DNA from: Mycobacterium sp. NBC_00419
GTDB lineage: Bacteria; Actinomycetota; Actinomycetes; Mycobacteriales; Mycobacteriaceae
Length of the DNA: 64,000 bases
Assembly: GCF_036023875.1 (NCBI RefSeq)
Contig: NZ_CP107931.1
Coordinates: 3,720,001 to 3,784,000 of the forward strand
Reading direction: 5' to 3'
The position numbers and the translations under genes were made by a program. The notes under the pieces were generated by a model that had not been told where the DNA came from, did not search any database, and saw only the letters and a program-made list of their open reading frames with translations. The first letter of the stretch is position 1. The number at the start of each line of letters is the position of its first letter. Positions 1 to 64,000 of this stretch are shown piece by piece.

Positions 1-290
1 GCTATGAGGGTCTGGTGGTTTCGGTGCCGCCATAGCGGCATCTCCAACCAGCCGAGTAAGGGCCAGGCCACGATAGTCGGCTCGGCGGCTTCGACGTACT
101 TGCGGGCGTTGCGGAGATGCGCCGCGAGTGCGAGTGCCTTGTCGTAGCGATTAGAACCGACCTCTCCGTTTCGTGAGCTGAGCTGAGCACTCGAAACACC
201 TGCACTGGCAAGGCTTCCGATAAGTCGGTCGGTGAAATGCGCGAGGACATTGTGGAGGGGATTGTAAATCCTGACTGGCGCACTGCTCAC
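1..290 (-). CDS. Putative glycosyltransferase, N-terminal part (cut by window edge)
   Basis: An open frame runs off the left edge. From a GTG at 288-290 it reads about 96 residues, beginning SSAPVRIYNPLHNVL and continuing AHFTDRLIGSLASAGV. A TTG at 297-299 is an alternative start; a GGCGGA about 9 bases before the GTG favours the GTG. The opening, a beta-strand ending in a polar loop and then a helix with a repeated small/hydrophobic pattern, resembles N-termini of actinobacterial GT-B glycosyltransferases. I recognise this only by general likeness. The neighbourhood of polysaccharide genes supports it. It lies head to head with the glycosyltransferase at 659, with 368 bases between. Confidence 0.5.
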   Translation of the reverse strand, partial: MSSAPVRIYNPLHNVLAHFTDRLIGSLASAGVSSAQLSSRNGEVGSNRYDKALALAAHLRNARKYVEAAEPTIVAWPLLGWLEMPLWRHRNHQTLI

Positions 291-658
291 GTCATACAAA
301 TCCGCCGGTGGCCCTTTCGGTCAATCGTCTGCACCCGGGCAGGCGCCATTGCCTGGTTCGTGACAATAGCAGCCGGAATCCCGTGAACGTACGCGGAAAG
401 TGGGATGGTGCCGACGGCTGTAATACGTTGTCGGGTCCCGCAACACATCCGATCCGGTGTTCGTTCGAATGAAGTCGTGGAATGCTCCCGCACGCGAAAG
501 TCGGCAAACGTGGCCTGCCGTGCGGCAGGACCTGACAAGCAGCGCAAGCCACTTCATTGCGGGCGGATTCGACAAAACCCTCGTAGGCTCTAACCGCGTC
601 GGCAGCTTAGGGTGAACCGGCTTCCGGTCATGCACCCGCCCCACAGAAGAGGGATCTC
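291..658. other. Intergenic region between two divergent glycosyltransferase genes
   Basis: No convincing gene is seen. Short frames on both strands have arginine/cysteine-rich translations typical of out-of-frame reading. The stretch should carry promoters for the leftward partial gene and the rightward gene at 659, but no clear -35/-10 pair stands out. Confidence 0.5.
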
Positions 659-1828
659 ATGAAAGTCCTTTTTCTGACCCCCTACTCGCCGCTTCTGCAG
701 CACGACCATGCAGCGAACGATCTGATGCTCCCATTGGTCCGTGCGCTGGCCGACTTCTCGGACCTGCACGTATACGCGCCCGATCAGGAGAACGGTGCGC
801 TCGGGCAGTGGGACGTGGACGGGGTCACCTACTACGCGGGATCTCCCGTCCGTCGTACGCAGTTGTCTCGAATCGGAACTTATCCGTACGCCGGTCGTGG
901 GTCGTGGTCGAGACATTCGACGCGAGAAGCGCTCTCGATCGCTGAGCGACTGCGGCCGGACATCATCCACTCTGAATACAACCAAACCGCAGAGGCATTG
1001 CTTCGGGCGCGAGTCAACCGGTTGACCGCGATGTCGCGGACGACCATCACTCTTCACGACCTGTCCTGGGGCGGTGTTTTCGGTCCACCGCCTCCTGGGA
1101 GCAACCCGGTGCGGAGGTGGTTGCACGATCTCGAGCGTGTCAAGAGTCGGCACACGAGAAATGCGATCGAGAAGCACGTCGACGCGATCTTTGTGTATTC
1201 AGAGCGAGACAGGGCCAAGATCCCTGATGCTTCGGGAATCGTCGAGGTAGTTCCGGTAGGAGTTGCACGGCCGGCACAGGGATGGCTGGGGGATCGGCGC
1301 CACACTGCTGCATTCGGTGGCGCACTGTGGCGGTCGGAGAACGAGGCCGCCGCTGAGTACCTTGCGCTCGAGGTAATGCCGCTGGTTCGCGAACGGCTTC
1401 CGGACGCCACACTGCGAATCTTCGGAGCACGGCCCACCAATCGGGTGACTGCGCTCGGGAGCGAGGCGGGCGTGACAGTTGTGGGGCCGGTGGCCGACTA
1501 TGAGGAGGAATTCCGCCGTGCCAGCGTAACTTTGGCGCCGTCGATGTTCGATGCGGGCGTGTTCCTGAAGGCCATCCGACCGATGGCGATGGGATGTCCC
1601 GTCGTTCTGAATCCAGCGAGCGCTATCCCGATCCAGGGTTTGGAGAACGGCGTGCACGCACTCGTCGGCCATCGTCCGGCGGAGTTCGCCGAGTGTGTCG
1701 TGCAGGCGATGAGGAACCCCGACGACGCGCGCCGGCTAGGGTCGGCCGCCAAGGATTTGGTCCAGCAGCACTACTCTTGGCAACGTGCTGCCGACCGCTA
1801 CCTGAGCGTCTTCAACAGAACGCTGTAG
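659..1828 (+). CDS. GT4-type glycosyltransferase
   Basis: The 389-residue protein has a GT-B fold. The N-terminal half starts MKVLFLTPYSPLLQHDHAAND, the classic first strand and loop of family 4 transferases, and includes a DIIHSEYN donor-side strand. The C-terminal half (from about 205) has FGGALWRSENEAAAEYL, LRIFGARP and VAPS-like positions (TLAPSMFDAGVFLKAI), where an E-rich nucleotide-sugar motif is usual. It is cytoplasmic and probably adds one sugar to the lipid-linked repeat unit. The start ATG follows an AGAGGGA ribosome site. It converges on the kinase gene at 1836 with only 7 bases between, so no terminator fits there. Donor and acceptor cannot be read from the sequence. Confidence 0.85.
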   Translation: MKVLFLTPYSPLLQHDHAANDLMLPLVRALADFSDLHVYAPDQENGALGQWDVDGVTYYAGSPVRRTQLSRIGTYPYAGRGSWSRHSTREALSIAERLRPDIIHSEYNQTAEALLRARVNRLTAMSRTTITLHDLSWGGVFGPPPPGSNPVRRWLHDLERVKSRHTRNAIEKHVDAIFVYSERDRAKIPDASGIVEVVPVGVARPAQGWLGDRRHTAAFGGALWRSENEAAAEYLALEVMPLVRERLPDATLRIFGARPTNRVTALGSEAGVTVVGPVADYEEEFRRASVTLAPSMFDAGVFLKAIRPMAMGCPVVLNPASAIPIQGLENGVHALVGHRPAEFAECVVQAMRNPDDARRLGSAAKDLVQQHYSWQRAADRYLSVFNRTL

Positions 1829-1835
1829 CGAATCC

Positions 1836-3293
1836 TCAGGGCTTTGACTCTGCTGCCTCTTTCTCGGGCGTGGCCGATACATCAGCGGGAGTCTCGGCCG
1901 ACCCGTTCTTGTCCGATGAACCATTCAGCGTCGCGCCATCGCTGCCATAGCTGTAGTTGTAGCTATAGCTGTACGCCGTGGTGCCACGTGCGGCTGTCAT
2001 CGTAAACACCGCTCCGAGGATGGAAGCGCCGACGCCGCTGAGGTTGCGGATTGCGTGCGCGAGCTGCTCGCGCTTCGTCGATCCGAAGCGCACCATCATC
2101 AGCACTCCGTCGACACTGGCTGACAGCACGGCAGCATCTGTGACGGCGACTAGCGGGGAAGAATCCACAATGACGTAGTCGAACTTCTCGCGAAGCTCGC
2201 CCAAGATCCTTTTGGCGGTTTGGGACGCGAGCAGTTCGCTCGGATTCGGCGGAATCGCACCGGATGCAAGAACCGTCAAGCCGGGGAACTCGGTCTTCTG
2301 CAAAACATCGTCGATTTCGGCGGCGCCGCTGAGCACGGTGCTGAAACCCGCTGTGCCAACCAGATTGAGGTACTTATCCAGCATCGGTTTGCGCATATCG
2401 CCGTCGACCAGAACGACCGTGTGCCCTGCTTCGGCCAACACCAGTGCCAGGTTGATCGCCGTCGTGGACTTACCTTCATTCGGCAGCGAACTGGCGACCA
2501 GGATCACCCGGGGCGGATTGTCGACGGCGAGGAACTGCAGATTGGTTCGAAGCTTGCGGAAAGCCTCGGAAATGCCCGAACTCTCTTTGTCGAACGCGAT
2601 CGCCGCGTCCTTGCGCCGTTCTTTGTCAGCCGGGATGTTGCCGACCAGCCCGACGCCGGTGATGTCCTCGAGCGTCTCACGGTCCTTGACGCTGTTGTCC
2701 AGACGATCGCGCAGAATCGCCAGGCCCACGCCCAACAGCACACCGGCGACCAGGCCCAACGCGATGTTGCGGCTGGTCTTGGGGACGACGGGCGATTCGG
2801 GAATCGTCGCGCGCTGCTCAACGATCACCCGTGCGTCGGGTTTCCTTCCGTCGGGCGGAGTTTCGAGCTCTTTGACCATCTTCACGAACTCGTCGGACAA
2901 TGCATTGGCGATGTCGCGGGCCCGGAGGGGTGAGGCATCGAGTACCTGGAGATCGATGAGCACCGTGTCCTGCTTGGCGGATGCTGTGATCCTTTTGGTC
3001 AGTGCGGAGGGCTTCATGTCGAGGCCGAGCTTGTCGATCGTGCGTTTGGCCAGGGTCTCACCCTTGAGAAGCTGCGTGTACGACAACACCCGCTCTTGGG
3101 AGAACAGGGTGCCTTGATAGGCGTCGGACAAGGATTGACCGGCGGACGTCGAGACGAAGAGCCGTGTCGAGGCCTGGTAGAGAGGTGTGGTCAGCAGGGT
3201 GACGGTGGCCGCCGCCAACAGGGCGGCTGTCAGGGCTGCGGCGACTGTAATCCAGCGCGCTCGAAGAACTTTGATGAACTCCTGGAGATTCAT
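1836..3293 (-). CDS. Wzz/BY-kinase: polysaccharide co-polymerase fused to tyrosine autokinase (copy 1)
   Basis: A 485-residue membrane protein that should control chain length and couple export to tyrosine phosphorylation. Residues 1-200 are a Wzz domain with TM segments at about 14-34 and 176-194 enclosing an extracellular loop. Residues 240-430 are a BY-kinase: Walker A at about 268-277 (SSLPNEGKST), Walker A' at 293-301 (VVLVDGDMR), Walker B at 373-380 (YVIVDSSP). The tail has alternating tyrosines Y441, 443, 445, 447 and 449, the typical autophosphorylation cluster. M. tuberculosis is not known to have this kinase class. The ATG is preceded by GGAAGGGG. It is the last gene of a three-gene unit with the DUF4012 gene and the small secreted gene. 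Its paralogue at 28669 aligns without gaps over the first 440 residues. Confidence 0.93.
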   Translation of the reverse strand: MNLQEFIKVLRARWITVAAALTAALLAAATVTLLTTPLYQASTRLFVSTSAGQSLSDAYQGTLFSQERVLSYTQLLKGETLAKRTIDKLGLDMKPSALTKRITASAKQDTVLIDLQVLDASPLRARDIANALSDEFVKMVKELETPPDGRKPDARVIVEQRATIPESPVVPKTSRNIALGLVAGVLLGVGLAILRDRLDNSVKDRETLEDITGVGLVGNIPADKERRKDAAIAFDKESSGISEAFRKLRTNLQFLAVDNPPRVILVASSLPNEGKSTTAINLALVLAEAGHTVVLVDGDMRKPMLDKYLNLVGTAGFSTVLSGAAEIDDVLQKTEFPGLTVLASGAIPPNPSELLASQTAKRILGELREKFDYVIVDSSPLVAVTDAAVLSASVDGVLMMVRFGSTKREQLAHAIRNLSGVGASILGAVFTMTAARGTTAYSYSYNYSYGSDGATLNGSSDKNGSAETPADVSATPEKEAAESKP

Positions 3294-3441
3294 TGCGCTC
3301 CCCTTCCAATTGGCGGACTAGCGTCCCAGGCGGTTGCCCTACCTGAGTAGGAGCTTGAGCCCGAACCGAACATTCCACGGCGGCTACCTGCATTGTCGGC
3401 AGGCTGCGTGCGACGAACCCATCTTGGGTGGTGACGGACAT

Positions 3442-5283
3442 TCATTTGGAGCATTGCGGCACCGTGACTTCCGGGATGACGGTGTCGCGCAACGGCTGAA
3501 CGGGCACGCGCGGTGCACCAGCGGCGGTGGGTTCGGAGAGCCGGAACGTGATCTCCGCGGTCTTTCCGGGCGCGATGGCCACTTGACTCTCAAAGCTGGG
3601 GTGCCCGCGCTCTTTGGCGCCGAAGACACGAACCCTCTTGCCGTTGACGAGAACACTGATGACCTGGGCATCCTTGGTGGCGAGCAGGCGTACCGAGCTC
3701 AGCATCGCGCCCCTCGGGATGTTTTCTGCGAGAGCAGGAAAGAACCCCAATTTCCCGGCGACGTAATCCGGTAGTCCCGACGGATCCGAGAGTGTGTTGG
3801 TCAACCGAACCGTGACGGTCGACATCCGGTTATCTCCATCGCAACCGTCAGCGACGTACTCGATCTGTCGATTCAAGTAGTAGTCCATCTTGTTGCCGCC
3901 CAGATTGTTGATGACGACTTCCGCGTAGGGTGCTGGATCATCTGGAATCACGTGGGCCAGGGGAGTCTCTTCAAGCAGCTTCTGGTCGGCAGGTGACGAG
4001 CTCCAGACCGAGATGCGGCGCTCGCTGATCGCACGGCCCAAGGCGTCGAACAACTTGCGCGCCGACTGTACCGGCGCGCTGATCTTCTTGACTACCGCGG
4101 AAGCAACCTCCTGCAGATACTGCTTGCGCGCGGATTGATCTGTGGGAAAACGTGTGTAGACGGTCGACTCGGTCAACTCGACGACGTTGTTCTCCGCCAC
4201 CGTCTCGCCGTCCGGCATCACGACAGGCCCGGTGGCCTCGAGGATATAGCTGAGTGCGACGGGGTCGATGGCGACAACACCGTCGACTTTCATTCCCGAC
4301 TGTTGTTCCCACATCGACTGCCAGATCTGGGCTGCGTATGGGAAGTGGGAACTCTGGTTGCTGTTACGGAAATCGGTAGTCGGATGGGTGAACCCGTACT
4401 GCTGGTCGAAGTCTGGGCCAAGAGACATCGGTGTGAAGGGCTTATCGAGCTCGGTGTTGCGGCCCAGCGTGTCCACTGTGGGCTTGCCATTGTCGAATCG
4501 CAGAATTCCAAATCCGCCGAGGAGCCCCCCGGTGCCTCGGGCCTCGGCATTGGTTTGGAATCCCATGAAGTAGGTGCGGGGGCCGTCGGCACCCATGAGC
4601 GCCGGTGCTACACGCGCCGCGACAGCGGTGTTGCCCACCAGTTGGGAGATTTCGGCAGTCTGCGCTTGTAGTTTCGTCCGGGCTTCACCCAGCGCCGAAA
4701 CATAGTGCGGATCCGCAATCGCTTGTGCCTCAGCGCTAATCCGCGCTGCGTTTGCGGCGATCTTGGCCAGAATCGGCGCTTCGTTGCGAAGTGCCTGTAC
4801 GTCGAGTCGGCCGTCGGCGAGCAGTTGCTTCGGCGCCACGCTCGTGCCGGCATCCGCGGTGGGTTTCAACACGTTGGCCGCCAGTCCCAGCACCACATCG
4901 GTGATCTGTTGGCCGGTCTCGAAAGGGCTGCCCAACCACGGCACCGCGGAAGCGATGTTCCAGGGGAGGGAGTGCGCCGCGTCCCGGGCGGCCTGCGCGT
5001 GAGACTGCGCATCAGCTGCAAACCGTGACGCATTGGCCGTATCACCCTGCAGCAGTGCATCTTTGCTCTGCTGCGCAGCGCTGCGCGCCTGGTCGAGGTG
5101 GGTCTTGGCTGCCTGCGCTTGGAAACCGAGCCAGCAGCCGAACGCGATGAGCACGACGAGGATCCCAAGACCCGCCCATGCAACCTTGCGGCTCCTGAAC
5201 CAGGGCTGCTCATCGGCGTCGAGCAAAGTCGTGTCGCTATCGTTCGAGTCGCTACTGGACCGATGCCGTGAAAAGAGACCCAC
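3442..5283 (-). CDS. DUF4012 domain protein (copy 1)
   Basis: A 613-residue protein anchored by one N-terminal TM helix (about 34-54, after a basic stretch), with the rest predicted outside the membrane. A helical, alanine-rich region (about 55-210, repeated AQAA patterns) precedes the DUF4012 core, where YFMGFQTNAEARGTGGLLGG and FRNSNQSSHFPYAAQIW are the most distinctive stretches. No catalytic function is established for the family; in Actinobacteria it often sits in exopolysaccharide clusters. Start is GTG (GTGGGTCT), the same as in the paralogue at 31997, with GGGG about 10 bases upstream. It lies between the small secreted gene and the Wzz/BY-kinase gene, so it may act in assembly or release of the polymer (inference). 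Confidence 0.9.
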   Translation of the reverse strand: MGLFSRHRSSSDSNDSDTTLLDADEQPWFRSRKVAWAGLGILVVLIAFGCWLGFQAQAAKTHLDQARSAAQQSKDALLQGDTANASRFAADAQSHAQAARDAAHSLPWNIASAVPWLGSPFETGQQITDVVLGLAANVLKPTADAGTSVAPKQLLADGRLDVQALRNEAPILAKIAANAARISAEAQAIADPHYVSALGEARTKLQAQTAEISQLVGNTAVAARVAPALMGADGPRTYFMGFQTNAEARGTGGLLGGFGILRFDNGKPTVDTLGRNTELDKPFTPMSLGPDFDQQYGFTHPTTDFRNSNQSSHFPYAAQIWQSMWEQQSGMKVDGVVAIDPVALSYILEATGPVVMPDGETVAENNVVELTESTVYTRFPTDQSARKQYLQEVASAVVKKISAPVQSARKLFDALGRAISERRISVWSSSPADQKLLEETPLAHVIPDDPAPYAEVVINNLGGNKMDYYLNRQIEYVADGCDGDNRMSTVTVRLTNTLSDPSGLPDYVAGKLGFFPALAENIPRGAMLSSVRLLATKDAQVISVLVNGKRVRVFGAKERGHPSFESQVAIAPGKTAEITFRLSEPTAAGAPRVPVQPLRDTVIPEVTVPQCSK

Positions 5284-5419
5284 TCAGTACATTCCCCGTG
5301 CTCCCGTGCGGTCTACGCTGGACGACAGCAGACAGCAGTCGCGATAGCTGACTCTGAAGAACCGAATCTCCAGCGGGCGCGGGTGGCGCCAACTGGCGAA
5401 TGATTCCGGTGAGATTGAG

Positions 5420-5863
5420 CTAGCCGGCAGTTTGGTAGGGGCCGGCATGGAACGCCAGGGCGATGGAGGTGCCGAAGGCACTGACACCGTCGCTCACGTT
5501 GCTGAAGAAGTCACCGATCGGACCGCCGACAGTTGTGGCCACCAGCTTCAACAGCTGAGCGGTGCCGTCCACGAGGACATAGGCGATGTTTCCGATGAAG
5601 GTTACTGTTCCGCGGACGAAGGTCTGCACCCCGGCGACGACCGATTCAACGAGATAGCAGCCCACATCTCCCGGGGTGCACACGGTCGTCGCGGACGCCG
5701 CAGCACTGGGAATGACGACCGAACTGATAGCTCCCGAGACCGAGTCGCCGATTCCCGCTGCGTGAGCGACCGTCGGCGTGATCACGGCAGCGGTGGCCAG
5801 CACCACGGCCGCAGTCCCCACCTGGAACTTGGTAGCGAAATTGGCTGCGACTGCAGTAGTCAT
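5420..5863 (-). CDS. Small secreted protein of unknown function (copy 1 of module)
   Basis: A 147-residue protein with a signal peptide ending in TVAHAAG at about 36. The mature part has two cysteines in CTPGDVGCYL, which could form a disulphide, then two hydrophobic/amphipathic stretches (FVRGTVTFIGNIAYVLVDGTAQLL and the GPIGDFFSNVSDGVSAFG region). I do not recognise a family. The paralogue at 32120 keeps the cysteine pair, the hydrophobic stretches and the GPY ending, so these are likely functional. It is the first gene of the three-gene unit. GGGGG sits about 6 bases before the ATG. A role in crossing or attaching to the mycomembrane is only a guess from position. Confidence 0.8.
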   Translation of the reverse strand: MTTAVAANFATKFQVGTAAVVLATAAVITPTVAHAAGIGDSVSGAISSVVIPSAAASATTVCTPGDVGCYLVESVVAGVQTFVRGTVTFIGNIAYVLVDGTAQLLKLVATTVGGPIGDFFSNVSDGVSAFGTSIALAFHAGPYQTAG

Positions 5864-5922
5864 TTGAGACCCCCAACTATCGGCCGTGCAAAAACATCTG
5901 GATAAGGGCTTGAGCTGGTGAG

Positions 5923-5951
5923 ATCGTGTCAGAAGGCCCGGGTGCTGTCAA
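5923..5951 (-). promoter_or_regulatory. Candidate promoter for module copy 1
   Basis: On the minus strand TTGACA (5951-5946) is followed after 17 bases by CACGAT (5928-5923), a perfect -35 with a weak -10. The same TTGACAGC start is found upstream of the second module copy at 32678. Confidence 0.5.
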
Positions 5952-6165
5952 ACGCAAATACCTACTTTCAAGCGCAAAGTTTGTAAATTCTCTGCTGCCC
6001 GGTAACGACAGTTGGATCGGCGTTCTTTCGCATTAATTTGCTGGTCCACGTGTTTAGTGCGAGAGGGCGTGCTCCCGGGCTCGATCGGGCTCTCGACGTC
6101 GATAGCGAGGAGGCCCCCTCGCGTGCACATGGCGTGGCCTTGGTCCCGAATCTGCGCTGTCACAA

Positions 6166-6209
6166 CATCTGTGGCGGTGCTGCGAGACATCTGTGGAGGT
6201 GCTGCGAGT
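6166..6209. repeat. 22-base direct tandem repeat, two copies
   Basis: Two adjacent copies beginning CATCTGTGG and ending GGTGCTGCGAG differ at one internal base plus the last base. They lie in non-coding sequence between the module promoter and the phosphatase/nuclease-like gene. Function unknown. Confidence 0.75.
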
Positions 6210-6342
6210 CGGCGTGCCTCCGGTGGATGCCGATCCGCTGCGGCAGCGGTGGGCCCGGCGGGGCTACCGGAGGCGGCCGTCGAATAGCAATCACATCAAC
6301 GACGCAAGCCGAAAGTGCTTCGCCGTGTACGAAGCGGTCCGC

Positions 6343-7329
6343 CTACCCGGTCGGTACTTGGATGGTCGCGAGCAACGCGCGATGGTCGGAGCCCGGAACC
6401 TCGACGGTGTGGATCGCCGACGCCGTGCCATTGCGGGTCAGGATGTGATCGATGGTGATCAGGGGTGGATACCACCGGTTCGACGGGAACGTCGGCGAGA
6501 AGCCCGCACCGAGCTGGTCGACGGCGTCGCTGTATCCGTCGGTCAGCAGATCGCGGAACTGGCGCATGTCAGGTGTGCTGTTGTAGTCACCGCCGATGAT
6601 GACTGACCCTGGGCCCGCTGCTCGGGCGAAGTTGTCCAATTGTGCCTTGGCTCCGGCCATTCCGCTGCGCCACTGTGGCACGGTGTTCGTGTCGCCGGCA
6701 ACGGGTGAGTAGACGTGGATGCTGGCGAGGATGGGTTCTGTTGCGAGGCCAGGGATCTGGAGCCGTACGGCAGGCATTGATACCCCCCGGTGTCGTGGCG
6801 GCGAAAGGGGCATAAGTGGATAGCGACTCCATATGCCGATTCCCCCGGCACCGGGAGCGGGGTTCAGTAGCGAGTAGGGGAATGTCGTGTCGATTCCGGC
6901 TTGCGTGAAGCGTTGTACCGCCTCTGAAGTCAACTCTGAGACGGTGATCACGTCGGCGCTGTCCTCAGCCAGCCCAACGAGGCACGAGGGGTCAGCCCGT
7001 CCGTAGCGAAGGTTCGACGAGAGGACCCGTAGGTTGTGGTGCTCGTTCACAGAGTTCGGTAGATGGCTCAGGTAGTACCAGGAGGCCTGTACGGTCAGAC
7101 TCCCCGCTACGACCGTCACGGCGAGGACCGAAAGAAGCCTGCGCCTGCAGGACGCAGCCACGACCAAGCCCGCAACCGCCGCGAGCGTCAGGTACGGCGA
7201 ACCGTTGGCGAGGACTAGATCAAGGACGTTGGAGATCGGCCTGGCCCGCGCAACTACCCCGGCGACGGCAAGAGCGAGTAGTCCGACCGTTAACACGGCC
7301 AGCAATGCCATGCGCACTCTTCTCGACAT
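6343..7329 (-). CDS. Membrane-anchored endonuclease/exonuclease/phosphatase (EEP) family protein
   Basis: A 328-residue protein with three N-terminal TM segments (about 8-26, 36-60, 66-85), then an EEP domain. The metal and catalytic positions are visible in order: N in SSNLRYG, E in TVSELTSE, H in SIHVYSP, D and N in GGDYNS, D-H in TIDHIL, and D-H in GSDHRALL. In this topology the domain would face outside. EEP proteins cleave phosphodiester or phosphomonoester bonds in nucleic acids or lipids; the substrate here is unknown. Its place in a polysaccharide locus suggests a lipid-phosphate or glycan-phosphate target, but that is inference. A degenerate second copy of the C-terminus lies just upstream (7401-7508). 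Confidence 0.85.
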   Translation of the reverse strand: MSRRVRMALLAVLTVGLLALAVAGVVARARPISNVLDLVLANGSPYLTLAAVAGLVVAASCRRRLLSVLAVTVVAGSLTVQASWYYLSHLPNSVNEHHNLRVLSSNLRYGRADPSCLVGLAEDSADVITVSELTSEAVQRFTQAGIDTTFPYSLLNPAPGAGGIGIWSRYPLMPLSPPRHRGVSMPAVRLQIPGLATEPILASIHVYSPVAGDTNTVPQWRSGMAGAKAQLDNFARAAGPGSVIIGGDYNSTPDMRQFRDLLTDGYSDAVDQLGAGFSPTFPSNRWYPPLITIDHILTRNGTASAIHTVEVPGSDHRALLATIQVPTG

Positions 7330-7400
7330 AATTCAGTACTCCCTCAGCCTGGGCGTCGGTGCGGACAACTCCGCTCGGGCCGGCTTGATCGAGCGCGGTT

Positions 7401-7508
7401 TCAGTGCGGGCTGCGCGGTATTCGGATCGTCGAGATCAATGCGCGATGGTCAGACCCCGGGACAGCCAAAGCTCGGAGTGATTCCGCCGCAGCGCCCCGG
7501 GTCAGCAC
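7401..7508 (-). pseudogene. Remnant of a second EEP family gene (C-terminal fragment)
   Basis: The minus frame reads VLTRGAAAESLRALAVPG followed by SDHRALISTIRIP and then a stop. This matches the last 35 residues of the intact EEP protein (ILTRNGTASAIHTVEVPG, SDHRALLATIQVP). Further upstream the likeness is lost, so the body of the gene is missing or shifted. It fills part of the 296-base gap between the EEP gene and the WcaJ-like gene. Confidence 0.7.
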
Positions 7509-7625
7509 ACCGCGAGTGAAGTAGACCTGTACGAATCCGTCGACGCAAAGGCGGGTGGGCCTATGTCGCGAGTTCGCGATGCCGGCCACGTCTTGGTCGC
7601 TTACCCGAGCGGGGAAGCAACTTGC

Positions 7626-9116
7626 TCAGTACGCGCCGCCGTGACCGAACACCGCCTTGAGTGTCTTAACGGAGATCAGGAGGTCGGCGATCATTGACCA
7701 GTTCTCCACGTAGAACAGATCGAGCCGTACCGAATCCTCCCAAGACAGGTCTGAGCGTCCGCTCACCTGCCACAGACCGGTGATGCCGGGGCGTACTAGG
7801 AGGCGGCGCTTTGCGTAGTCGTCATACGACTTGACCTCACTTCGAAGTGAAGGCCGAGGCCCGACGACGCTCATGTCGCGTTTGAGAACATTGAGGAACT
7901 GCGGCAGCTCATCGAGACTGTACTTGCGCAAGAATCGGCCAACGGGCGTAACGCGCGGGTCGGTGCGGATCTTGAACAGGACGCCGCCTCCGCTTTCGTT
8001 CATGTCGATGACCTCGTCGAGCATCTGATCCGCCCCGTCAACCATCGTGCGGAACTTGATCATCTCGAACGGCTGACCATTGAGCCCGATACGTTCCTGC
8101 CGGTAGAAGATCGGCCCCCTGCTGGTCAACTTGACGGCGAGGGCGACAGCGGCCAGGAGTGGGACTCCACAGAACAAAACCAAGCTGGAGAACAGGATGT
8201 CGAAGGTCCGCTTCTGAAAGCGCTTTGCACCGTGATACTGGGGCTTCTCGACGTGGATTAGCGGTAGGCCTGCAACAGGTCGAATCTGCAGGCGGGGGCC
8301 CGCAACATCAACTACGCCAGGCGAGACGAGGAGGTCGACATTGAGCTTCTCCAGATCCCAGGAGAGATCTCGCAGCCCGCGACCGTCCAGTCGTTCGGTA
8401 GCCGTTACAGCTACCGCCTGACTCTTTGTCGCGGTCACAGCGCCAACGATGTTGGACTCATCTCCGAAGGTGGGAATGGAGCCGACACCCGGAACCGTGA
8501 GTTCTGTGCGCCCGTTCAGGCCCGGAATGCACGCGCCCACCACCTCGTATTCGGACCATGGCTCTCGCGCTAGCGACCGGGCGAAATCGCGCACAGCCGA
8601 GGAGTTGCCGACCACCAGGACGCGGGTGATGTAGCGGCCATACTTTTGCCGTGCCTTGACGACGATTCGCCGCATCACCCAGCGGGACCCGCCAAGAAAT
8701 GCGATGCCGGTGGGCAGCGCGATCATCAGATAGCCGCGAGCTATTTCCAATTTCAACAGCATCGACACAATTGCCACACCGCCGAACACTGCAAGTGTCG
8801 CAATCCAAACGCGGCGGTATTCCTCAGCGCCGGAGCCCAATATGCGCGGTGATCGAGAGTGATTAATTGAAAGCGCCAACAACCAACTGGTCGCGATAGC
8901 TAGTGACACGATGATGTAGTTCGGGTACACATATTTGTGTTCGGTACTAGTTAACCCGCCGAACCGCAGCCACTGAGCGAGCCCAACTGCGAGTATGACA
9001 CTAAGTGAATCGATTACCAGCAGCCGGCGAGCGTACGTCTGCTGCCATTCCGAAGTTGCCTTCGGGACTCGATAGATGCTTGCTGAAGACTCCAGCTGCC
9101 GAAATGCCAGCGTCAT
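7626..9116 (-). CDS. WcaJ-like polyprenyl-phosphate sugar phosphotransferase (initiating enzyme)
   Basis: A 496-residue integral membrane enzyme that should move a sugar-1-phosphate onto undecaprenyl/decaprenyl phosphate and so start each repeat unit. The N-terminal half has about four TM helices and a Rossmann-like domain (VLVVGNSSAVRDFARSL). A further membrane segment near 310-330 leads into the catalytic sugar-transferase domain, with KRTFDILFS, FYRQERIG, KFRTM, a DELPQ motif and RPGITGLWQVSGR. The length is normal for this family. GGGGG lies 5 bases before the ATG. In a Wzx/Wzy locus this is the priming transferase; the sugar (Glc, Gal or other) cannot be told. Confidence 0.93.
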   Translation of the reverse strand: MTLAFRQLESSASIYRVPKATSEWQQTYARRLLVIDSLSVILAVGLAQWLRFGGLTSTEHKYVYPNYIIVSLAIATSWLLALSINHSRSPRILGSGAEEYRRVWIATLAVFGGVAIVSMLLKLEIARGYLMIALPTGIAFLGGSRWVMRRIVVKARQKYGRYITRVLVVGNSSAVRDFARSLAREPWSEYEVVGACIPGLNGRTELTVPGVGSIPTFGDESNIVGAVTATKSQAVAVTATERLDGRGLRDLSWDLEKLNVDLLVSPGVVDVAGPRLQIRPVAGLPLIHVEKPQYHGAKRFQKRTFDILFSSLVLFCGVPLLAAVALAVKLTSRGPIFYRQERIGLNGQPFEMIKFRTMVDGADQMLDEVIDMNESGGGVLFKIRTDPRVTPVGRFLRKYSLDELPQFLNVLKRDMSVVGPRPSLRSEVKSYDDYAKRRLLVRPGITGLWQVSGRSDLSWEDSVRLDLFYVENWSMIADLLISVKTLKAVFGHGGAY

Positions 9117-9403
9117 GTGTCCCCCAACACTAAATACTCCCCCGACGTTCTCGGCTTTTCAGCAAGAACGTTCTTTTGACCCGTTGCGATGATCTCACGA
9201 CTTGTGCCGCGTTCGTGGGGAATCGTAACGATTCGGCAACCGCCCCCCAGGCTTCTCCTTTCAGCCTCGGTTGTGTAGTGCCGGCCCGGCAGGCTTCCCG
9301 CCCCGCGACATCCCCCAGGGATCTAGACAGGTACGGCAACGCTGGGTTGCAAACTGCTGAATTGATCCACGCCCCAGTCCATCCAGAAGACTCATTTCGC
9401 ACA

Positions 9404-9940
9404 CTAATCGGGTGCTGAGGCCGACATCCGTTGGCACAGGAGGAGGATCGGTGGCAGCAGATCGGCGATTTGTGAGCCGACTGTCGCAAAAAACTCAGGT
9501 CCTTGACCTATCGGGTCTGGAATATCGGGAAGCGCGTACCCGGTCAGGTGCGGCCGGAGCGCGGTCAGCTCTGAGATGTTCCGGGGATCATGGTCGAGCG
9601 CGATGCGTGCGGCTTCACTGAGGGTGAAGGTCCGGTGAAGCCGGTGCGGCGCGATTTCTAGGACAGCGTCGCGATGTGCCCTGGTCATCGCGATCACCAG
9701 ATCGACTTCCGATGCGATTCGCGGTGTTAGTCGTCGCGCGGCGAAGTTGCTTGCGTCGCCCCCGAGGTCTTCAAGCACCCGAGCCGCGAGCGGATGAATC
9801 GGCTGGGCGACTACTGCGCGGGTTCCGGCGCTGGATGTGCTGAAATCTGGGATCTGCAGCGCAGCGCCATAGGCAGCGGCAAGGCGCTCGGCCGTGGGGG
9901 ACCGACAGATGTTCCCGGTACACACGAACAACAAGTGCAC
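9404..9940 (-). CDS. Low-molecular-weight protein tyrosine phosphatase (Wzb-like)
   Basis: A 178-residue enzyme with the P-loop CTGNICRS at residues 7-14 (nucleophile Cys7, Arg13) and the acid-loop DPIG at about 142. The open frame reaches to 10603, but family homology begins at a GTG (9938-9940) with AAGGA six bases upstream. In capsule loci this phosphatase removes phosphate from the tyrosine tail of the BY-kinase, and two such kinases occur in this window. M. tuberculosis PtpA is the same fold but is a secreted virulence factor; the context here points to capsule control. It diverges from the methyltransferase gene at 10220. Confidence 0.9.
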   Translation of the reverse strand: MHLLFVCTGNICRSPTAERLAAAYGAALQIPDFSTSSAGTRAVVAQPIHPLAARVLEDLGGDASNFAARRLTPRIASEVDLVIAMTRAHRDAVLEIAPHRLHRTFTLSEAARIALDHDPRNISELTALRPHLTGYALPDIPDPIGQGPEFFATVGSQIADLLPPILLLCQRMSASAPD

Positions 9941-10119
9941 AGCAGATCCTTGGTCGAAATGGTGGGTGCGGTGACGCCTGGTTGATGGTCTCAAACGCAG
10001 TCGAACTGCGCTTTCAGCGGTCCGTCTCTGCACGCACGACGGCGAGCACGAAACCGTACCGCTTATGCAACCCGGGGACAACGCGTCGCGATGCGAACTC
10101 TCCCGACCGCAGGGCGCAG

Positions 10120-10128
10120 TGGTATAAC
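10120..10128 (+). promoter_or_regulatory. Candidate extended -10 promoter for the methyltransferase gene
   Basis: TGG followed by TATAAC fits an extended -10 element. No good -35 is seen. It would give a leader of about 85 bases before the ATG at 10220. Confidence 0.4.
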
Positions 10129-10219
10129 CTGACCGAGGGGCGGGGTGGGTCTCGCGATCGATTGCCGTTGGCAGGCCCGGGCACCCGGGTTCTTGGAGAG
10201 AATCGGGCGGGGCAGTTGA

Positions 10220-11062
10220 ATGCAGTTTTCCAAGGTTGAATTGGAAAGTGCTTCGGCACGGGTGGTCGAACGTTTTCCGTTTCGTGGTTACTTCGACCCG
10301 GCCCTCAACGGGCATCTGACGATCGCCCAAACGGTCGCCCGCTATCTTCCCCCGGGATCGCGTCTTCTTGACTTCGGCGCTGGGCCTGCCGATAAGACCG
10401 CCATCCTTGCCGTCCTCGGATACAAGTGCACCGCTGTCGACGATCTGGCCGACGAGTGGCATAAACGCGGAAACGCCCGACAGGCCATCTTTGACTTCGC
10501 GGCGGACATGAACATCGAGTACAGCACGCTCGGGCTCGAGAGTGTGCCTGCCACAGGTCAATTCGACATGGTGATGCTTCACGATGTCCTCGAGGAACTG
10601 CATGACTCGCCACGGTATCTACTCATCGAGCTTCTCAAGCGTGTTCGCGACGGAGGCTATCTGTTCGCCACCGTTCCGAACCATGTGAACCTCCGAAAGC
10701 GGCTCGCGGTGCTCTTCGGCAGGACCAACAACCCGCGATACGAGCTGTACTACTGGTATCCGGGCGGGTGGCGTGGGCCCGTACGGGAGTACACCGGTGG
10801 GGACTGCGTCGCTCTTGCGGAGGCTCTTGGGCTTGAGATCATCGAGTTGCATGGCGCCCATCACATGCTCAACAGGGTGCCGCCTCGGTTGCGGGGGGTA
10901 TACCTGGCACTGAGCCGACTTCTGCCTTCGACACGGGATACCTGGTCGATGGTCGCTCGCAAGCCCGCCGGATGGGTTCCCAAACCTGAACTGGACGACC
11001 ATGAGCTTCATCAACTCCGCGAGAAAACAGGCCTGCAGTCATGGAGTGAACTAACCAATTAG
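10220..11062 (+). CDS. Class I SAM-dependent methyltransferase
   Basis: A 280-residue cytoplasmic protein. The SAM-binding loop is LLDFGAGPADKT (about 50-61), followed by the acidic end of strand 2 (TAVDDLADEW) and the strand-4 region FDMVMLHDVLEEL, with GGYLFATVPNHVN later. This is the type 11/12 methyltransferase layout common in sugar- and lipid-modifying enzymes. It may methylate a sugar of the repeat unit, but the acceptor cannot be deduced. It is transcribed alone to the right and converges on the glycosyltransferase at 11190. Confidence 0.82.
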   Translation: MQFSKVELESASARVVERFPFRGYFDPALNGHLTIAQTVARYLPPGSRLLDFGAGPADKTAILAVLGYKCTAVDDLADEWHKRGNARQAIFDFAADMNIEYSTLGLESVPATGQFDMVMLHDVLEELHDSPRYLLIELLKRVRDGGYLFATVPNHVNLRKRLAVLFGRTNNPRYELYYWYPGGWRGPVREYTGGDCVALAEALGLEIIELHGAHHMLNRVPPRLRGVYLALSRLLPSTRDTWSMVARKPAGWVPKPELDDHELHQLREKTGLQSWSELTN

Positions 11063-11189
11063 GTCTGATGCCAGGCGCTCGTTTCAGATCGAGGAGCGGG
11101 AAGCAAGGGGCGTTGGGGGATTCGCGCGGAACTCGCTCGCGGTATGCGCGTGAACAATCGGTCGTGGGAGATCCTGCGGACTCGCCGTT

Positions 11190-12272
11190 TCACCACTGCT
11201 GCTGATCGAGAAGATCAATGAGGTGTTTGAGCTGTTGCTCGGACTCTGACAGCGCCTTCAGGTAAGCCTGCCTGCATTCTCTTGAGATCGCAGTGGAGAC
11301 TGGGGTGCCGGCAATGTACGCCAGCGCTTCCCCGCTGAAAGACTCGACACTTCGCGCGAGTAGGCAAGGGCTCCCGTTCAACTGGTCAGGTATGGCCCCC
11401 TGCTGCGTTGCAAGGCACACTGCGCCAGCGGCCATTGCCTCATAGAGGACCAGCGGAACTGCCTCGTGAGCATACCGAGAAGGGAAGACGAAGTGCGTAA
11501 TATCCTGGTAGAAAGCATGTTTCGATTCGCCGGTTAGGAGCCCCCGGTATTCGAACAGGTCGCCGAGCTCGGCGGCGGCGCGATCAAGGTGGTATCGCGA
11601 CTCGCCCTCGACAGAAGGTCCACCGACGATCAGCCGGGCTGGAGTGCCTGATTTATGAAGTGCCACAGCAAGATCGACGACTTCGCCGATGCCCTTTTCC
11701 AAGCTCAGGTCGCTCAGATGGCCCAGTACCGGGTCGGTCCGATCGGGCTTGAGTGACAGTTCCGTCAGAGACCGGTCTATCAGGCCGGCGTTACCGACAA
11801 TGAGCGGCTCGAGGATTTCTGGCATCACTTGAGTCAGTTGGTGCGCCATGGATTCGGACAGCACGATGTGGCGCGCTCGCGATCCGGCAGCGAACGTCAG
11901 GACGACCATCCGAAACTTGCGTTCCCTCACATAGGCATACGAATGGTGATGAAGAAACACGCGGGCCCCAGTCAGGCGGGCCAACGCCGCTGCTACGGCG
12001 GTCAGCCACATGCCGTGGTCGGCCTTGACCGCGATGTACACGGCATCTGCACGCATCGTCGACCACCACGAACCCAGGGCTCGGCCAAGCTTTACAGCAG
12101 TACGACGCCACCCGTGGGCCGTACCCTCGCACGTATTCACCACTCGCATCTGGGCAAAGTGCGGTGCGAGCTGGGAAACCATATGGCTCATCGCCACCGA
12201 TTGCCCATGAATAGGCGGCGGCAGCGGGCCAACAAGTGTCAGCCGCACCTGGTTCGCAGCCCTGACACTCAT
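11190..12272 (-). CDS. GT4-type glycosyltransferase
   Basis: A 360-residue GT-B protein. The N-terminus has the GT4 signature VRLTLVGPLPPPIHGQSVAM. The C-terminal domain shows LGHLSDLSLEKGIGEVV, LIVGGPSVEGES and, in the nucleotide-sugar site, FPSRYAHEAVPLVLYEAMAAG, where the E-x7-E pattern is complete. Its ATG overlaps the end of the FkbM-family gene (ATGA, 12269-12272), so the two are co-translated. It probably adds one sugar of the repeat unit at the cytoplasmic face. Confidence 0.9.
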   Translation of the reverse strand: MSVRAANQVRLTLVGPLPPPIHGQSVAMSHMVSQLAPHFAQMRVVNTCEGTAHGWRRTAVKLGRALGSWWSTMRADAVYIAVKADHGMWLTAVAAALARLTGARVFLHHHSYAYVRERKFRMVVLTFAAGSRARHIVLSESMAHQLTQVMPEILEPLIVGNAGLIDRSLTELSLKPDRTDPVLGHLSDLSLEKGIGEVVDLAVALHKSGTPARLIVGGPSVEGESRYHLDRAAAELGDLFEYRGLLTGESKHAFYQDITHFVFPSRYAHEAVPLVLYEAMAAGAVCLATQQGAIPDQLNGSPCLLARSVESFSGEALAYIAGTPVSTAISRECRQAYLKALSESEQQLKHLIDLLDQQQW

Positions 12273-13024
12273 CGGAGGCGCCGCTGACCCGTCGGTTGAT
12301 CAGCGAAGAACACCGCATCGGCCTGCAGCAACTGTCCTGATTCTGGGTCGGCGAAGACGGCGTCAAGGCCCATCAACGTCATACCGAGACCTTCCGCGCG
12401 ATCGAGCCCCTCCCGGTACTTCATTGCCCCTTCATAGAGCGGCACCAATGACAGCTCCAGTTGAAGCCCGACGATTCCGCCGGCAGCCAACAGGTCTGAA
12501 GCGCCATCCAGGACCGCAGACTCGTAGCCCTCGACGTCGACTTTGAGAAAAGTGCGATGGGTTGGGCCGACCCTCAACGTGGGAAGCACCTGATCGAGCC
12601 GCTTCTGGGAAACCGTCTCGGTGCTCACATGACGGGATTGGGGTGCAGCGTCGGTGTGACTTTGCAGCATCGGCAGCACAGAGCTCGACAGTCCGGCGTC
12701 GGCGGAGACGTTGATCGTCACCTCGCCATTGGTATCGCCAATGGCGCATCGATGGGTGTCCCAGTTCGGGTCCGCAGCAGCCTTGCGGTCGAGGGATTCA
12801 AAGGGTCTCCGCAGCGGCTCGAACGAGATGATGCGCCCGGCATACCCGAGCCGACGAATCGAGGTTGCAAACCCACCGTCATTGGCACCGACGTCGACCA
12901 CACAGTCGATGTGATGATGTTCGAGGAGCTTGACTGTGCGGGCGAGCGGATCGTGTAGCGGGTAGCGAACGATGTCGAGTCCAAAACGCTGAACGACGTG
13001 ACGCAGCTCGTGTTTCCACCGCAT
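12269..13024 (-). CDS. FkbM-family methyltransferase
   Basis: A 251-residue methyltransferase. Landmarks are VVDVGANDGGFATSIR (SAM loop), IISFEPLRRPFESL, and LKVDVEGYESAVLDGA, the last being characteristic of FkbM proteins. The open frame continues 52 residues upstream, but the start is placed at the ATG 13022-13024 because a GGGGGG run lies 7 bases before it and homology begins there. Such enzymes O-methylate sugars or polyketides; here a sugar of the polysaccharide is likely. It is translationally coupled to the downstream glycosyltransferase and follows the aminotransferase gene by 64 bases. Confidence 0.88.
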   Translation of the reverse strand: MRWKHELRHVVQRFGLDIVRYPLHDPLARTVKLLEHHHIDCVVDVGANDGGFATSIRRLGYAGRIISFEPLRRPFESLDRKAAADPNWDTHRCAIGDTNGEVTINVSADAGLSSSVLPMLQSHTDAAPQSRHVSTETVSQKRLDQVLPTLRVGPTHRTFLKVDVEGYESAVLDGASDLLAAGGIVGLQLELSLVPLYEGAMKYREGLDRAEGLGMTLMGLDAVFADPESGQLLQADAVFFADQPTGQRRLR

Positions 13025-13088
13025 GTTGTTACCCCCCAGAGAAGATCGTCGCCGCAGCGCGGTGCAGTCGTATGCGAGCCGCGACCCC

Positions 13089-14183
13089 TTACGGCTCGCT
13101 ATGGACGTCGTGGATGATTTCGCAGATCTCGTCGATACGCGCCATGGTGAGTTCTTGGTGCACGGGAAGGCATATGCCATTCGTGGCCAATTCCTCGGCT
13201 ACCGGCAGCGGCCCGCGAGCATACCGACGCAGGGCCGGCTGCATATGCAGTGGATAGAAGAACCCTCGGGTTTGGATGCCGTTTTCCTCGAGTGCAGCGA
13301 CCACCTTCTTCTGGCGTTCGCTCACCATCGCGAACCGGAAGGGCACGTGGGTAGAGCCGGGTTGCACTTGGAGCCAGCGCAAACCGGGCAGGCCACCGAG
13401 GTTGGCCACGTAGCGATCGTGGTTCTCACGTTTCCGCGCAACAATCTGCGGCAGCTTCTTCAGTTGTGCATTTCCCACGGCGCACTGAAGGTCGGTGATC
13501 CGGAAGTTCATCCCGAGACTGTCGTGGATGAAGGTGCCACTGTGCGGGCGCCCCTGGTTCCTGAGCAGACGAAGCTTTTCGTAGAGGGCAGTGTCGTTCG
13601 TCAGCACCACTCCGCCTTCGCCCGTGGTGATCGTCTTGTCGGAGAAGAACGAAATGACTCCAAGGTCGCCCCAGGTTCCTGCGTGGCGACCTCGATAGGT
13701 CACGCCATACGCCTGGGCGGCGTCCTCGATAACGACGAGATTGTGCTTGGCGGCGAAGGCGCAGACTTCATCGAGGGCTGGGCTGTGGCCGTAGACGTGA
13801 ACCGGCATGATTGCCCTTGTCCGCTCGGTCACCAAGGACTCGAGAGCACTGATATCGAGGTTGAACGTCAGCGGGTCTGCATCGACGAATACCGGTGTCA
13901 GTCCTGCGAATACGGCTGCCGAGGCCGAAGCGTAGAACGTAAAGGCCGGTATCAGGATCTCGCTATCGCGTGGCAAGTCGGCAGCCAACAACCCGAGAAA
14001 CAAACCAAGCGTGCCGTTGGGCGCCAAGACCGCGTGGCGTGCGCCTGTTTGTTCCTGAATCTGAGCGAGGAACTTAGCCGCCTGCGGGCCTTCGGTGAGC
14101 CAGCGATCCCTTATGCAACCCGCAGTGGCGTCGAGTTCCTCGTGATCGAACCACGGTTCAATCTGGTTTGTTTCCCACGTCAT
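13089..14183 (-). CDS. DegT/DnrJ/EryC1/StrS sugar aminotransferase, perosamine-synthase-like
   Basis: A 364-residue PLP enzyme. The PLP lysine sits in SFFSDKTITTGEGG, a form I associate with GDP-perosamine synthases (RfbE/Per). Other landmarks are APNGTLGLFLGLLA, VHVYGHSPALDEV, VIEDAAQAYG and YPLHMQPA. It would transfer an amino group to a 4-keto sugar. GDP-4-keto-6-deoxymannose, made by gmd at 15764, is the obvious substrate and would give GDP-perosamine; a UDP-4-keto sugar is possible. The start ATG at 14181-14183 has a GGGGGGG run 10 bases before it; the long upstream extension of the open frame has no homology. Confidence 0.9.
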   Translation of the reverse strand: MTWETNQIEPWFDHEELDATAGCIRDRWLTEGPQAAKFLAQIQEQTGARHAVLAPNGTLGLFLGLLAADLPRDSEILIPAFTFYASASAAVFAGLTPVFVDADPLTFNLDISALESLVTERTRAIMPVHVYGHSPALDEVCAFAAKHNLVVIEDAAQAYGVTYRGRHAGTWGDLGVISFFSDKTITTGEGGVVLTNDTALYEKLRLLRNQGRPHSGTFIHDSLGMNFRITDLQCAVGNAQLKKLPQIVARKRENHDRYVANLGGLPGLRWLQVQPGSTHVPFRFAMVSERQKKVVAALEENGIQTRGFFYPLHMQPALRRYARGPLPVAEELATNGICLPVHQELTMARIDEICEIIHDVHSEP

Positions 14184-14453
14184 TAGTCGACTTCCCCCCC
14201 AGGGCACGAACTGTCGCGGATCACCATACTCTGCAGATTGCTCGTGGATGTCGACGTAGCCAAACATTGCAAGAAGCTGCGTGACAGAGCTGTCCCGCGT
14301 GGCTCTGCGGACCATCCCCGATGACTTTCGCGCGAGCCGAGCCGCGCCGGGCGGTGCTCGGTTATCCTGACGCCCTCGGACTGGGGGGGCCGGCATCAGC
14401 ACAAAGGCAGCCGTTGCCATGCCCAACTTCGGTCGCTCGACCAGAAAGGCGCA

Positions 14454-15494
14454 ATGATGCCGGAGCGACGTCGTTTGTGGGCGCTCGACGGGCTGCGTGG
14501 CCTGGCGGCACTCGCCGTTGTCGCGTACCACTACCTTCATCGCGGTCCGCACCTCTACTCCGAACTTGGCCCGTCGCATCCGTGGTTCGTCTGGGGCCAG
14601 TACGGTGTGCAGCTCTTCTTCATCATCTCGGGATTCGTCATTTTCGACTCTGTGCGGGGGACTGCTTCGGGCCCGTTCTTTGCTAATCGGGCGATTCGGC
14701 TCTATCCCGCCTACTGGGTCGCAGTGATCATCACCTTCACCGTGGTGGCGGTGTTCGGCCTGCCTGGTCGTCAGACCACCCTGCCTGTCGGATTGTTCAA
14801 CCTGACCATGCTCGAGGGATTCTTCAACGTCCCCTACGTCGACGGTGCTTATTGGACGCTCGCTGTTGAGCTTTCTTTCTACGTCGTCATCGGGTTGCTG
14901 GCCCGCTCTCGGGCACTCAGCGACCGCTGGCTGTTCGTCACGCTGTTCGCTTGGCTCGCGGTGGATCTCGGCGTCCGCGCGGCCCACTTTCTGACCCCGG
15001 GCAACCCGGTGACCGAGATCCTTGGCGGAATCGCGTACTGGATGCCGATGTTCCTGGTTGGAATCGCACTGAACATCGGTCACAAGACTGGGCGGTGGCT
15101 GCTCCCGGTTCTGGTCATCGTTGCCGCATTTTGTGTCATCGCGCCTGGCGATCTATCGGTCGTACCAGTGCTGATCGTCGCCACATTTCTCACCCTTGGT
15201 GCGCTCTACGTGAAGCTTCCCGACCGAGTCCGCCCCGTGTCCAATTACCTTGGAGAGCTGTCGTATCCCGTGTACCTCGTACACCAGAACGTCGGATACG
15301 TGATCTTGCTGGCGCTTGCGGCATGGAGGGTGCCGCAACTCGGTGCTGTGGCGGTGGCAGCTGTAGTCGCGATTGCAATTGCAACAGCCATATCGTACGG
15401 ATTCGACTTGCCGGTGCGGCGACGTATGCGCGCTGTCGTCGCTGCAAGGTTCGGGCGGACCGGCAAAGACCCGCGGGACGCGCTCAACCCGTGA
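14454..15494 (+). CDS. Acyltransferase 3 (OafA/YrhL-like) membrane O-acyltransferase
   Basis: A 346-residue protein with about ten TM helices. The first helix carries LDGLRGLAALAVVAYHYLHRG with the family histidine, and the R-x-x-R-L-Y-P motif is NRAIRLYPAYW. A second conserved region is GAYWTLAVELSFYV. Proteins of this family move acetyl or other acyl groups onto surface sugars. The gene reads right, divergent from the aminotransferase gene, with AAAGG before the ATG. It probably O-acetylates the repeat unit. Confidence 0.9.
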   Translation: MMPERRRLWALDGLRGLAALAVVAYHYLHRGPHLYSELGPSHPWFVWGQYGVQLFFIISGFVIFDSVRGTASGPFFANRAIRLYPAYWVAVIITFTVVAVFGLPGRQTTLPVGLFNLTMLEGFFNVPYVDGAYWTLAVELSFYVVIGLLARSRALSDRWLFVTLFAWLAVDLGVRAAHFLTPGNPVTEILGGIAYWMPMFLVGIALNIGHKTGRWLLPVLVIVAAFCVIAPGDLSVVPVLIVATFLTLGALYVKLPDRVRPVSNYLGELSYPVYLVHQNVGYVILLALAAWRVPQLGAVAVAAVVAIAIATAISYGFDLPVRRRMRAVVAARFGRTGKDPRDALNP

Positions 15495-15656
15495 CCGACG
15501 GGCCGCGAGCGACAACTCACCGGATCAACAGATGTTGATCCGCCACCTATCAGGTCTTCTGCTGCTACTGTCCGAATCGGAGCAGGTGTCGGCGAGGTTT
15601 CGACATCAGGCTTGTTGATTAGTTCGGGGACGCGGCGGGGGCCGCTGGGGGGCTTC

Positions 15657-15767
15657 ATGGGGATATTTGCATTGGCGCTATTGGCGCTATTGGCGCTATT
15701 GGCGTCTACGGCTGAGGCCGGGTTGCCGTATTGCGAGGCGGCCAAGACTCTAAAGATGAACCAATGA
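15657..15767 (+). CDS. Possible 36-residue hydrophobic leader peptide coupled to gmd
   Basis: A short frame starts ATG after a GGGGGG run (5 bases spacing) and reads [20 protein letters not shown] before a short polar end. Its stop overlaps the gmd start as ATGA (15764-15767). The hydrophobic core is written by 9-base tandem repeats. gmd itself lacks a clear ribosome site, so translation of this peptide could drive gmd translation. No family is known to me; chance cannot be excluded. Confidence 0.45.
15671..15706. repeat. 9-base tandem repeat, nearly four copies
   Basis: ATTGGCGCT occurs three times in a row, followed by a fourth partial copy (ATTGGCG then TC). The period is a multiple of three, so copy-number changes would keep the reading frame of the small peptide. 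Confidence 0.85.
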
Positions 15768-16819
15768 GCAAGCGAGCTTTGGTTACCGGCATCACCGGGC
15801 AAGACGGCTCGTACTTGGCAGAGCTGTTGCTGAGCAAGGGCTACGAAGTCCATGGGATCATTCGGCGCGCCTCCACGTTCAACACCGCACGAATCGACCA
15901 CCTCTACGTAGATCCGCACGCGCCTGGCGCAAAGCTGTTCCTCCATTACGGAGACCTCAGTGATGGCGTCCGTTTGGTAACGCTGCTCGCCGATCTTCAC
16001 CCAGACGAGGTCTACAACCTTGCGGCACAGTCACATGTGCGGGTGTCTTTCGACGAGCCTGAGCACACAGCCGACACGACGGGGACGGGCACAATCCGCA
16101 TGTTGGAGGCGGTGCGCCTGTCGGGAATCAACACCCGCTTCTACCAAGCGTCGTCATCGGAACTGTACGGCGCTGCGCCTCCGCCGCAGGATGAGCAAAC
16201 GACTTTCCAGCCGCGCTCTCCCTATGCTGCCGCGAAGTTGTACAGCTACTGGGTCACTAGGAATTACCGCGAGGCCTACGACTTGTTCGCGGTCAACGGC
16301 ATACTCTTCAATCACGAATCACCGCGCCGCGGAGAAACATTCGTGACTCGAAAGATCACACGTGCTGTCGCCGCGATAAGGGCCGGCCTGCAGGACTGCA
16401 TCTATATGGGGAACCTCGAAGCGGTTCGCGACTGGGGCTACGCACCTGAGTATGTCGAGGGCATGTGGCGGATGTTGCAGGCAGACGAGCCGAACGATTA
16501 TGTCCTCGCGACTGGAGTGGGCATGACTGTGCGCGAGTTCCTCAAGATCGCCTTCGACCATGCGGGGCTCAACTGGGAGGATCACGTCAGGTTCGACACC
16601 CGCTACCTCCGCCCGACCGAGGTTGACGAGCTGATCGGTGATTCGCACCGAGCACGCACCGAACTTGGCTGGGAGCCTTCGGTAGATGGAGCCGAACTTG
16701 CGCGCCTCATGGTCGACGCCGATATGGAAGCGCTTGAGCATGCGGGCGATGCATGGATCGACAAGGTCCAACTGGATTGGTGGAGTACGCCCAGTGGGAT
16801 CCAGGTTGGCCGGCATTGA
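15764..16819 (+). CDS. gmd: GDP-mannose 4,6-dehydratase
   Basis: A 351-residue SDR enzyme that turns GDP-D-mannose into GDP-4-keto-6-deoxy-D-mannose. The NADP loop is [14 protein letters not shown] (residues 7-20). The active site has S131/S132-E133 in [10 protein letters not shown] and Y154-x3-K158 in [10 protein letters not shown]. The stretch [18 protein letters not shown] is diagnostic of GMD. Length and motifs are normal. The start ATG overlaps the small upstream peptide, and the end overlaps the fcl-like gene (TTGA, 16816-16819), so the two enzymes are made together. Confidence 0.95.
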
Positions 16820-17793
16820 GTACCGCCGTCAGCTACTCACCCCATGACCTCGACCGTGGTGCGAGATTCTTCATCGCTGGGCACTGTGGGCTCGTGGGCT
16901 CCGCGATGGTTCGAAAGCTCCGCACGGAGGGCTTCGACAACGTCATCGGCAAGCGGTCGGCGGAGCTTGACCTGCGAAACCGCGACGCCGTCTTCGAGTT
17001 CTTTGCCGACTGCCAACCGCGGTACGTCGTGCTCGCTGCTGCAAAAGTCGGTGGAATCCTCTCCAACAGAACCTATCCCGTTGACTATCTCAGCGACAAC
17101 GTACGCATACAAGTCAACGTCATCGACGCTGCGTTGAAGGTCGGTGTGGAGCGGCTGCTGTTTCTGGGTTCGTCGTGTATATATCCGAAGTTCGCCGAAC
17201 AGCCGATTCGTGAGGAGGCACTACTCACCGGTGCTCTCGAGTCGACCAATGATGCGTTCGCGATAGCGAAGATCGCAGGCATACTCAACGTAGATGCGGT
17301 GCGGCGGCAATACGGGCTCCCGTGGCTTTCGGCCATGCCGGCAAGTCTTTACGGCCCCAATGACAACTTCTCACCGGACAGCTCCCATATGCTGCCAGCG
17401 CTCATCCGGCGTTACGACGAAGCGCGTGCATCGGGAACAGCATCGGTGACCAACTGGGGTACTGGGACTCCGCGACGCGAGTTTCTTCATGTCGACGATC
17501 TGGCCGACGCCTGCTTGTACCTGCTCGAGCGTTACGACGCACCCGGGCACGTCAATGTGGGAACTGGAACCGACGAAACAATTCGGGAGATTGCAGATAC
17601 GGTCGCATCCGTCGTCGGCTACACCGGCGAGACTGATTGGGACACAACCAAGCCCGACGGGACACCCCGAAAGCTACTGGACGTCTCAAGACTGAAGAAT
17701 GCTGGCTGGGTGTCCAACATCGGGTTGCGCGAAGGACTTGAGCGGACCGTCGCCTGGTACCGAGCCAATGTTGGTAGCTTACGTGGTGCCTAG
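16816..17793 (+). CDS. fcl: GDP-L-fucose synthase-like protein with altered catalytic tyrosine
   Basis: A 325-residue WcaG/Fcl homologue. The cofactor loop is [13 protein letters not shown] (19-31). Epimerase residues equivalent to E. coli Cys109 and His179 are kept (C121 in GSSCIYPK, H191 in SSHMLPAL). However, the SDR tyrosine equivalent to Tyr136 is phenylalanine: F148 in NDAFAIAK with K152 kept (codon TTC at 17257-17259). The normal family motif is PYAIAK. The start is the TTG at 16816, overlapping the gmd stop. It may have lost or changed the final reduction step. It converges on the glycosyltransferase at 17817. Confidence 0.9.
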
Positions 17794-17816
17794 CGCATCG
17801 ACCTGGGACCGGATCA

Positions 17817-19163
17817 TCATGGCGTTTCCCTGCCCGCGGCGACGGAGTCGATCAGAGCTGTCCAGTTCTCGATAGCGATTCGCTCATCCAAGACTCGTTC
17901 TCGATGACGCCGGCCATTCAACCCATACCGCCCAGCGGTTTCGGGGTCGGCAGCCATCGACAACACAGCGTCAAGGAGTTCGGCGGGATCACCGGCATGC
18001 ACAACCACGCCAGCGCCCGCTTCAGCGATTTCCGATGCGGTGATTCCATCCAAGTCGGTGGCGGCGACTACCGGACGGCCGGCGTCGAAGTAGGACGTCA
18101 GCTTGCAGGGCATCGCCATCGCCGAAACTCCGGGTTTTTCGTTGACGAGAAGCACGTCTGCCGCGCCGAGTGCAAGCCGATACTCTGCATCGTCGAGCGG
18201 ATCTACGAACGAAATCCGTGACACTCCAGCAGCGTAGTGTTCCAAGCTGCGCCGTTCCCCGCCGTCCCCGACGAGGATGAAGTGCACTGGTGCACCCCTT
18301 TCGTCCGCGATTCGGGCTGCGTCGACGACATTTTCGAGGGCCTGCTTGGCGCCCATGTTGCCAGTGTGAACGGCAAGCGTCATGTCATTCGGCCAGCCGA
18401 GCGCAGCTTTCGCCGAAGATGCGTCGACCTCTTCCGACGGCCGGAGATGGGTCCAGTTGCGCAGCACGACAATGCGTGACGGCGAGACCCCAAGCTCACG
18501 TACCAGGAAGTCGGCGAACCGTTGGTGGAGTACGACAACCCGATCCGCTGCGCGGAGCGTATGGGCTTCGACCCGGCCGGTCACAACCCGAACGAGTTCG
18601 CCGCCTTCCCCCGTCTCGGCCAAACCCAACGAGTAGATATCTTGCACCCACACGATCAAGCGCGGCCGCCGAGGTGTCAATCGAAGACGCAGAACAGTCA
18701 ATGCAGTGGCGAACAGAGGGGGGGATAGCGCAATGACTACCCGGGGGCCGGACCATCTGGAGAGAACCAACCGCACGCCGAAACTCAACTCCGACAGCAG
18801 ACGTCGAAGACCACGTGGCGGTTGCGGCACATAGTGGAGCCTGCGTAGAACCGAAACCCCGTCAAGCTGCTCGGCGCTCGTCCACTGACCGTATCCCTCG
18901 TGAATCGACCATTCGGGATAGTGCGGATGTGCCACGTGAGCTTCGACCGCGTACCCGGCTGCTGTCAGACCGGCGGCCAACGCTCCGGTGTAAGAGGCAA
19001 TACCCGTTGGTTCAGGGGGGTAGTTGAGACTGAGGATGCAGACGTCCGGGCGTTGATCAGTCGCATTCGCCGAGGCTCCGGATCTTGGCGACGTGCCTTG
19101 ACGCGCGTCTGCTCGTTGCCGCCCAATAGGATTGGCTCGCTCCCGGCTTGTAGAGTGCGGCAT
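17817..19163 (-). CDS. WcaI-like GT4 glycosyltransferase
   Basis: A 448-residue GT-B protein resembling colanic-acid WcaI. After a basic, disordered N-terminus of about 45 residues it has CILSLNYPPEPTGIASYTGA, then VWVQDIYSLGLAETG, LAVHTGNMGAKQALENVV, FILVGDGGERR and KPGVSAMAMPCKLTSYFDAG, which are hallmarks of that subgroup. WcaI acts with fucose- and colanic-type repeat units, which fits the adjacent gmd/fcl pair. The ATG at 19161-19163 has GGGGGG seven bases upstream; a TTG five codons earlier is less likely. Confidence 0.88.
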   Translation of the reverse strand: MPHSTSRERANPIGRQRADARQGTSPRSGASANATDQRPDVCILSLNYPPEPTGIASYTGALAAGLTAAGYAVEAHVAHPHYPEWSIHEGYGQWTSAEQLDGVSVLRRLHYVPQPPRGLRRLLSELSFGVRLVLSRWSGPRVVIALSPPLFATALTVLRLRLTPRRPRLIVWVQDIYSLGLAETGEGGELVRVVTGRVEAHTLRAADRVVVLHQRFADFLVRELGVSPSRIVVLRNWTHLRPSEEVDASSAKAALGWPNDMTLAVHTGNMGAKQALENVVDAARIADERGAPVHFILVGDGGERRSLEHYAAGVSRISFVDPLDDAEYRLALGAADVLLVNEKPGVSAMAMPCKLTSYFDAGRPVVAATDLDGITASEIAEAGAGVVVHAGDPAELLDAVLSMAADPETAGRYGLNGRRHRERVLDERIAIENWTALIDSVAAGRETP

Positions 19164-19278
19164 CACTGATCCCCCCAAACCCCGTTCAACAATGCCCAGC
19201 TTTGAGTCAGCCTACCCATTCGGACACCGCTCTGACCCGGAGATCGGGAGGAAATGATCAGGCGCCTCAAGCTCATCG

Positions 19279-20748
19279 TTAGCCGCTCCTGGTGAGGAGC
19301 GCCCGCACTGTCGTTCGCGGTAGGAGCCCGAACCATGCTGCGGCCCCTGCGACTAGCAGCCAGATGAGGATGACCCCTACCTTGGCCAGGAGATCACCTA
19401 TACCGGTGAGTGAGCCAACGCCAAATGAGAATGCGAGGAACCCCACTGCCAGGACCACAGGCCGCCACGGCACCGCGGACCCGGGGATCGACCGCGCAAC
19501 GAGGACTGCGTAGGCCACATTGCCGGCGAGTCGAGGAACTATCACCGCGACCAGTGCGACCGCGAGGCTGTGACTGATCGCAAAACCGATGCAACCGGAC
19601 ACGATCCCGCCCAGGGTGATGAGAAGACCGGCGAGAACTTTGGGCGCCATCCTCATCGTGACATCGATGATTTGTCCATCCATGCGGATGAGCGCGACCT
19701 GCAGGCCACATACGACGAGCAGGGCGTTGATCGTCGTCCCTAAGTACTGATCAGCGCCGACCCACAGGGTGACAAAAGCCCCGTTGAAGGCCAGGACGGT
19801 TCCACTGCCCAACACGGCAACTGCGATGACCAGATGGCGGACCGATCTCGCCAGTTCGGCAGCCGCATCGACTTCCGATCCGCCGAGCTGGGAGCCCAGC
19901 GTGGGCATGAAGCCGCTCGCCGTCACAAGCGCAATCGAGAGGATGAACTGCATGAGAAGGCTGGTGAAGGTGTACTGGGTGACGGCCACCGCCCCCACCA
20001 TGACGCTCATAACAATGAGTTCGCTTGAGAACAGCAGCTTTTCCACGACGGTGTTACCGAGAGTCCATGTGCTGTAGTTAAAGACACGGCGCAAGTCCGG
20101 CCGGGTAGGTCGCGAAATGCCCCACCATCGGACCGAGCGCCTGGCGACCAACAGGGTGAGCGCAGCGTTGACGATCGACGCGATGAGGACGATCACTGCC
20201 AGTGACCATAGGGGCCAGTCTGAGAAAGCCGCGAGGATCATCGCCGCATTGCTTGCGACAAAGGCCGCAGTCGTAATGAGCATCGACTTGTAGCCCTGGT
20301 TTATACCGGTTAGCACGGAATCCGGTATGGACAGGAGGCCGGCCAGCACGGTGTTACCGGCCAGCACCGCCGCGGCTGAGTACGCGGCTGATCGCGCGTC
20401 GTCCGGTATCCCCTTGATCAGTAGTGGTATCGCGACTGTGACCCCGGCTGCGACCAGGGCCGCCGCCGGAAGCCAACGGAACCAGACGATTATGGCGGCT
20501 CCGACATCACGACGTTTGTCTTCGTCGGGGTGCGCAGTTCTACTGGCCACGATCCATTTCAGTGCTTGGGACGCTCGCCCGTCCGCAACGGTGGCGAAGT
20601 CGAGGTAACGCTGCAGCGATTTCCAGACACCGAACATCAGGGGTCCGAGTGCACTGAGTAGAAGCGGACTGACGATGAAACTTGCTGCCGCAGTGACGAC
20701 ATAGTTCAGGTAGTAGGTGATGATGTTGCGACGCGTTCCGGAGTCCAT
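19279..20748 (-). CDS. Wzx-type polysaccharide flippase
   Basis: A 489-residue protein with about 12-14 TM helices. It begins RRNIITYYLNYVVTAAASFIVSP, the usual opening of the polysaccharide-transport (Wzx/MurJ-like) family, followed by LLLSALGPLMFGVWKSLQRY. It should turn the lipid-linked repeat unit across the plasma membrane. It is the only flippase gene in the locus. AAAGAG precedes the ATG. The downstream neighbour is the WcaI-like gene and the upstream one is a GT4 gene, all on the minus strand. Confidence 0.9.
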   Translation of the reverse strand: MDSGTRRNIITYYLNYVVTAAASFIVSPLLLSALGPLMFGVWKSLQRYLDFATVADGRASQALKWIVASRTAHPDEDKRRDVGAAIIVWFRWLPAAALVAAGVTVAIPLLIKGIPDDARSAAYSAAAVLAGNTVLAGLLSIPDSVLTGINQGYKSMLITTAAFVASNAAMILAAFSDWPLWSLAVIVLIASIVNAALTLLVARRSVRWWGISRPTRPDLRRVFNYSTWTLGNTVVEKLLFSSELIVMSVMVGAVAVTQYTFTSLLMQFILSIALVTASGFMPTLGSQLGGSEVDAAAELARSVRHLVIAVAVLGSGTVLAFNGAFVTLWVGADQYLGTTINALLVVCGLQVALIRMDGQIIDVTMRMAPKVLAGLLITLGGIVSGCIGFAISHSLAVALVAVIVPRLAGNVAYAVLVARSIPGSAVPWRPVVLAVGFLAFSFGVGSLTGIGDLLAKVGVILIWLLVAGAAAWFGLLPRTTVRALLTRSG

Positions 20749-20836
20749 TACTGGGGTCTCTTTCTGACTCTGTCAGTCACTCTTCCGAGCATTGCCGCCC
20801 GAGGCTGGCTCGGGGGCGACAATCGGCTGGACAGTG

Positions 20837-21970
20837 TCATGGGCGACGCAGCCTGCGGTGGGATTGGCGTGTCTGGTTGTTCGAAGCCGTCGCGCGGCCG
20901 ATGACTTCGGCGAACGTCTCAAGATAGGCAGCGGCAACTCTGCTGGGCGTCATCGTGGCCAGTACGGCCCGGGGATGGGCGTAGATTTCCTCTTCTGCGG
21001 CAAGCCCGTTCGTCCAGGCTCTAGCGATGACGGCGGCCGATTCCTCTGAGGGGGAGTCCAGGCGTGCGTAATAGGGGTAGTCGTCGCCGAGCAGCGCTCG
21101 ATGCTGCGGAATGTCGGACACTACTGCGGGAAGGCCTGCGGATACGGCCTCCATAACGACGTTGGGCATGCCCTCGTTCCGGCTGAAGGACAACAGCACA
21201 CGCGCGCGGAACATCAGAGCGCGAACATCTCTGCGGAATCCCAGTAATTCGACTTGGTTCGCGAATCCGGTCTCGTCAGCGATCCGCATCACTTCGGCGG
21301 ATAAGGGACCCTTTCCTGCGACGAGGAGCCTGGCCTCTGGGTGCGAGGCAGCGAACTCCGCGAATGCCGCGGTCATTGCGCCGATGTTCTTCTCGGTGTC
21401 CAGGCGGCCGACGTATAGGCACTCGACCGAGGTCATCCGGTCTGCCCGGGGTCCGCGAGGCACAGCGTTGTCGATCACCATGTTGGGTATCATCCGCACT
21501 GGTGAATATGGCGCAAACGAGTCCCAGAGCTGTTTTCCAGCTTGCGAATTCGCGATGACCATGGCAGCTGAGCGCCGCCCGAAACTCTTTCTGAGATTGA
21601 AGTAGACACGTTCGTCGGGATGTGGTCCGGAAGCCCGTTCGGTGATGATCCAAGGCACTCCACGCACTATGCGGGTCGCCGCGTACGACCAGATGTCGGC
21701 GGGGTGGAGCCAAGAGATGAGGAGATCGGGGCGTACCCGACGCAGCGTTCTCACCACGAAGGCGAGTGCCATTGGGTTGGCGAAGTTGCTGATTTCGGTG
21801 CGATGTACGTGCAGCCGGGACAGGTCGAGGTCGCTGTCGTGTTCTCCTGGGCCTAGCAGGATGAGGTGGACCTCGACACCTGGACTGTGCTGTATGGCGT
21901 TGATCAGTGCGATGCACTGGCGTTGTGCACCACCGTCGCCCAGGCTTGCGATGAAGAAGCAGACTCGCAT
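20837..21970 (-). CDS. GT4 glycosyltransferase, paralogue of 25002
   Basis: A 377-residue GT-B enzyme starting RVCFFIASLGDGGAQRQCIA, with donor-site features CLYVGRLDTEKNIGAM, LLVAGKGPLSAEV and FSRNEGMPNVVMEAVSAG. It is close to the 358-residue protein at 25002; both share ISWL-x2-ADIWSY-x-ATR-x-VRGVPWI and SAGLPAVVSDIPQHRALLGD-like stretches. The C-terminus is basic. The two paralogues flank the uronic-acid genes and the LbH acyltransferase gene, which suggests duplication within the locus. ATG preceded by GAAGG. Confidence 0.9.
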   Translation of the reverse strand: MRVCFFIASLGDGGAQRQCIALINAIQHSPGVEVHLILLGPGEHDSDLDLSRLHVHRTEISNFANPMALAFVVRTLRRVRPDLLISWLHPADIWSYAATRIVRGVPWIITERASGPHPDERVYFNLRKSFGRRSAAMVIANSQAGKQLWDSFAPYSPVRMIPNMVIDNAVPRGPRADRMTSVECLYVGRLDTEKNIGAMTAAFAEFAASHPEARLLVAGKGPLSAEVMRIADETGFANQVELLGFRRDVRALMFRARVLLSFSRNEGMPNVVMEAVSAGLPAVVSDIPQHRALLGDDYPYYARLDSPSEESAAVIARAWTNGLAAEEEIYAHPRAVLATMTPSRVAAAYLETFAEVIGRATASNNQTRQSHRRLRRP

Positions 21971-22093
21971 CGCTAACCTTCGCGGTCGTGGTGTCCGGCG
22001 GGTGCCATCGCACCGTGTGACTCCCGGTGTTCAACCCGTTGCGGCGCCCTGTTCTTCGCCCGCCGAAGGGAATGGACCTTTGGAAACGCTGAC

Positions 22094-23023
22094 TCAGTCG
22101 GTTTCATTGCGGGCCCAGTCGACCGTGCGGCGCAAGCCGTCCTCGAAGGCGACCAGAGGGCGATAGCCCAGAATGCGCTCGGCTTTACTGATGTCGGCCT
22201 GGGAATCTCGCACATCGCCTGCACGGGGTGGGCCGTATGTCGCAGCGGGCAGTGGTCCCACAATGTCGCCTAGTGCCGACCAGGCCTGATTGAGCGACAC
22301 CCGGCCACCGATAGCAACATTGATCACCTCACCCGCTGCCGTCGGCGCATCGACCGCCCGGATTACCCCGTCTACGACGTTGTCGACGTAAGTGAAGTCC
22401 CGCGTCTGTTCACCGTCGCCGTGGATTGTTGGTGCTGTTCCTGCCAAGGCAGCCTTGATGAACAGGGAGAGTACGCCGGAGTACGGCGATGAGGGGTGCT
22501 GGCGAGGCCCAAACACGTTGAAGTAGCGGATCGAGACAGTTTCAAGACCGTAGAGCTGCGTGAAGAACTGGCAGTAGACCTCGCCAACGTGTTTCTGCAA
22601 TGCGTACGGAGAACGCGGGTTGGCCGGCATGTCTTCAACTTTGGGAAGTACCGCGGTGTCCCCGTAGGCCGACGACGACGCCGCGTACACGACGCGCCTT
22701 ACTCCTTCATCTCGTGCCGCGATCAGCACGTTGAAAGTGCCATCGATGTTAGCCTCGTGAGAGGGGCGGGGTGCTGCGATCGATCGCGGCACTGAGGGGA
22801 TGGCGGCTTGGTGAAGCACAATTTCGCAACCAGATACCACGGCAGCGGCGATCGCTGGGTCTCTCAGATCGCCCTCGATGAACTCGGCCCCGGCAGGAAC
22901 GTTCTCGAGCAGGCCGCTCGACAGGTTGTCAACCACACGTACGCGATGTCCGCGAGCGAGAAGGGCTCCAGACAGATGCGAGCCGATGAAACCTGCGCCC
23001 CCGGTAACCAAAAACATGGCCAT
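22094..23023 (-). CDS. UDP-N-acetylglucosamine 4-epimerase-like (WbpP/TviC type)
   Basis: A 309-residue extended SDR. NAD loop GGAGFIG (8-14), ASSSAYGDT near 115-123 and YxxxK as Y140-K144 (SPYALQKHVGEVY). LPKVED after YGDT and FNVFGPRQHPSSPYSGV are typical of the WbpP/TviC subgroup, which interconverts UDP-GlcNAc/GalNAc or their uronic acids. Its divergent neighbour at 23057 is the matching dehydrogenase, so UDP-GalNAcA is the likely product. The start ATG has GGGGGG five bases upstream. A plain UDP-glucose 4-epimerase role cannot be ruled out. Confidence 0.85.
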   Translation of the reverse strand: MAMFLVTGGAGFIGSHLSGALLARGHRVRVVDNLSSGLLENVPAGAEFIEGDLRDPAIAAAVVSGCEIVLHQAAIPSVPRSIAAPRPSHEANIDGTFNVLIAARDEGVRRVVYAASSSAYGDTAVLPKVEDMPANPRSPYALQKHVGEVYCQFFTQLYGLETVSIRYFNVFGPRQHPSSPYSGVLSLFIKAALAGTAPTIHGDGEQTRDFTYVDNVVDGVIRAVDAPTAAGEVINVAIGGRVSLNQAWSALGDIVGPLPAATYGPPRAGDVRDSQADISKAERILGYRPLVAFEDGLRRTVDWARNETD

Positions 23024-23056
23024 CCCAACCCCCCTAGCCGATAGGAATCAATTTAC

Positions 23057-24427
23057 ATGTCCGACACTCGTAATTTCGATAGCCCCCGGGCTGCGGATCT
23101 TTACAAACGGCTATCAGACCGTACCGCGCGGACCGCGGTCCTCGGTCTCGGATACGTCGGATTGCCGCTGGCGGTGGAGTTTGGCCACGCAGGTTTCGCC
23201 GTGGTCGGAATTGATGCCGACCGTCAGAAGTGCGAAGCGGTCAATCGCGGTGAATCCTATGTACAAGATGTTCCTTCCTCAGAGGTCGCCGCACTTGTCG
23301 AGGCGGGCAAGCTATGCGCAACAACCACCATCGATTCGAATAGCGATCTAGATACAATCAACATCTGCGTGCCCACCCCTCTTCGCAAGACGAAGGATCC
23401 TGATCTCTCGTACGTCGTTTCGGCGACACAAATGGTCAAGGAATTTCTCCGGCCGGGCATGCTCATCGTTCTCGAGTCCACGACGTACCCGGGTACCACG
23501 GAAGAAGTCGTCCAGAGCATTCTCGAGGAGACGGGGCTGAAGGCCGGGACGGATTTCTTTCTCGCGTTCTCGCCCGAACGCGTCGATCCGGGCAATCAGA
23601 AATGGAATACGAGAAATGTGCCCAAGGTTGTCGGCGGACTTACTCCCGACTGCTCGGCGCTGGCCGCCGCGTTGTACGGCGCATCGATTGAACGCGTAGT
23701 TCAGGTTGGCTCACCACGTGCGGCTGAGATGGTCAAGTTACTGGAAAACACCTTCCGGGCGATCAATATCGGCCTTGTCAACGAGCTTGCGATGATGTGT
23801 GAAAGCATAGGTATCAGCGTGTGGGAGGTCATCGACGCCGCGGCAACCAAGCCATTCGGATTCATGCCGTTTTATCCGGGACCGGGACTTGGCGGGCACT
23901 GCATCCCCATCGATCCTTTCTATCTTTCGTGGAAAGTGAAAGAGGTTGGTTTTGAAGCCCGCTTTATTGAACTTGCCGGCCAAGTCAATGGAGCAATGCC
24001 GCACCACGTCGTGGAGAAGATCGCCGACGCCCTGAACGAGAGTGGCAAGTCAATAAAGGGGGCGAACATCTTCGTGATGGGTGTCGCCTACAAGCGCGAC
24101 GTCAACGACGTACGCGAGTCGCCTGCCCTGGATGTGATGGCGTTGCTACTAAAGAAGGGTGCGCAGGTCACCTATCACGACCCGTTCGTTCCGCATATCG
24201 ACGGGGACCACTGGAAGAGCGGACGGCAGATGGACTCCACGCCGTACACACACGAAGCGGTTGCATCGGCCGACTGCGTCGTGGTGCTCACCGACCACAC
24301 GGACTTCGACTACGTCGGGCTCGTCTCGGAGGCCCGCTTGATCGTGGACACCCGTAATGCCATCCACGTGCCAGCTGCGAACGTTTTCAAGCTTGGCGCT
24401 CCGAACCCACGTCTGTCCGACTTCTGA
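23057..24427 (+). CDS. UDP-N-acetyl-hexosamine 6-dehydrogenase (WbpA/TviB type)
   Basis: A 456-residue nucleotide-sugar dehydrogenase making a UDP-HexNAc uronic acid with two NAD. GxGxxG is at 30-35 (LGLGYVGLP), STTYPGTTEE at 141-150, FSPERVDPGN at 171-180, and the catalytic cysteine is C282 in LGGHCIPIDPFYL. VPTPL-x-KTKDPDLSYV and YKRDVNDVRESPALDVM point to the WbpA/TviB group rather than UDP-glucose dehydrogenase. The start ATG has AGGAA upstream. It is divergent from the epimerase gene with only 33 bases between, so the two must share a compact control region. Confidence 0.92.
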   Translation: MSDTRNFDSPRAADLYKRLSDRTARTAVLGLGYVGLPLAVEFGHAGFAVVGIDADRQKCEAVNRGESYVQDVPSSEVAALVEAGKLCATTTIDSNSDLDTINICVPTPLRKTKDPDLSYVVSATQMVKEFLRPGMLIVLESTTYPGTTEEVVQSILEETGLKAGTDFFLAFSPERVDPGNQKWNTRNVPKVVGGLTPDCSALAAALYGASIERVVQVGSPRAAEMVKLLENTFRAINIGLVNELAMMCESIGISVWEVIDAAATKPFGFMPFYPGPGLGGHCIPIDPFYLSWKVKEVGFEARFIELAGQVNGAMPHHVVEKIADALNESGKSIKGANIFVMGVAYKRDVNDVRESPALDVMALLLKKGAQVTYHDPFVPHIDGDHWKSGRQMDSTPYTHEAVASADCVVVLTDHTDFDYVGLVSEARLIVDTRNAIHVPAANVFKLGAPNPRLSDF

Positions 24428-24462
24428 GCGGGCCCGATTCACGGATTCTGCAAGCCTGCAGT

Positions 24463-24969
24463 TCACGGCCGGCGGGTGCGCCATTCGAACTTCGCCTCAT
24501 TTCGATGCCAATGGGCATCGGTGTCACAAAGGACTTTTGCCGGGCACCCGGCAACGACGGTGTCCGCGGGCACATCTTTGGTTACCACGGAGCCTGAACC
24601 TACTATCGCGCCGGGTCCAATCGTCACGCCGGGAAGAATCATCGAACCAATTCCAATAAATGCTTGATCCCCGATCTCGATAGGCGCACTCCTGAGAAGT
24701 TCCTTCTCGCTAACTCCAAGGCGTCTTTCGGCCACGCGGTCCATGCTGAAATCGTGAGTGAGGAGCTTGACATCGAGGCTGATTACACATCGGTCCCCGA
24801 TGGTGATCCCACCAGATCGGTCCCAATACACGTTAGGGCTTATCCAGAGCGGCAGGCCTCTTACCTTCACTCCGTAAGCCATGAGAATTCTGCGAGCTAG
24901 CCGCCGGTAGAGCTGCTGGTTGAAGCGATCAACAATTGCAGCCAGCGATAGTGCATACTTTGGCCCCAT
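24463..24969 (-). CDS. Left-handed beta-helix (hexapeptide repeat) acyltransferase
   Basis: A 168-residue WcaF/CatB-like protein. Hexapeptide repeats run through ITIGDRCVISLDVKLLTHD, IEIGDQAFIGIGSMILPGV and TIGPGAIVGSGSVVTKD, ending in the usual VVAGCPAKV. The likely catalytic histidine is in LLTHDF. Such enzymes O- or N-acetylate sugars as trimers in the cytoplasm. In this locus it could acetylate an amino sugar (for example a product of the aminotransferase at 13089) or a glycan hydroxyl. GGAGGGA precedes the ATG. It converges on the dehydrogenase gene. Confidence 0.87.
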   Translation of the reverse strand: MGPKYALSLAAIVDRFNQQLYRRLARRILMAYGVKVRGLPLWISPNVYWDRSGGITIGDRCVISLDVKLLTHDFSMDRVAERRLGVSEKELLRSAPIEIGDQAFIGIGSMILPGVTIGPGAIVGSGSVVTKDVPADTVVAGCPAKVLCDTDAHWHRNEAKFEWRTRRP

Positions 24970-25001
24970 ATTGTTTCCCTCCGCAATTAAACTCGTGCAC
25001 G

Positions 25002-26078
25002 CTACCTGCTCGTCCTACCATCGATCACTCGTGTAAAAGCCTTCAGAAATTCTTCGACAACCACATCCGGCGTCATTCCCGAAAGAACGCGCAGAGCATG
25101 GGCATATAGATTAGCGTCCGGAGGAGCAGCCCACGCCTTTGCGATGACCGCGCCAGCTTTCTCTGGGGATGCTTCAAGCGGGACGTAGAACGGGTAGCTG
25201 TCGCCGAGGAGCGCCCTGTGTTGCGGAATATCCGACACAACCGCTGGAAGGCCAGCGGCAACTGCTTCCATAATGACGTTAGGCATGCCCTCATGCTCGC
25301 TCAGGGACAACAGCAGACGCGATTGCGACATCAGCTGTGGAACATCATTTCGGAAACCTAACAATACGGCTCGTCCGCCCACACCCCTGGTGAGCATAGC
25401 TTCGAGGATCGCTGGTTCGTCCGGACCTTGACCTGCCACGACGAGCTGGGCATGCGGGTTCTCGTCGGCGAAGGCAGCAAAAGCCGCAGCCATGGCGCCG
25501 ACATTCTTCGGCGGTGCGAGCCGGCCAACGTACAGGCACTCAATCGAATCCATCCGCCTTGGTGTCGAAGCGGCTGAATCTGGTTGTCGCAGAGGGATGT
25601 TCGAAATTTGCAGTACCGGAACCGAAGGCGCTAGCAACTCCCACATCTCCCTGCCCTGACGTGAGTTCGCGACTATAGCGTCCGCCTTGCGGCCCAAACG
25701 CTTCCGCAGGTTGTAGATGGCCTCATCGGGGTAGGCCGACCCGCGCTCGGTCATGATCCACGGCACTCCTCGAACTACGCGAGTCGCAACGTAGGACCAG
25801 ATGTCGGCGCCCTGGAGCCACGAGATCAGGACATCTGGTCGCACCCGAATGAGGGTTCGGATCACGAAGGCAAGCAACAGCGGATTGCGGAAGCTGGCAA
25901 CGGCAATCCGATGGAGATGGAGTCCCGAGACATCGAGGTCGTGGTCATGTTCCCCGCGACCCGCCAGGATCAAATGGACTTCGACACCACGGATTTTCTG
26001 CAGTTCGTTGAGCAGGGCGATGCATTGCCGCTGGGCTCCGCCATCACCGAGACTCGTGATGAAGAAGCAAACTCGCAC
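25002..26078 (-). CDS. GT4 glycosyltransferase, paralogue of 20837
   Basis: A 358-residue GT-B enzyme, starting GTG as VRVCFFITSLGDGGAQRQC, with GGGGAG upstream. It shares most motifs with the protein at 20837: CLYVGRLAPPKNVGAMAAAF, LVVAGQGPDEP, LSEHEGMPNVIMEAVAAG, AVVSDIPQHRALLGD. It lacks the long C-terminal basic tail of the paralogue. It probably adds a related sugar in the same repeat unit. It lies 32 bases beyond the acyltransferase gene and reads in the same direction. Confidence 0.9.
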   Translation of the reverse strand: MRVCFFITSLGDGGAQRQCIALLNELQKIRGVEVHLILAGRGEHDHDLDVSGLHLHRIAVASFRNPLLLAFVIRTLIRVRPDVLISWLQGADIWSYVATRVVRGVPWIMTERGSAYPDEAIYNLRKRLGRKADAIVANSRQGREMWELLAPSVPVLQISNIPLRQPDSAASTPRRMDSIECLYVGRLAPPKNVGAMAAAFAAFADENPHAQLVVAGQGPDEPAILEAMLTRGVGGRAVLLGFRNDVPQLMSQSRLLLSLSEHEGMPNVIMEAVAAGLPAVVSDIPQHRALLGDSYPFYVPLEASPEKAGAVIAKAWAAPPDANLYAHALRVLSGMTPDVVVEEFLKAFTRVIDGRTSR

Positions 26079-26272
26079 CGGCTGTTCTCCCCACCCGCCA
26101 TGCCATAGGTCCCCGACTGTGCAGTCCAGTGCGCCGCACCCCAGCGCTGACTGTTACAGAATAAATCCAAACTACGCCCCGGACTGGACCAATGTGGAAA
26201 CGGGTTGAGCGTCGCGCTCTTTGAATGTGGAGGCGGTTCCGTGCTAGCCCAGCTCGGCTCTATGTACCCACG

Positions 26273-27715
26273 TCACAACGCGCGGTTCGCTGGTTCGACA
26301 TACGGTCGGTCGCGCGTTCGGACGGCGCGGGCCGATACCCGGCTGTGCTTGGTCGGGGCTGTATCGATCGGCTTGCTTCCATCATGCAGCAACACGCCCA
26401 ACAGCACACCAACCACGAGAACTGGTTGTCGCATCCAAAACAGGTCGACCATGGAGAACGTGACGAGGACGAAGATTGTCAAAACCAGTCGTGCGTAGGA
26501 GAGCAGGAGCGGCTGCGAGCGGCCTACCCTCAGAGCGAGTCGATAGGTGAAGATGATCATGACCGCGATCAAGACCGCATACAGAACTCCAAACCTCATG
26601 GCCCATTCCAGCCAGGAGTTCTGGCTGACGCTGCGGTAGCTCCCCTGTGCGATCCGATAGGCTGCGAAATCGGGACCCCTCCCGATAAGGGGTGACTCCA
26701 CAAGGTCCGAATAGTACTGGGTGACAACAGATTTTCTCGCCACCGCCGATTCATCCGTACCGCTGGCCAGTGTGCTGATGGACGCCATCCGCGCGCTGAC
26801 GGTGGCCGCGAGGTCCGCTCGCGAACTAGTGATCAGCTGTATGGCAAACGCGCTCGAGACAACTACCAGAACAGGAATCAAGGGTGCGAGCAACGCTCGC
26901 TTGCGGTTGCCCGAGGAAGCTTCGCCGTGAACTCGCAAGATGTTGCGTACGTACCATGCCAGGACCAGGGCCACAAGGATCAGGGATGTGCGCGACCCCG
27001 TGATGACAACACCGGCCAGTGAACCCGTCGTGGCGATCGTCTGCAGGGCATAACCGCTGGTGAGGAATTCCCTGGTGCACGCGAGACTCGCAATGCACAG
27101 CACGAGCGATAGCGCCGCTTCGTTTGGATGCGGATAGAACCCCAGAGTCCGTTCCGCCACAAACGAGGCTGCGAACGGATTTGAGCTGTAGAACAGGATC
27201 TTGCGTAGGAACGCGTAGTCGAACCAGTTCACAAAGAAGCCGAACCACGTCGCCACGATGCATGCCAGGAAGAACGGTGTCGACAGTCTTGAACCCCATC
27301 GTGCCCACAGCACAACAGCCACCAGCAGCAGCAGCGGGAACAGCACGGCGAAAGTGATCCAATAGACCAGCCTGGCAGTTGTGACGGTGTTGTCGATTAG
27401 CTGCAACGCCATCACCACGGCCGGCGCCACGCCCAACGTGCATGCCCAGCCCGCGAGAACCCCCGAATGCAGCTCGGCGAGTGTCTTGTTGCGGGCCACG
27501 AGGTAGAAAACAAAGAAGAGCGAGAATGCGATATTGGCCTGGCGGGAATTCGTGAACCCCGCGATGTAGGTGAGTGGAAGGTACAGGTTGGTGGCCTGCA
27601 GGAATACTGCTGCCAACGCCAAGCCATCCAATGACACCACACGGAAGCTCGTCACGGCTGGCGCTACCCGATTCGGTTCGTGCAGCATGCCACGACGAAC
27701 AGTTGCGCCCATCAT
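26273..27715 (-). CDS. Wzy-like O-antigen/polysaccharide polymerase
   Basis: A protein of about 480 residues with 10-12 TM helices. Features expected of Wzy/WaaL-type proteins are a large extracytoplasmic loop (between about 290 and 390, with SPLIGRGPDFAAYRIA and SQNSWLEWAMRFG) and GFYPHPNEAALSLVLC followed by TGSRTSLILV. It should polymerise flipped repeat units outside the membrane. The start is set at the ATG pair 27710-27715, just after GAGGGGAGGGGA; the open frame extends 11 codons further. It is the only polymerase candidate in the window. Confidence 0.85.
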   Translation of the reverse strand: MMGATVRRGMLHEPNRVAPAVTSFRVVSLDGLALAAVFLQATNLYLPLTYIAGFTNSRQANIAFSLFFVFYLVARNKTLAELHSGVLAGWACTLGVAPAVVMALQLIDNTVTTARLVYWITFAVLFPLLLLVAVVLWARWGSRLSTPFFLACIVATWFGFFVNWFDYAFLRKILFYSSNPFAASFVAERTLGFYPHPNEAALSLVLCIASLACTREFLTSGYALQTIATTGSLAGVVITGSRTSLILVALVLAWYVRNILRVHGEASSGNRKRALLAPLIPVLVVVSSAFAIQLITSSRADLAATVSARMASISTLASGTDESAVARKSVVTQYYSDLVESPLIGRGPDFAAYRIAQGSYRSVSQNSWLEWAMRFGVLYAVLIAVMIIFTYRLALRVGRSQPLLLSYARLVLTIFVLVTFSMVDLFWMRQPVLVVGVLLGVLLHDGSKPIDTAPTKHSRVSARAVRTRDRPYVEPANRAL

Positions 27716-27773
27716 TCCCCTCCCCTCGAGCGAGGCCTTGCCTCGCAATTGCCGCGCCTCAGCGGCGGCGAAT

Positions 27774-28583
27774 CTATGCAGGCCTGGCTGGCTTGACGGT
27801 GGTCATGGACATCACTCGTGTGGTGCGATACGCCCATGCCGCCAGCCGCCGGACCGGTGCCGGCAGTGGAGGATTCCCTAGCTTGAGGAGCACCCGAGCC
27901 TCGGATGCTTCCCGGTAATCCACTGACACTCCCACGCTCTCGAACACGCGTCGGATCTCGGAAGGGTGACGGTAGAACGTTTCGGTGTCGCTGTATTGGG
28001 CAAAGATCGCCGTCCGCTCGGCCAGCGGCCATTCAGTGAAGTACGGGGCCGCTCGGCCAGTCCTTAGCATGAATCTGATTGCGCTCCGCCGTGTGTGCCC
28101 CTTCGGCAGCCAGTGCACAACCGGCGCGAGGAGGTGTGGCTCGGTGAAGATCCATTTCGCAGGAAACACATGCAAGCCGATTCCGCCTGGCCGTGTGGTG
28201 CGTGCGATTTCTGTCGCAAGCTGTGGCAAGTCGGCGACGTGTTCGAAGACCTGGTCGGAGATCACAATGTCGAAGTGGTTGTCAGGGTAGGGGTAGCGGT
28301 CGCTGTCTAGCACGGCCAGCCGGTCCGCTCCGAGATAGGCGCGACCATTCGCGATGTAGTCGGGGGATACGTCTATTCCATAGGCATCGAAACCCTGGTC
28401 CAGGAGCCAGGCGACCGTGCCGCCTTTCCCGCATCCCACGTCGAGCACCCGAACCGAGGCCCGCTCACGACCGGAGGACACTCCTGACAACCAGTCAGCG
28501 ATCGGCACCCCGGGGTGGCTTGGTTCGGTCAGTGGGCTCAGCTTGGCATGGCCGACATGATCGTTGAACGCCGGCAGTGCCAT
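27774..28583 (-). CDS. Type 11 SAM-dependent methyltransferase
   Basis: A 269-residue protein with SAM loop VLDVGCGKGGTVAWLL, strand-2 acid YGIDVSP, then YPDNHFDIVISDQVFEHVAD and a GGIGLHVFPAKW loop. This is typical of methyltransferases in surface-glycan clusters. The start ATG (28581-28583) has GGAG six bases upstream; a TTG four codons earlier is less likely. It stands between the polymerase gene and module copy 2, all on the minus strand. The acceptor is unknown. Confidence 0.85.
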   Translation of the reverse strand: MALPAFNDHVGHAKLSPLTEPSHPGVPIADWLSGVSSGRERASVRVLDVGCGKGGTVAWLLDQGFDAYGIDVSPDYIANGRAYLGADRLAVLDSDRYPYPDNHFDIVISDQVFEHVADLPQLATEIARTTRPGGIGLHVFPAKWIFTEPHLLAPVVHWLPKGHTRRSAIRFMLRTGRAAPYFTEWPLAERTAIFAQYSDTETFYRHPSEIRRVFESVGVSVDYREASEARVLLKLGNPPLPAPVRRLAAWAYRTTRVMSMTTVKPARPA

Positions 28584-28668
28584 CAGTGACTCCAACCCTC
28601 ATGCGCATCCAGTTGCGACGTCAATAGGCTTGGTGCAGTTGCGTTCTCTGGCACGGTTACATCACCAA

Positions 28669-30150
28669 CTACTTCTCGGGCGTCTGCCCAGACTCCACTT
28701 GTTCTGTGATTCGGAATTCGGCATCGTCAAGCGTGTCCGGGATAGTGGGAGCGGGACGGGCTTTCGGAGCTTGCGCGGGCTTACTCTCGTTGTAGCTCTG
28801 GCTATAGCTGTAGCTATAGCTGTACCTGTACGAAGCGCTTCCACGTGTCGGAATCATGGTCAGTACTGAACCGAGCAGCGTTGCGCCGACATCGGTGAGG
28901 ATCCCGATGGCGTGTGCGAGCTGTTCACGCTTGGTCTCTCCGAATCGCGAGACAATGAGCGCACCGTCGGCATTCGCTGCCAGGACCGCTCCATCGGTGA
29001 CAGCGAGCAGCGGAGACGAGTCCACGATGACGTAGTCGAACTGACCGCGCAGTTCGTTCAGCAATTTCTTGGCTGCCATGGAGCCCAACAGCTCGCTCGG
29101 ATTCGGCGGGATTGCCCCTGCCGCAAGGACGGACAATTGTGGACACTGCGTCTTCTGTATCACTTCGTCCACGGACGCTGCGCCACTGAGGACCGTCGAG
29201 AACCCGACTTGACCGACCAGATCGAGGTACTTCGCCAGGCTTGGTCGTCGCATGTCACCGTCAACGAGCAGGACGTTGTGCTCAGCTTCGGCAAGCGCAA
29301 GCGCAATATTGATCGCAGTGGTGCTCTTGCCCTCGTTCGGAGATGGGCTCGTGATGACGATCAGCCGTGGCGGGTTGTCTACCGCGAGGAACTGTAAGTT
29401 GGTACGGAGCTTACGAAATGCCTCGGCCGTTCCGGAGTTATCGGTAGGGAAGGATATGGCCGGCGTCTTGCGGAACTCCTTGTCCGCCGGAATATAGCCA
29501 ACAACACCGGTATTGGTGATCTCTTCCAAGGTCTCCTGGCTCTTCACCGTATTGTCGAGCAGATCGCGAACAACCGCGATGCCGATGCCCAGCAGGCCGC
29601 CTAAGACCAGTCCGATCGCGACGTTCCGAACTGGATTCGGGATCACTGGTGCTTTGGGAATCGACGCGCGCTGCTCGACAACCACACGGGCGTCCGGTTG
29701 TGCCCCAGGCTTCGGAGTTTCAAGTTCGTTCACCAATCCCACAAACTCGTCAGACAGCGCGTTGGCGATATCCCTTGCGCGAACAGCTGATTCGTCGAGA
29801 ACATCGACATCAATGAGGACTGTGCTCGGCTTTACCGATGCCGTCACCTTCGCCTGGAGCGCGTCGGCGCTCATAGCGAGGTCGAGTTTGTCTACGGTGC
29901 GCTGAGCCAGCGTTTCACCCTTTATCAGCTCGGCGTAGGACAGAACTCGCTCTTGTGAAAACAGGTTGCCCTGGTACACGTCTTGGACCGAGCCGCCGGA
30001 AGTGGTGGATACGAAGAGCCGAGTAGAAGCCTCATAGAGGGGAGTGGTGAGCAGGGTGTAGATGACGGCGGCCGACACCAGCGCCAGTGTTGTCACGGTG
30101 ATCGTGACCCACCGAGCTCTCAGCAGCCTGGCGAATTCCCGTAGATTCAA
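28669..30150 (-). CDS. Wzz/BY-kinase: co-polymerase fused to tyrosine autokinase (copy 2)
   Basis: A 493-residue paralogue of the protein at 1836. TM segments at about 14-34 and 178-195, Walker A at 268-277 (TSPSPNEGKST), Walker A' at 293-301 (VLLVDGDMR), Walker B at 373-380. The C-terminal tyrosines are Y441, 443, 445, 447, 449 and 453 (copy 1 has five), followed by a longer proline-rich tail. The start is TTG, chosen because it matches the MNLxEF start of copy 1 and has GGGGGG four bases before it. It ends the second three-gene module. Confidence 0.93.
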   Translation of the reverse strand: MNLREFARLLRARWVTITVTTLALVSAAVIYTLLTTPLYEASTRLFVSTTSGGSVQDVYQGNLFSQERVLSYAELIKGETLAQRTVDKLDLAMSADALQAKVTASVKPSTVLIDVDVLDESAVRARDIANALSDEFVGLVNELETPKPGAQPDARVVVEQRASIPKAPVIPNPVRNVAIGLVLGGLLGIGIAVVRDLLDNTVKSQETLEEITNTGVVGYIPADKEFRKTPAISFPTDNSGTAEAFRKLRTNLQFLAVDNPPRLIVITSPSPNEGKSTTAINIALALAEAEHNVLLVDGDMRRPSLAKYLDLVGQVGFSTVLSGAASVDEVIQKTQCPQLSVLAAGAIPPNPSELLGSMAAKKLLNELRGQFDYVIVDSSPLLAVTDGAVLAANADGALIVSRFGETKREQLAHAIGILTDVGATLLGSVLTMIPTRGSASYRYSYSYSYSQSYNESKPAQAPKARPAPTIPDTLDDAEFRITEQVESGQTPEK

Positions 30151-30197
30151 GATGCCCCCCTAACGGCTTTCGTGCCCGTGCTTGAGATGTCCGTGGG

Positions 30198-31997
30198 CTA
30201 TCGAGTGCATGTCGGCACCGAGACCTTCGGAGTTACGTTGCCCATCAAAGGCTGAACCGGAACCTGTGCTTCGCCCGGGGAAGTTGGTTCGGAGAGCCGG
30301 AACACCAATTCGGCAGTCTTTCCGGGCGCGATCGCCACCTGGGCTTCAAAGCTTGGATGGTTGCGCTCCGTCGCTCCAAACACTCGGATTCTCTTCCCAT
30401 TGACGACAACACTGATTACCTGCGCACCCTTGGTTGCGAGAAGGCGGACCGATGTCAGCATCGAGCCCCTCGGGATGTTCTCCGCGAGACTAGGAAAGAA
30501 GCCCAGCCGCCCGGCGACATAATCCGGCAGCGGCGCGGGATCCGAGAGGGTATTCGTCAACCGAACTGTCACAGTAGACATTCGGGTATCGCCGTCGCAC
30601 CCGTCGGCGACGTACTCAATCTGTCGTTCCAGGTAGTAGTCCATCTTGTTCCCACCCAGATTGTTGATGACAACTTCTGCGTATGGGGCCGGATCCTCCG
30701 AAATCGCATTGGCCAGTGAAGTTTTCTCCAGAAGTTCCTGGTCGGCTGGTAACGCGCTCCAGACCGAGACTCGTCGCTCTTTGACTGCTCGTCCAAGCGC
30801 GTCGAGCAACGTCCGCGGGGACTCGACCGGCTCCGTAATCTTCTTGACCACTTCAGAAGCAATATCCTGCAGATACTGCTTGCGCGCTGTCTGATCCTCG
30901 GGGAACCGGGTGTACACGGTTGACTCGGTCAACTCGACGACGTTGTCTTTGGTCACCGTCTCGCCGTCTGGCATCGTTATCGGCCCCGTTGCGCCGAGGA
31001 TATAGCTCAGGGCGATCGGATCGATCGCGATGACGCCGTCGACGTTCATTCCCGACTGTTGTGCCCACATCGACTTCCAGATCTGCGCCGCGTAGGGGAA
31101 ATGCGAGCTCTGATTGCTGTTGCGGAAATCAGTTGTCGGATGGGTGAACCCGTACTCCTGATCGAATTCAGGGCCGAGTGTGGTGGGTGTGAACCGCTTG
31201 TTGAGTTCACTGTTGGCCCCCAACGTGTCCACGCTCGGCTTGCCGTTGTCGAAACGAAGAATCGCGAACCCCCCGAGCAGACCTCCAGTCCCTCGGGCTT
31301 CGGCGTTCGTCTGAAAGCCCATGAAGTAGGTGCGTGGTCCGTCGGCGCCCATCATCGACGGGGCCAGCTGCGCGGCCAAGGCTGTGTTGTCCATCAGCCG
31401 GGCGATATCCGACGTTTGCTTCTGTAGTTGTGACCGCGCTTCGCCGATCGCGGACAGATAACCCGGCTCTGGAATCTCCATCGCGTCAGTGTTGATTCGA
31501 GCGGCGGAAGCGGCGATCTTGGCCAGCGCCGGCCCTTCCTTGCGTAATGCCGCTACGTCAAGCCGGCCGTCAGCAAGCAGCTGCGTTGGCGCGAGAACTG
31601 TGCCGGCATCTGCGGTGGGCCTCAACACGTCGGTCGTCAAGCCGAGCACAACGTTCGATATCTGTTGACCGGTTCTAAACGGGCTGCCCAACCACGGCAC
31701 GGCAGAAGCGATGTTCCACGGTAGGGAGTAGGTCGCATCGCGAGCTGCCTGGGCGTGCGACTGCGCGTCGGCCGCGAAACGCGACGCGTCCGCGGTGTTT
31801 CCCTGCAGTAGGGCATCTTTGGCCTGTTGGGCGCTACCGCGTGCCTGTTCGAGGTTAGTCTTCGCCGCTTGCGCGCGGAAGCCGAGCCATGCACCGAAGC
31901 CGATCAGGACGACGAGCACTACGAGCCCCGCCCAAGCAGCATTGCGGCGCCTCATGCGGCGCCGCTCGTCGTCGTCTTCTTCGTCGCTCAGACCCAC
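30198..31997 (-). CDS. DUF4012 domain protein (copy 2)
   Basis: A 599-residue paralogue of the protein at 3442. It has a shorter acidic/basic N-terminus, one TM helix (about 20-40), then the same helical alanine-rich region and DUF4012 core (YFMGFQTNAEARGTGGLLGG; DPAPYAEVVINNLGGNKMDY). Start is GTG, as in copy 1, with GGGGG upstream. Cysteines in VADGCDGD and at the C-terminus (VPTCTR against VPQCSK) are conserved between the copies and could pair outside the cell. Function is unknown. Confidence 0.9.
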   Translation of the reverse strand: MGLSDEEDDDERRRMRRRNAAWAGLVVLVVLIGFGAWLGFRAQAAKTNLEQARGSAQQAKDALLQGNTADASRFAADAQSHAQAARDATYSLPWNIASAVPWLGSPFRTGQQISNVVLGLTTDVLRPTADAGTVLAPTQLLADGRLDVAALRKEGPALAKIAASAARINTDAMEIPEPGYLSAIGEARSQLQKQTSDIARLMDNTALAAQLAPSMMGADGPRTYFMGFQTNAEARGTGGLLGGFAILRFDNGKPSVDTLGANSELNKRFTPTTLGPEFDQEYGFTHPTTDFRNSNQSSHFPYAAQIWKSMWAQQSGMNVDGVIAIDPIALSYILGATGPITMPDGETVTKDNVVELTESTVYTRFPEDQTARKQYLQDIASEVVKKITEPVESPRTLLDALGRAVKERRVSVWSALPADQELLEKTSLANAISEDPAPYAEVVINNLGGNKMDYYLERQIEYVADGCDGDTRMSTVTVRLTNTLSDPAPLPDYVAGRLGFFPSLAENIPRGSMLTSVRLLATKGAQVISVVVNGKRIRVFGATERNHPSFEAQVAIAPGKTAELVFRLSEPTSPGEAQVPVQPLMGNVTPKVSVPTCTR

Positions 31998-32119
31998 TCA
32001 GTAATCCCCCGTGCTCTGATGCGGGCTTTCCTAGGGTGGAAGCCACACAGCTGGCAAATGTGGAACAACCCGCCAGCTGCCGGTCGGCATCAGCTGACGA
32101 GTTGTTTCCCTGAATTGGG

Positions 32120-32611
32120 TTATGCGCCGGTGAGATACGGTCCGACGTGGAACGTCTGGGCGATGTTGGTGGCGAAGGCGCTGACTCCGTCGCCGACATT
32201 CGTGAAGAAGTCGCCCACCGGGCCGGGGAGAATGTTCCCTACCGCCTTGAGGAGCTCGCCAGTTGCCGCCACGAAGACATAGGCGACAGTTCCGACGTAA
32301 ACGACCACGCCTCGGACGATGGCCTGGGTACCGGCGACGAGTCCCTCGACCGTGTAGCAGCCCAGCTTGAAATTGGCTGTGGTGCATGGATCGGTGACGA
32401 CAGACGCCGACGCGTTGGCGGAGTTACCCGGCACGATTACCGGATTTACGACGAGCGATGCGGCGCCGCCGATGTTCTCGGCGAAAGGTGCGAGGCTTGG
32501 CCCCGCGTGAGCGACCACTGGTGTGAGCGTGGCCGCCGCAGCGATTACTAGTGCTGCGGTGCTGATTTGCAACCTCTTGGTTCCGAACTGAACCACGGTA
32601 GCTGTGGACAT
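32120..32611 (-). CDS. Small secreted protein of unknown function (copy 2 of module)
   Basis: A 163-residue paralogue of the protein at 5420. The signal peptide ends near VVAHAGP (about 36). Mature features shared with copy 1 are a cysteine pair (CTTANFKLGCY), a VEGLVAGTQAIVRG-type hydrophobic stretch, GPVGDFFTNVGDGVSAF and a GPY ending. Copy 2 has about 16 extra residues between the signal and the first cysteine. It is the first gene of the second module. GGGGG-TC-GGGG lies just before the ATG. Confidence 0.8.
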   Translation of the reverse strand: MSTATVVQFGTKRLQISTAALVIAAAATLTPVVAHAGPSLAPFAENIGGAASLVVNPVIVPGNSANASASVVTDPCTTANFKLGCYTVEGLVAGTQAIVRGVVVYVGTVAYVFVAATGELLKAVGNILPGPVGDFFTNVGDGVSAFATNIAQTFHVGPYLTGA

Positions 32612-32649
32612 ATCCCCGACCCCCTGTGTAAAGCCTTACAACTGGCGTA

Positions 32650-32678
32650 AGCGTCCCACCACCAGATAGGGCTGTCAA
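32650..32678 (-). promoter_or_regulatory. Candidate promoter for module copy 2
   Basis: On the minus strand TTGACA (32678-32673) and, 17 bases on, GACGCT (32655-32650). The -10 is poor, but the -35 and next two bases (GC) equal those upstream of copy 1 at the same relative place. Confidence 0.4.
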
Positions 32679-32771
32679 CGGAATCGCCAACGGCACGAGA
32701 GCGGTTATTGACGACGAAATTAATTGATCTTAATCGGCCGCGCATGGTGTCGCCTTGCGCGAAAGTTATTG

Positions 32772-33830
32772 CTAACTCAAGGAATACGCGAAGCCGCTGA
32801 TATCCCGCACGCTCGCCCCGAAAACCTCCGGCATGACAGCGGGAAACAGCAGGTCACCGCCGTGGCAGGTGCCGACGACGATCCGCCCGGCAGCAGGAAC
32901 GCCCGCTGCGAGTAGGCGCCGGTAGTAAAGAAGGCCCTCATCGCGCAAGGGGTCGAGCTCATTGACCGATATGACGTGTGGCGGTAATCCGGTCAATTCT
33001 TCGTCCGACGCTTCGCCGGCCCAACAGGTCACATCATTCACATGCGCCCCAGACGGGTCGTACACCGATCCCAGAAGCGCCGCCTGCTGGCAGCTGATGA
33101 AGTAACCGTCGTTCTCCCGCAGCGACGGAAACTCCGCCGGATAGTCGAGCCACTTGTTGGAGATATAGGGGCATTGCGCGTACGCGCCGGCGATCTCGCC
33201 GAGCCAGCCCTCCCGCTTGGCTTTGTGGGTGACCGTCAGCGTCAGGTTCCCGCCGCCTGACTCGCCCGCCACGATCAGATGGCTGACTCCCAGATCGGCG
33301 GCATTGGCGTGTACCCAGCGGGTGGCCGCCGCGCAGTCATTGAGTCCTGCCGGATACGGGTGCACCCCGAGTCGGCCCGCCGAGTTCCTGAACTCGACAC
33401 CGACCACGACCAACCCGGTCGCCGCCAGGCATTCGCGCAGATGTCGATACGCAGCATCCGAAGCGCTGCCGATCGCCATGCCACCGCCGTGGAAATGCAC
33501 GACGGCCGGCAGTGGCCCACGCGCATCGTCCGGCCGGCTGACGAACAGCGTCAGCTCGTTGCCGTCGCCGCCGGGGATGGTGACCGTCGTCGTGCTGACA
33601 CCACCGGGTGCCGGTGCGGCCAGGGCGAGTGCGTCGAACACCGCGCCGATCGCTTCCTCGGCGGCCGCCGCGTATGCCAGCCGGTGTTCGAGAGGGGAGT
33701 CGACGGTCAGCGGCGCATCCGGCAGAGCGTCAGCCAGGCCGAGCGGGGCGAATGCGGCAACCATTCGTGGGTCGGACCGGGGATCGGTGCCGAGCGTGCA
33801 TTTCGGATCTGCGAGTCGACCAGCGAGCAT
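32772..33830 (-). CDS. HSL-type alpha/beta hydrolase (esterase/lipase)
   Basis: A 352-residue cytoplasmic-type hydrolase of the hormone-sensitive-lipase family. The oxyanion motif is HFHGGGMAIGS, the nucleophile elbow GESGGG (AGESGGGNLTL), the acid is probably in NELDPLRDEG and the histidine in CHGGDLLFP. It is related to the mycobacterial Lip esterases. It lies 20 bases after the sigma-factor gene in the same direction, so it may be the last gene of a three-gene operon. Natural substrate unknown. Confidence 0.88.
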   Translation of the reverse strand: MLAGRLADPKCTLGTDPRSDPRMVAAFAPLGLADALPDAPLTVDSPLEHRLAYAAAAEEAIGAVFDALALAAPAPGGVSTTTVTIPGGDGNELTLFVSRPDDARGPLPAVVHFHGGGMAIGSASDAAYRHLRECLAATGLVVVGVEFRNSAGRLGVHPYPAGLNDCAAATRWVHANAADLGVSHLIVAGESGGGNLTLTVTHKAKREGWLGEIAGAYAQCPYISNKWLDYPAEFPSLRENDGYFISCQQAALLGSVYDPSGAHVNDVTCWAGEASDEELTGLPPHVISVNELDPLRDEGLLYYRRLLAAGVPAAGRIVVGTCHGGDLLFPAVMPEVFGASVRDISGFAYSLS

Positions 33831-33850
33831 GAACCGACCCTAGTTCGCCG

Positions 33851-35068
33851 TCACCCTCCGCATTCGGTGATTCGCCGTCGGAGAAATACCTTGCCCGGTT
33901 CAGAGCCGTTGAGTTCCAGAGCGTTCCGGTACCACTGTGCGGCCTCCGGGTGGCGCCCGGCGCGGCGCAGCAGGTCGGCGCGGACGGTCGCGGCAAGGTT
34001 CGACCGGACCAGCCGCGGATCGTGGGCCGCCTTGTCCAGCAAGGCCAAGCCGGCCTCCGGTCCGTCGCGAAGCCCGATCGCCAATGCCCGGTTCACCCGG
34101 ACCACCGGGGAGTCAGTGAGCTCCAGCAGTCGGTCGTAGGCCAGGCAGATCGTCGCCCAGTCCGTCCGTTGCCAGTCCGGAGCGGTCGAGTGCACCGCTG
34201 CGATCACCGCCTGAGGGAGATACGGCCCCGTCGAACCCCGCGCCCGGGCCACCGCATCGAGCCCGCGGGCGATCTTGCCGCGGTCCCAGCGCCTGCGGTC
34301 CTGCTCCTCCAGCGGCACCAACGCACCCGAGGCGTCGAGGCGGGTCGTGCGCCGCGAATCATGCAGTAGGACAAGGGCCGACAGGGCATGCGCCTCCTGC
34401 TCATCAGGCATCAACGCAGACAGTTCACCGGCCAGCCGTACGCCCTCGTCGCACAGTTCGTCGCGGATTGCCGACGGGCCTGCGGTTGACCAGTAGCCCT
34501 CGGTGAACACCGAGTAGATGCACGACAGCACATGTGGCGTTCGCTGCGGCAGCAGATCAGCTTCGGGCACCCGTAACGGGATGTTGGCGTGCCGAATCTT
34601 GTTCTTGGCGCGGGTGATTCGCTGAGCGACAGCAGCCTCGCTCTGCAACAGTGCCCGCCCGATCTCGGCCACCGTCAAGCCCGAGACGAGCCGCAACGTC
34701 AGCGCCAATTGCGAAGCGCGTTCCAGGGCCGGGTGCGCGCAGGTGAACATCATCCGCAACTCGTCGTCGCGCACCGGGTGTACGTCGGCCCGGTCGGTGC
34801 GGGCAACGATGTCGTCGAGCACAGCCGCCAACTCCTTTCCCGGGCGAAGTGATTCGCGACGCAGACGGTCACGGGCCCGGTTGCGCGCGGCGGTCAACAG
34901 CCATGCCGCGGGATTGTCGGGCAATCCCTCCCGTGACCATGCCCGGAGCGCATCTGAGCACGCCTCCTGAACGGCGTCCTCGGCAACGGTGAGATCGCCG
35001 GACCAACGGGCCAGCGCGGCCACCGTCGGTCCCCACTCGCGCCGGAAGACGCCGTCCAGGGACTGCAT
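33851..35068 (-). CDS. ECF sigma factor of the ECF42 type
   Basis: A 405-residue sigma factor. Region 2 is near the N-terminus (AEDAVQEACSDALRAW, WLLTAARNRARDRLRRE), region 4 has LRLVSGLTVAEIGRAL and RITRAKNKIR, and a long C-terminal extension (from about 190) contains YSVFTEGYW and DELCDEGVRLAGEL. This extension, with TPR-like helices, marks the ECF42 group, which is generally encoded next to DGPF-domain proteins. That is exactly the case here: the DGPF gene ends 3 bases before this start. The extension is thought to replace an anti-sigma factor. Confidence 0.92.
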   Translation of the reverse strand: MQSLDGVFRREWGPTVAALARWSGDLTVAEDAVQEACSDALRAWSREGLPDNPAAWLLTAARNRARDRLRRESLRPGKELAAVLDDIVARTDRADVHPVRDDELRMMFTCAHPALERASQLALTLRLVSGLTVAEIGRALLQSEAAVAQRITRAKNKIRHANIPLRVPEADLLPQRTPHVLSCIYSVFTEGYWSTAGPSAIRDELCDEGVRLAGELSALMPDEQEAHALSALVLLHDSRRTTRLDASGALVPLEEQDRRRWDRGKIARGLDAVARARGSTGPYLPQAVIAAVHSTAPDWQRTDWATICLAYDRLLELTDSPVVRVNRALAIGLRDGPEAGLALLDKAAHDPRLVRSNLAATVRADLLRRAGRHPEAAQWYRNALELNGSEPGKVFLRRRITECGG

Positions 35069-35071
35069 GCT

Positions 35072-35770
35072 CTAGAGGAGGGAAACGCCCGCCAGGCGGC
35101 GCAGCTGCACAGCCGACGCCGGAATCATCGAGGCGAGCTTGGCCGCCTCATCGCGGTCGGCAGCCCGCAACAGATAGAAGCCGCTGGCCACCTCCGCGCC
35201 CTCTGCGAACGGCCCGTCGGTCAAGAGCACCGCGCCATCGCGCACCCGCACCGTCGTTGCGGTGCTCGGGGGATGCAGCGGCGCCCCGCCGAGTGCGTGG
35301 TCGCCCGCCGCGGCACCGAAATCGCCATGCCGACGGGCAACCGCGTCCCACTCGGGTGTGCCCGGCGTGGTGACATCGGCGGGAGGTTCCAAAAGCAGAG
35401 CCAGCCAGTCGCCGCCGGTGATCGGCTGAGCCGGGGGAGCCCAATGCACCATCGGCCACACCTCGACTGCGCCGTACCGGGCGGCCGGCACCTGTTCGGC
35501 CAGCTTGAGGGCGTCGTCGAGGTTGTCGGCTTCGAAGACGTAGAAGCCACCGGCGACCTCCGCGCCCTCGGCGAACGGGCCGTCGGTGATCACCGGATGG
35601 TCGGGTCCGCCGTCGATCCGGAGGCCTTCGGAAATCGGGGCCAGCGCGTCGCCGCCGCGGATGGCCTCGCGCGCCCGCGCGTGGAAGTCGTGGTACGCCT
35701 GCATCTCCGTCTGCGCATCCTCGGGTGCGAGGTCACGCTCGGGCGTCTGGAGCAGAGCGAAGTAGTACAT
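35072..35770 (-). CDS. YCII-related protein with two DGPF domains
   Basis: A 232-residue protein made of two tandem DGPF units. Unit one has YYFALLQTPERDL and TDGPFAEGAEVAGGFYVFEADNLDDALKLAE; unit two has LTDGPFAEGAEVASGFYLL and RDEAAKLASM. Most DGPF proteins have a single domain of about 110-120 residues, so this is a fusion or duplication. It is the first gene of the operon with the ECF42 sigma factor. Its biochemical role is unknown; a sensory partner for the sigma factor is inferred from the constant gene pairing. Confidence 0.88.
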   Translation of the reverse strand: MYYFALLQTPERDLAPEDAQTEMQAYHDFHARAREAIRGGDALAPISEGLRIDGGPDHPVITDGPFAEGAEVAGGFYVFEADNLDDALKLAEQVPAARYGAVEVWPMVHWAPPAQPITGGDWLALLLEPPADVTTPGTPEWDAVARRHGDFGAAAGDHALGGAPLHPPSTATTVRVRDGAVLLTDGPFAEGAEVASGFYLLRAADRDEAAKLASMIPASAVQLRRLAGVSLL

Positions 35771-35880
35771 CGTGGCCGTCCTCGAGTCGGGAGTGCAACC
35801 CTGTGTTGCACTCTCTACCTGTTCGACGAACGACGATCGCCCGATCCGACAGACCCCGCCGATGAAAATGCCAACGGAGA

Positions 35881-36780
35881 CTACGCGGAGGCGGCGGCAC
35901 CCGGCTTGAGGTAGGTCACGAGGCTGACGTCGAGCGTCTCGTCGAGGTAGTAGTACTGGCAGCCCGTGAGGTACTTCATGTAGTTGTCGTAGCTCTCGAC
36001 ACCGGCCGCCGCGATGGCCTCGTCCTTGTGCTGCTCCAGGCGCGCCGCCCAGATGCCAAGGGTCTTGATGTAGTGGTTGCGCAGCGACAGCGGTTCAGGC
36101 ACGACGAACCCGGCCTTCTCCCCGTGCGCGACCAACATCTTCGTGCTCGGGATGCGGCCACCCGGGAAGATCACGTCGACCATGAACTTGGCGAAGCGGG
36201 CCAACTCGAACGTCAGCTTCCTGCCACGGGCAATCAGGTCGTCCGGGTGGTAGCCGCAGCTGCTCTGGATGGTCATGCGGCCGTCGTCGGGCAGGATGTC
36301 GAAGCACCGCTTGTAGAACTCGTCGAAGCGCTCGAAGCCGAAGTGCTCGATGGCCTCGATCGAGACGATCCGGTCCACCGGCGAGTGGAACTGCTCCCAG
36401 CCCTCGAGCCGCACGTCGAAGGTGCGATCGCTGTCGACACCGGCCAGCAGCTGATCGCAGTAGGCTTTCTGGTTCTTCGACAAGGTCAGCCCGATGACGT
36501 TGACGTCGTACTTCTCCATCGCGCGCTGCAATGTCAGTCCCCAGCCGCAGCCCACCTCGAGCAGGGTCATCCCGGGCTTGAGGTCCAACCGATCGAGGTG
36601 CTGGTCGACATTGGCGACCTGGGCTTCCGACAGAGTGGCATTCGGTCCGGTGTAGTACGCGCAGCTGTACTTGCGGGTCGGATCCTGGAACACGCCGAAG
36701 AAGTCGTCCGACAGGTCGTAGTGAGCCTGGATCTCCTCGAAATGGGGCCGCATGTCCTTGGTATCGGTTGCCTCGGGCAT
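35881..36780 (-). CDS. Mycolic acid cyclopropane synthase/methyltransferase (MmaA4-like)
   Basis: A 299-residue SAM-dependent enzyme acting on meromycolate chains. It has [24 protein letters not shown] loop [28 protein letters not shown] (bicarbonate-site glutamate) and NYMKYLTGC. Features [37 protein letters not shown] and the YLKPGAAA end recall M. tuberculosis MmaA4 (Hma), which makes hydroxymycolate; exact specificity cannot be told. It is one of two such genes here, 125 bases apart. Confidence 0.92.
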
Positions 36781-36905
36781 GGTGATTCAAACCTTCCTAG
36801 ATTTCCTGCACCACGGCCCCCGCGTGTGGTGGTGTGTGGCCGTCAGTATGCCTCATGTGACGCGGGCCATACCGTCGCGCCACCGGCGATCCGCAGAAAC
36901 TGCTG

Positions 36906-37790
36906 CTAGCTGTGCGTTTGTCGTGGTTGCTTCTCGAGCGTGAATTGGTCGACATCGATGTACCCGATTCGGAACGCCCGTGAACATCCTGTCAGGTACT
37001 TCATGTACCGGTCGTAGACCTCCTCGGACTGCACCGCGATCGCCTGATCCCGGTTGCCCTCGAGCGCCGCAGCCCACTGGTCCAGGGTTCGCGCGTAGTG
37101 CGGCTGCAGCGATTGCGTGCGGGTCACGGTGAAGCCGGCTCCGGCCGAATGCTCCTCGACCTTCTCGATCGACGGCAGGCGTCCGCCAGGGAAGATCTCG
37201 GTCAGGATGAACTTGACGAATTTCGCCACCTCGATGGTCAGCGGCATGCCGCGATCGGCCATCTGCGGCAACGTCAGCGCTGTGATCGTGTGCAGCAGCA
37301 TTACCCCGTCGTCGGGCAGCGCCTTGTAGGCCATGTTGAAGAAGTCGTTATAGCGGTCGAATCCGAAATGCTCGAAGGCGCCGATCGACACGATGCGGTC
37401 GACGGGTTCGTCGAACTCCTCCCAGCCCATCAGCTCGATGCGTGTGGTGCGCGGGCTCTCCGACGCGGCGAACATTCGTTCGACGTGGTCTCGCTGGTTC
37501 TTCGACAACGTCAGCCCGACGACGTTGACGTCGTACTTCTGGACCGCCCGCATCATCGTGGCGCCCCACCCGCAGCCGATGTCGAGCAACGTCATCCCGG
37601 GCTGCAGCCCCAGCTTGCCCAGCGCCAGGTCGATCTTGGCGAGCTGGGCCTGCTCCAGCGTCATCTCGTCGCGCTCGAAGTATGCGCAGCTGTAGGTCTG
37701 GGTGGGGTCGAGGAAGAGCCTGAAGAAGTCGTCCGACAGGTCGTAATGAGCCTGCACGTCGTCGAAATGAGGTGTGAGCCGTTTCGGCAT
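36906..37790 (-). CDS. Mycolic acid cyclopropane synthase (MmaA2/CmaA-like)
   Basis: A 294-residue enzyme of the same family: [82 protein letters not shown]-type stretch DGVMLLHTITALT and SLQPHYARTLDQWA match MmaA2/CmaA1 rather than MmaA4, so a cyclopropane-forming role is likely. The start is the ATG at 37788-37790 (AAAGG upstream); the open frame extends 14 codons further. M. tuberculosis has four genes at this position; only two are present here. Confidence 0.92.
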   Translation of the reverse strand: MPKRLTPHFDDVQAHYDLSDDFFRLFLDPTQTYSCAYFERDEMTLEQAQLAKIDLALGKLGLQPGMTLLDIGCGWGATMMRAVQKYDVNVVGLTLSKNQRDHVERMFAASESPRTTRIELMGWEEFDEPVDRIVSIGAFEHFGFDRYNDFFNMAYKALPDDGVMLLHTITALTLPQMADRGMPLTIEVAKFVKFILTEIFPGGRLPSIEKVEEHSAGAGFTVTRTQSLQPHYARTLDQWAAALEGNRDQAIAVQSEEVYDRYMKYLTGCSRAFRIGYIDVDQFTLEKQPRQTHS

Positions 37791-37887
37791 TGTTCGATGC
37801 GCCTTTCGCAGAATGCTTAAGGCAGCAACCACTCATCCCCCCCGACGGGATCTGCGATCACCGCGGTCTTGCTCCGACGAGCTTAGC

Positions 37888-38808
37888 TCAGTCCGCCGAA
37901 TGGCTCGCCTCGGAGAACGTCGTCTTCAACTCGCCGACGATGTCGTCCCACAACTCCTCGGGCAGATCGTGGGCCATCCCGTCGATCAGCACCAGACGCG
38001 CATTGGGGATCGCCGAGGCGATCGCGCGTCCGCCCGACGGACGCATCAATTTATCTGCGCGGCCGTGAATTACGACGGTAGGAGCACTGATCTGCCGGTC
38101 GTAACGCTTCAAGCTGCCACTGCCCAGTACCGCTCCGAAATGCCGCGCGATGCCCTGTGGGTAATGCGCCCGTTCGTAGGCCTCGATGGCCTCTTCGCGA
38201 AGCTTCTCCTCGGATGCCGGATAGCCCGGTGAGCCGATGATCCTGCTCACTCGAATCGAGTTCTCGACGATCACCTCACGCGGCGAGTCCGGTGACGGGC
38301 CTTTGATCAACGACAGCAGCGACTTGGGTGCCGGCGGCGGCAACAGCGCAGAATTGTTGGAGGAGAAGATGATTCCCAGTGCATTGGTGCGGTGGGCGTG
38401 CCGGGCGGCGAAGATCTGCGCGATCATGCCGCCCATCGACGCGCCGACGACATGCGCCTGGTCGACCTCGAGATGATCCAGCAGGTTGGCGGCGTCGTCG
38501 GCCATGTCTTCCAGCGTGTACACCGACCGGCTGGGCCGGCCGACGAAGGAGCGCAGCAGGCTGGGCACCAGAGCGCCGCCCGCGCGTTGGCCGTGCAGCT
38601 TCGACGACAACCCGACGTCGCGGTTGTCATAGCGGATGACGCGATGGCCCTGGTTGACCAGGCGCTCGCAGAAGCCGTTGCGCCACAACAGGAGTTGGGC
38701 TCCCAGGCCCATCACGAGCAACACCGGCGGGTCGCCGGGGTTGCCCATGTCCTCGTAGTAGATCTCCACACCGTCGGCTACTTGAGCCGTGCCGCTACGA
38801 ATCTCCAA
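37888..38808 (-). CDS. lipG: Alpha/beta hydrolase, LipG-like
   Basis: A 306-residue hydrolase: PVLLVMGLGAQLLLWRNGF (oxyanion region), YDNRDVGLSSK, nucleophile elbow VVGASMGGMIAQ (GASMG), acid in VIHGRADKLMRP and histidine in GMAHDLPEEL. Position between the mmaA genes and the ABC1 kinase matches M. tuberculosis lipG (Rv0646c), for which lipase/thioesterase activity has been reported. It lies 4 bases after the kinase gene, so the two are co-transcribed. Confidence 0.9.
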   Translation of the reverse strand: MEIRSGTAQVADGVEIYYEDMGNPGDPPVLLVMGLGAQLLLWRNGFCERLVNQGHRVIRYDNRDVGLSSKLHGQRAGGALVPSLLRSFVGRPSRSVYTLEDMADDAANLLDHLEVDQAHVVGASMGGMIAQIFAARHAHRTNALGIIFSSNNSALLPPPAPKSLLSLIKGPSPDSPREVIVENSIRVSRIIGSPGYPASEEKLREEAIEAYERAHYPQGIARHFGAVLGSGSLKRYDRQISAPTVVIHGRADKLMRPSGGRAIASAIPNARLVLIDGMAHDLPEELWDDIVGELKTTFSEASHSAD

Positions 38809-38812
38809 GGTT

Positions 38813-40159
38813 CTAGACCTCGACGTCGCTCTGATGTTCGCGGCTGACCTCGACCATGAAATTGGCGAAGTAGCCGGAGAACTGGGGATCGCTCATCATC
38901 TGCCATGTGGGTGCCAGCAGCTTCATGTACCGCTCCACGTAGAGGAACTGCTTGCCGATGAGCACCAGCTCACGCGGCAGCTTCACGTCGTAGGCATCGG
39001 CCAGCGTCGAGAGTTGCTTGCCGATATCGGCATAGGACATGTCGCCCAGGGTCTTCAACGTCAGCGGCTGGGCGAATGCCTCGAGGTCCTTGGCGGCTTG
39101 GGCTTCCGGCTTGACCGTGCCCACCGCGCCCAACAGCACCACGATCTTGCCCGCCGATGCGTGGTCCTTCTTGACCAGCAGCGAGTACACCAGTTCGCGT
39201 AGCAGCCAACGGGTTCGAGCGTCGATGCGGCCCATGATGCCGAAGTCCAGGAAGACGATCTTGCCGTCGTCGTCAACGAGCAGATTGCCCGCGTGCAGAT
39301 CGCCATGGAACAGGCCGTGCCGCAGCCCGCCCTCGAAGGTGGAGAACAGCAGCGCCTTGACGAGCTCGGTGCCGTCGAAGCCCTTCTTGCGGATCTCCTT
39401 GACGTCGTCTATCCGCACGCCCGCAACGCGCTCCATCGTCAGCACCCGCTCGCTGGTGAACTCCCAGTGCACCCGCGGAACGCGGATGTTGCGCCCCAAC
39501 GCCGAACCATGCAGACCCGACACCCAGGCCTCCATCGACTGCGCCTCGATCCGGAAGTTCAGCTCCTCGGCGAGGTTGTCGGAGAAGTCGGCCACCACAT
39601 CCTGGGCGGAGAGCCGCCGGCCCAGCTTGGCGAACTCGACGATCTGGGCGAAGCGCTTGAGGATCTGGAGATCGGCGGCGACCCGGCGCCGGATGCCCGG
39701 GCGCTGGATCTTGACGACGACCTCCTCTCCGCTGTGCAGGGTGGCGAAATGCACCTGGGCGATCGAGGCGGATGCGAACGGCTCCTCCTCGAACGTGGCG
39801 AACAGCTCACCCGGTTCGCCGCCGAGTTCCTGCTTGAACAGCTTGTGCACCTCGGCGGCGTCGGCCGGCGGGACCGCGTCGAGCAGGCTGCGGAACTCGC
39901 GGCTCATCGATTCGCCGAACGCGCCCGGGCTGGAGGCGATGATCTGGCCGAACTTGACGTAGGTGGGACCCAGCTCGGCGAAGGTCTGCGGAATCTCCTT
40001 GATGACCTTGTCCTGCCAGGGCCCACGGCCGGGCAACTTGGCCAGAACTCGGGCGCCGGTGCGAGTGAGCTGCCAACCCGTCGCACCGATGCGCGCCGCC
40101 TCGATCGGCAGCGGAACCCGATCGAGCTTGGCTACTTCGCGGTGTTTGGTCGAACTCAT
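38813..40159 (-). CDS. ABC1/AarF/UbiB family atypical kinase (Rv0647c orthologue)
   Basis: A 448-residue protein with the UbiB family signature K-x-G-Q (VKFGQIIASSPGAF), nucleotide lysine in VVKIQRPG, catalytic HGDLHAGNLLV and metal-binding FLDFG. UbiB proteins support isoprenoid-lipid synthesis and have ATPase activity. In this place, next to lipG and mycolate methyltransferases, a role in membrane or cell-wall lipid metabolism is possible. It is the first gene of the leftward lipG run, and is separated by 92 bases from the DinB genes. Confidence 0.92.
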   Translation of the reverse strand: MSSTKHREVAKLDRVPLPIEAARIGATGWQLTRTGARVLAKLPGRGPWQDKVIKEIPQTFAELGPTYVKFGQIIASSPGAFGESMSREFRSLLDAVPPADAAEVHKLFKQELGGEPGELFATFEEEPFASASIAQVHFATLHSGEEVVVKIQRPGIRRRVAADLQILKRFAQIVEFAKLGRRLSAQDVVADFSDNLAEELNFRIEAQSMEAWVSGLHGSALGRNIRVPRVHWEFTSERVLTMERVAGVRIDDVKEIRKKGFDGTELVKALLFSTFEGGLRHGLFHGDLHAGNLLVDDDGKIVFLDFGIMGRIDARTRWLLRELVYSLLVKKDHASAGKIVVLLGAVGTVKPEAQAAKDLEAFAQPLTLKTLGDMSYADIGKQLSTLADAYDVKLPRELVLIGKQFLYVERYMKLLAPTWQMMSDPQFSGYFANFMVEVSREHQSDVEV

Positions 40160-40251
40160 TCTTCCCAGTGTGCCAAACCGGCGCCTATTACCACCAATTT
40201 CCCGGTGGCGCAGCGACGGCGGTCACAATGATGTGTTTGCTGGCGGTCGTT

Positions 40252-40848
40252 TCACCGGTTCGGCGTCCACGGTGTCAACCATGGTTGCGGTTCCCGCTGC
40301 TCGGCCGCCGCGACGAGTTCGTACATGGTTGCGCCGTCGATGCTTTCGCGGATGATGTCGGCGTGGCCGGCATGACGGGCCAGCTCACTGATGATGTGCA
40401 GGAACACCCAGCGCACAGACCACGCCTCGACGTCGTGCGGGAACCACGGTGCGTCACGCGGTACCGGGACCGCCGCGTCGAGGTCCGCGGACTCGACCAG
40501 GCTCAGGGTTTCGGCGTTCTGGCGACCGTAGGCCGCCAGGACCTGCGCCAGCGATTCGTCGTCGCGCATCACGTATTGCTCCTCGTATTCCCTGGCGCGT
40601 TCCTCGAACGGTCGGGTGTCGGCCGGCGGTTCGCCGGGGGCGGCCGCAACGCGTTGCATCCAGCTGTTCTGGACCCCGGTGGCGTGGTTGATCAGCCCGC
40701 CGATCGACAGTGCACTGGCGGTCGGAGTCTGACGTGCCTGATCGTCGGTCAGGCCGTAGGCGACGGCGACGAAGGCGCTCTGCTGGTAGGCGAGAAACTC
40801 GCGCAGGGCGTGGCGTTCGTCGTGGACGGGTGGGGCGAGGGCGGGCAT
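40252..40848 (-). CDS. DinB-superfamily protein (DUF664-like)
   Basis: A 198-residue four-helix protein: FLAYQQSAFVAVAYGLTDDQAR, SIGGLINHATGVQNSWMQRV, and WVFLHIISELARHAGHADIIRE, where H in the last two gives the metal triad seen in mycothiol-dependent DinB enzymes. The start is the ATG at 40846-40848 with AAAGGA upstream; the open frame extends 14 codons more. It follows the second DinB gene by 11 bases, so the two form an operon. It may act on a small thiol adduct (family inference). Confidence 0.88.
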   Translation of the reverse strand: MPALAPPVHDERHALREFLAYQQSAFVAVAYGLTDDQARQTPTASALSIGGLINHATGVQNSWMQRVAAAPGEPPADTRPFEERAREYEEQYVMRDDESLAQVLAAYGRQNAETLSLVESADLDAAVPVPRDAPWFPHDVEAWSVRWVFLHIISELARHAGHADIIRESIDGATMYELVAAAEQREPQPWLTPWTPNR

Positions 40849-40859
40849 ATGGAATCCTT

Positions 40860-41465
40860 TCAGGAGTGGATGTACAGGTCTCGTAGACAAGCGATTTCGG
40901 CACCGTGGTGGATGACCTCGCGGTTGATGTGCAGAACCAGTTCGGACATCGGAAGGTCGGCATAGGGACCCTCGGCCGGGCCGCAGGGCCGGCGCAGATC
41001 ATCGTCGGTCAGGGCTCGCACCCCGGTGTTCCAGCGGTGGTATTCCTCGTCGAGTTGGGTCAGCGCGGTGTCGGCGCCGGTGGCATAGGTCCAACTCTGA
41101 TAGTCGGCGGGCGGGCCGGCGAAGTGGGAGTGGTTGCGCATCGCGAACACGCCGACGATGACGTGGGCCAGCCGCCACGCGATGGTGGTGAAGGGCTCCG
41201 GCTGCGGCGGCGGATACGAGAAATCGACGGTCGCTATCCCCGGGTCGCTTCGCTCCTGCCCGCCGGTGGCTATCCCCGGGTCGCTTCGCTCCTGCCCGCC
41301 GGTCGCTATCTCCGGGTCGCTTCGCTCCTGCCCACGGTGCACGGTCCAGCAGTCGGCCACCGGCTCCCAGAAGTACTCGGCATCGGTCAGGCCGTCCAGG
41401 CGCGGGCGCAACTGGTGCTGCCAGTGCCAGTCGAGCTGGTCGGCGAGTTGTCTGGTCCACGTCAT
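40860..41465 (-). CDS. DinB-superfamily protein with an inserted 12-residue repeat
   Basis: A 201-residue DinB-type protein: LRPRLDGLTDAEYFWEPVADCW near the N-terminus, FTTIAWRLAHVIVGVFAMRNH in the middle, and LVLHINREVIHHGAEIACLRDLY at the end with the HH-x-AE metal site. Between WTVHR and VDFSYPPP lie three copies of GQERSDP-x-IAT, encoded by a 36-base tandem repeat. It is the promoter-proximal gene of the pair and divergent from the WYL regulator at 41527, with a palindrome between them. Confidence 0.88.
   Translation of the reverse strand: MTWTRQLADQLDWHWQHQLRPRLDGLTDAEYFWEPVADCWTVHRGQERSDPEIATGGQERSDPGIATGGQERSDPGIATVDFSYPPPQPEPFTTIAWRLAHVIVGVFAMRNHSHFAGPPADYQSWTYATGADTALTQLDEEYHRWNTGVRALTDDDLRRPCGPAEGPYADLPMSELVLHINREVIHHGAEIACLRDLYIHS
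41233..41340. repeat. 36-base tandem repeat, three copies, inside a DinB gene
   Basis: Copies at 41233-41268, 41269-41304 and 41305-41340 share GCTATC, GGGTCGCTTCGCTCCTGCCC and are in frame. The third copy differs near its start and at its end. Its reverse strand (AGCGAAGCGACC) is a motif I know to be scattered widely in mycobacterial genomes. Confidence 0.92.
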
Positions 41466-41488
41466 GGGTCCAGGTTGTCAGCCATAGC

Positions 41489-41503
41489 GGACAGGTTCTG
41501 TCC
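41489..41503. promoter_or_regulatory. Candidate operator between the DinB operon and the WYL regulator
   Basis: A perfect inverted repeat GGACAG-GTT-CTGTCC lies in the 61-base gap, 23 bases from each start codon on either side. This is the place expected for autoregulation by a YafY/WYL-type repressor that also controls the DinB pair. Confidence 0.65.
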
Positions 41504-41526
41504 TCGAAGTGCGCGAGACTGGTGGC

Positions 41527-42477
41527 ATGCCGCAGACGACGAGCCGGGTGCTGCAACTTCTGGGGTTGCTGCAGTCGAGACGGGTGTGGTCCGGCCCCGA
41601 GCTGGCGCAGCGCCTCGGCGTGACCACCCGCAGCGTGCGCCGGGATGTCGACCGGCTGCGTGAGCTGGGCTATCCAGTGCACGCCAGCACCGGCCACGGT
41701 GGCGGCTACCAGCTGGGGGCGGGCGCTTCTTTGCCGCCGCTGCTGATCGATTCCGACGAGGCGGTCGCCATGGCGGTCTGCCTGCGCCTGGCCGCAGGCG
41801 GCAGCGTCGCAGGGATGGGTGAAGCGGCGCTGCGCGCGCTGAGCAAGCTCGACCAGGTGATGCCGGCCAAGCTGCGCTCGCAGGTCGCGGCCATTCACGA
41901 CTCGACAGTCACGCTGACGCCCAACCCTGAGACGCCGATCGACCCGGAGGTGTTGATGACGCTGGCGCGGGCCTGTCGCGACCACGAGCACGTCGACAGT
42001 TCCTACGTCGACCGCGCCGGCGCGCCCAGCAGCCGTCGACTCGAGCCCTATCAACTGGTCACCACCGGGCGGCGGTGGTACCTGCTGGCCTACGACCGCG
42101 ACCGCCACGACTGGCGGAGCCTTCGCTTGGACCGGATGGCCGATGTGCGGGCGCGGGGAACGACCTTCACCGTGCGGGACGCCCCCGACGCCGCCGCCTA
42201 CGTCGGCCGTGCGATCAGCGCCTCGCCGTACCGCTACGTTGCCCGCGTTCGCTATCGGGCATCCAAAGATGTTCTCGTGCAGCATTTCTCCCCGTCGTCG
42301 GTGACCGTCGAGGAGGACGGGCCCGATGCGTGCATCGTCGTCACCGGCGCTGACGACGCCCGGCGGCTGGCGCTGTACCTCGCGATGCCGGGCATCGCGT
42401 TCGAGGTGCTCGAGCCCGCCGAGGTGGCCGACGGAGCATCGGCGATGGCCCGGCTGCTGGCCGATGCGGTCACCTGA
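41527..42477 (+). CDS. HTH/WYL-domain transcriptional regulator (YafY type)
   Basis: A 316-residue regulator with an N-terminal HTH_11 domain (RVLQLLGLLQ, LAQRLGVTTRSVRRDVDRLRE, YPVHASTGHGGGYQLG), a WYL domain near 165-250 (SRRLEPYQLVTTGRRWYLLAYD, RSLRLDRM) and a C-terminal WCX region. Such proteins often sense small ligands or nucleic acids and lie beside DinB-like genes. The ATG at 41527 is chosen because homology begins at MPQTTSRVLQLL; the open frame extends six codons further. Confidence 0.92.
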   Translation: MPQTTSRVLQLLGLLQSRRVWSGPELAQRLGVTTRSVRRDVDRLRELGYPVHASTGHGGGYQLGAGASLPPLLIDSDEAVAMAVCLRLAAGGSVAGMGEAALRALSKLDQVMPAKLRSQVAAIHDSTVTLTPNPETPIDPEVLMTLARACRDHEHVDSSYVDRAGAPSSRRLEPYQLVTTGRRWYLLAYDRDRHDWRSLRLDRMADVRARGTTFTVRDAPDAAAYVGRAISASPYRYVARVRYRASKDVLVQHFSPSSVTVEEDGPDACIVVTGADDARRLALYLAMPGIAFEVLEPAEVADGASAMARLLADAVT

Positions 42478-42527
42478 TCATCGACGTGTTGCCCCGGTGA
42501 CGGGGGTATCGGTCGTAGATTGACCGC

Positions 42528-45500
42528 GTGCGTGTGACCTCCGCGGAATCAACGGAGCTGTTCGTCGGGCCTCCCGACGCGCCGCTGCAAGTGGTGCGAA
42601 TCGGCTACACCGGCGCCTCGGGCGCCGAGTTGGTACGCATCGACGGCGACGGGCTTGCCGGTGAGGCACCCGTTGCGGCCGGCGACGGGACGCTGGAGGT
42701 TCCGGTGCTCGTCGAGCGGGCGGTGCCGAGGGAGCGGCGAGCGGCGCGGGTGTCCTGGGGCGGCGACGAGCAGACCTTCGAGTTCATCGTCGCCGAGGCG
42801 GGCTGGACGATGTACATGGTCAGCCACTTCCACTACGACCCGGTGTGGTGGAACACCCAGGCCGCTTACACCAGCGTGTGGCATGAGGAACCGCCCGGGC
42901 GCGCCAAGCAGAACAACGGTTTCGCCCTGGTCGCCGCGCACCTGGAGATGGCCCGCCGTGACCCGGTCTACAAGTTCGTGCTGGCCGAGGTCGACTACCT
43001 CAAGCCGTACTTCGACACCCATCCCGAAGACCGGGCTGACCTGCTCCGGTTCATCGCCGACGGTCGGGTCGAGGTGATGGGCGGGACCTACAACGAACCG
43101 AACACCAACCTCACCGGCGCCGAGACGTCCATCCGGAACTTCGTGCACGGCATCGGATTTCAGCGCGACATACTCGGTGCGCACCCCTCCACGGCGTGGC
43201 AGCTCGATGTGTTCGGCCACGACCCGCAGTTCCCCGGGATGGCCGCCGAGGCCGGCCTGACGTCGAGTTCGTGGGCCCGCGGTCCGCACCACCAGTGGGG
43301 GCCGATGGCTGGTGACGGCGACCCTCGGCGCATGCAGTTCAGCAGCGAGTTCGAGTGGATCGCCCCTTCTGGGCTGGGGCTGCTGACGCACTACATGCCT
43401 GCGCACTACTCGGCGGGCTGGTGGATGGATTCGTCGGCCTCGCTGCAGGAGGCCGAGGCGGCCACCTACGAGTTGTTCGCCGGGCTGAAATCGGTGGCGC
43501 TGACCCGCAACGTACTGCTGCCGGTGGGCACCGACTACACCCCGCCCAACGCCTGGGTCACCGAGATCCACCGCGACTGGAATGCCCGCTACACCTGGCC
43601 TCGATTCGTCTGCGCGCTCCCCAGCGAGTTCTTCGCCGCCGTGCGCGCGGAGGCTGCGGAACGCGGCGTGGCGCCCTCGCCCCAGACCCGCGACATGAAC
43701 CCGATCTACACCGGCAAGGACGTCTCCTATATCGACACCAAGCAGGCCAACCGCGCCGCCGAGGACGCGGTGCTGGGCGCCGAGCGATTCGCGGTGTTCG
43801 CGGCCCTGCTGACCGGGGCCCGCTACCCCGAGGCGGCGCTGGCCAAGGCCTGGGTCCAACTGGCCTACGGCGCCCACCACGATGCGATCACCGGCTCGGA
43901 GTCCGACCAGGTGTACCTGGACCTGTTGACGGGCTGGCGCGACGCGTGGGAGATCGGGCGCGTCACCCGTGCCAGTGCGTTGACCCTGCTCTCGCGTGCG
44001 GTGGCGCCGTCGGCGGGCTCTCTGGTGGTTTGGAATCCTTTGGCGCACAAGCGAACAGATATCGCCACGGTTCGCCTCAGCGAGCCGGCGCGCACTGCGG
44101 TCGCGGTGACCGATGCCGACGGGAACGAGTTGCCGACGGTGGTCTCCGATGACGGCTATGAGGTGAGCTGGCGGGCCGCCGACGTCGGATCGGTGGGCTG
44201 GCGCTCCTATCAGCTACGCGACTCCGAGCTGCCGTCTTCGTGGGAGCCGTTGGCGGGCAACGACATTGCCAACGATCACCACCGGCTGCGCGTCGACCCC
44301 GCCCGCGGTGGCGGTGTGGAGTCATTGGTCGAGCTGGATTCCGGCGTCGAACTCATCGCCGCGGGTCGGGTCGGCAACGAACTCGCCGTCTACGACGAGT
44401 ATCCGGCGCACCCGCAGGCCGGAGAAGGCCCGTGGCATCTGCTGCCCAAGGGCGCTGTCCTGTGTTCCTCGGCCTTCGCCGCCGACACGGTACAGGCCTA
44501 TCGCAGCCCACTCGGCCAGCGAATCGTGGTGCGCGGAACCATCGGCGACGCCCTGCGCTACAACCAGGTGCTGACCCTCTGGCACGGTATCGACCGGGTC
44601 GACTGCCGCACCACCATCGAGGAGTTCACCGGCGCAGACAAGCTCGTCCGGCTGCGGTGGCCCTGCCCGGTGCCGGGTGCGCTACCGGTCAGCGAAGTGG
44701 GCGATGCGGTCGTCGGCCGTGGGTTCGGGCTCATGCACGACCACGCCTCCGGTGAGGACCGCGCCGTCGACTCCGCCCAACATCCCTGGACGCTGGACAA
44801 TCCGGCGCACGGCTGGTTCGGACTGTCCTCGGCGGTGCGTGTTCGGGTCGGAACCCGAACGCGTGCGGTGTCGGTAGCCGAAGTGATTGCGCCGTCGGAG
44901 GATACCGCGGCTGCGGTGGCCCGCGACCTCGTGGTCGCGCTGGTGCGGGCCGGCGTCACCGCCACCTGCAGCAGCGCATCGCGGCCTCGTTACGGGCACC
45001 TCGACGTCGACTCCAACCTTCCCGACGCCCGCATCTCACTCGGCGGCCCCGACGAGAATGCCTTTACTGCAGAGGTTCTCGCTGCCGCAGGCCACGCCTA
45101 CACCGCCGAACTGCACCGCCAACTCACCGCCGACGGCCAGGCCCGGGTGTGGGTGCCGGCGTCGGCACCCCTGGATCGGGTGTGGCAGCCCGACGCCGAT
45201 CTGCGCGCGGTGTTGGCGCTGCCCGTGCTGATCGTCGCCGGGCACTGGGCCGACGGCCTCAGCGATGCCATCGCCGCCCTGGTCGACGACCTCGACGACG
45301 CTGAAATCCTGGTCACCCAGGACGCCCCGGCAGAGTTGGGTGACTTCGCGTCGCGGACCGTCGCGCTGATCAACCGCGGTGTGCCCGGCTTCGCCATCGA
45401 GTCCGATCACACGTTGCACAGCTCGCTGATGCGGTCATGTACGGGGTGGCCGTCCGGGGTGTGGATCGATCCGCCGCAACGTAAGGCCCCCGACGGGTCC

Positions 45501-46715
45501 AACTTCCAGCTGCAACACTGGACCCACAGCTTCGACTTCGCCCTGGTATCCGGCGACGGTGACTGGCGCCGGAGCGAAACATCGCTACGCAGTGCAGAAT
45601 TCAACCACCCGCTGGTTGTCGTGGCCGCCGATGAGGCGGCCGGTGTCCTGCCTGCCGACGGCTCGCTGCTGAGCGTCGAGCCCTCGGGTGCGGTGGCGCT
45701 CGGTGCGCTCAAATCCGCCGGAAATCCGACAGCCGTGGGAAGCGCGGCGACCGTCGACCCCGCCGATGTCACCCTGCGTCTCGTCGAGACACGCGGTGAG
45801 ACAGCCGATATCGCACTGGCATCCGGGGTGGGCACGGTGTCCGACGTGCTCGCCGCCGACCTGCTCGAGGAGCCCCGCGGTGCGGCGGACTTGAGCCTGC
45901 ACGGCTATCAGATCGCCACCCTGCGGGCGCGGCTGACGGTCACACCCGTTCTCGACAGTGCCGGCGCGGCACTCGGGCCCGACTCCGAAGACGCGCAACC
46001 CCTGTATGCCCGCTACTGGTTGCACAACCGCGGCCCGGCACCGTTGGGCGGTCTACCTGCCGTCGCGCACCTGCACCCGGAGGCCCTCACCGCCGATCCG
46101 GGCAAGAAGGTCGCGGTGCGCCTCACCATGGCCAGCAACTGCACCGACACCACGCTGAAAGGTGCTGTGCGCCTGCGGCTTCCGCGCGGCTGGTCGGCGC
46201 AGCCCGAAGAGGTCCGTTTCACGCTGCCCGCTCGCGGACATGAGGCGGCCGACATCGTCCTGACCGTGCCCGAGGATGCCGAGCCTGGCGAGTATCCGGT
46301 GCGCGCACAGCTCAAGCTCGGCGGGAAGGTGCCGCCGGCCTGGCGGCAGACCGTCGAAGACGTCTGCGTGGTGTCGGTCGGGTCCGAACCCGGCGGTCAA
46401 CTCGTGCGACTGGCCACCGAACCCGACGATGTCGTCGTCGCACCAGGACAGACCGCCCGACTCGCTGTCACGGTGGCCTCCGGCGCGCGTGCTGACCTCG
46501 CACTGGAAGCCCATGTGATCAGTCCGTGGGGTACCTGGGAGTGGATCGGCCCGGCCGTGCGCGGTGCGGTGCTACGCGCCGGATCCAGTGCCGAGGTGGT
46601 GTTCGACGTCGCGCCACCGCCGGGGCAGGCACCCGGCCGGTGGTGGGCGCTGATCCGGATCGGCTGCACGGGCCGACTGCTCTACACACCCGCTGTGGCG
46701 GTGACAGTCCGATGA
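42528..46715 (+). CDS. GH38 alpha-mannosidase (Rv0648 orthologue)
   Basis: A 1395-residue cytoplasmic-type protein. The catalytic zinc site opens with HFHYDPVWWN (H100, H102, D104) and the nucleophile is D227 in WQLDVFGHDP. GGTYNEPNTNLTG and AYGAHHDAITGSESD carry other family motifs. About 600 residues of beta-sandwich follow, longer than many bacterial family members. It hydrolyses alpha-mannosides; turnover of mannose-containing glycolipids or glycans is plausible. GTG start. It overlaps the next gene by ATGA (46712-46715). Confidence 0.93.
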   Translation: MRVTSAESTELFVGPPDAPLQVVRIGYTGASGAELVRIDGDGLAGEAPVAAGDGTLEVPVLVERAVPRERRAARVSWGGDEQTFEFIVAEAGWTMYMVSHFHYDPVWWNTQAAYTSVWHEEPPGRAKQNNGFALVAAHLEMARRDPVYKFVLAEVDYLKPYFDTHPEDRADLLRFIADGRVEVMGGTYNEPNTNLTGAETSIRNFVHGIGFQRDILGAHPSTAWQLDVFGHDPQFPGMAAEAGLTSSSWARGPHHQWGPMAGDGDPRRMQFSSEFEWIAPSGLGLLTHYMPAHYSAGWWMDSSASLQEAEAATYELFAGLKSVALTRNVLLPVGTDYTPPNAWVTEIHRDWNARYTWPRFVCALPSEFFAAVRAEAAERGVAPSPQTRDMNPIYTGKDVSYIDTKQANRAAEDAVLGAERFAVFAALLTGARYPEAALAKAWVQLAYGAHHDAITGSESDQVYLDLLTGWRDAWEIGRVTRASALTLLSRAVAPSAGSLVVWNPLAHKRTDIATVRLSEPARTAVAVTDADGNELPTVVSDDGYEVSWRAADVGSVGWRSYQLRDSELPSSWEPLAGNDIANDHHRLRVDPARGGGVESLVELDSGVELIAAGRVGNELAVYDEYPAHPQAGEGPWHLLPKGAVLCSSAFAADTVQAYRSPLGQRIVVRGTIGDALRYNQVLTLWHGIDRVDCRTTIEEFTGADKLVRLRWPCPVPGALPVSEVGDAVVGRGFGLMHDHASGEDRAVDSAQHPWTLDNPAHGWFGLSSAVRVRVGTRTRAVSVAEVIAPSEDTAAAVARDLVVALVRAGVTATCSSASRPRYGHLDVDSNLPDARISLGGPDENAFTAEVLAAAGHAYTAELHRQLTADGQARVWVPASAPLDRVWQPDADLRAVLALPVLIVAGHWADGLSDAIAALVDDLDDAEILVTQDAPAELGDFASRTVALINRGVPGFAIESDHTLHSSLMRSCTGWPSGVWIDPPQRKAPDGSNFQLQHWTHSFDFALVSGDGDWRRSETSLRSAEFNHPLVVVAADEAAGVLPADGSLLSVEPSGAVALGALKSAGNPTAVGSAATVDPADVTLRLVETRGETADIALASGVGTVSDVLAADLLEEPRGAADLSLHGYQIATLRARLTVTPVLDSAGAALGPDSEDAQPLYARYWLHNRGPAPLGGLPAVAHLHPEALTADPGKKVAVRLTMASNCTDTTLKGAVRLRLPRGWSAQPEEVRFTLPARGHEAADIVLTVPEDAEPGEYPVRAQLKLGGKVPPAWRQTVEDVCVVSVGSEPGGQLVRLATEPDDVVVAPGQTARLAVTVASGARADLALEAHVISPWGTWEWIGPAVRGAVLRAGSSAEVVFDVAPPPGQAPGRWWALIRIGCTGRLLYTPAVAVTVR

Positions 46716-47263
46716 GCGTCGCCGCCACCGTCGCGGGCACCCCGATCGTCGTCAGCGAGATCGACGCGCGGGAGACGAAGCTGCGCAGCACACCTCAAGT
46801 GGCGGCCCTGCCCCGGCCGGGCACCAGTGAAGGCCGGCAACTGCGCCGCTGGCTCACCCAGCTGTTGGTGACCGAACAGGTCGTCGCCTCCGAAGCCCGC
46901 ACGCTGGGCGTCGCCGTCACAGCGGACACCCCGAGCGAGGACGACGTCCTGCCCGATATGACCGCGCGGCTGGAGATCGGCAGCGTCGCCGCCGCCGTTC
47001 TCGCCGAGCCGCTGGCTCGCGCGGTGTTCGCCCACGTCACCGGCGAGGTGGACGTATCCGAGGCCCAGGTCGCCGACTACGAGCGCCGCAATCCCGGCCG
47101 GTTTGCGGTGCGCGACGAGCTGGCCGCACACCTGCGCGGCGCGCAGCGGCGGCAGGTCTTCCGGAGATGGCTCGTTGCGCGCAGCGCCGCGCTGGTGTGG
47201 CTCGCACCCGGCTACGAACATCCCGGCGATCCCCGCCAACCCGACAACACCCACAGGCACTGA
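46712..47263 (+). CDS. Conserved protein in the position of 'fabD2' (Rv0649); SurA/PpiC-like helical protein
   Basis: A 183-residue protein beginning SVAATVAGTPIVVSEIDARE, followed by RQLRRWLTQLLVTEQVVASEA. The VAGTPIxxSEIDA start plus long helices looks like the N-terminal helical part of SurA/PpiC-type chaperones. No acyltransferase GxSxG elbow is present, so the malonyltransferase name attached to the M. tuberculosis orthologue is doubtful. Coupled on both sides (ATGA upstream, TGATG downstream), so it works with the mannosidase and ROK kinase. Real function unknown. Confidence 0.8.
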   Translation: MSVAATVAGTPIVVSEIDARETKLRSTPQVAALPRPGTSEGRQLRRWLTQLLVTEQVVASEARTLGVAVTADTPSEDDVLPDMTARLEIGSVAAAVLAEPLARAVFAHVTGEVDVSEAQVADYERRNPGRFAVRDELAAHLRGAQRRQVFRRWLVARSAALVWLAPGYEHPGDPRQPDNTHRH

Positions 47264-48210
47264 TGACAGCCACCCTGGTTCTCGATATCGGCGGCACCAA
47301 GATCGCCGGCGGACTCGTCGACCCCGACGGCCGGCTGCTTTTCCAGACGCGCGAGCCCACCCCTGACTCGGCCGACCCCGAAGTGGTGTGGGCGGCCGCG
47401 GCGCGCACCGTCGCCGAGACGCTGACGGCGGCAGCGGGTCCGGTCGCCGGCGTCGGCATCTCCTCGGCCGGACCGATCCACCTGCCGGACGGCACCATCA
47501 GCCCGGTCAACATTCCAGCATGGCGAGGATTCCCGATCCGCCAGAAAGTCGCCGAGACCGTGCCCGGGGTACCGGTGCGGCTGGGCGGCGACGGACTGTG
47601 CATGGCGCTCGGTGAGCATTGGCGCGGCGCCGGGCAGGGCGCCCAGTTCATGCTCGGCATGGTCGTGTCGACGGGTATCGGCGGCGGCCTGGTCCTCGAC
47701 GGGGTGCCCTACGCCGGCCGGACGGGCAACGCCGGGCACGTCGGGCACGTCATCGTCGACACCGACGGACCGGCCTGCAGCTGCGGAGCCCGGGGCTGCG
47801 TCGAGGCGATCGCCAGTGGACCGCACCTGGCGAAGTGGGCCCGCGAACAGGGCTGGACAGGCGCGGACGCCAAGGAACTCGCCGACGCCGCCGCGGCCGG
47901 CAACGACATTGCGCTGCGGGCCTTCCGGCGGGGCGCGACCGCCATCGCGGCCATGATCGCGTCGGTGGGCGCGACGTGTGACCTCGATCTGGTCGTCATC
48001 GGCGGGGGAGTGGCCAAGGCGGGAGCGGTGCTGTTCGACCCGCTGACCGCGGCGCTGCGCAACTACGCCCGGCTGGACTTCATCGCCGGGCTGCGGGTGG
48101 TACCCGCGGCGCTCGGCGGTGAAGCGGGACTGGTCGGGGCGGCCGCGCTGCTGCGCATGGGCGCCTACTCGCCGGGAATGGGCAACGGGGCAGCTGCCCG
48201 TTTTGGCTGA
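47263..48210 (+). CDS. ROK-family sugar kinase (Rv0650 orthologue)
   Basis: A 315-residue protein with the ATP loop LDIGGTKIAGGL at the N-terminus, GGDGLCMALGEHW in the catalytic-aspartate region (the usual N of NDAN is G here), STGIGGGLVLDG, and the ROK zinc motif GHVIVDTDGPACSCGARGCVE. It probably phosphorylates a hexose, perhaps mannose released by the mannosidase two genes upstream. The start ATG overlaps the previous stop as TGATG. The stop is followed by the rplJ promoter. Confidence 0.92.
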   Translation: MTATLVLDIGGTKIAGGLVDPDGRLLFQTREPTPDSADPEVVWAAAARTVAETLTAAAGPVAGVGISSAGPIHLPDGTISPVNIPAWRGFPIRQKVAETVPGVPVRLGGDGLCMALGEHWRGAGQGAQFMLGMVVSTGIGGGLVLDGVPYAGRTGNAGHVGHVIVDTDGPACSCGARGCVEAIASGPHLAKWAREQGWTGADAKELADAAAAGNDIALRAFRRGATAIAAMIASVGATCDLDLVVIGGGVAKAGAVLFDPLTAALRNYARLDFIAGLRVVPAALGGEAGLVGAAALLRMGAYSPGMGNGAAARFG

Positions 48211-48232
48211 TCCCGGCCGGTCACGCTATTCT
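48203..48232 (+). promoter_or_regulatory. Candidate promoter of the rplJ-rplL operon
   Basis: TTGGCT (48203-48208) and TATTCT (48227-48232) are 18 bases apart, a plausible SigA-type pair. The -35 lies inside the end of the ROK gene. It would begin a leader of about 185 bases. Confidence 0.5.
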
Positions 48233-48421
48233 TGTCGGGTTCCACCGAAGACCGTCGGTCACCGAGCAATCGGTTGAAGGTCCTGGATACCCAGGCGGCC
48301 CACGCAGGAGGACGAGGCTCGACCGCATTTCTACGCGGTTTCTTCACGCCCCGGCCGCTCTGCGTCGGGGCGTTCGTGTGTTCTGGCCCTCCGGCGGTGT
48401 AACCACCACAAGGAGGCATGT
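48233..48421 (+). promoter_or_regulatory. rplJ leader, candidate L10 autoregulatory RNA
   Basis: A 190-base untranslated stretch precedes rplJ. It contains GAAGACCGTCGGTC (self-complementary GACC/GGTC), GGTCCTGGATACCCAGG and AGGAGGACGAGG, which fit the kink-turn leader bound by L10-L12 in many bacteria. The end GCCCCGGCCGCTCTGCGTCGGGGC can form a stem. Assignment rests on position and general features; a covariance-model match was not run. Confidence 0.6.
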
Positions 48422-48952
48422 ATGGCCAAGGCTGACAAAGCCACCGCGGTTGCCGACATCGCCGAACAGTTCAAAGAGGCGACGGCCACCGTCGTCACCG
48501 AGTATCGCGGTCTGACCGTGGCCAACCTGGCCGAGCTGCGTCGCTCGCTCGCCGGCACCGCCACGTACACCGTCGCCAAGAACACGCTGGTCAAGCGTGC
48601 CGCGGCGGAAGCCGGGATCGAAGGCATCGACGAACTGTTCGCCGGACCGACAGCAATCGCATTCGTCAAGGGCGAGCCCGTCGACGCCGCGAAGGCGATC
48701 AAGAAGTTCGCCAAGGAGAACAAGGCCCTCGTCATCAAGGGCGGCTACATGGAGGGTCGCGCGCTGACCCTCGCCGAGGTCGAGAAGATCGCTGACCTCG
48801 AGTCGCGCGAGGTGCTGCTGTCGCGCGTCGCCGGCGCTCTGAAGGCAAAGCAGTCCCAGGCCGCAGCGCTGTTCGTGGCGCCCGCGTCCCAGGTCGCTCG
48901 CCTTGCTGCAGCTCTGCAAGAGAAGAAGGCCGGCGAAGAATCCGCCGCCTGA
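48422..48952 (+). CDS. rplJ: 50S ribosomal protein L10
   Basis: A 176-residue ribosomal stalk base protein. Typical sequences: [48 protein letters not shown] and a C-terminal helix [13 protein letters not shown] that carries L12 dimers. AAGGAGG lies a few bases before the ATG. It is co-transcribed with rplL, 39 bases downstream. Confidence 0.98.
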
Positions 48953-48991
48953 GACCAACCAACCCACACCGAATAAAGAAAAGGAACCACC

Positions 48992-49378
48992 ATGGCAAAG
49001 CTGTCCACCGAAGAACTGCTCGACGCGTTCAAGGAACTGACCCTGCTCGAGCTCTCCGAGTTCGTGAAGGCCTTCGAGGAGACCTTTGACGTCACCGCGG
49101 CCGCTCCGGTCGCCGTTGCCGCCGCTCCGGGTGCTGCTGCCCCGGCCGAGGCCGCCGAGGAGCAGTCGGAGTTCGACGTCGTCCTCGAGGGTGCCGGCGA
49201 GAAGAAGATCGGCGTCATCAAGGTCGTCCGCGAGATCGTCTCCGGCCTGGGCCTCAAGGAGGCCAAGGACCTCGTCGACGGCGCTCCCAAGCCGCTGCTC
49301 GAGAAGGTCACCAAGGAGGCCGCCGAGGACGCCAAGGCGAAGCTCGAGGCCGCTGGCGCCACGGTCACCGTCAAGTAG
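48992..49378 (+). CDS. rplL: 50S ribosomal protein L7/L12
   Basis: A 128-residue stalk protein. The N-terminal dimerisation helix region ([20 protein letters not shown]), an alanine-rich hinge ([18 protein letters not shown]) and the globular C-domain ([20 protein letters not shown]) are complete. AAAGGAACC precedes the ATG. A strong terminator follows 14 bases after the stop. Confidence 0.98.
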
Positions 49379-49392
49379 TTTTCGTATCCACG

Positions 49393-49428
49393 AAATCCCC
49401 CGCGAGCCACTGTGCTCGCGGGGGATTT
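49393..49428 (+). terminator. Intrinsic terminator after rplL
   Basis: A perfect 15-base stem (AAATCCCCCGCGAGC with its complement) encloses the loop CACTGT and ends in TTT followed by TCG. It is the clearest terminator in the window. Confidence 0.9.
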
Positions 49429-49568
49429 TCGTTGCTTCAGGTGCAATGAACACCGGTCGATTACAGGTAGGTGCACAAACTGAGTGAGCGCTAACCTCGT
49501 GCGCTACAGTGACTCAAACCACAGGTCGTCGAGCCAGTGGAACATCGGTGTGGGCGGAAGGATCTCGC

Positions 49569-50618
49569 GTGGGCATTGGTATTCAGGTCGAGGGACTGAC
49601 CAAGTCGTTCGGTTCTCAGCGCATCTGGGAAGACGTGACGCTGGACGTCCCGGCCGGTGAGGTCAGCGTGCTGCTCGGCCCGTCCGGTACCGGTAAGTCG
49701 GTGTTCCTCAAGTCGCTCATCGGTCTGCTGCGTCCCGAGCGCGGCAAGATCATTGTCGACGGCACGGACATCATCCAGTGCTCGGCTAAAGAGCTGTACG
49801 AGATCCGCACGTTGTTCGGCGTCATGTTCCAGGACGGCGCCCTGTTCGGCTCGATGAATATCTACGACAACACCGCCTTCCCGCTTCGTGAGCACACGAA
49901 GAAGAAGGAAAGCGAGATCCGCCAGGTCGTCATGGAGAAGCTCGACATGGTCGGTCTCGGCGGTGACGAGAACAAGTTCCCCGGTGAGATTTCCGGCGGC
50001 ATGAAGAAGCGTGCCGGCTTGGCGCGCTCGCTGGTGCTCGATCCCAAGATCATCCTCTGCGACGAGCCCGACTCCGGTCTGGATCCGGTACGTACCGCGT
50101 ACCTGAGCCAGCTGCTCATCGATATCAACGCCCAGATCGACGCCACGATCCTGATCGTGACCCACAACATCAACATCGCGCGCACCGTGCCCGACAACAT
50201 GGGCATGCTCTTCCGCAAGCATCTGGTGATGTTCGGCCCCCGTGAGGTGCTGCTGACCAGCGACGAACCTGTCGTCAAGCAGTTCCTCAACGGCCGCCGC
50301 ATCGGCCCGATCGGCATGTCCGAGGAGAAGGACGAGTCGACGATGGCCGAGGAGCAGGCGCTGGCCGACGCCGGCCACCACGACGGCGGTGTGGAAGACA
50401 TCGAAGGCGTGCCGCCGCAGATCCAGGCGACCCCGGGCCTGCCCGAGCGTCAAGCGGTCGGTCGTCGCCAGGCCCGCGTTCGCCAGATCCTGCACACGCT
50501 GCCCCCGGCCGCTCAGCAGGCGATCCTCGACGACCTGGAAGGCACCCACAAGCTGCCGACCCACACGTTCGTCGGCGAGCCCGCCCACGCCGCGCACGCC
50601 GACGACACCACGAGCTAA
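49569..50618 (+). CDS. mkl: Mkl/MceG ATPase of Mce lipid transporters
   Basis: A 349-residue ABC ATPase that powers Mce systems taking up lipids such as cholesterol. Walker A is LLGPSGTGKSVFLKSL, signature EISGGMKKRAGLARSL, Walker B IILCDEPDSGLDP. A C-terminal extension of about 90 residues (GPIGMSEEKDESTMAEEQAL onward) is typical of MceG. The GTG at 49569 is chosen because AAGGA lies six bases before it and homology starts at GIQVEGLTKSFG; a GTG at 49509 in the same frame lacks a ribosome site. TACAGT at 49505-49510 could be the -10 of its promoter. Confidence 0.93.
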   Translation: MGIGIQVEGLTKSFGSQRIWEDVTLDVPAGEVSVLLGPSGTGKSVFLKSLIGLLRPERGKIIVDGTDIIQCSAKELYEIRTLFGVMFQDGALFGSMNIYDNTAFPLREHTKKKESEIRQVVMEKLDMVGLGGDENKFPGEISGGMKKRAGLARSLVLDPKIILCDEPDSGLDPVRTAYLSQLLIDINAQIDATILIVTHNINIARTVPDNMGMLFRKHLVMFGPREVLLTSDEPVVKQFLNGRRIGPIGMSEEKDESTMAEEQALADAGHHDGGVEDIEGVPPQIQATPGLPERQAVGRRQARVRQILHTLPPAAQQAILDDLEGTHKLPTHTFVGEPAHAAHADDTTS

Positions 50619-50776
50619 CCCTTCGCGCAGAGCGGCGGGAGGATGGCCCGGCTGACCGGCATCCCGGTGGCCGTGCGCCAGGCCTGAACCGGCCTGCGGG
50701 ACAAAAGGACCAAAGCGCCGCCGGTAAGCCCGTGCCTTCGATACCGTGTGCCCGATCGTCACAGGAAGGCGGCTGG

Positions 50777-53167
50777 GTGCTGGGGAACCGACGGGTCTGG
50801 TGGAGTAGCGCTGCTGTCTTCGTCGGGCTCGGCGCAGCACTGCTGACCGGTGCGGGCACGGCCTCGGCCGATAGCGACGGCGCCGGCGGCAGCGGTCGCC
50901 ACGCCGATACCTCCACGTCTGCGGCCGCGCCGTCGCCGAACACCGCCATCAAGGCGGTGGCGGCCAAGCGTCGCGCGGCGCCGGCCGCCGTGGTCTCGGG
51001 GGCGCGGGCCGACTCCTCCGCCGACCTGACGCCTGCCACGGCTTCTGCCTCGACGACGACGAAAGCCACCGGCAGGACGGGTCGCCCCGTGCTCGTCGAG
51101 TCCAGCCCCGCGGCCGGCGTTGCCGCGCCGGCACCCACCGCGGCCACCGCGGTCGGGACCAGCAATCGCAGCCTCGCCGCGGTCGTCGCCCCGCCGTCCA
51201 CCAACGGTGTCACCGGGGTCAAGGTCGGCCACTCGACGCTGACCATCCCGGCCGGATCGACCGCCTACGACGCCCCAGCCGACTGGTATCTACCGACCCA
51301 GGCCGACGGGACCGTGCAAGCCAACGGCGTCATCTGGTTGCAGCACGGGTTCCTGGCCGACAAGGCGTTCTACTCCGCGCTGGCCACCACGCTGGCCCAG
51401 CAGACCAACAGCATCGTGGTCGCGCCGACGCTGTCGTCGTTCCCATCGTTGGGATGCCCCGGCTGCACGCTCTACGGCGTTCCGCTGCAACAAGGTGCGG
51501 CCAGCATGTTCACCGGCGAGCGGGCCGCGCTGAACGTCAGCGCCAACGCCGCCGGATTCCAGGGCACCTTGCCCGAGGACTTCGTCCTGGCCGGGCATTC
51601 GGCGGGCGGTGGCTGGTCGGTATCGGTGGGCGGCTACTACATCGACAGCCTGCAGCCCACTGACACCAACCACCTGCTCGGCGTGGTGATGTACGACGGC
51701 GTCAACATGAACGGCACCCTGCCGCAGGCGATCACCAGCCTGGACACCCGCGACATCCCCGTCTACCAGATCGCCGCGCCGGCCCAGACGTGGAATGCCT
51801 TCGGCGTCACCACCGATCAACTGCTGGAGTTGCGCCCCGGCCAGTTCGACGGCGTCGTGCTCGTCAACGGCTCGCATGTCGACCCGATGCTCGGGTCGAA
51901 CCCCCTGGTCGACATCTCCGCACAGCTGGTCACCCGGTGGTCCGCGCCGGGCAACACCCAGGCCACCTACACACTGAGCACCGGCTGGATCAACGACTTC
52001 TACGCCGGTGCCGGGCCGGACGCCCCGGTGTACGGCCTCTACGGCACCGCCGGCCAGCCGATCATCATGGGTGACGCCGCCGCCGTCGTGCTGCCCACGC
52101 CGATCGCCAACTCCCTAGGCCCGCTGGAACAGGCCATGCGAGCCTGGACCGCCGTCACACTGCCGCTGATCTTCGGCGGATCGGCTGGCGCACCGGTGGC
52201 CTCCACCGCGCCCGCGCCGGTGGCCCCTGTCGATCCAGCTCCGACGCCCACCGGCGTGACGGGCGTGAAGACCGGCCACTCGACGTTGACGATCCCGGTC
52301 GGCTCGAACTCGTACACAGCAGCGACGGACTGGTACTTCCCGACGCAGGCCGACGGCTCGGTCAACGCCACCGGCGTGATCTATCTGCAGCACGGCTTCC
52401 TGTCGCAAGCCCCGTGGTACTCGGCGCTGGCGATGTCGCTGGCCCAGCAGACCAACAGCATCGTGGTGGCACCGACGCTGCCGTCATTCCCGTCGCCGAC
52501 ATGTGCCGGTTGCTTCCTGTCCGGGATTCCCATGCAGCAGGGCGTGGCGTCACTGTTCCTCGGCGAGCGGGCCGCACTGGCCATCAGCGCCAGCCAGGCC
52601 GGCTACACCGGAACGCTTCCCGAGTCGTTCGTCCTCAGCGGCCACTCCGCGGGTGGCGGCCTGGCGGCCATTTCCGGCGGCTTCTACGAGGATGCGTTGG
52701 CCCCCGGCGACGACAACCATCTGCTCGGCGTCGTCATGTTCGACGGCGTCGCCATCAACTCCACCTCTTTCGGCACCGCACTGACCTCGCTGGCCGGGAT
52801 CCCGGTGTATCAGATCGCCGCGCCGCCTCAGGCCCTCAATGCCAACGGCCAGACCACCGGCGACCTGATCGCGGGCCGCCCCGGCCAATTCGTCGGGGTG
52901 GAACTGGTCGACGGCTCACACGTCGACTCGATGCTGGGCGGCAACCCGCTCATCGATTTCTTCGCTCAGCTGGTCACGAGGCGGTCCCCGGCGGGCAATA
53001 CCGCGGCGGTCTACACACTGGCCAACGGGTGGATCAAGGACTTCTATGCCGGCGCCGGGCCGGGCGATCCGCAGTACGGCTACTACGGCGCTGCGGGCCA
53101 GGCGATCATTTTCGGTCAGGCCGCCGGCATCGTGCTGCCGACGCAGCCCGCGCTCGTCGCTGTCTGA
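50777..53167 (+). CDS. Secreted protein with two lipase-like alpha/beta hydrolase domains
   Basis: A 796-residue protein with a signal peptide (LGNRRVWWSSAAVFVGLGAA, cleavage near ASADS), an Ala/Thr/Ser-rich linker of about 100 residues, then two homologous hydrolase domains, each opening NGVTGVKxGHSTLTIP or similar. Each has ADWY-x-PTQADG, LQHGFL (oxyanion), QQTNSIVVAPTLxSFPS and GHSAGGG, with the nucleophile serines near residues 273 and 622. Each repeat has a CxGC motif (CPGCTLYG, CAGCFLSG). The GTG at 50777 is chosen as the start of the signal peptide with GGAAGG upstream. Substrate unknown; probably lipids outside the cell. Confidence 0.85.
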   Translation: MLGNRRVWWSSAAVFVGLGAALLTGAGTASADSDGAGGSGRHADTSTSAAAPSPNTAIKAVAAKRRAAPAAVVSGARADSSADLTPATASASTTTKATGRTGRPVLVESSPAAGVAAPAPTAATAVGTSNRSLAAVVAPPSTNGVTGVKVGHSTLTIPAGSTAYDAPADWYLPTQADGTVQANGVIWLQHGFLADKAFYSALATTLAQQTNSIVVAPTLSSFPSLGCPGCTLYGVPLQQGAASMFTGERAALNVSANAAGFQGTLPEDFVLAGHSAGGGWSVSVGGYYIDSLQPTDTNHLLGVVMYDGVNMNGTLPQAITSLDTRDIPVYQIAAPAQTWNAFGVTTDQLLELRPGQFDGVVLVNGSHVDPMLGSNPLVDISAQLVTRWSAPGNTQATYTLSTGWINDFYAGAGPDAPVYGLYGTAGQPIIMGDAAAVVLPTPIANSLGPLEQAMRAWTAVTLPLIFGGSAGAPVASTAPAPVAPVDPAPTPTGVTGVKTGHSTLTIPVGSNSYTAATDWYFPTQADGSVNATGVIYLQHGFLSQAPWYSALAMSLAQQTNSIVVAPTLPSFPSPTCAGCFLSGIPMQQGVASLFLGERAALAISASQAGYTGTLPESFVLSGHSAGGGLAAISGGFYEDALAPGDDNHLLGVVMFDGVAINSTSFGTALTSLAGIPVYQIAAPPQALNANGQTTGDLIAGRPGQFVGVELVDGSHVDSMLGGNPLIDFFAQLVTRRSPAGNTAAVYTLANGWIKDFYAGAGPGDPQYGYYGAAGQAIIFGQAAGIVLPTQPALVAV

Positions 53168-53266
53168 CCAACTTATGACGTGTCCGTTCAGGACAACGGA
53201 TTTCGTATACCGAACGCCTCTTCAGTAGATACGTTTCCGACATCGTCAATAGGAAGGCTGGAGTGG

Positions 53267-56200
53267 ATGGCTGAACGGCGCGTCTTGTTGGGCACTGGTG
53301 CGGTGGTCGTTGGAATGGGCGCGGCCTTGTTAGCGGGGTCGGGTGCGGCCCACGCCGACGGCACCGACGACAGCTCGGGCAACCCGCAGGCGTCCTCGAA
53401 TTCCTCGCCGTCGAGCCCGAAAGCCACCGGGGGCAGCAAGCGCGCTGCCAAGGCGGCGGCGGCGGCACGGTCGGCAGCCTCGGCCGGAAAGTCGTCGCGT
53501 TCGACCGTCGACCGCCAGACACCCAAGCCCGCGACACCGACCACCCCGAAGGTCGACACCGGCGCTACGGACGAGGCCGACCCGACCGCGACACCGGCGG
53601 CCTCCACCGTCGACACCGCCACCGACGTGACCACGACACAAACCGCAGCACCGCAGACTGTCCCGGTTTCTGTTGCCGTAGGGACCTCGCGGCGTGCGGC
53701 GGTGGCAGCGGCGCGACAGGCTCAGATCGACCAGATCATCGCCTCGGCCGGCACCGTGACCGCAAGCGCCGCCGCCACGACGGAGCCCGCGTCCGGCCTG
53801 CTCGCCACCGCCATGCTCAACCTGCTCTCGGGTCTGGGCGTGGCCCCCCGCTCAGCGGCCGGCACCACCGAGCCCGCCGCGCTGGTGACGAACTCGACGG
53901 TGCTGCTGCCCAACGGCACGAACGGCGTCACCGGTGTCCTGATCGGCCATTCCCGGCTGGAACTCCCCGGCGCCTTCATCGGCCAAACCGTCGCCGCCGA
54001 CTGGTACTTCCCGACGCAGGCCGACGGCACCGTCGACGCCCAGGGCGTGATCTGGTTGCAGCACGGTTTCGGCGCCACCAACACCTTCTATTCGGCGCTG
54101 GCCCAGGACCTGGCCAAGCAGACCAACAGCATCGTGGTGGCCCCGACCCTGTCCTCCATTCCGATCACGTTCTCGGGTGGCTGCCTCACCTGCGAGGTCA
54201 CCCAGGTCGACGCGGCGGCGCTGCTGGGGCCCAACCGCGCGACGCTGCTGAGCAGCGCGACAGCGGCCGGATTCACCGGTACCGCCCTGCCGGAGCGCTT
54301 CGTGCTCGCCGGGCACTCCGCCGGCGGCGGGTTCGCCACCGCGGTGGCCGACGACTACCTCGAGGGAACCGACGCGCAGTACGACCCCACCGACCTGGTG
54401 GGCGTGGTGATGTTCGACGGTGTCTCCAACGGCGCGTTGGACGGTTCGTTCGCCGATCAAGTGGCCGCGCTGGCCGCCGCGGACAAGCCGGTCTATCAGA
54501 TCGCCGCCCCAGCCCAGAGCTGGAACCTGTTCGGCGCCACCACCAACGTGCTGGCGGCGACCCTGCCCGGCCAGTTCATCGGCGTCGTCCTGCAGGGCGG
54601 CTCTCACGTCGACTCGATGCTCGGCGTCAACCCGCTCTTCGACTTGGTGCTGCAGCTGGTGACCAAGCCGGTGCCCGCGGGCAACACCGCGGCGGTGTAC
54701 ACCCTCAGCGACGGGTGGATCAACGACATGTATGCCGGCGCGACCCCGCAGGCCCCGCAGTACGGCCTGTACGCGGCGTCCAACCAGCAGATCATCATGG
54801 GTCCCACCGCTGCGGTCGGGCTGCCTGCGGCCGAGGCCAACCAGCTCTCGTTCGGGGATTACCTCATCAAGGGGCTGATCGACACCGTCGGCGGACTCTT
54901 CGGCTTCCAGCTGCCCCCGGCGGTCAACAGCGGTAATAACGGGCTGGACCCCAACACACCCGTCGTGACCGTCGGCAATGGCGTCACCGGCGTCCGGACC
55001 GGTTCAGCCGTGCTGGACATCCCGGCTGGCACCAACGGATACGCCGCTCCCGCGGACTGGTACTTCCCGACCCAGGCCGATGGAACGGTGCAGGCCAACG
55101 GCATCATCTGGCTGCAGCACGGCTTCCTGGGCTTCAAGGACTGGTACGGCAGCATGGCCCAGGAGCTGGCCCAGGAGACCAACAGCATCGTGGTGGTGCC
55201 GAACATCTTCTGGTTCGACAACCCGCTGTGCCCGGGCTGCTACCTCGGTGGCGCGGTGATGCGCGAAGCTGTCGCGTCGATGTTCCAGGACAGCCGCTCA
55301 GCGCTGAACATCAGCGCCAATGCCGCCGGATTTTCCGGTGTGCTGCCGGAGAAGTTCCTGCTCACCGGGCACTCGGCGGGCGGCAACTTCGCCACCGCGG
55401 TCGGCGCGCTGATCACGGAGACCGATCAGGTGGACAACCTGCTCGGCGTCGTCATGTTCGACGGCGTCTCGCGCAACCCGCTGTTCACCGACTCGCTCAC
55501 CGCGCTGCAGAACGCCGGGATTCCGGACTATCAGATCGCGGCGCCGCCGCAGAGCTGGAACGCCTACGGTGTGGCCACCGAACTGATGCAGCTGTTCTAC
55601 GGCGACCAGTTCTACGGCGTGCAGATCGACAACGGTTCGCACACCGATGTCATCCAGGGCAACAACCTGTTCGCCTGGCTGGGTGAGATCGCCAGCGCCA
55701 TCATCGTCAGGCCGTCCCCGCCCGGAGCAAAGGATGCGGTGCGCACCTTTGCCTCCGGCTGGATCAACGACATCTATGCCGGCAAGAGCCCGACCGACCC
55801 GCTCTACGGCATCTACGGCCCGACCGGTCCTTACACTGGCGTCAACGAGCCGATCGTGCTCGGCGAAGCCGGCGCCACCACGTTGCCCGCCCCGCCGCCG
55901 GTGGACGTCACCGAGTACGCCAACGGGCAGCCCTGGTACGAGCAGGGCAGTGTCAAGCTGCCGTTCGCCTGGGGCCTGGTCAACACCACGGCGGTGTACA
56001 CGCTGAACCCGGATGGCACGGTCAAGGTGCAGAACTCGGGCAATTACTTCGGGCCCAACGGGCCGAAGACCGACATCACCGGCACCGCCGTCTCGGTCAA
56101 CCCGGCGTTCAACACCCGTCTTGACGTGGGCTTCTTCGGCAGCACGCCGAGCAGCGCCGAACCGGGCAACTACTGGATCATGGACTACGACCCGGACTAC

Positions 56201-56368
56201 AAGTGGGTCATCGTCAGTGACCCGTCGCGCTTCTCCGGCTACATTCTGACCCGCGATCAGACCATCCTCGCCCCCGAGTACGACGCCCTCGTCGCGCGGG
56301 CCCGGCAACTCGGGGTGTGGGGGCCGATCACGCCCACTCAGCAGTACCCGACCACCGTCACCGTCTGA
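53267..56368 (+). CDS. Secreted protein: two lipase-like domains plus C-terminal lipocalin-like domain
   Basis: A 1033-residue paralogue of the previous protein. The signal peptide ends near AAHADG, followed by a Ser/Ala/Thr-rich linker to about 210. Hydrolase domain 1 has GHSAGGG near residue 348, domain 2 has GHSAGGN near 700, each with ADWYFPTQADG and WLQHGF. From about 877 the sequence changes to a bacterial-lipocalin (Blc-like) pattern: GQPWYEQGSVKLPFAWG, YTLNPDGTVKVQNSGNYF, NYWIMDYDPDYKWVIVSDP and GYILTRDQTI. The ATG at 53267 is preceded by AGGAAGG. The fusion suggests release and binding of a lipid product by one protein. Confidence 0.85.
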   Translation: MAERRVLLGTGAVVVGMGAALLAGSGAAHADGTDDSSGNPQASSNSSPSSPKATGGSKRAAKAAAAARSAASAGKSSRSTVDRQTPKPATPTTPKVDTGATDEADPTATPAASTVDTATDVTTTQTAAPQTVPVSVAVGTSRRAAVAAARQAQIDQIIASAGTVTASAAATTEPASGLLATAMLNLLSGLGVAPRSAAGTTEPAALVTNSTVLLPNGTNGVTGVLIGHSRLELPGAFIGQTVAADWYFPTQADGTVDAQGVIWLQHGFGATNTFYSALAQDLAKQTNSIVVAPTLSSIPITFSGGCLTCEVTQVDAAALLGPNRATLLSSATAAGFTGTALPERFVLAGHSAGGGFATAVADDYLEGTDAQYDPTDLVGVVMFDGVSNGALDGSFADQVAALAAADKPVYQIAAPAQSWNLFGATTNVLAATLPGQFIGVVLQGGSHVDSMLGVNPLFDLVLQLVTKPVPAGNTAAVYTLSDGWINDMYAGATPQAPQYGLYAASNQQIIMGPTAAVGLPAAEANQLSFGDYLIKGLIDTVGGLFGFQLPPAVNSGNNGLDPNTPVVTVGNGVTGVRTGSAVLDIPAGTNGYAAPADWYFPTQADGTVQANGIIWLQHGFLGFKDWYGSMAQELAQETNSIVVVPNIFWFDNPLCPGCYLGGAVMREAVASMFQDSRSALNISANAAGFSGVLPEKFLLTGHSAGGNFATAVGALITETDQVDNLLGVVMFDGVSRNPLFTDSLTALQNAGIPDYQIAAPPQSWNAYGVATELMQLFYGDQFYGVQIDNGSHTDVIQGNNLFAWLGEIASAIIVRPSPPGAKDAVRTFASGWINDIYAGKSPTDPLYGIYGPTGPYTGVNEPIVLGEAGATTLPAPPPVDVTEYANGQPWYEQGSVKLPFAWGLVNTTAVYTLNPDGTVKVQNSGNYFGPNGPKTDITGTAVSVNPAFNTRLDVGFFGSTPSSAEPGNYWIMDYDPDYKWVIVSDPSRFSGYILTRDQTILAPEYDALVARARQLGVWGPITPTQQYPTTVTV

Positions 56369-60229
<3,861 letters not shown>

Positions 60230-60314
60230 TCGCGGCGGAGCCGCGGCGCTGAACCGCGGCCTTGCCTGCGGCCTGTAGTTAGTTTTCTAGTCCCGAAAGG
60301 GGAAAGGGAGTTAC

Positions 60315-64000
<3,686 letters not shown>

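Follow-up and report, generated by a model that had tools for sequence, protein, structure and literature searches.

Two tandem Wzx/Wzy exopolysaccharide loci were found in a Mycolicibacterium-type genome, that of Mycobacterium sp. NBC_00419 (the host), and the presence of two separate gene clusters is well supported. The two modules that adjoin these clusters, each encoding a small secreted protein (ss), a DUF4012 protein and a fused Wzz/BY-kinase, most likely serve two polymers, with the assignment of module to cluster made by position only. In what follows, the window is the whole 64,000-nucleotide stretch of DNA that was analyzed. The duplicated triplet described in the first-pass annotation proved to be real, with six genes in the same order and all on the minus strand. 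Module A (1836–5863) comprises ssA (5420–5863; 147 aa, with a GPY motif near the C terminus), dufA (3442–5283; 613 aa; PF13196, E 3e-46) and kinA (1836–3293; 485 aa; PF02706, PF13614, TIGR01007), and module B (28669–32611) comprises ssB (32120–32611; 163 aa), dufB (30198–31997; 599 aa; PF13196, E 4e-46) and kinB (28669–30150; 493 aa). The Wzz, AAA_31 and DUF4012 domains of the module proteins pass the Pfam cut-offs, and neither ssA nor ssB matches a Pfam or NCBIfam family. Both kinases exceed the cut-offs of TIGR01007 (108; kinA 177 bits, kinB 172.5 bits) and PF02706 (25.5; kinA 40, kinB 43). Their alignment is gap-free, as had been noted, but extends over 437 rather than 440 residues (67% identity); the P-loop PNEGKST is visible in both, and a script found the DGDMR motif and a Tyr-rich C-terminal cluster to be kept. 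The DUF4012 proteins also align without gaps (78% identity over 579 residues), and ssA and ssB share 50% identity over 161 columns. A genome search returned exactly two DUF4012 genes in the host, dufA and dufB. The host also carries a third, distant Wzz/BY-kinase (G000:C1:4750536–4751945, 34% identical to kinB) and a third ss-like match at 726218, in which we read the likeness to ss as confined to the signal region.

On the minus strand, the genes run from ssB-dufB-kinB through a methyltransferase, a wzy-like gene, glycosyltransferases, a wzx-like gene, a low-molecular-weight (LMW) Tyr phosphatase, a priming transferase and an Exo_endo_phos gene to ssA-dufA-kinA. Cluster B begins beside kinB with a methyltransferase (27774–28595, −; PF08241) and a wzy-like polymerase (26273–27748, −), whose match to PF04932 (E 4e-7, 30.4 bits) falls just under the cut-off of 31.7. 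There follow a hexapeptide acyltransferase and glycosyltransferase (24463–26078, −), a UDP-sugar dehydrogenase (23057–24427, +; PF03721/PF00984/PF03720), a glycosyltransferase with an NAD-dependent epimerase (20837–23023, −), a wzx-like flippase (19279–20748, −; PF13440, E 4e-6, 26.9 bits against a cut-off of 23), a further glycosyltransferase (17817–19178, −), gmd and fcl for GDP-mannose dehydratase and epimerase (15731–17793, +) and a stretch with a glycosyltransferase, an FkbM methyltransferase and a DegT aminotransferase ORF (11190–15083, −). The plus-strand genes within the cluster are gmd, fcl, the UDP-sugar dehydrogenase and an acyltransferase ORF. Its far end holds the LMW Tyr phosphatase, with a Wzb-like role (9404–10603, −; PF01451, E 1e-21, residues 225–330), the priming polyprenyl glycosylphosphotransferase (7626–9116, −; PF02397, E 1e-67, and TIGR03025 above its cut-off) and, as the last gene, a protein of the Exo/endonuclease/phosphatase fold (6343–7329, −; PF03372, E 8e-20). 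The phosphatase ORF has 399 aa with the domain starting at residue 225, and the true start is probably internal.

Seen from the window, half of the picture of the module pair was missing, as the cluster that adjoins module A is situated to the left of position 1 and only a glycosyltransferase at its near end (659–1828, +) falls inside. The 20 kb left of the window (L119), which hold the rest of cluster A, were therefore added. They contain a glycosyltransferase, a pyruvyl transferase, wzx2 (Polysacc_synt_3, 3e-60), wzy2 (Wzy_C, 7e-12), a GT4, an epimerase and a second priming transferase (Bac_transf, 5e-65), so that a flippase, a polymerase and a priming transferase gene stand together in cluster A as they do in cluster B. 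As wzx2 and wzy2 are read from the plus strand and module A from the minus strand, this module heads cluster A by position and not as one operon. In the right third of the window (42528–63779), each strand carries ORFs of great length, several in all and up to 1395 aa.

Of the readings offered in the first-pass annotation, that of two polymers is favored because a separate set of wzx-like, wzy-like and priming transferase genes adjoins each module; since strands are mixed in both clusters, this support is positional. It had also been proposed that both modules act on one polymer, through hetero-oligomers or two chain-length settings. The copies are indeed close paralogs in one chromosomal region, and the single LMW phosphatase seen lies in cluster B, with no counterpart in the 20 kb left of the window. 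Joint action nonetheless appears very doubtful, given two gene sets, one per module, a single module in most of the positive genomes (two full-length copies in 9 of 125) and a sister genome, described next, in which the B-site kinase, but not kinA, has changed along with the cargo.

The sister genome (G265) holds both modules at the same places as the host. Seven genes from 32772 to 40159 are 90–97% identical between the two. On the A side, identities are 88% (ssA), 93% (dufA) and 90% (kinA), and on the B side 93% (ssB), 87% (dufB), 64% (kinB), 58% (phosphatase) and 70% (Exo_endo_phos). Of the genes of cluster B, the 70 kb compared contain counterparts to gmd (84%), fcl, one methyltransferase and two glycosyltransferases (62–72%), and none to wzx, wzy and a number of others. 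For cluster A, identities are 60% (wzx2), 52% (wzy2) and 96% (priming transferase). Synonymous divergence (dS) between host and sister is 0.25–0.38 in the flanks, 0.33 in ssB, 0.71 in dufB, 1.48 in kinB and 1.10 in Exo_endo_phos; in module A it is 0.30 (ssA), 0.28 (dufA) and 0.46 (kinA). Nucleotide identity along dufB is 0.84–0.92 up to codon 350 and 0.71–0.81 beyond, which points to a recombination breakpoint inside the gene at about this codon. A second breakpoint falls between 6273 and 6343, just beside ssA, and from the two positions it follows that about 25 kb was exchanged. The genes between the modules were largely exchanged, and both modules are retained in the sister genome.

In a relative, M26, the two flanks found in the host (hsl-side genes 87–95% and three left-side genes 95–99% identical) enclose a single module and a single cluster, in the order hsl, ss-duf-kinase, cargo, phosphatase, priming transferase, Exo_endo_phos. 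In the host, the second module and cluster are located between Exo_endo_phos and the left flank. It could be argued that the second module is kept mainly as a recombination arm, providing homologous ends for the exchange of a cargo cassette, as one breakpoint is inside dufB and the other beside ssA at 6273–6343. We consider this improbable: the module genes are under purifying selection, and the single-module locus of M26 also has a different cargo. Furthermore, dS between the A and B copies exceeds 1 in the host and in G265, so the modules do not convert each other, and gene conversion between them was rejected on these values. The same divergence bears on the possibility that the tandem duplication is recent, redundant and of no functional significance, for which the shared order and strand of the copies might speak. 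This explanation is already largely refuted and retains next to no credibility, as both modules are present in G265 and the copies lie apart in the DUF4012 tree (a quick method with SH-aLRT support). There, win_A groups with a protein from DL592 (support 100) and win_B with M26 (86, modest); single copies of other species fall between win_A and win_B, and recent duplication within the genome was rejected on this basis. A two-cluster locus with natural exchange of cargo between sister species offers a ready comparison.

Searches across the genus with three candidates scored per genome found DUF4012 at E 1e-30 in 125 of 396 genomes, nine of which have two full-length copies; in five of the nine (G000, G265, G067, G315 and G413), the copies share one contig and strand and lie within about 65 kb. 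The neighborhood was examined in 198 sampled genomes of the genus, with 63 DUF4012 copies (71 rows minus 8 partial ones), 77 ss rows down to E 2.2e-5 (16 weaker ones omitted, one of which, in G172, adjoins a DUF4012 copy) and 75 kinase rows of at least 47% identity. Here, ss is directly upstream of DUF4012 (within 1.5 kb, same strand) in 58 of 63 copies, a count that is not independent of the ss profile, which was built from loci of this genus. A kinase follows within 2 kb downstream in 49 of 63, and 46 of 63 copies have both neighbors, so that the conserved neighborhood suspected earlier is borne out and an accidental unit was rejected on the co-occurrence counts in the genus sample. Thirteen of the 77 ss matches are not directly upstream of DUF4012, four of them within 8 kb of one and four in genomes free of DUF4012. 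Kinases 47–55% identical to kinB never adjoin DUF4012 in the sampled genomes (0 of 17).

A search with dufB gave 80 loci in named genomes. Most belong to mycobacteria, among them Mycobacterium pinniadriaticum, Mycobacterium sp. M26 and Mycolicibacterium sphagni; one is from a Rhodococcus, and a few come from metagenome bins that are labeled otherwise. Three of these loci (L018, L035 and L036) are of mycobacterial type in assemblies labeled Planctomycetota, Acidobacteria and Verrucomicrobia, labels that are probably due to binning contamination. At L074, a full DUF4012 gene is separated from the kinase by a DUF4012 remnant (15779–16083), and like short fragments in several genomes are perhaps traces of lost second copies.

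Co-evolution of the members was compared at the 62 loci with all three genes. Mantel correlations, part of which reflects shared ancestry, are 0.68 for DUF4012 and ss, 0.42 for DUF4012 and kinase and 0.24 for kinase and ss (all p 0.0005), and the nearest neighbor of a locus is within its five nearest in DUF4012 at 50 of 62 loci for ss and 30 of 62 for the kinase. Hence, ss and DUF4012 agree well and the kinase agrees in part only, and the weaker agreement of kinase and DUF4012 fits a joint exchange of kinase and cargo. The three-gene unit of the first-pass annotation is present twice, but its members are unequal: the tight unit is the pair of ss and DUF4012, and the kinase travels partly with the cargo.

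BLAST searches with ssA and ssB reach near relatives only, yet at 77 of the 80 loci an ss gene precedes DUF4012, with no ORF or an unrelated one at L046, L077 and L082. The signal region (column entropy 1.51 bits) and the end (1.43, 60 rows) are conserved, and the middle is variable (2.50). The last 45 residues contain GPY in 60 of 77 ss proteins and the broader pattern [GASND][PAGS]Y in 73 of 77, the other four ending with PPY or GCY; ssA ends in GPYQTAG and ssB in GPYLTGA, neither with a sortase anchor. With dN/dS of 0.11 (ssB) and 0.24 (ssA) against the sister genome, the ss proteins are constrained. Sixty ss rows gave no consistent Pfam family, and the name "haemophore" carried by one ss homolog (P0179) was thus not confirmed. 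The structure model is poor (pLDDT 52.5) and inadequate for a fold search; the ss type of the window has moderate hydrophobicity and a long helical hairpin, predicted with low confidence. One DUF4012 gene is accompanied by two or three ss genes, in tandem or close by, at L167 (G037) and L168 (G096) and in G034, G187, G079, G085 and G197, and the tandem proteins of G037 and G096 differ in their middle part. In G160, a genome without a DUF4012 match, ss (L166; C12:148770–149192) lies in an exopolysaccharide region with priming transferases, gmd and fcl, possibly a decaying locus.

DUF4012 is present in 102 of 197 sampled genomes of Actinomycetes, and its neighbors were inspected at 70 hand-picked loci from across the class outside the genus, mostly one per genus and up to four per genome. 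Signal peptides and anchors were called by simple script rules and not by a trained predictor; L164 is outside the count by its length limit, and L155 is inside through a wider position limit. An anchored neighbor, with a signal stretch and an LPxTG/LAxTG-type motif on the same strand, is directly upstream at 16 loci and downstream at 22 (38 of 70 in total, spanning 20 of the 33 sampled families), and the script detector found no adjacent anchored protein at the other 32. By comparison, non-adjacent anchored ORFs elsewhere in the same 70 loci number 8, and the controls gave no anchored ORF in 11 LCP loci (37 kb, a small control), 5 anchored ORFs in the 1,490 kb of the 80 dufB loci and 3 in reversed sequences, and any anchored ORF on either strand in 4 of 27 kinase loci. 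DUF4012 is therefore, on statistical grounds, paired with a small exported protein, which is ss in the genus and of sortase type at about half of the other sampled loci. Of the 38 anchored ORFs, 23 have Tyr-Pro close to where the mature chain starts, the scan covering 37 of the 38 loci, and none of ten anchored ORFs scanned has a Pfam family above the cut-off. Sortase genes were found in 24 of 24 genomes of other families and in 1 of 37 of the genus, namely the host (G000:C1:4379925–4380380, E 1e-14). An exported neighbor is thus common both in the genus and elsewhere, and the mode of its anchoring differs by lineage.

By prediction only, DUF4012 is a membrane-anchored, extracytoplasmic protein with an LCP-like central domain. 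The AlphaFold2 model of dufA (pLDDT 81) consists of a helix at 28–78, a helical region to about 229, an LCP-like domain at about 228–440 and a C-terminal β domain; the central domain gave LCP matches, and its predicted fold is LCP-like (LCP family reviewed in PMC7831098). No Foldseek match to the model was below E 0.001. At the sequence level, dufA and dufB hit DUF4012 only at E 0.001, with no match to PF03816, and this family was absent from the best 25 of 37 families for 45 DUF4012 rows at E 10. Profile comparison by hhalign of DUF4012 with full-length LCP matched 20 columns of membrane helix only, and with LCP domain alignments it gave 47 columns at E 0.013 and a probability of 3.4%, with none in global mode; a search of the PDB with the DUF4012 profile returned titin chains only (E 0.6–0.9). 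Proof of LCP homology was therefore not obtained from Pfam or profile comparisons. Residues E247, R249, G252, G253 and D340 are invariant in DUF4012. The position corresponding to the catalytic Arg R149 of LcpA, in the strand-4/5 loop (column 275, aligned by eye), holds Arg in 6 of 45 rows and 0 of 12 distant rows, being R in dufA and A in dufB, and the candidate for the second catalytic Arg, LcpA R266 on the long helix, is R386, kept in 45 of 45 rows and 9 of 12 distant ones.

DUF4012 has no known function to our knowledge. Of 5.39 million papers searched, three contain the term. In the excerpts available of these, it appears as a gene annotated "Auxiliary protein for envelope protein" in the exopolysaccharide locus of Bifidobacterium longum 105-A (PMC5412050), in a CPR protein-family study that quotes it (PMC6744442) and in a biofilm transcriptome (PMC7917626), and these excerpts give neither a fold nor a partner; it is also unmentioned in the excerpt of a paper on an Actinoplanes exopolysaccharide cluster (PMC13390465). 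What had looked like a machine with unknown parts is thus partly legible, DUF4012 being LCP-like in its predicted fold and often having an exported partner of sortase type in other Actinomycetes. Together, predicted fold and genetic partner turn DUF4012 into a testable enzyme–acceptor pair.

In such pathways, a priming transferase and glycosyltransferases build the repeat unit, Wzx flips it and Wzy polymerizes it, and a Wzz/BY-kinase and an LMW phosphatase control chain length. By analogy, the priming transferase, glycosyltransferases, Wzx and Wzy of each cluster would make the polymer under control of the Wzz/BY-kinase and the LMW phosphatase. DUF4012 would then, going by its fold, bind the lipid-pyrophosphate-linked polymer and, as suggested by the gene pairing and by LcpA-GspA, pass it to its dedicated exported partner, which would receive or hold it at the cell surface. 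This acceptor step is drawn by analogy, and glycosylation of the partner is putative. For two loci making two polymers, with DUF4012 handing each polymer to an exported protein, we see even chances. A broader and more speculative proposal, which we hold to be unlikely as it stands, is that DUF4012 might represent a second and as yet unnamed class of glycopolymer ligases that have the LCP fold and an active site of their own, joining Wzy-made exopolysaccharide to an exported protein encoded next to it across the Actinomycetes. The partner would be wall-anchored where sortases exist and ss in the sortase-poor mycobacteria, the near-constant Pro-Tyr would be the site of recognition or attachment, and each polymer cluster would have its own ligase–acceptor pair. 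If so, the fast-changing ss would replace a wall-anchored partner that often has Tyr-Pro at the start of its mature chain.

A role of ss in export is the main rival because no Wza domain was found: the Poly_export domain PF02563 is absent from 41 of 41 genomes, including the host, and present in 4 of 14 control genomes. DUF4012 would then be a periplasmic adaptor and ss a protein that inserts into the mycomembrane or escorts the polymer, replacing Wza without covalent attachment. Mycolic-acid bacteria have small helical pores such as PorA/PorH, and the moderately hydrophobic ss of the window, with its low-confidence helical hairpin, could be of this sort. However, DUF4012 and an exported neighbor occur in many outside families, in which the neighbor often carries cell-wall anchor signals, as fits a surface protein rather than a pore, and the middle of ss (2.50 bits against 1.51 in the signal region) is very variable for a conserved pore. 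This alternative is accordingly rather unlikely. Among the literature matches listed, no title concerned mycobacterial Wzx/Wzy loci or LCP proteins with LPxTG in exopolysaccharide loci, and within these matches the question of how Wza-less mycobacteria hold or export Wzy-type polysaccharides looks open.

Several known systems resemble parts of this arrangement. Gram-negative group 1 capsules use Wza-Wzb-Wzc, and the fused, Wzc-like Wzz/BY-kinase and the LMW phosphatase are shared with them, whereas DUF4012 and ss stand in place of a Wza domain (0 of 41 genomes). The Gram-positive cps module consists of the LCP protein CpsA, the phosphatase CpsB, the Wzz protein CpsC and the BY-kinase CpsD. As there, a Wzx/Wzy locus is headed by an LCP-like protein beside Wzz and BY-kinase, and cluster B includes a Tyr phosphatase; unlike there, Wzz and kinase are one protein, DUF4012 has other invariant residues and an exported small protein is added. 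The locus of B. longum 105-A, as far as the excerpt of PMC5412050 extends, has a similar order of priming transferase, DUF4012 and wzz and differs from the present proposal in giving DUF4012 no fold or partner. In Actinomyces oris, according to PMC6381275, LcpA glycosylates GspA. DUF4012 differs from LcpA in having no R149-like Arg, and its partners ssA and ssB differ from GspA in having no LPxTG, sortase signals being present only on the partners of other genera. As with LcpA and GspA, a protein of LCP-like predicted fold is genetically linked to an exported one, as the gene for an exported protein adjoins DUF4012 in the genus (58 of 63) and, in anchored form, elsewhere (38 of 70), where the neighbors carry sortase-type anchors.
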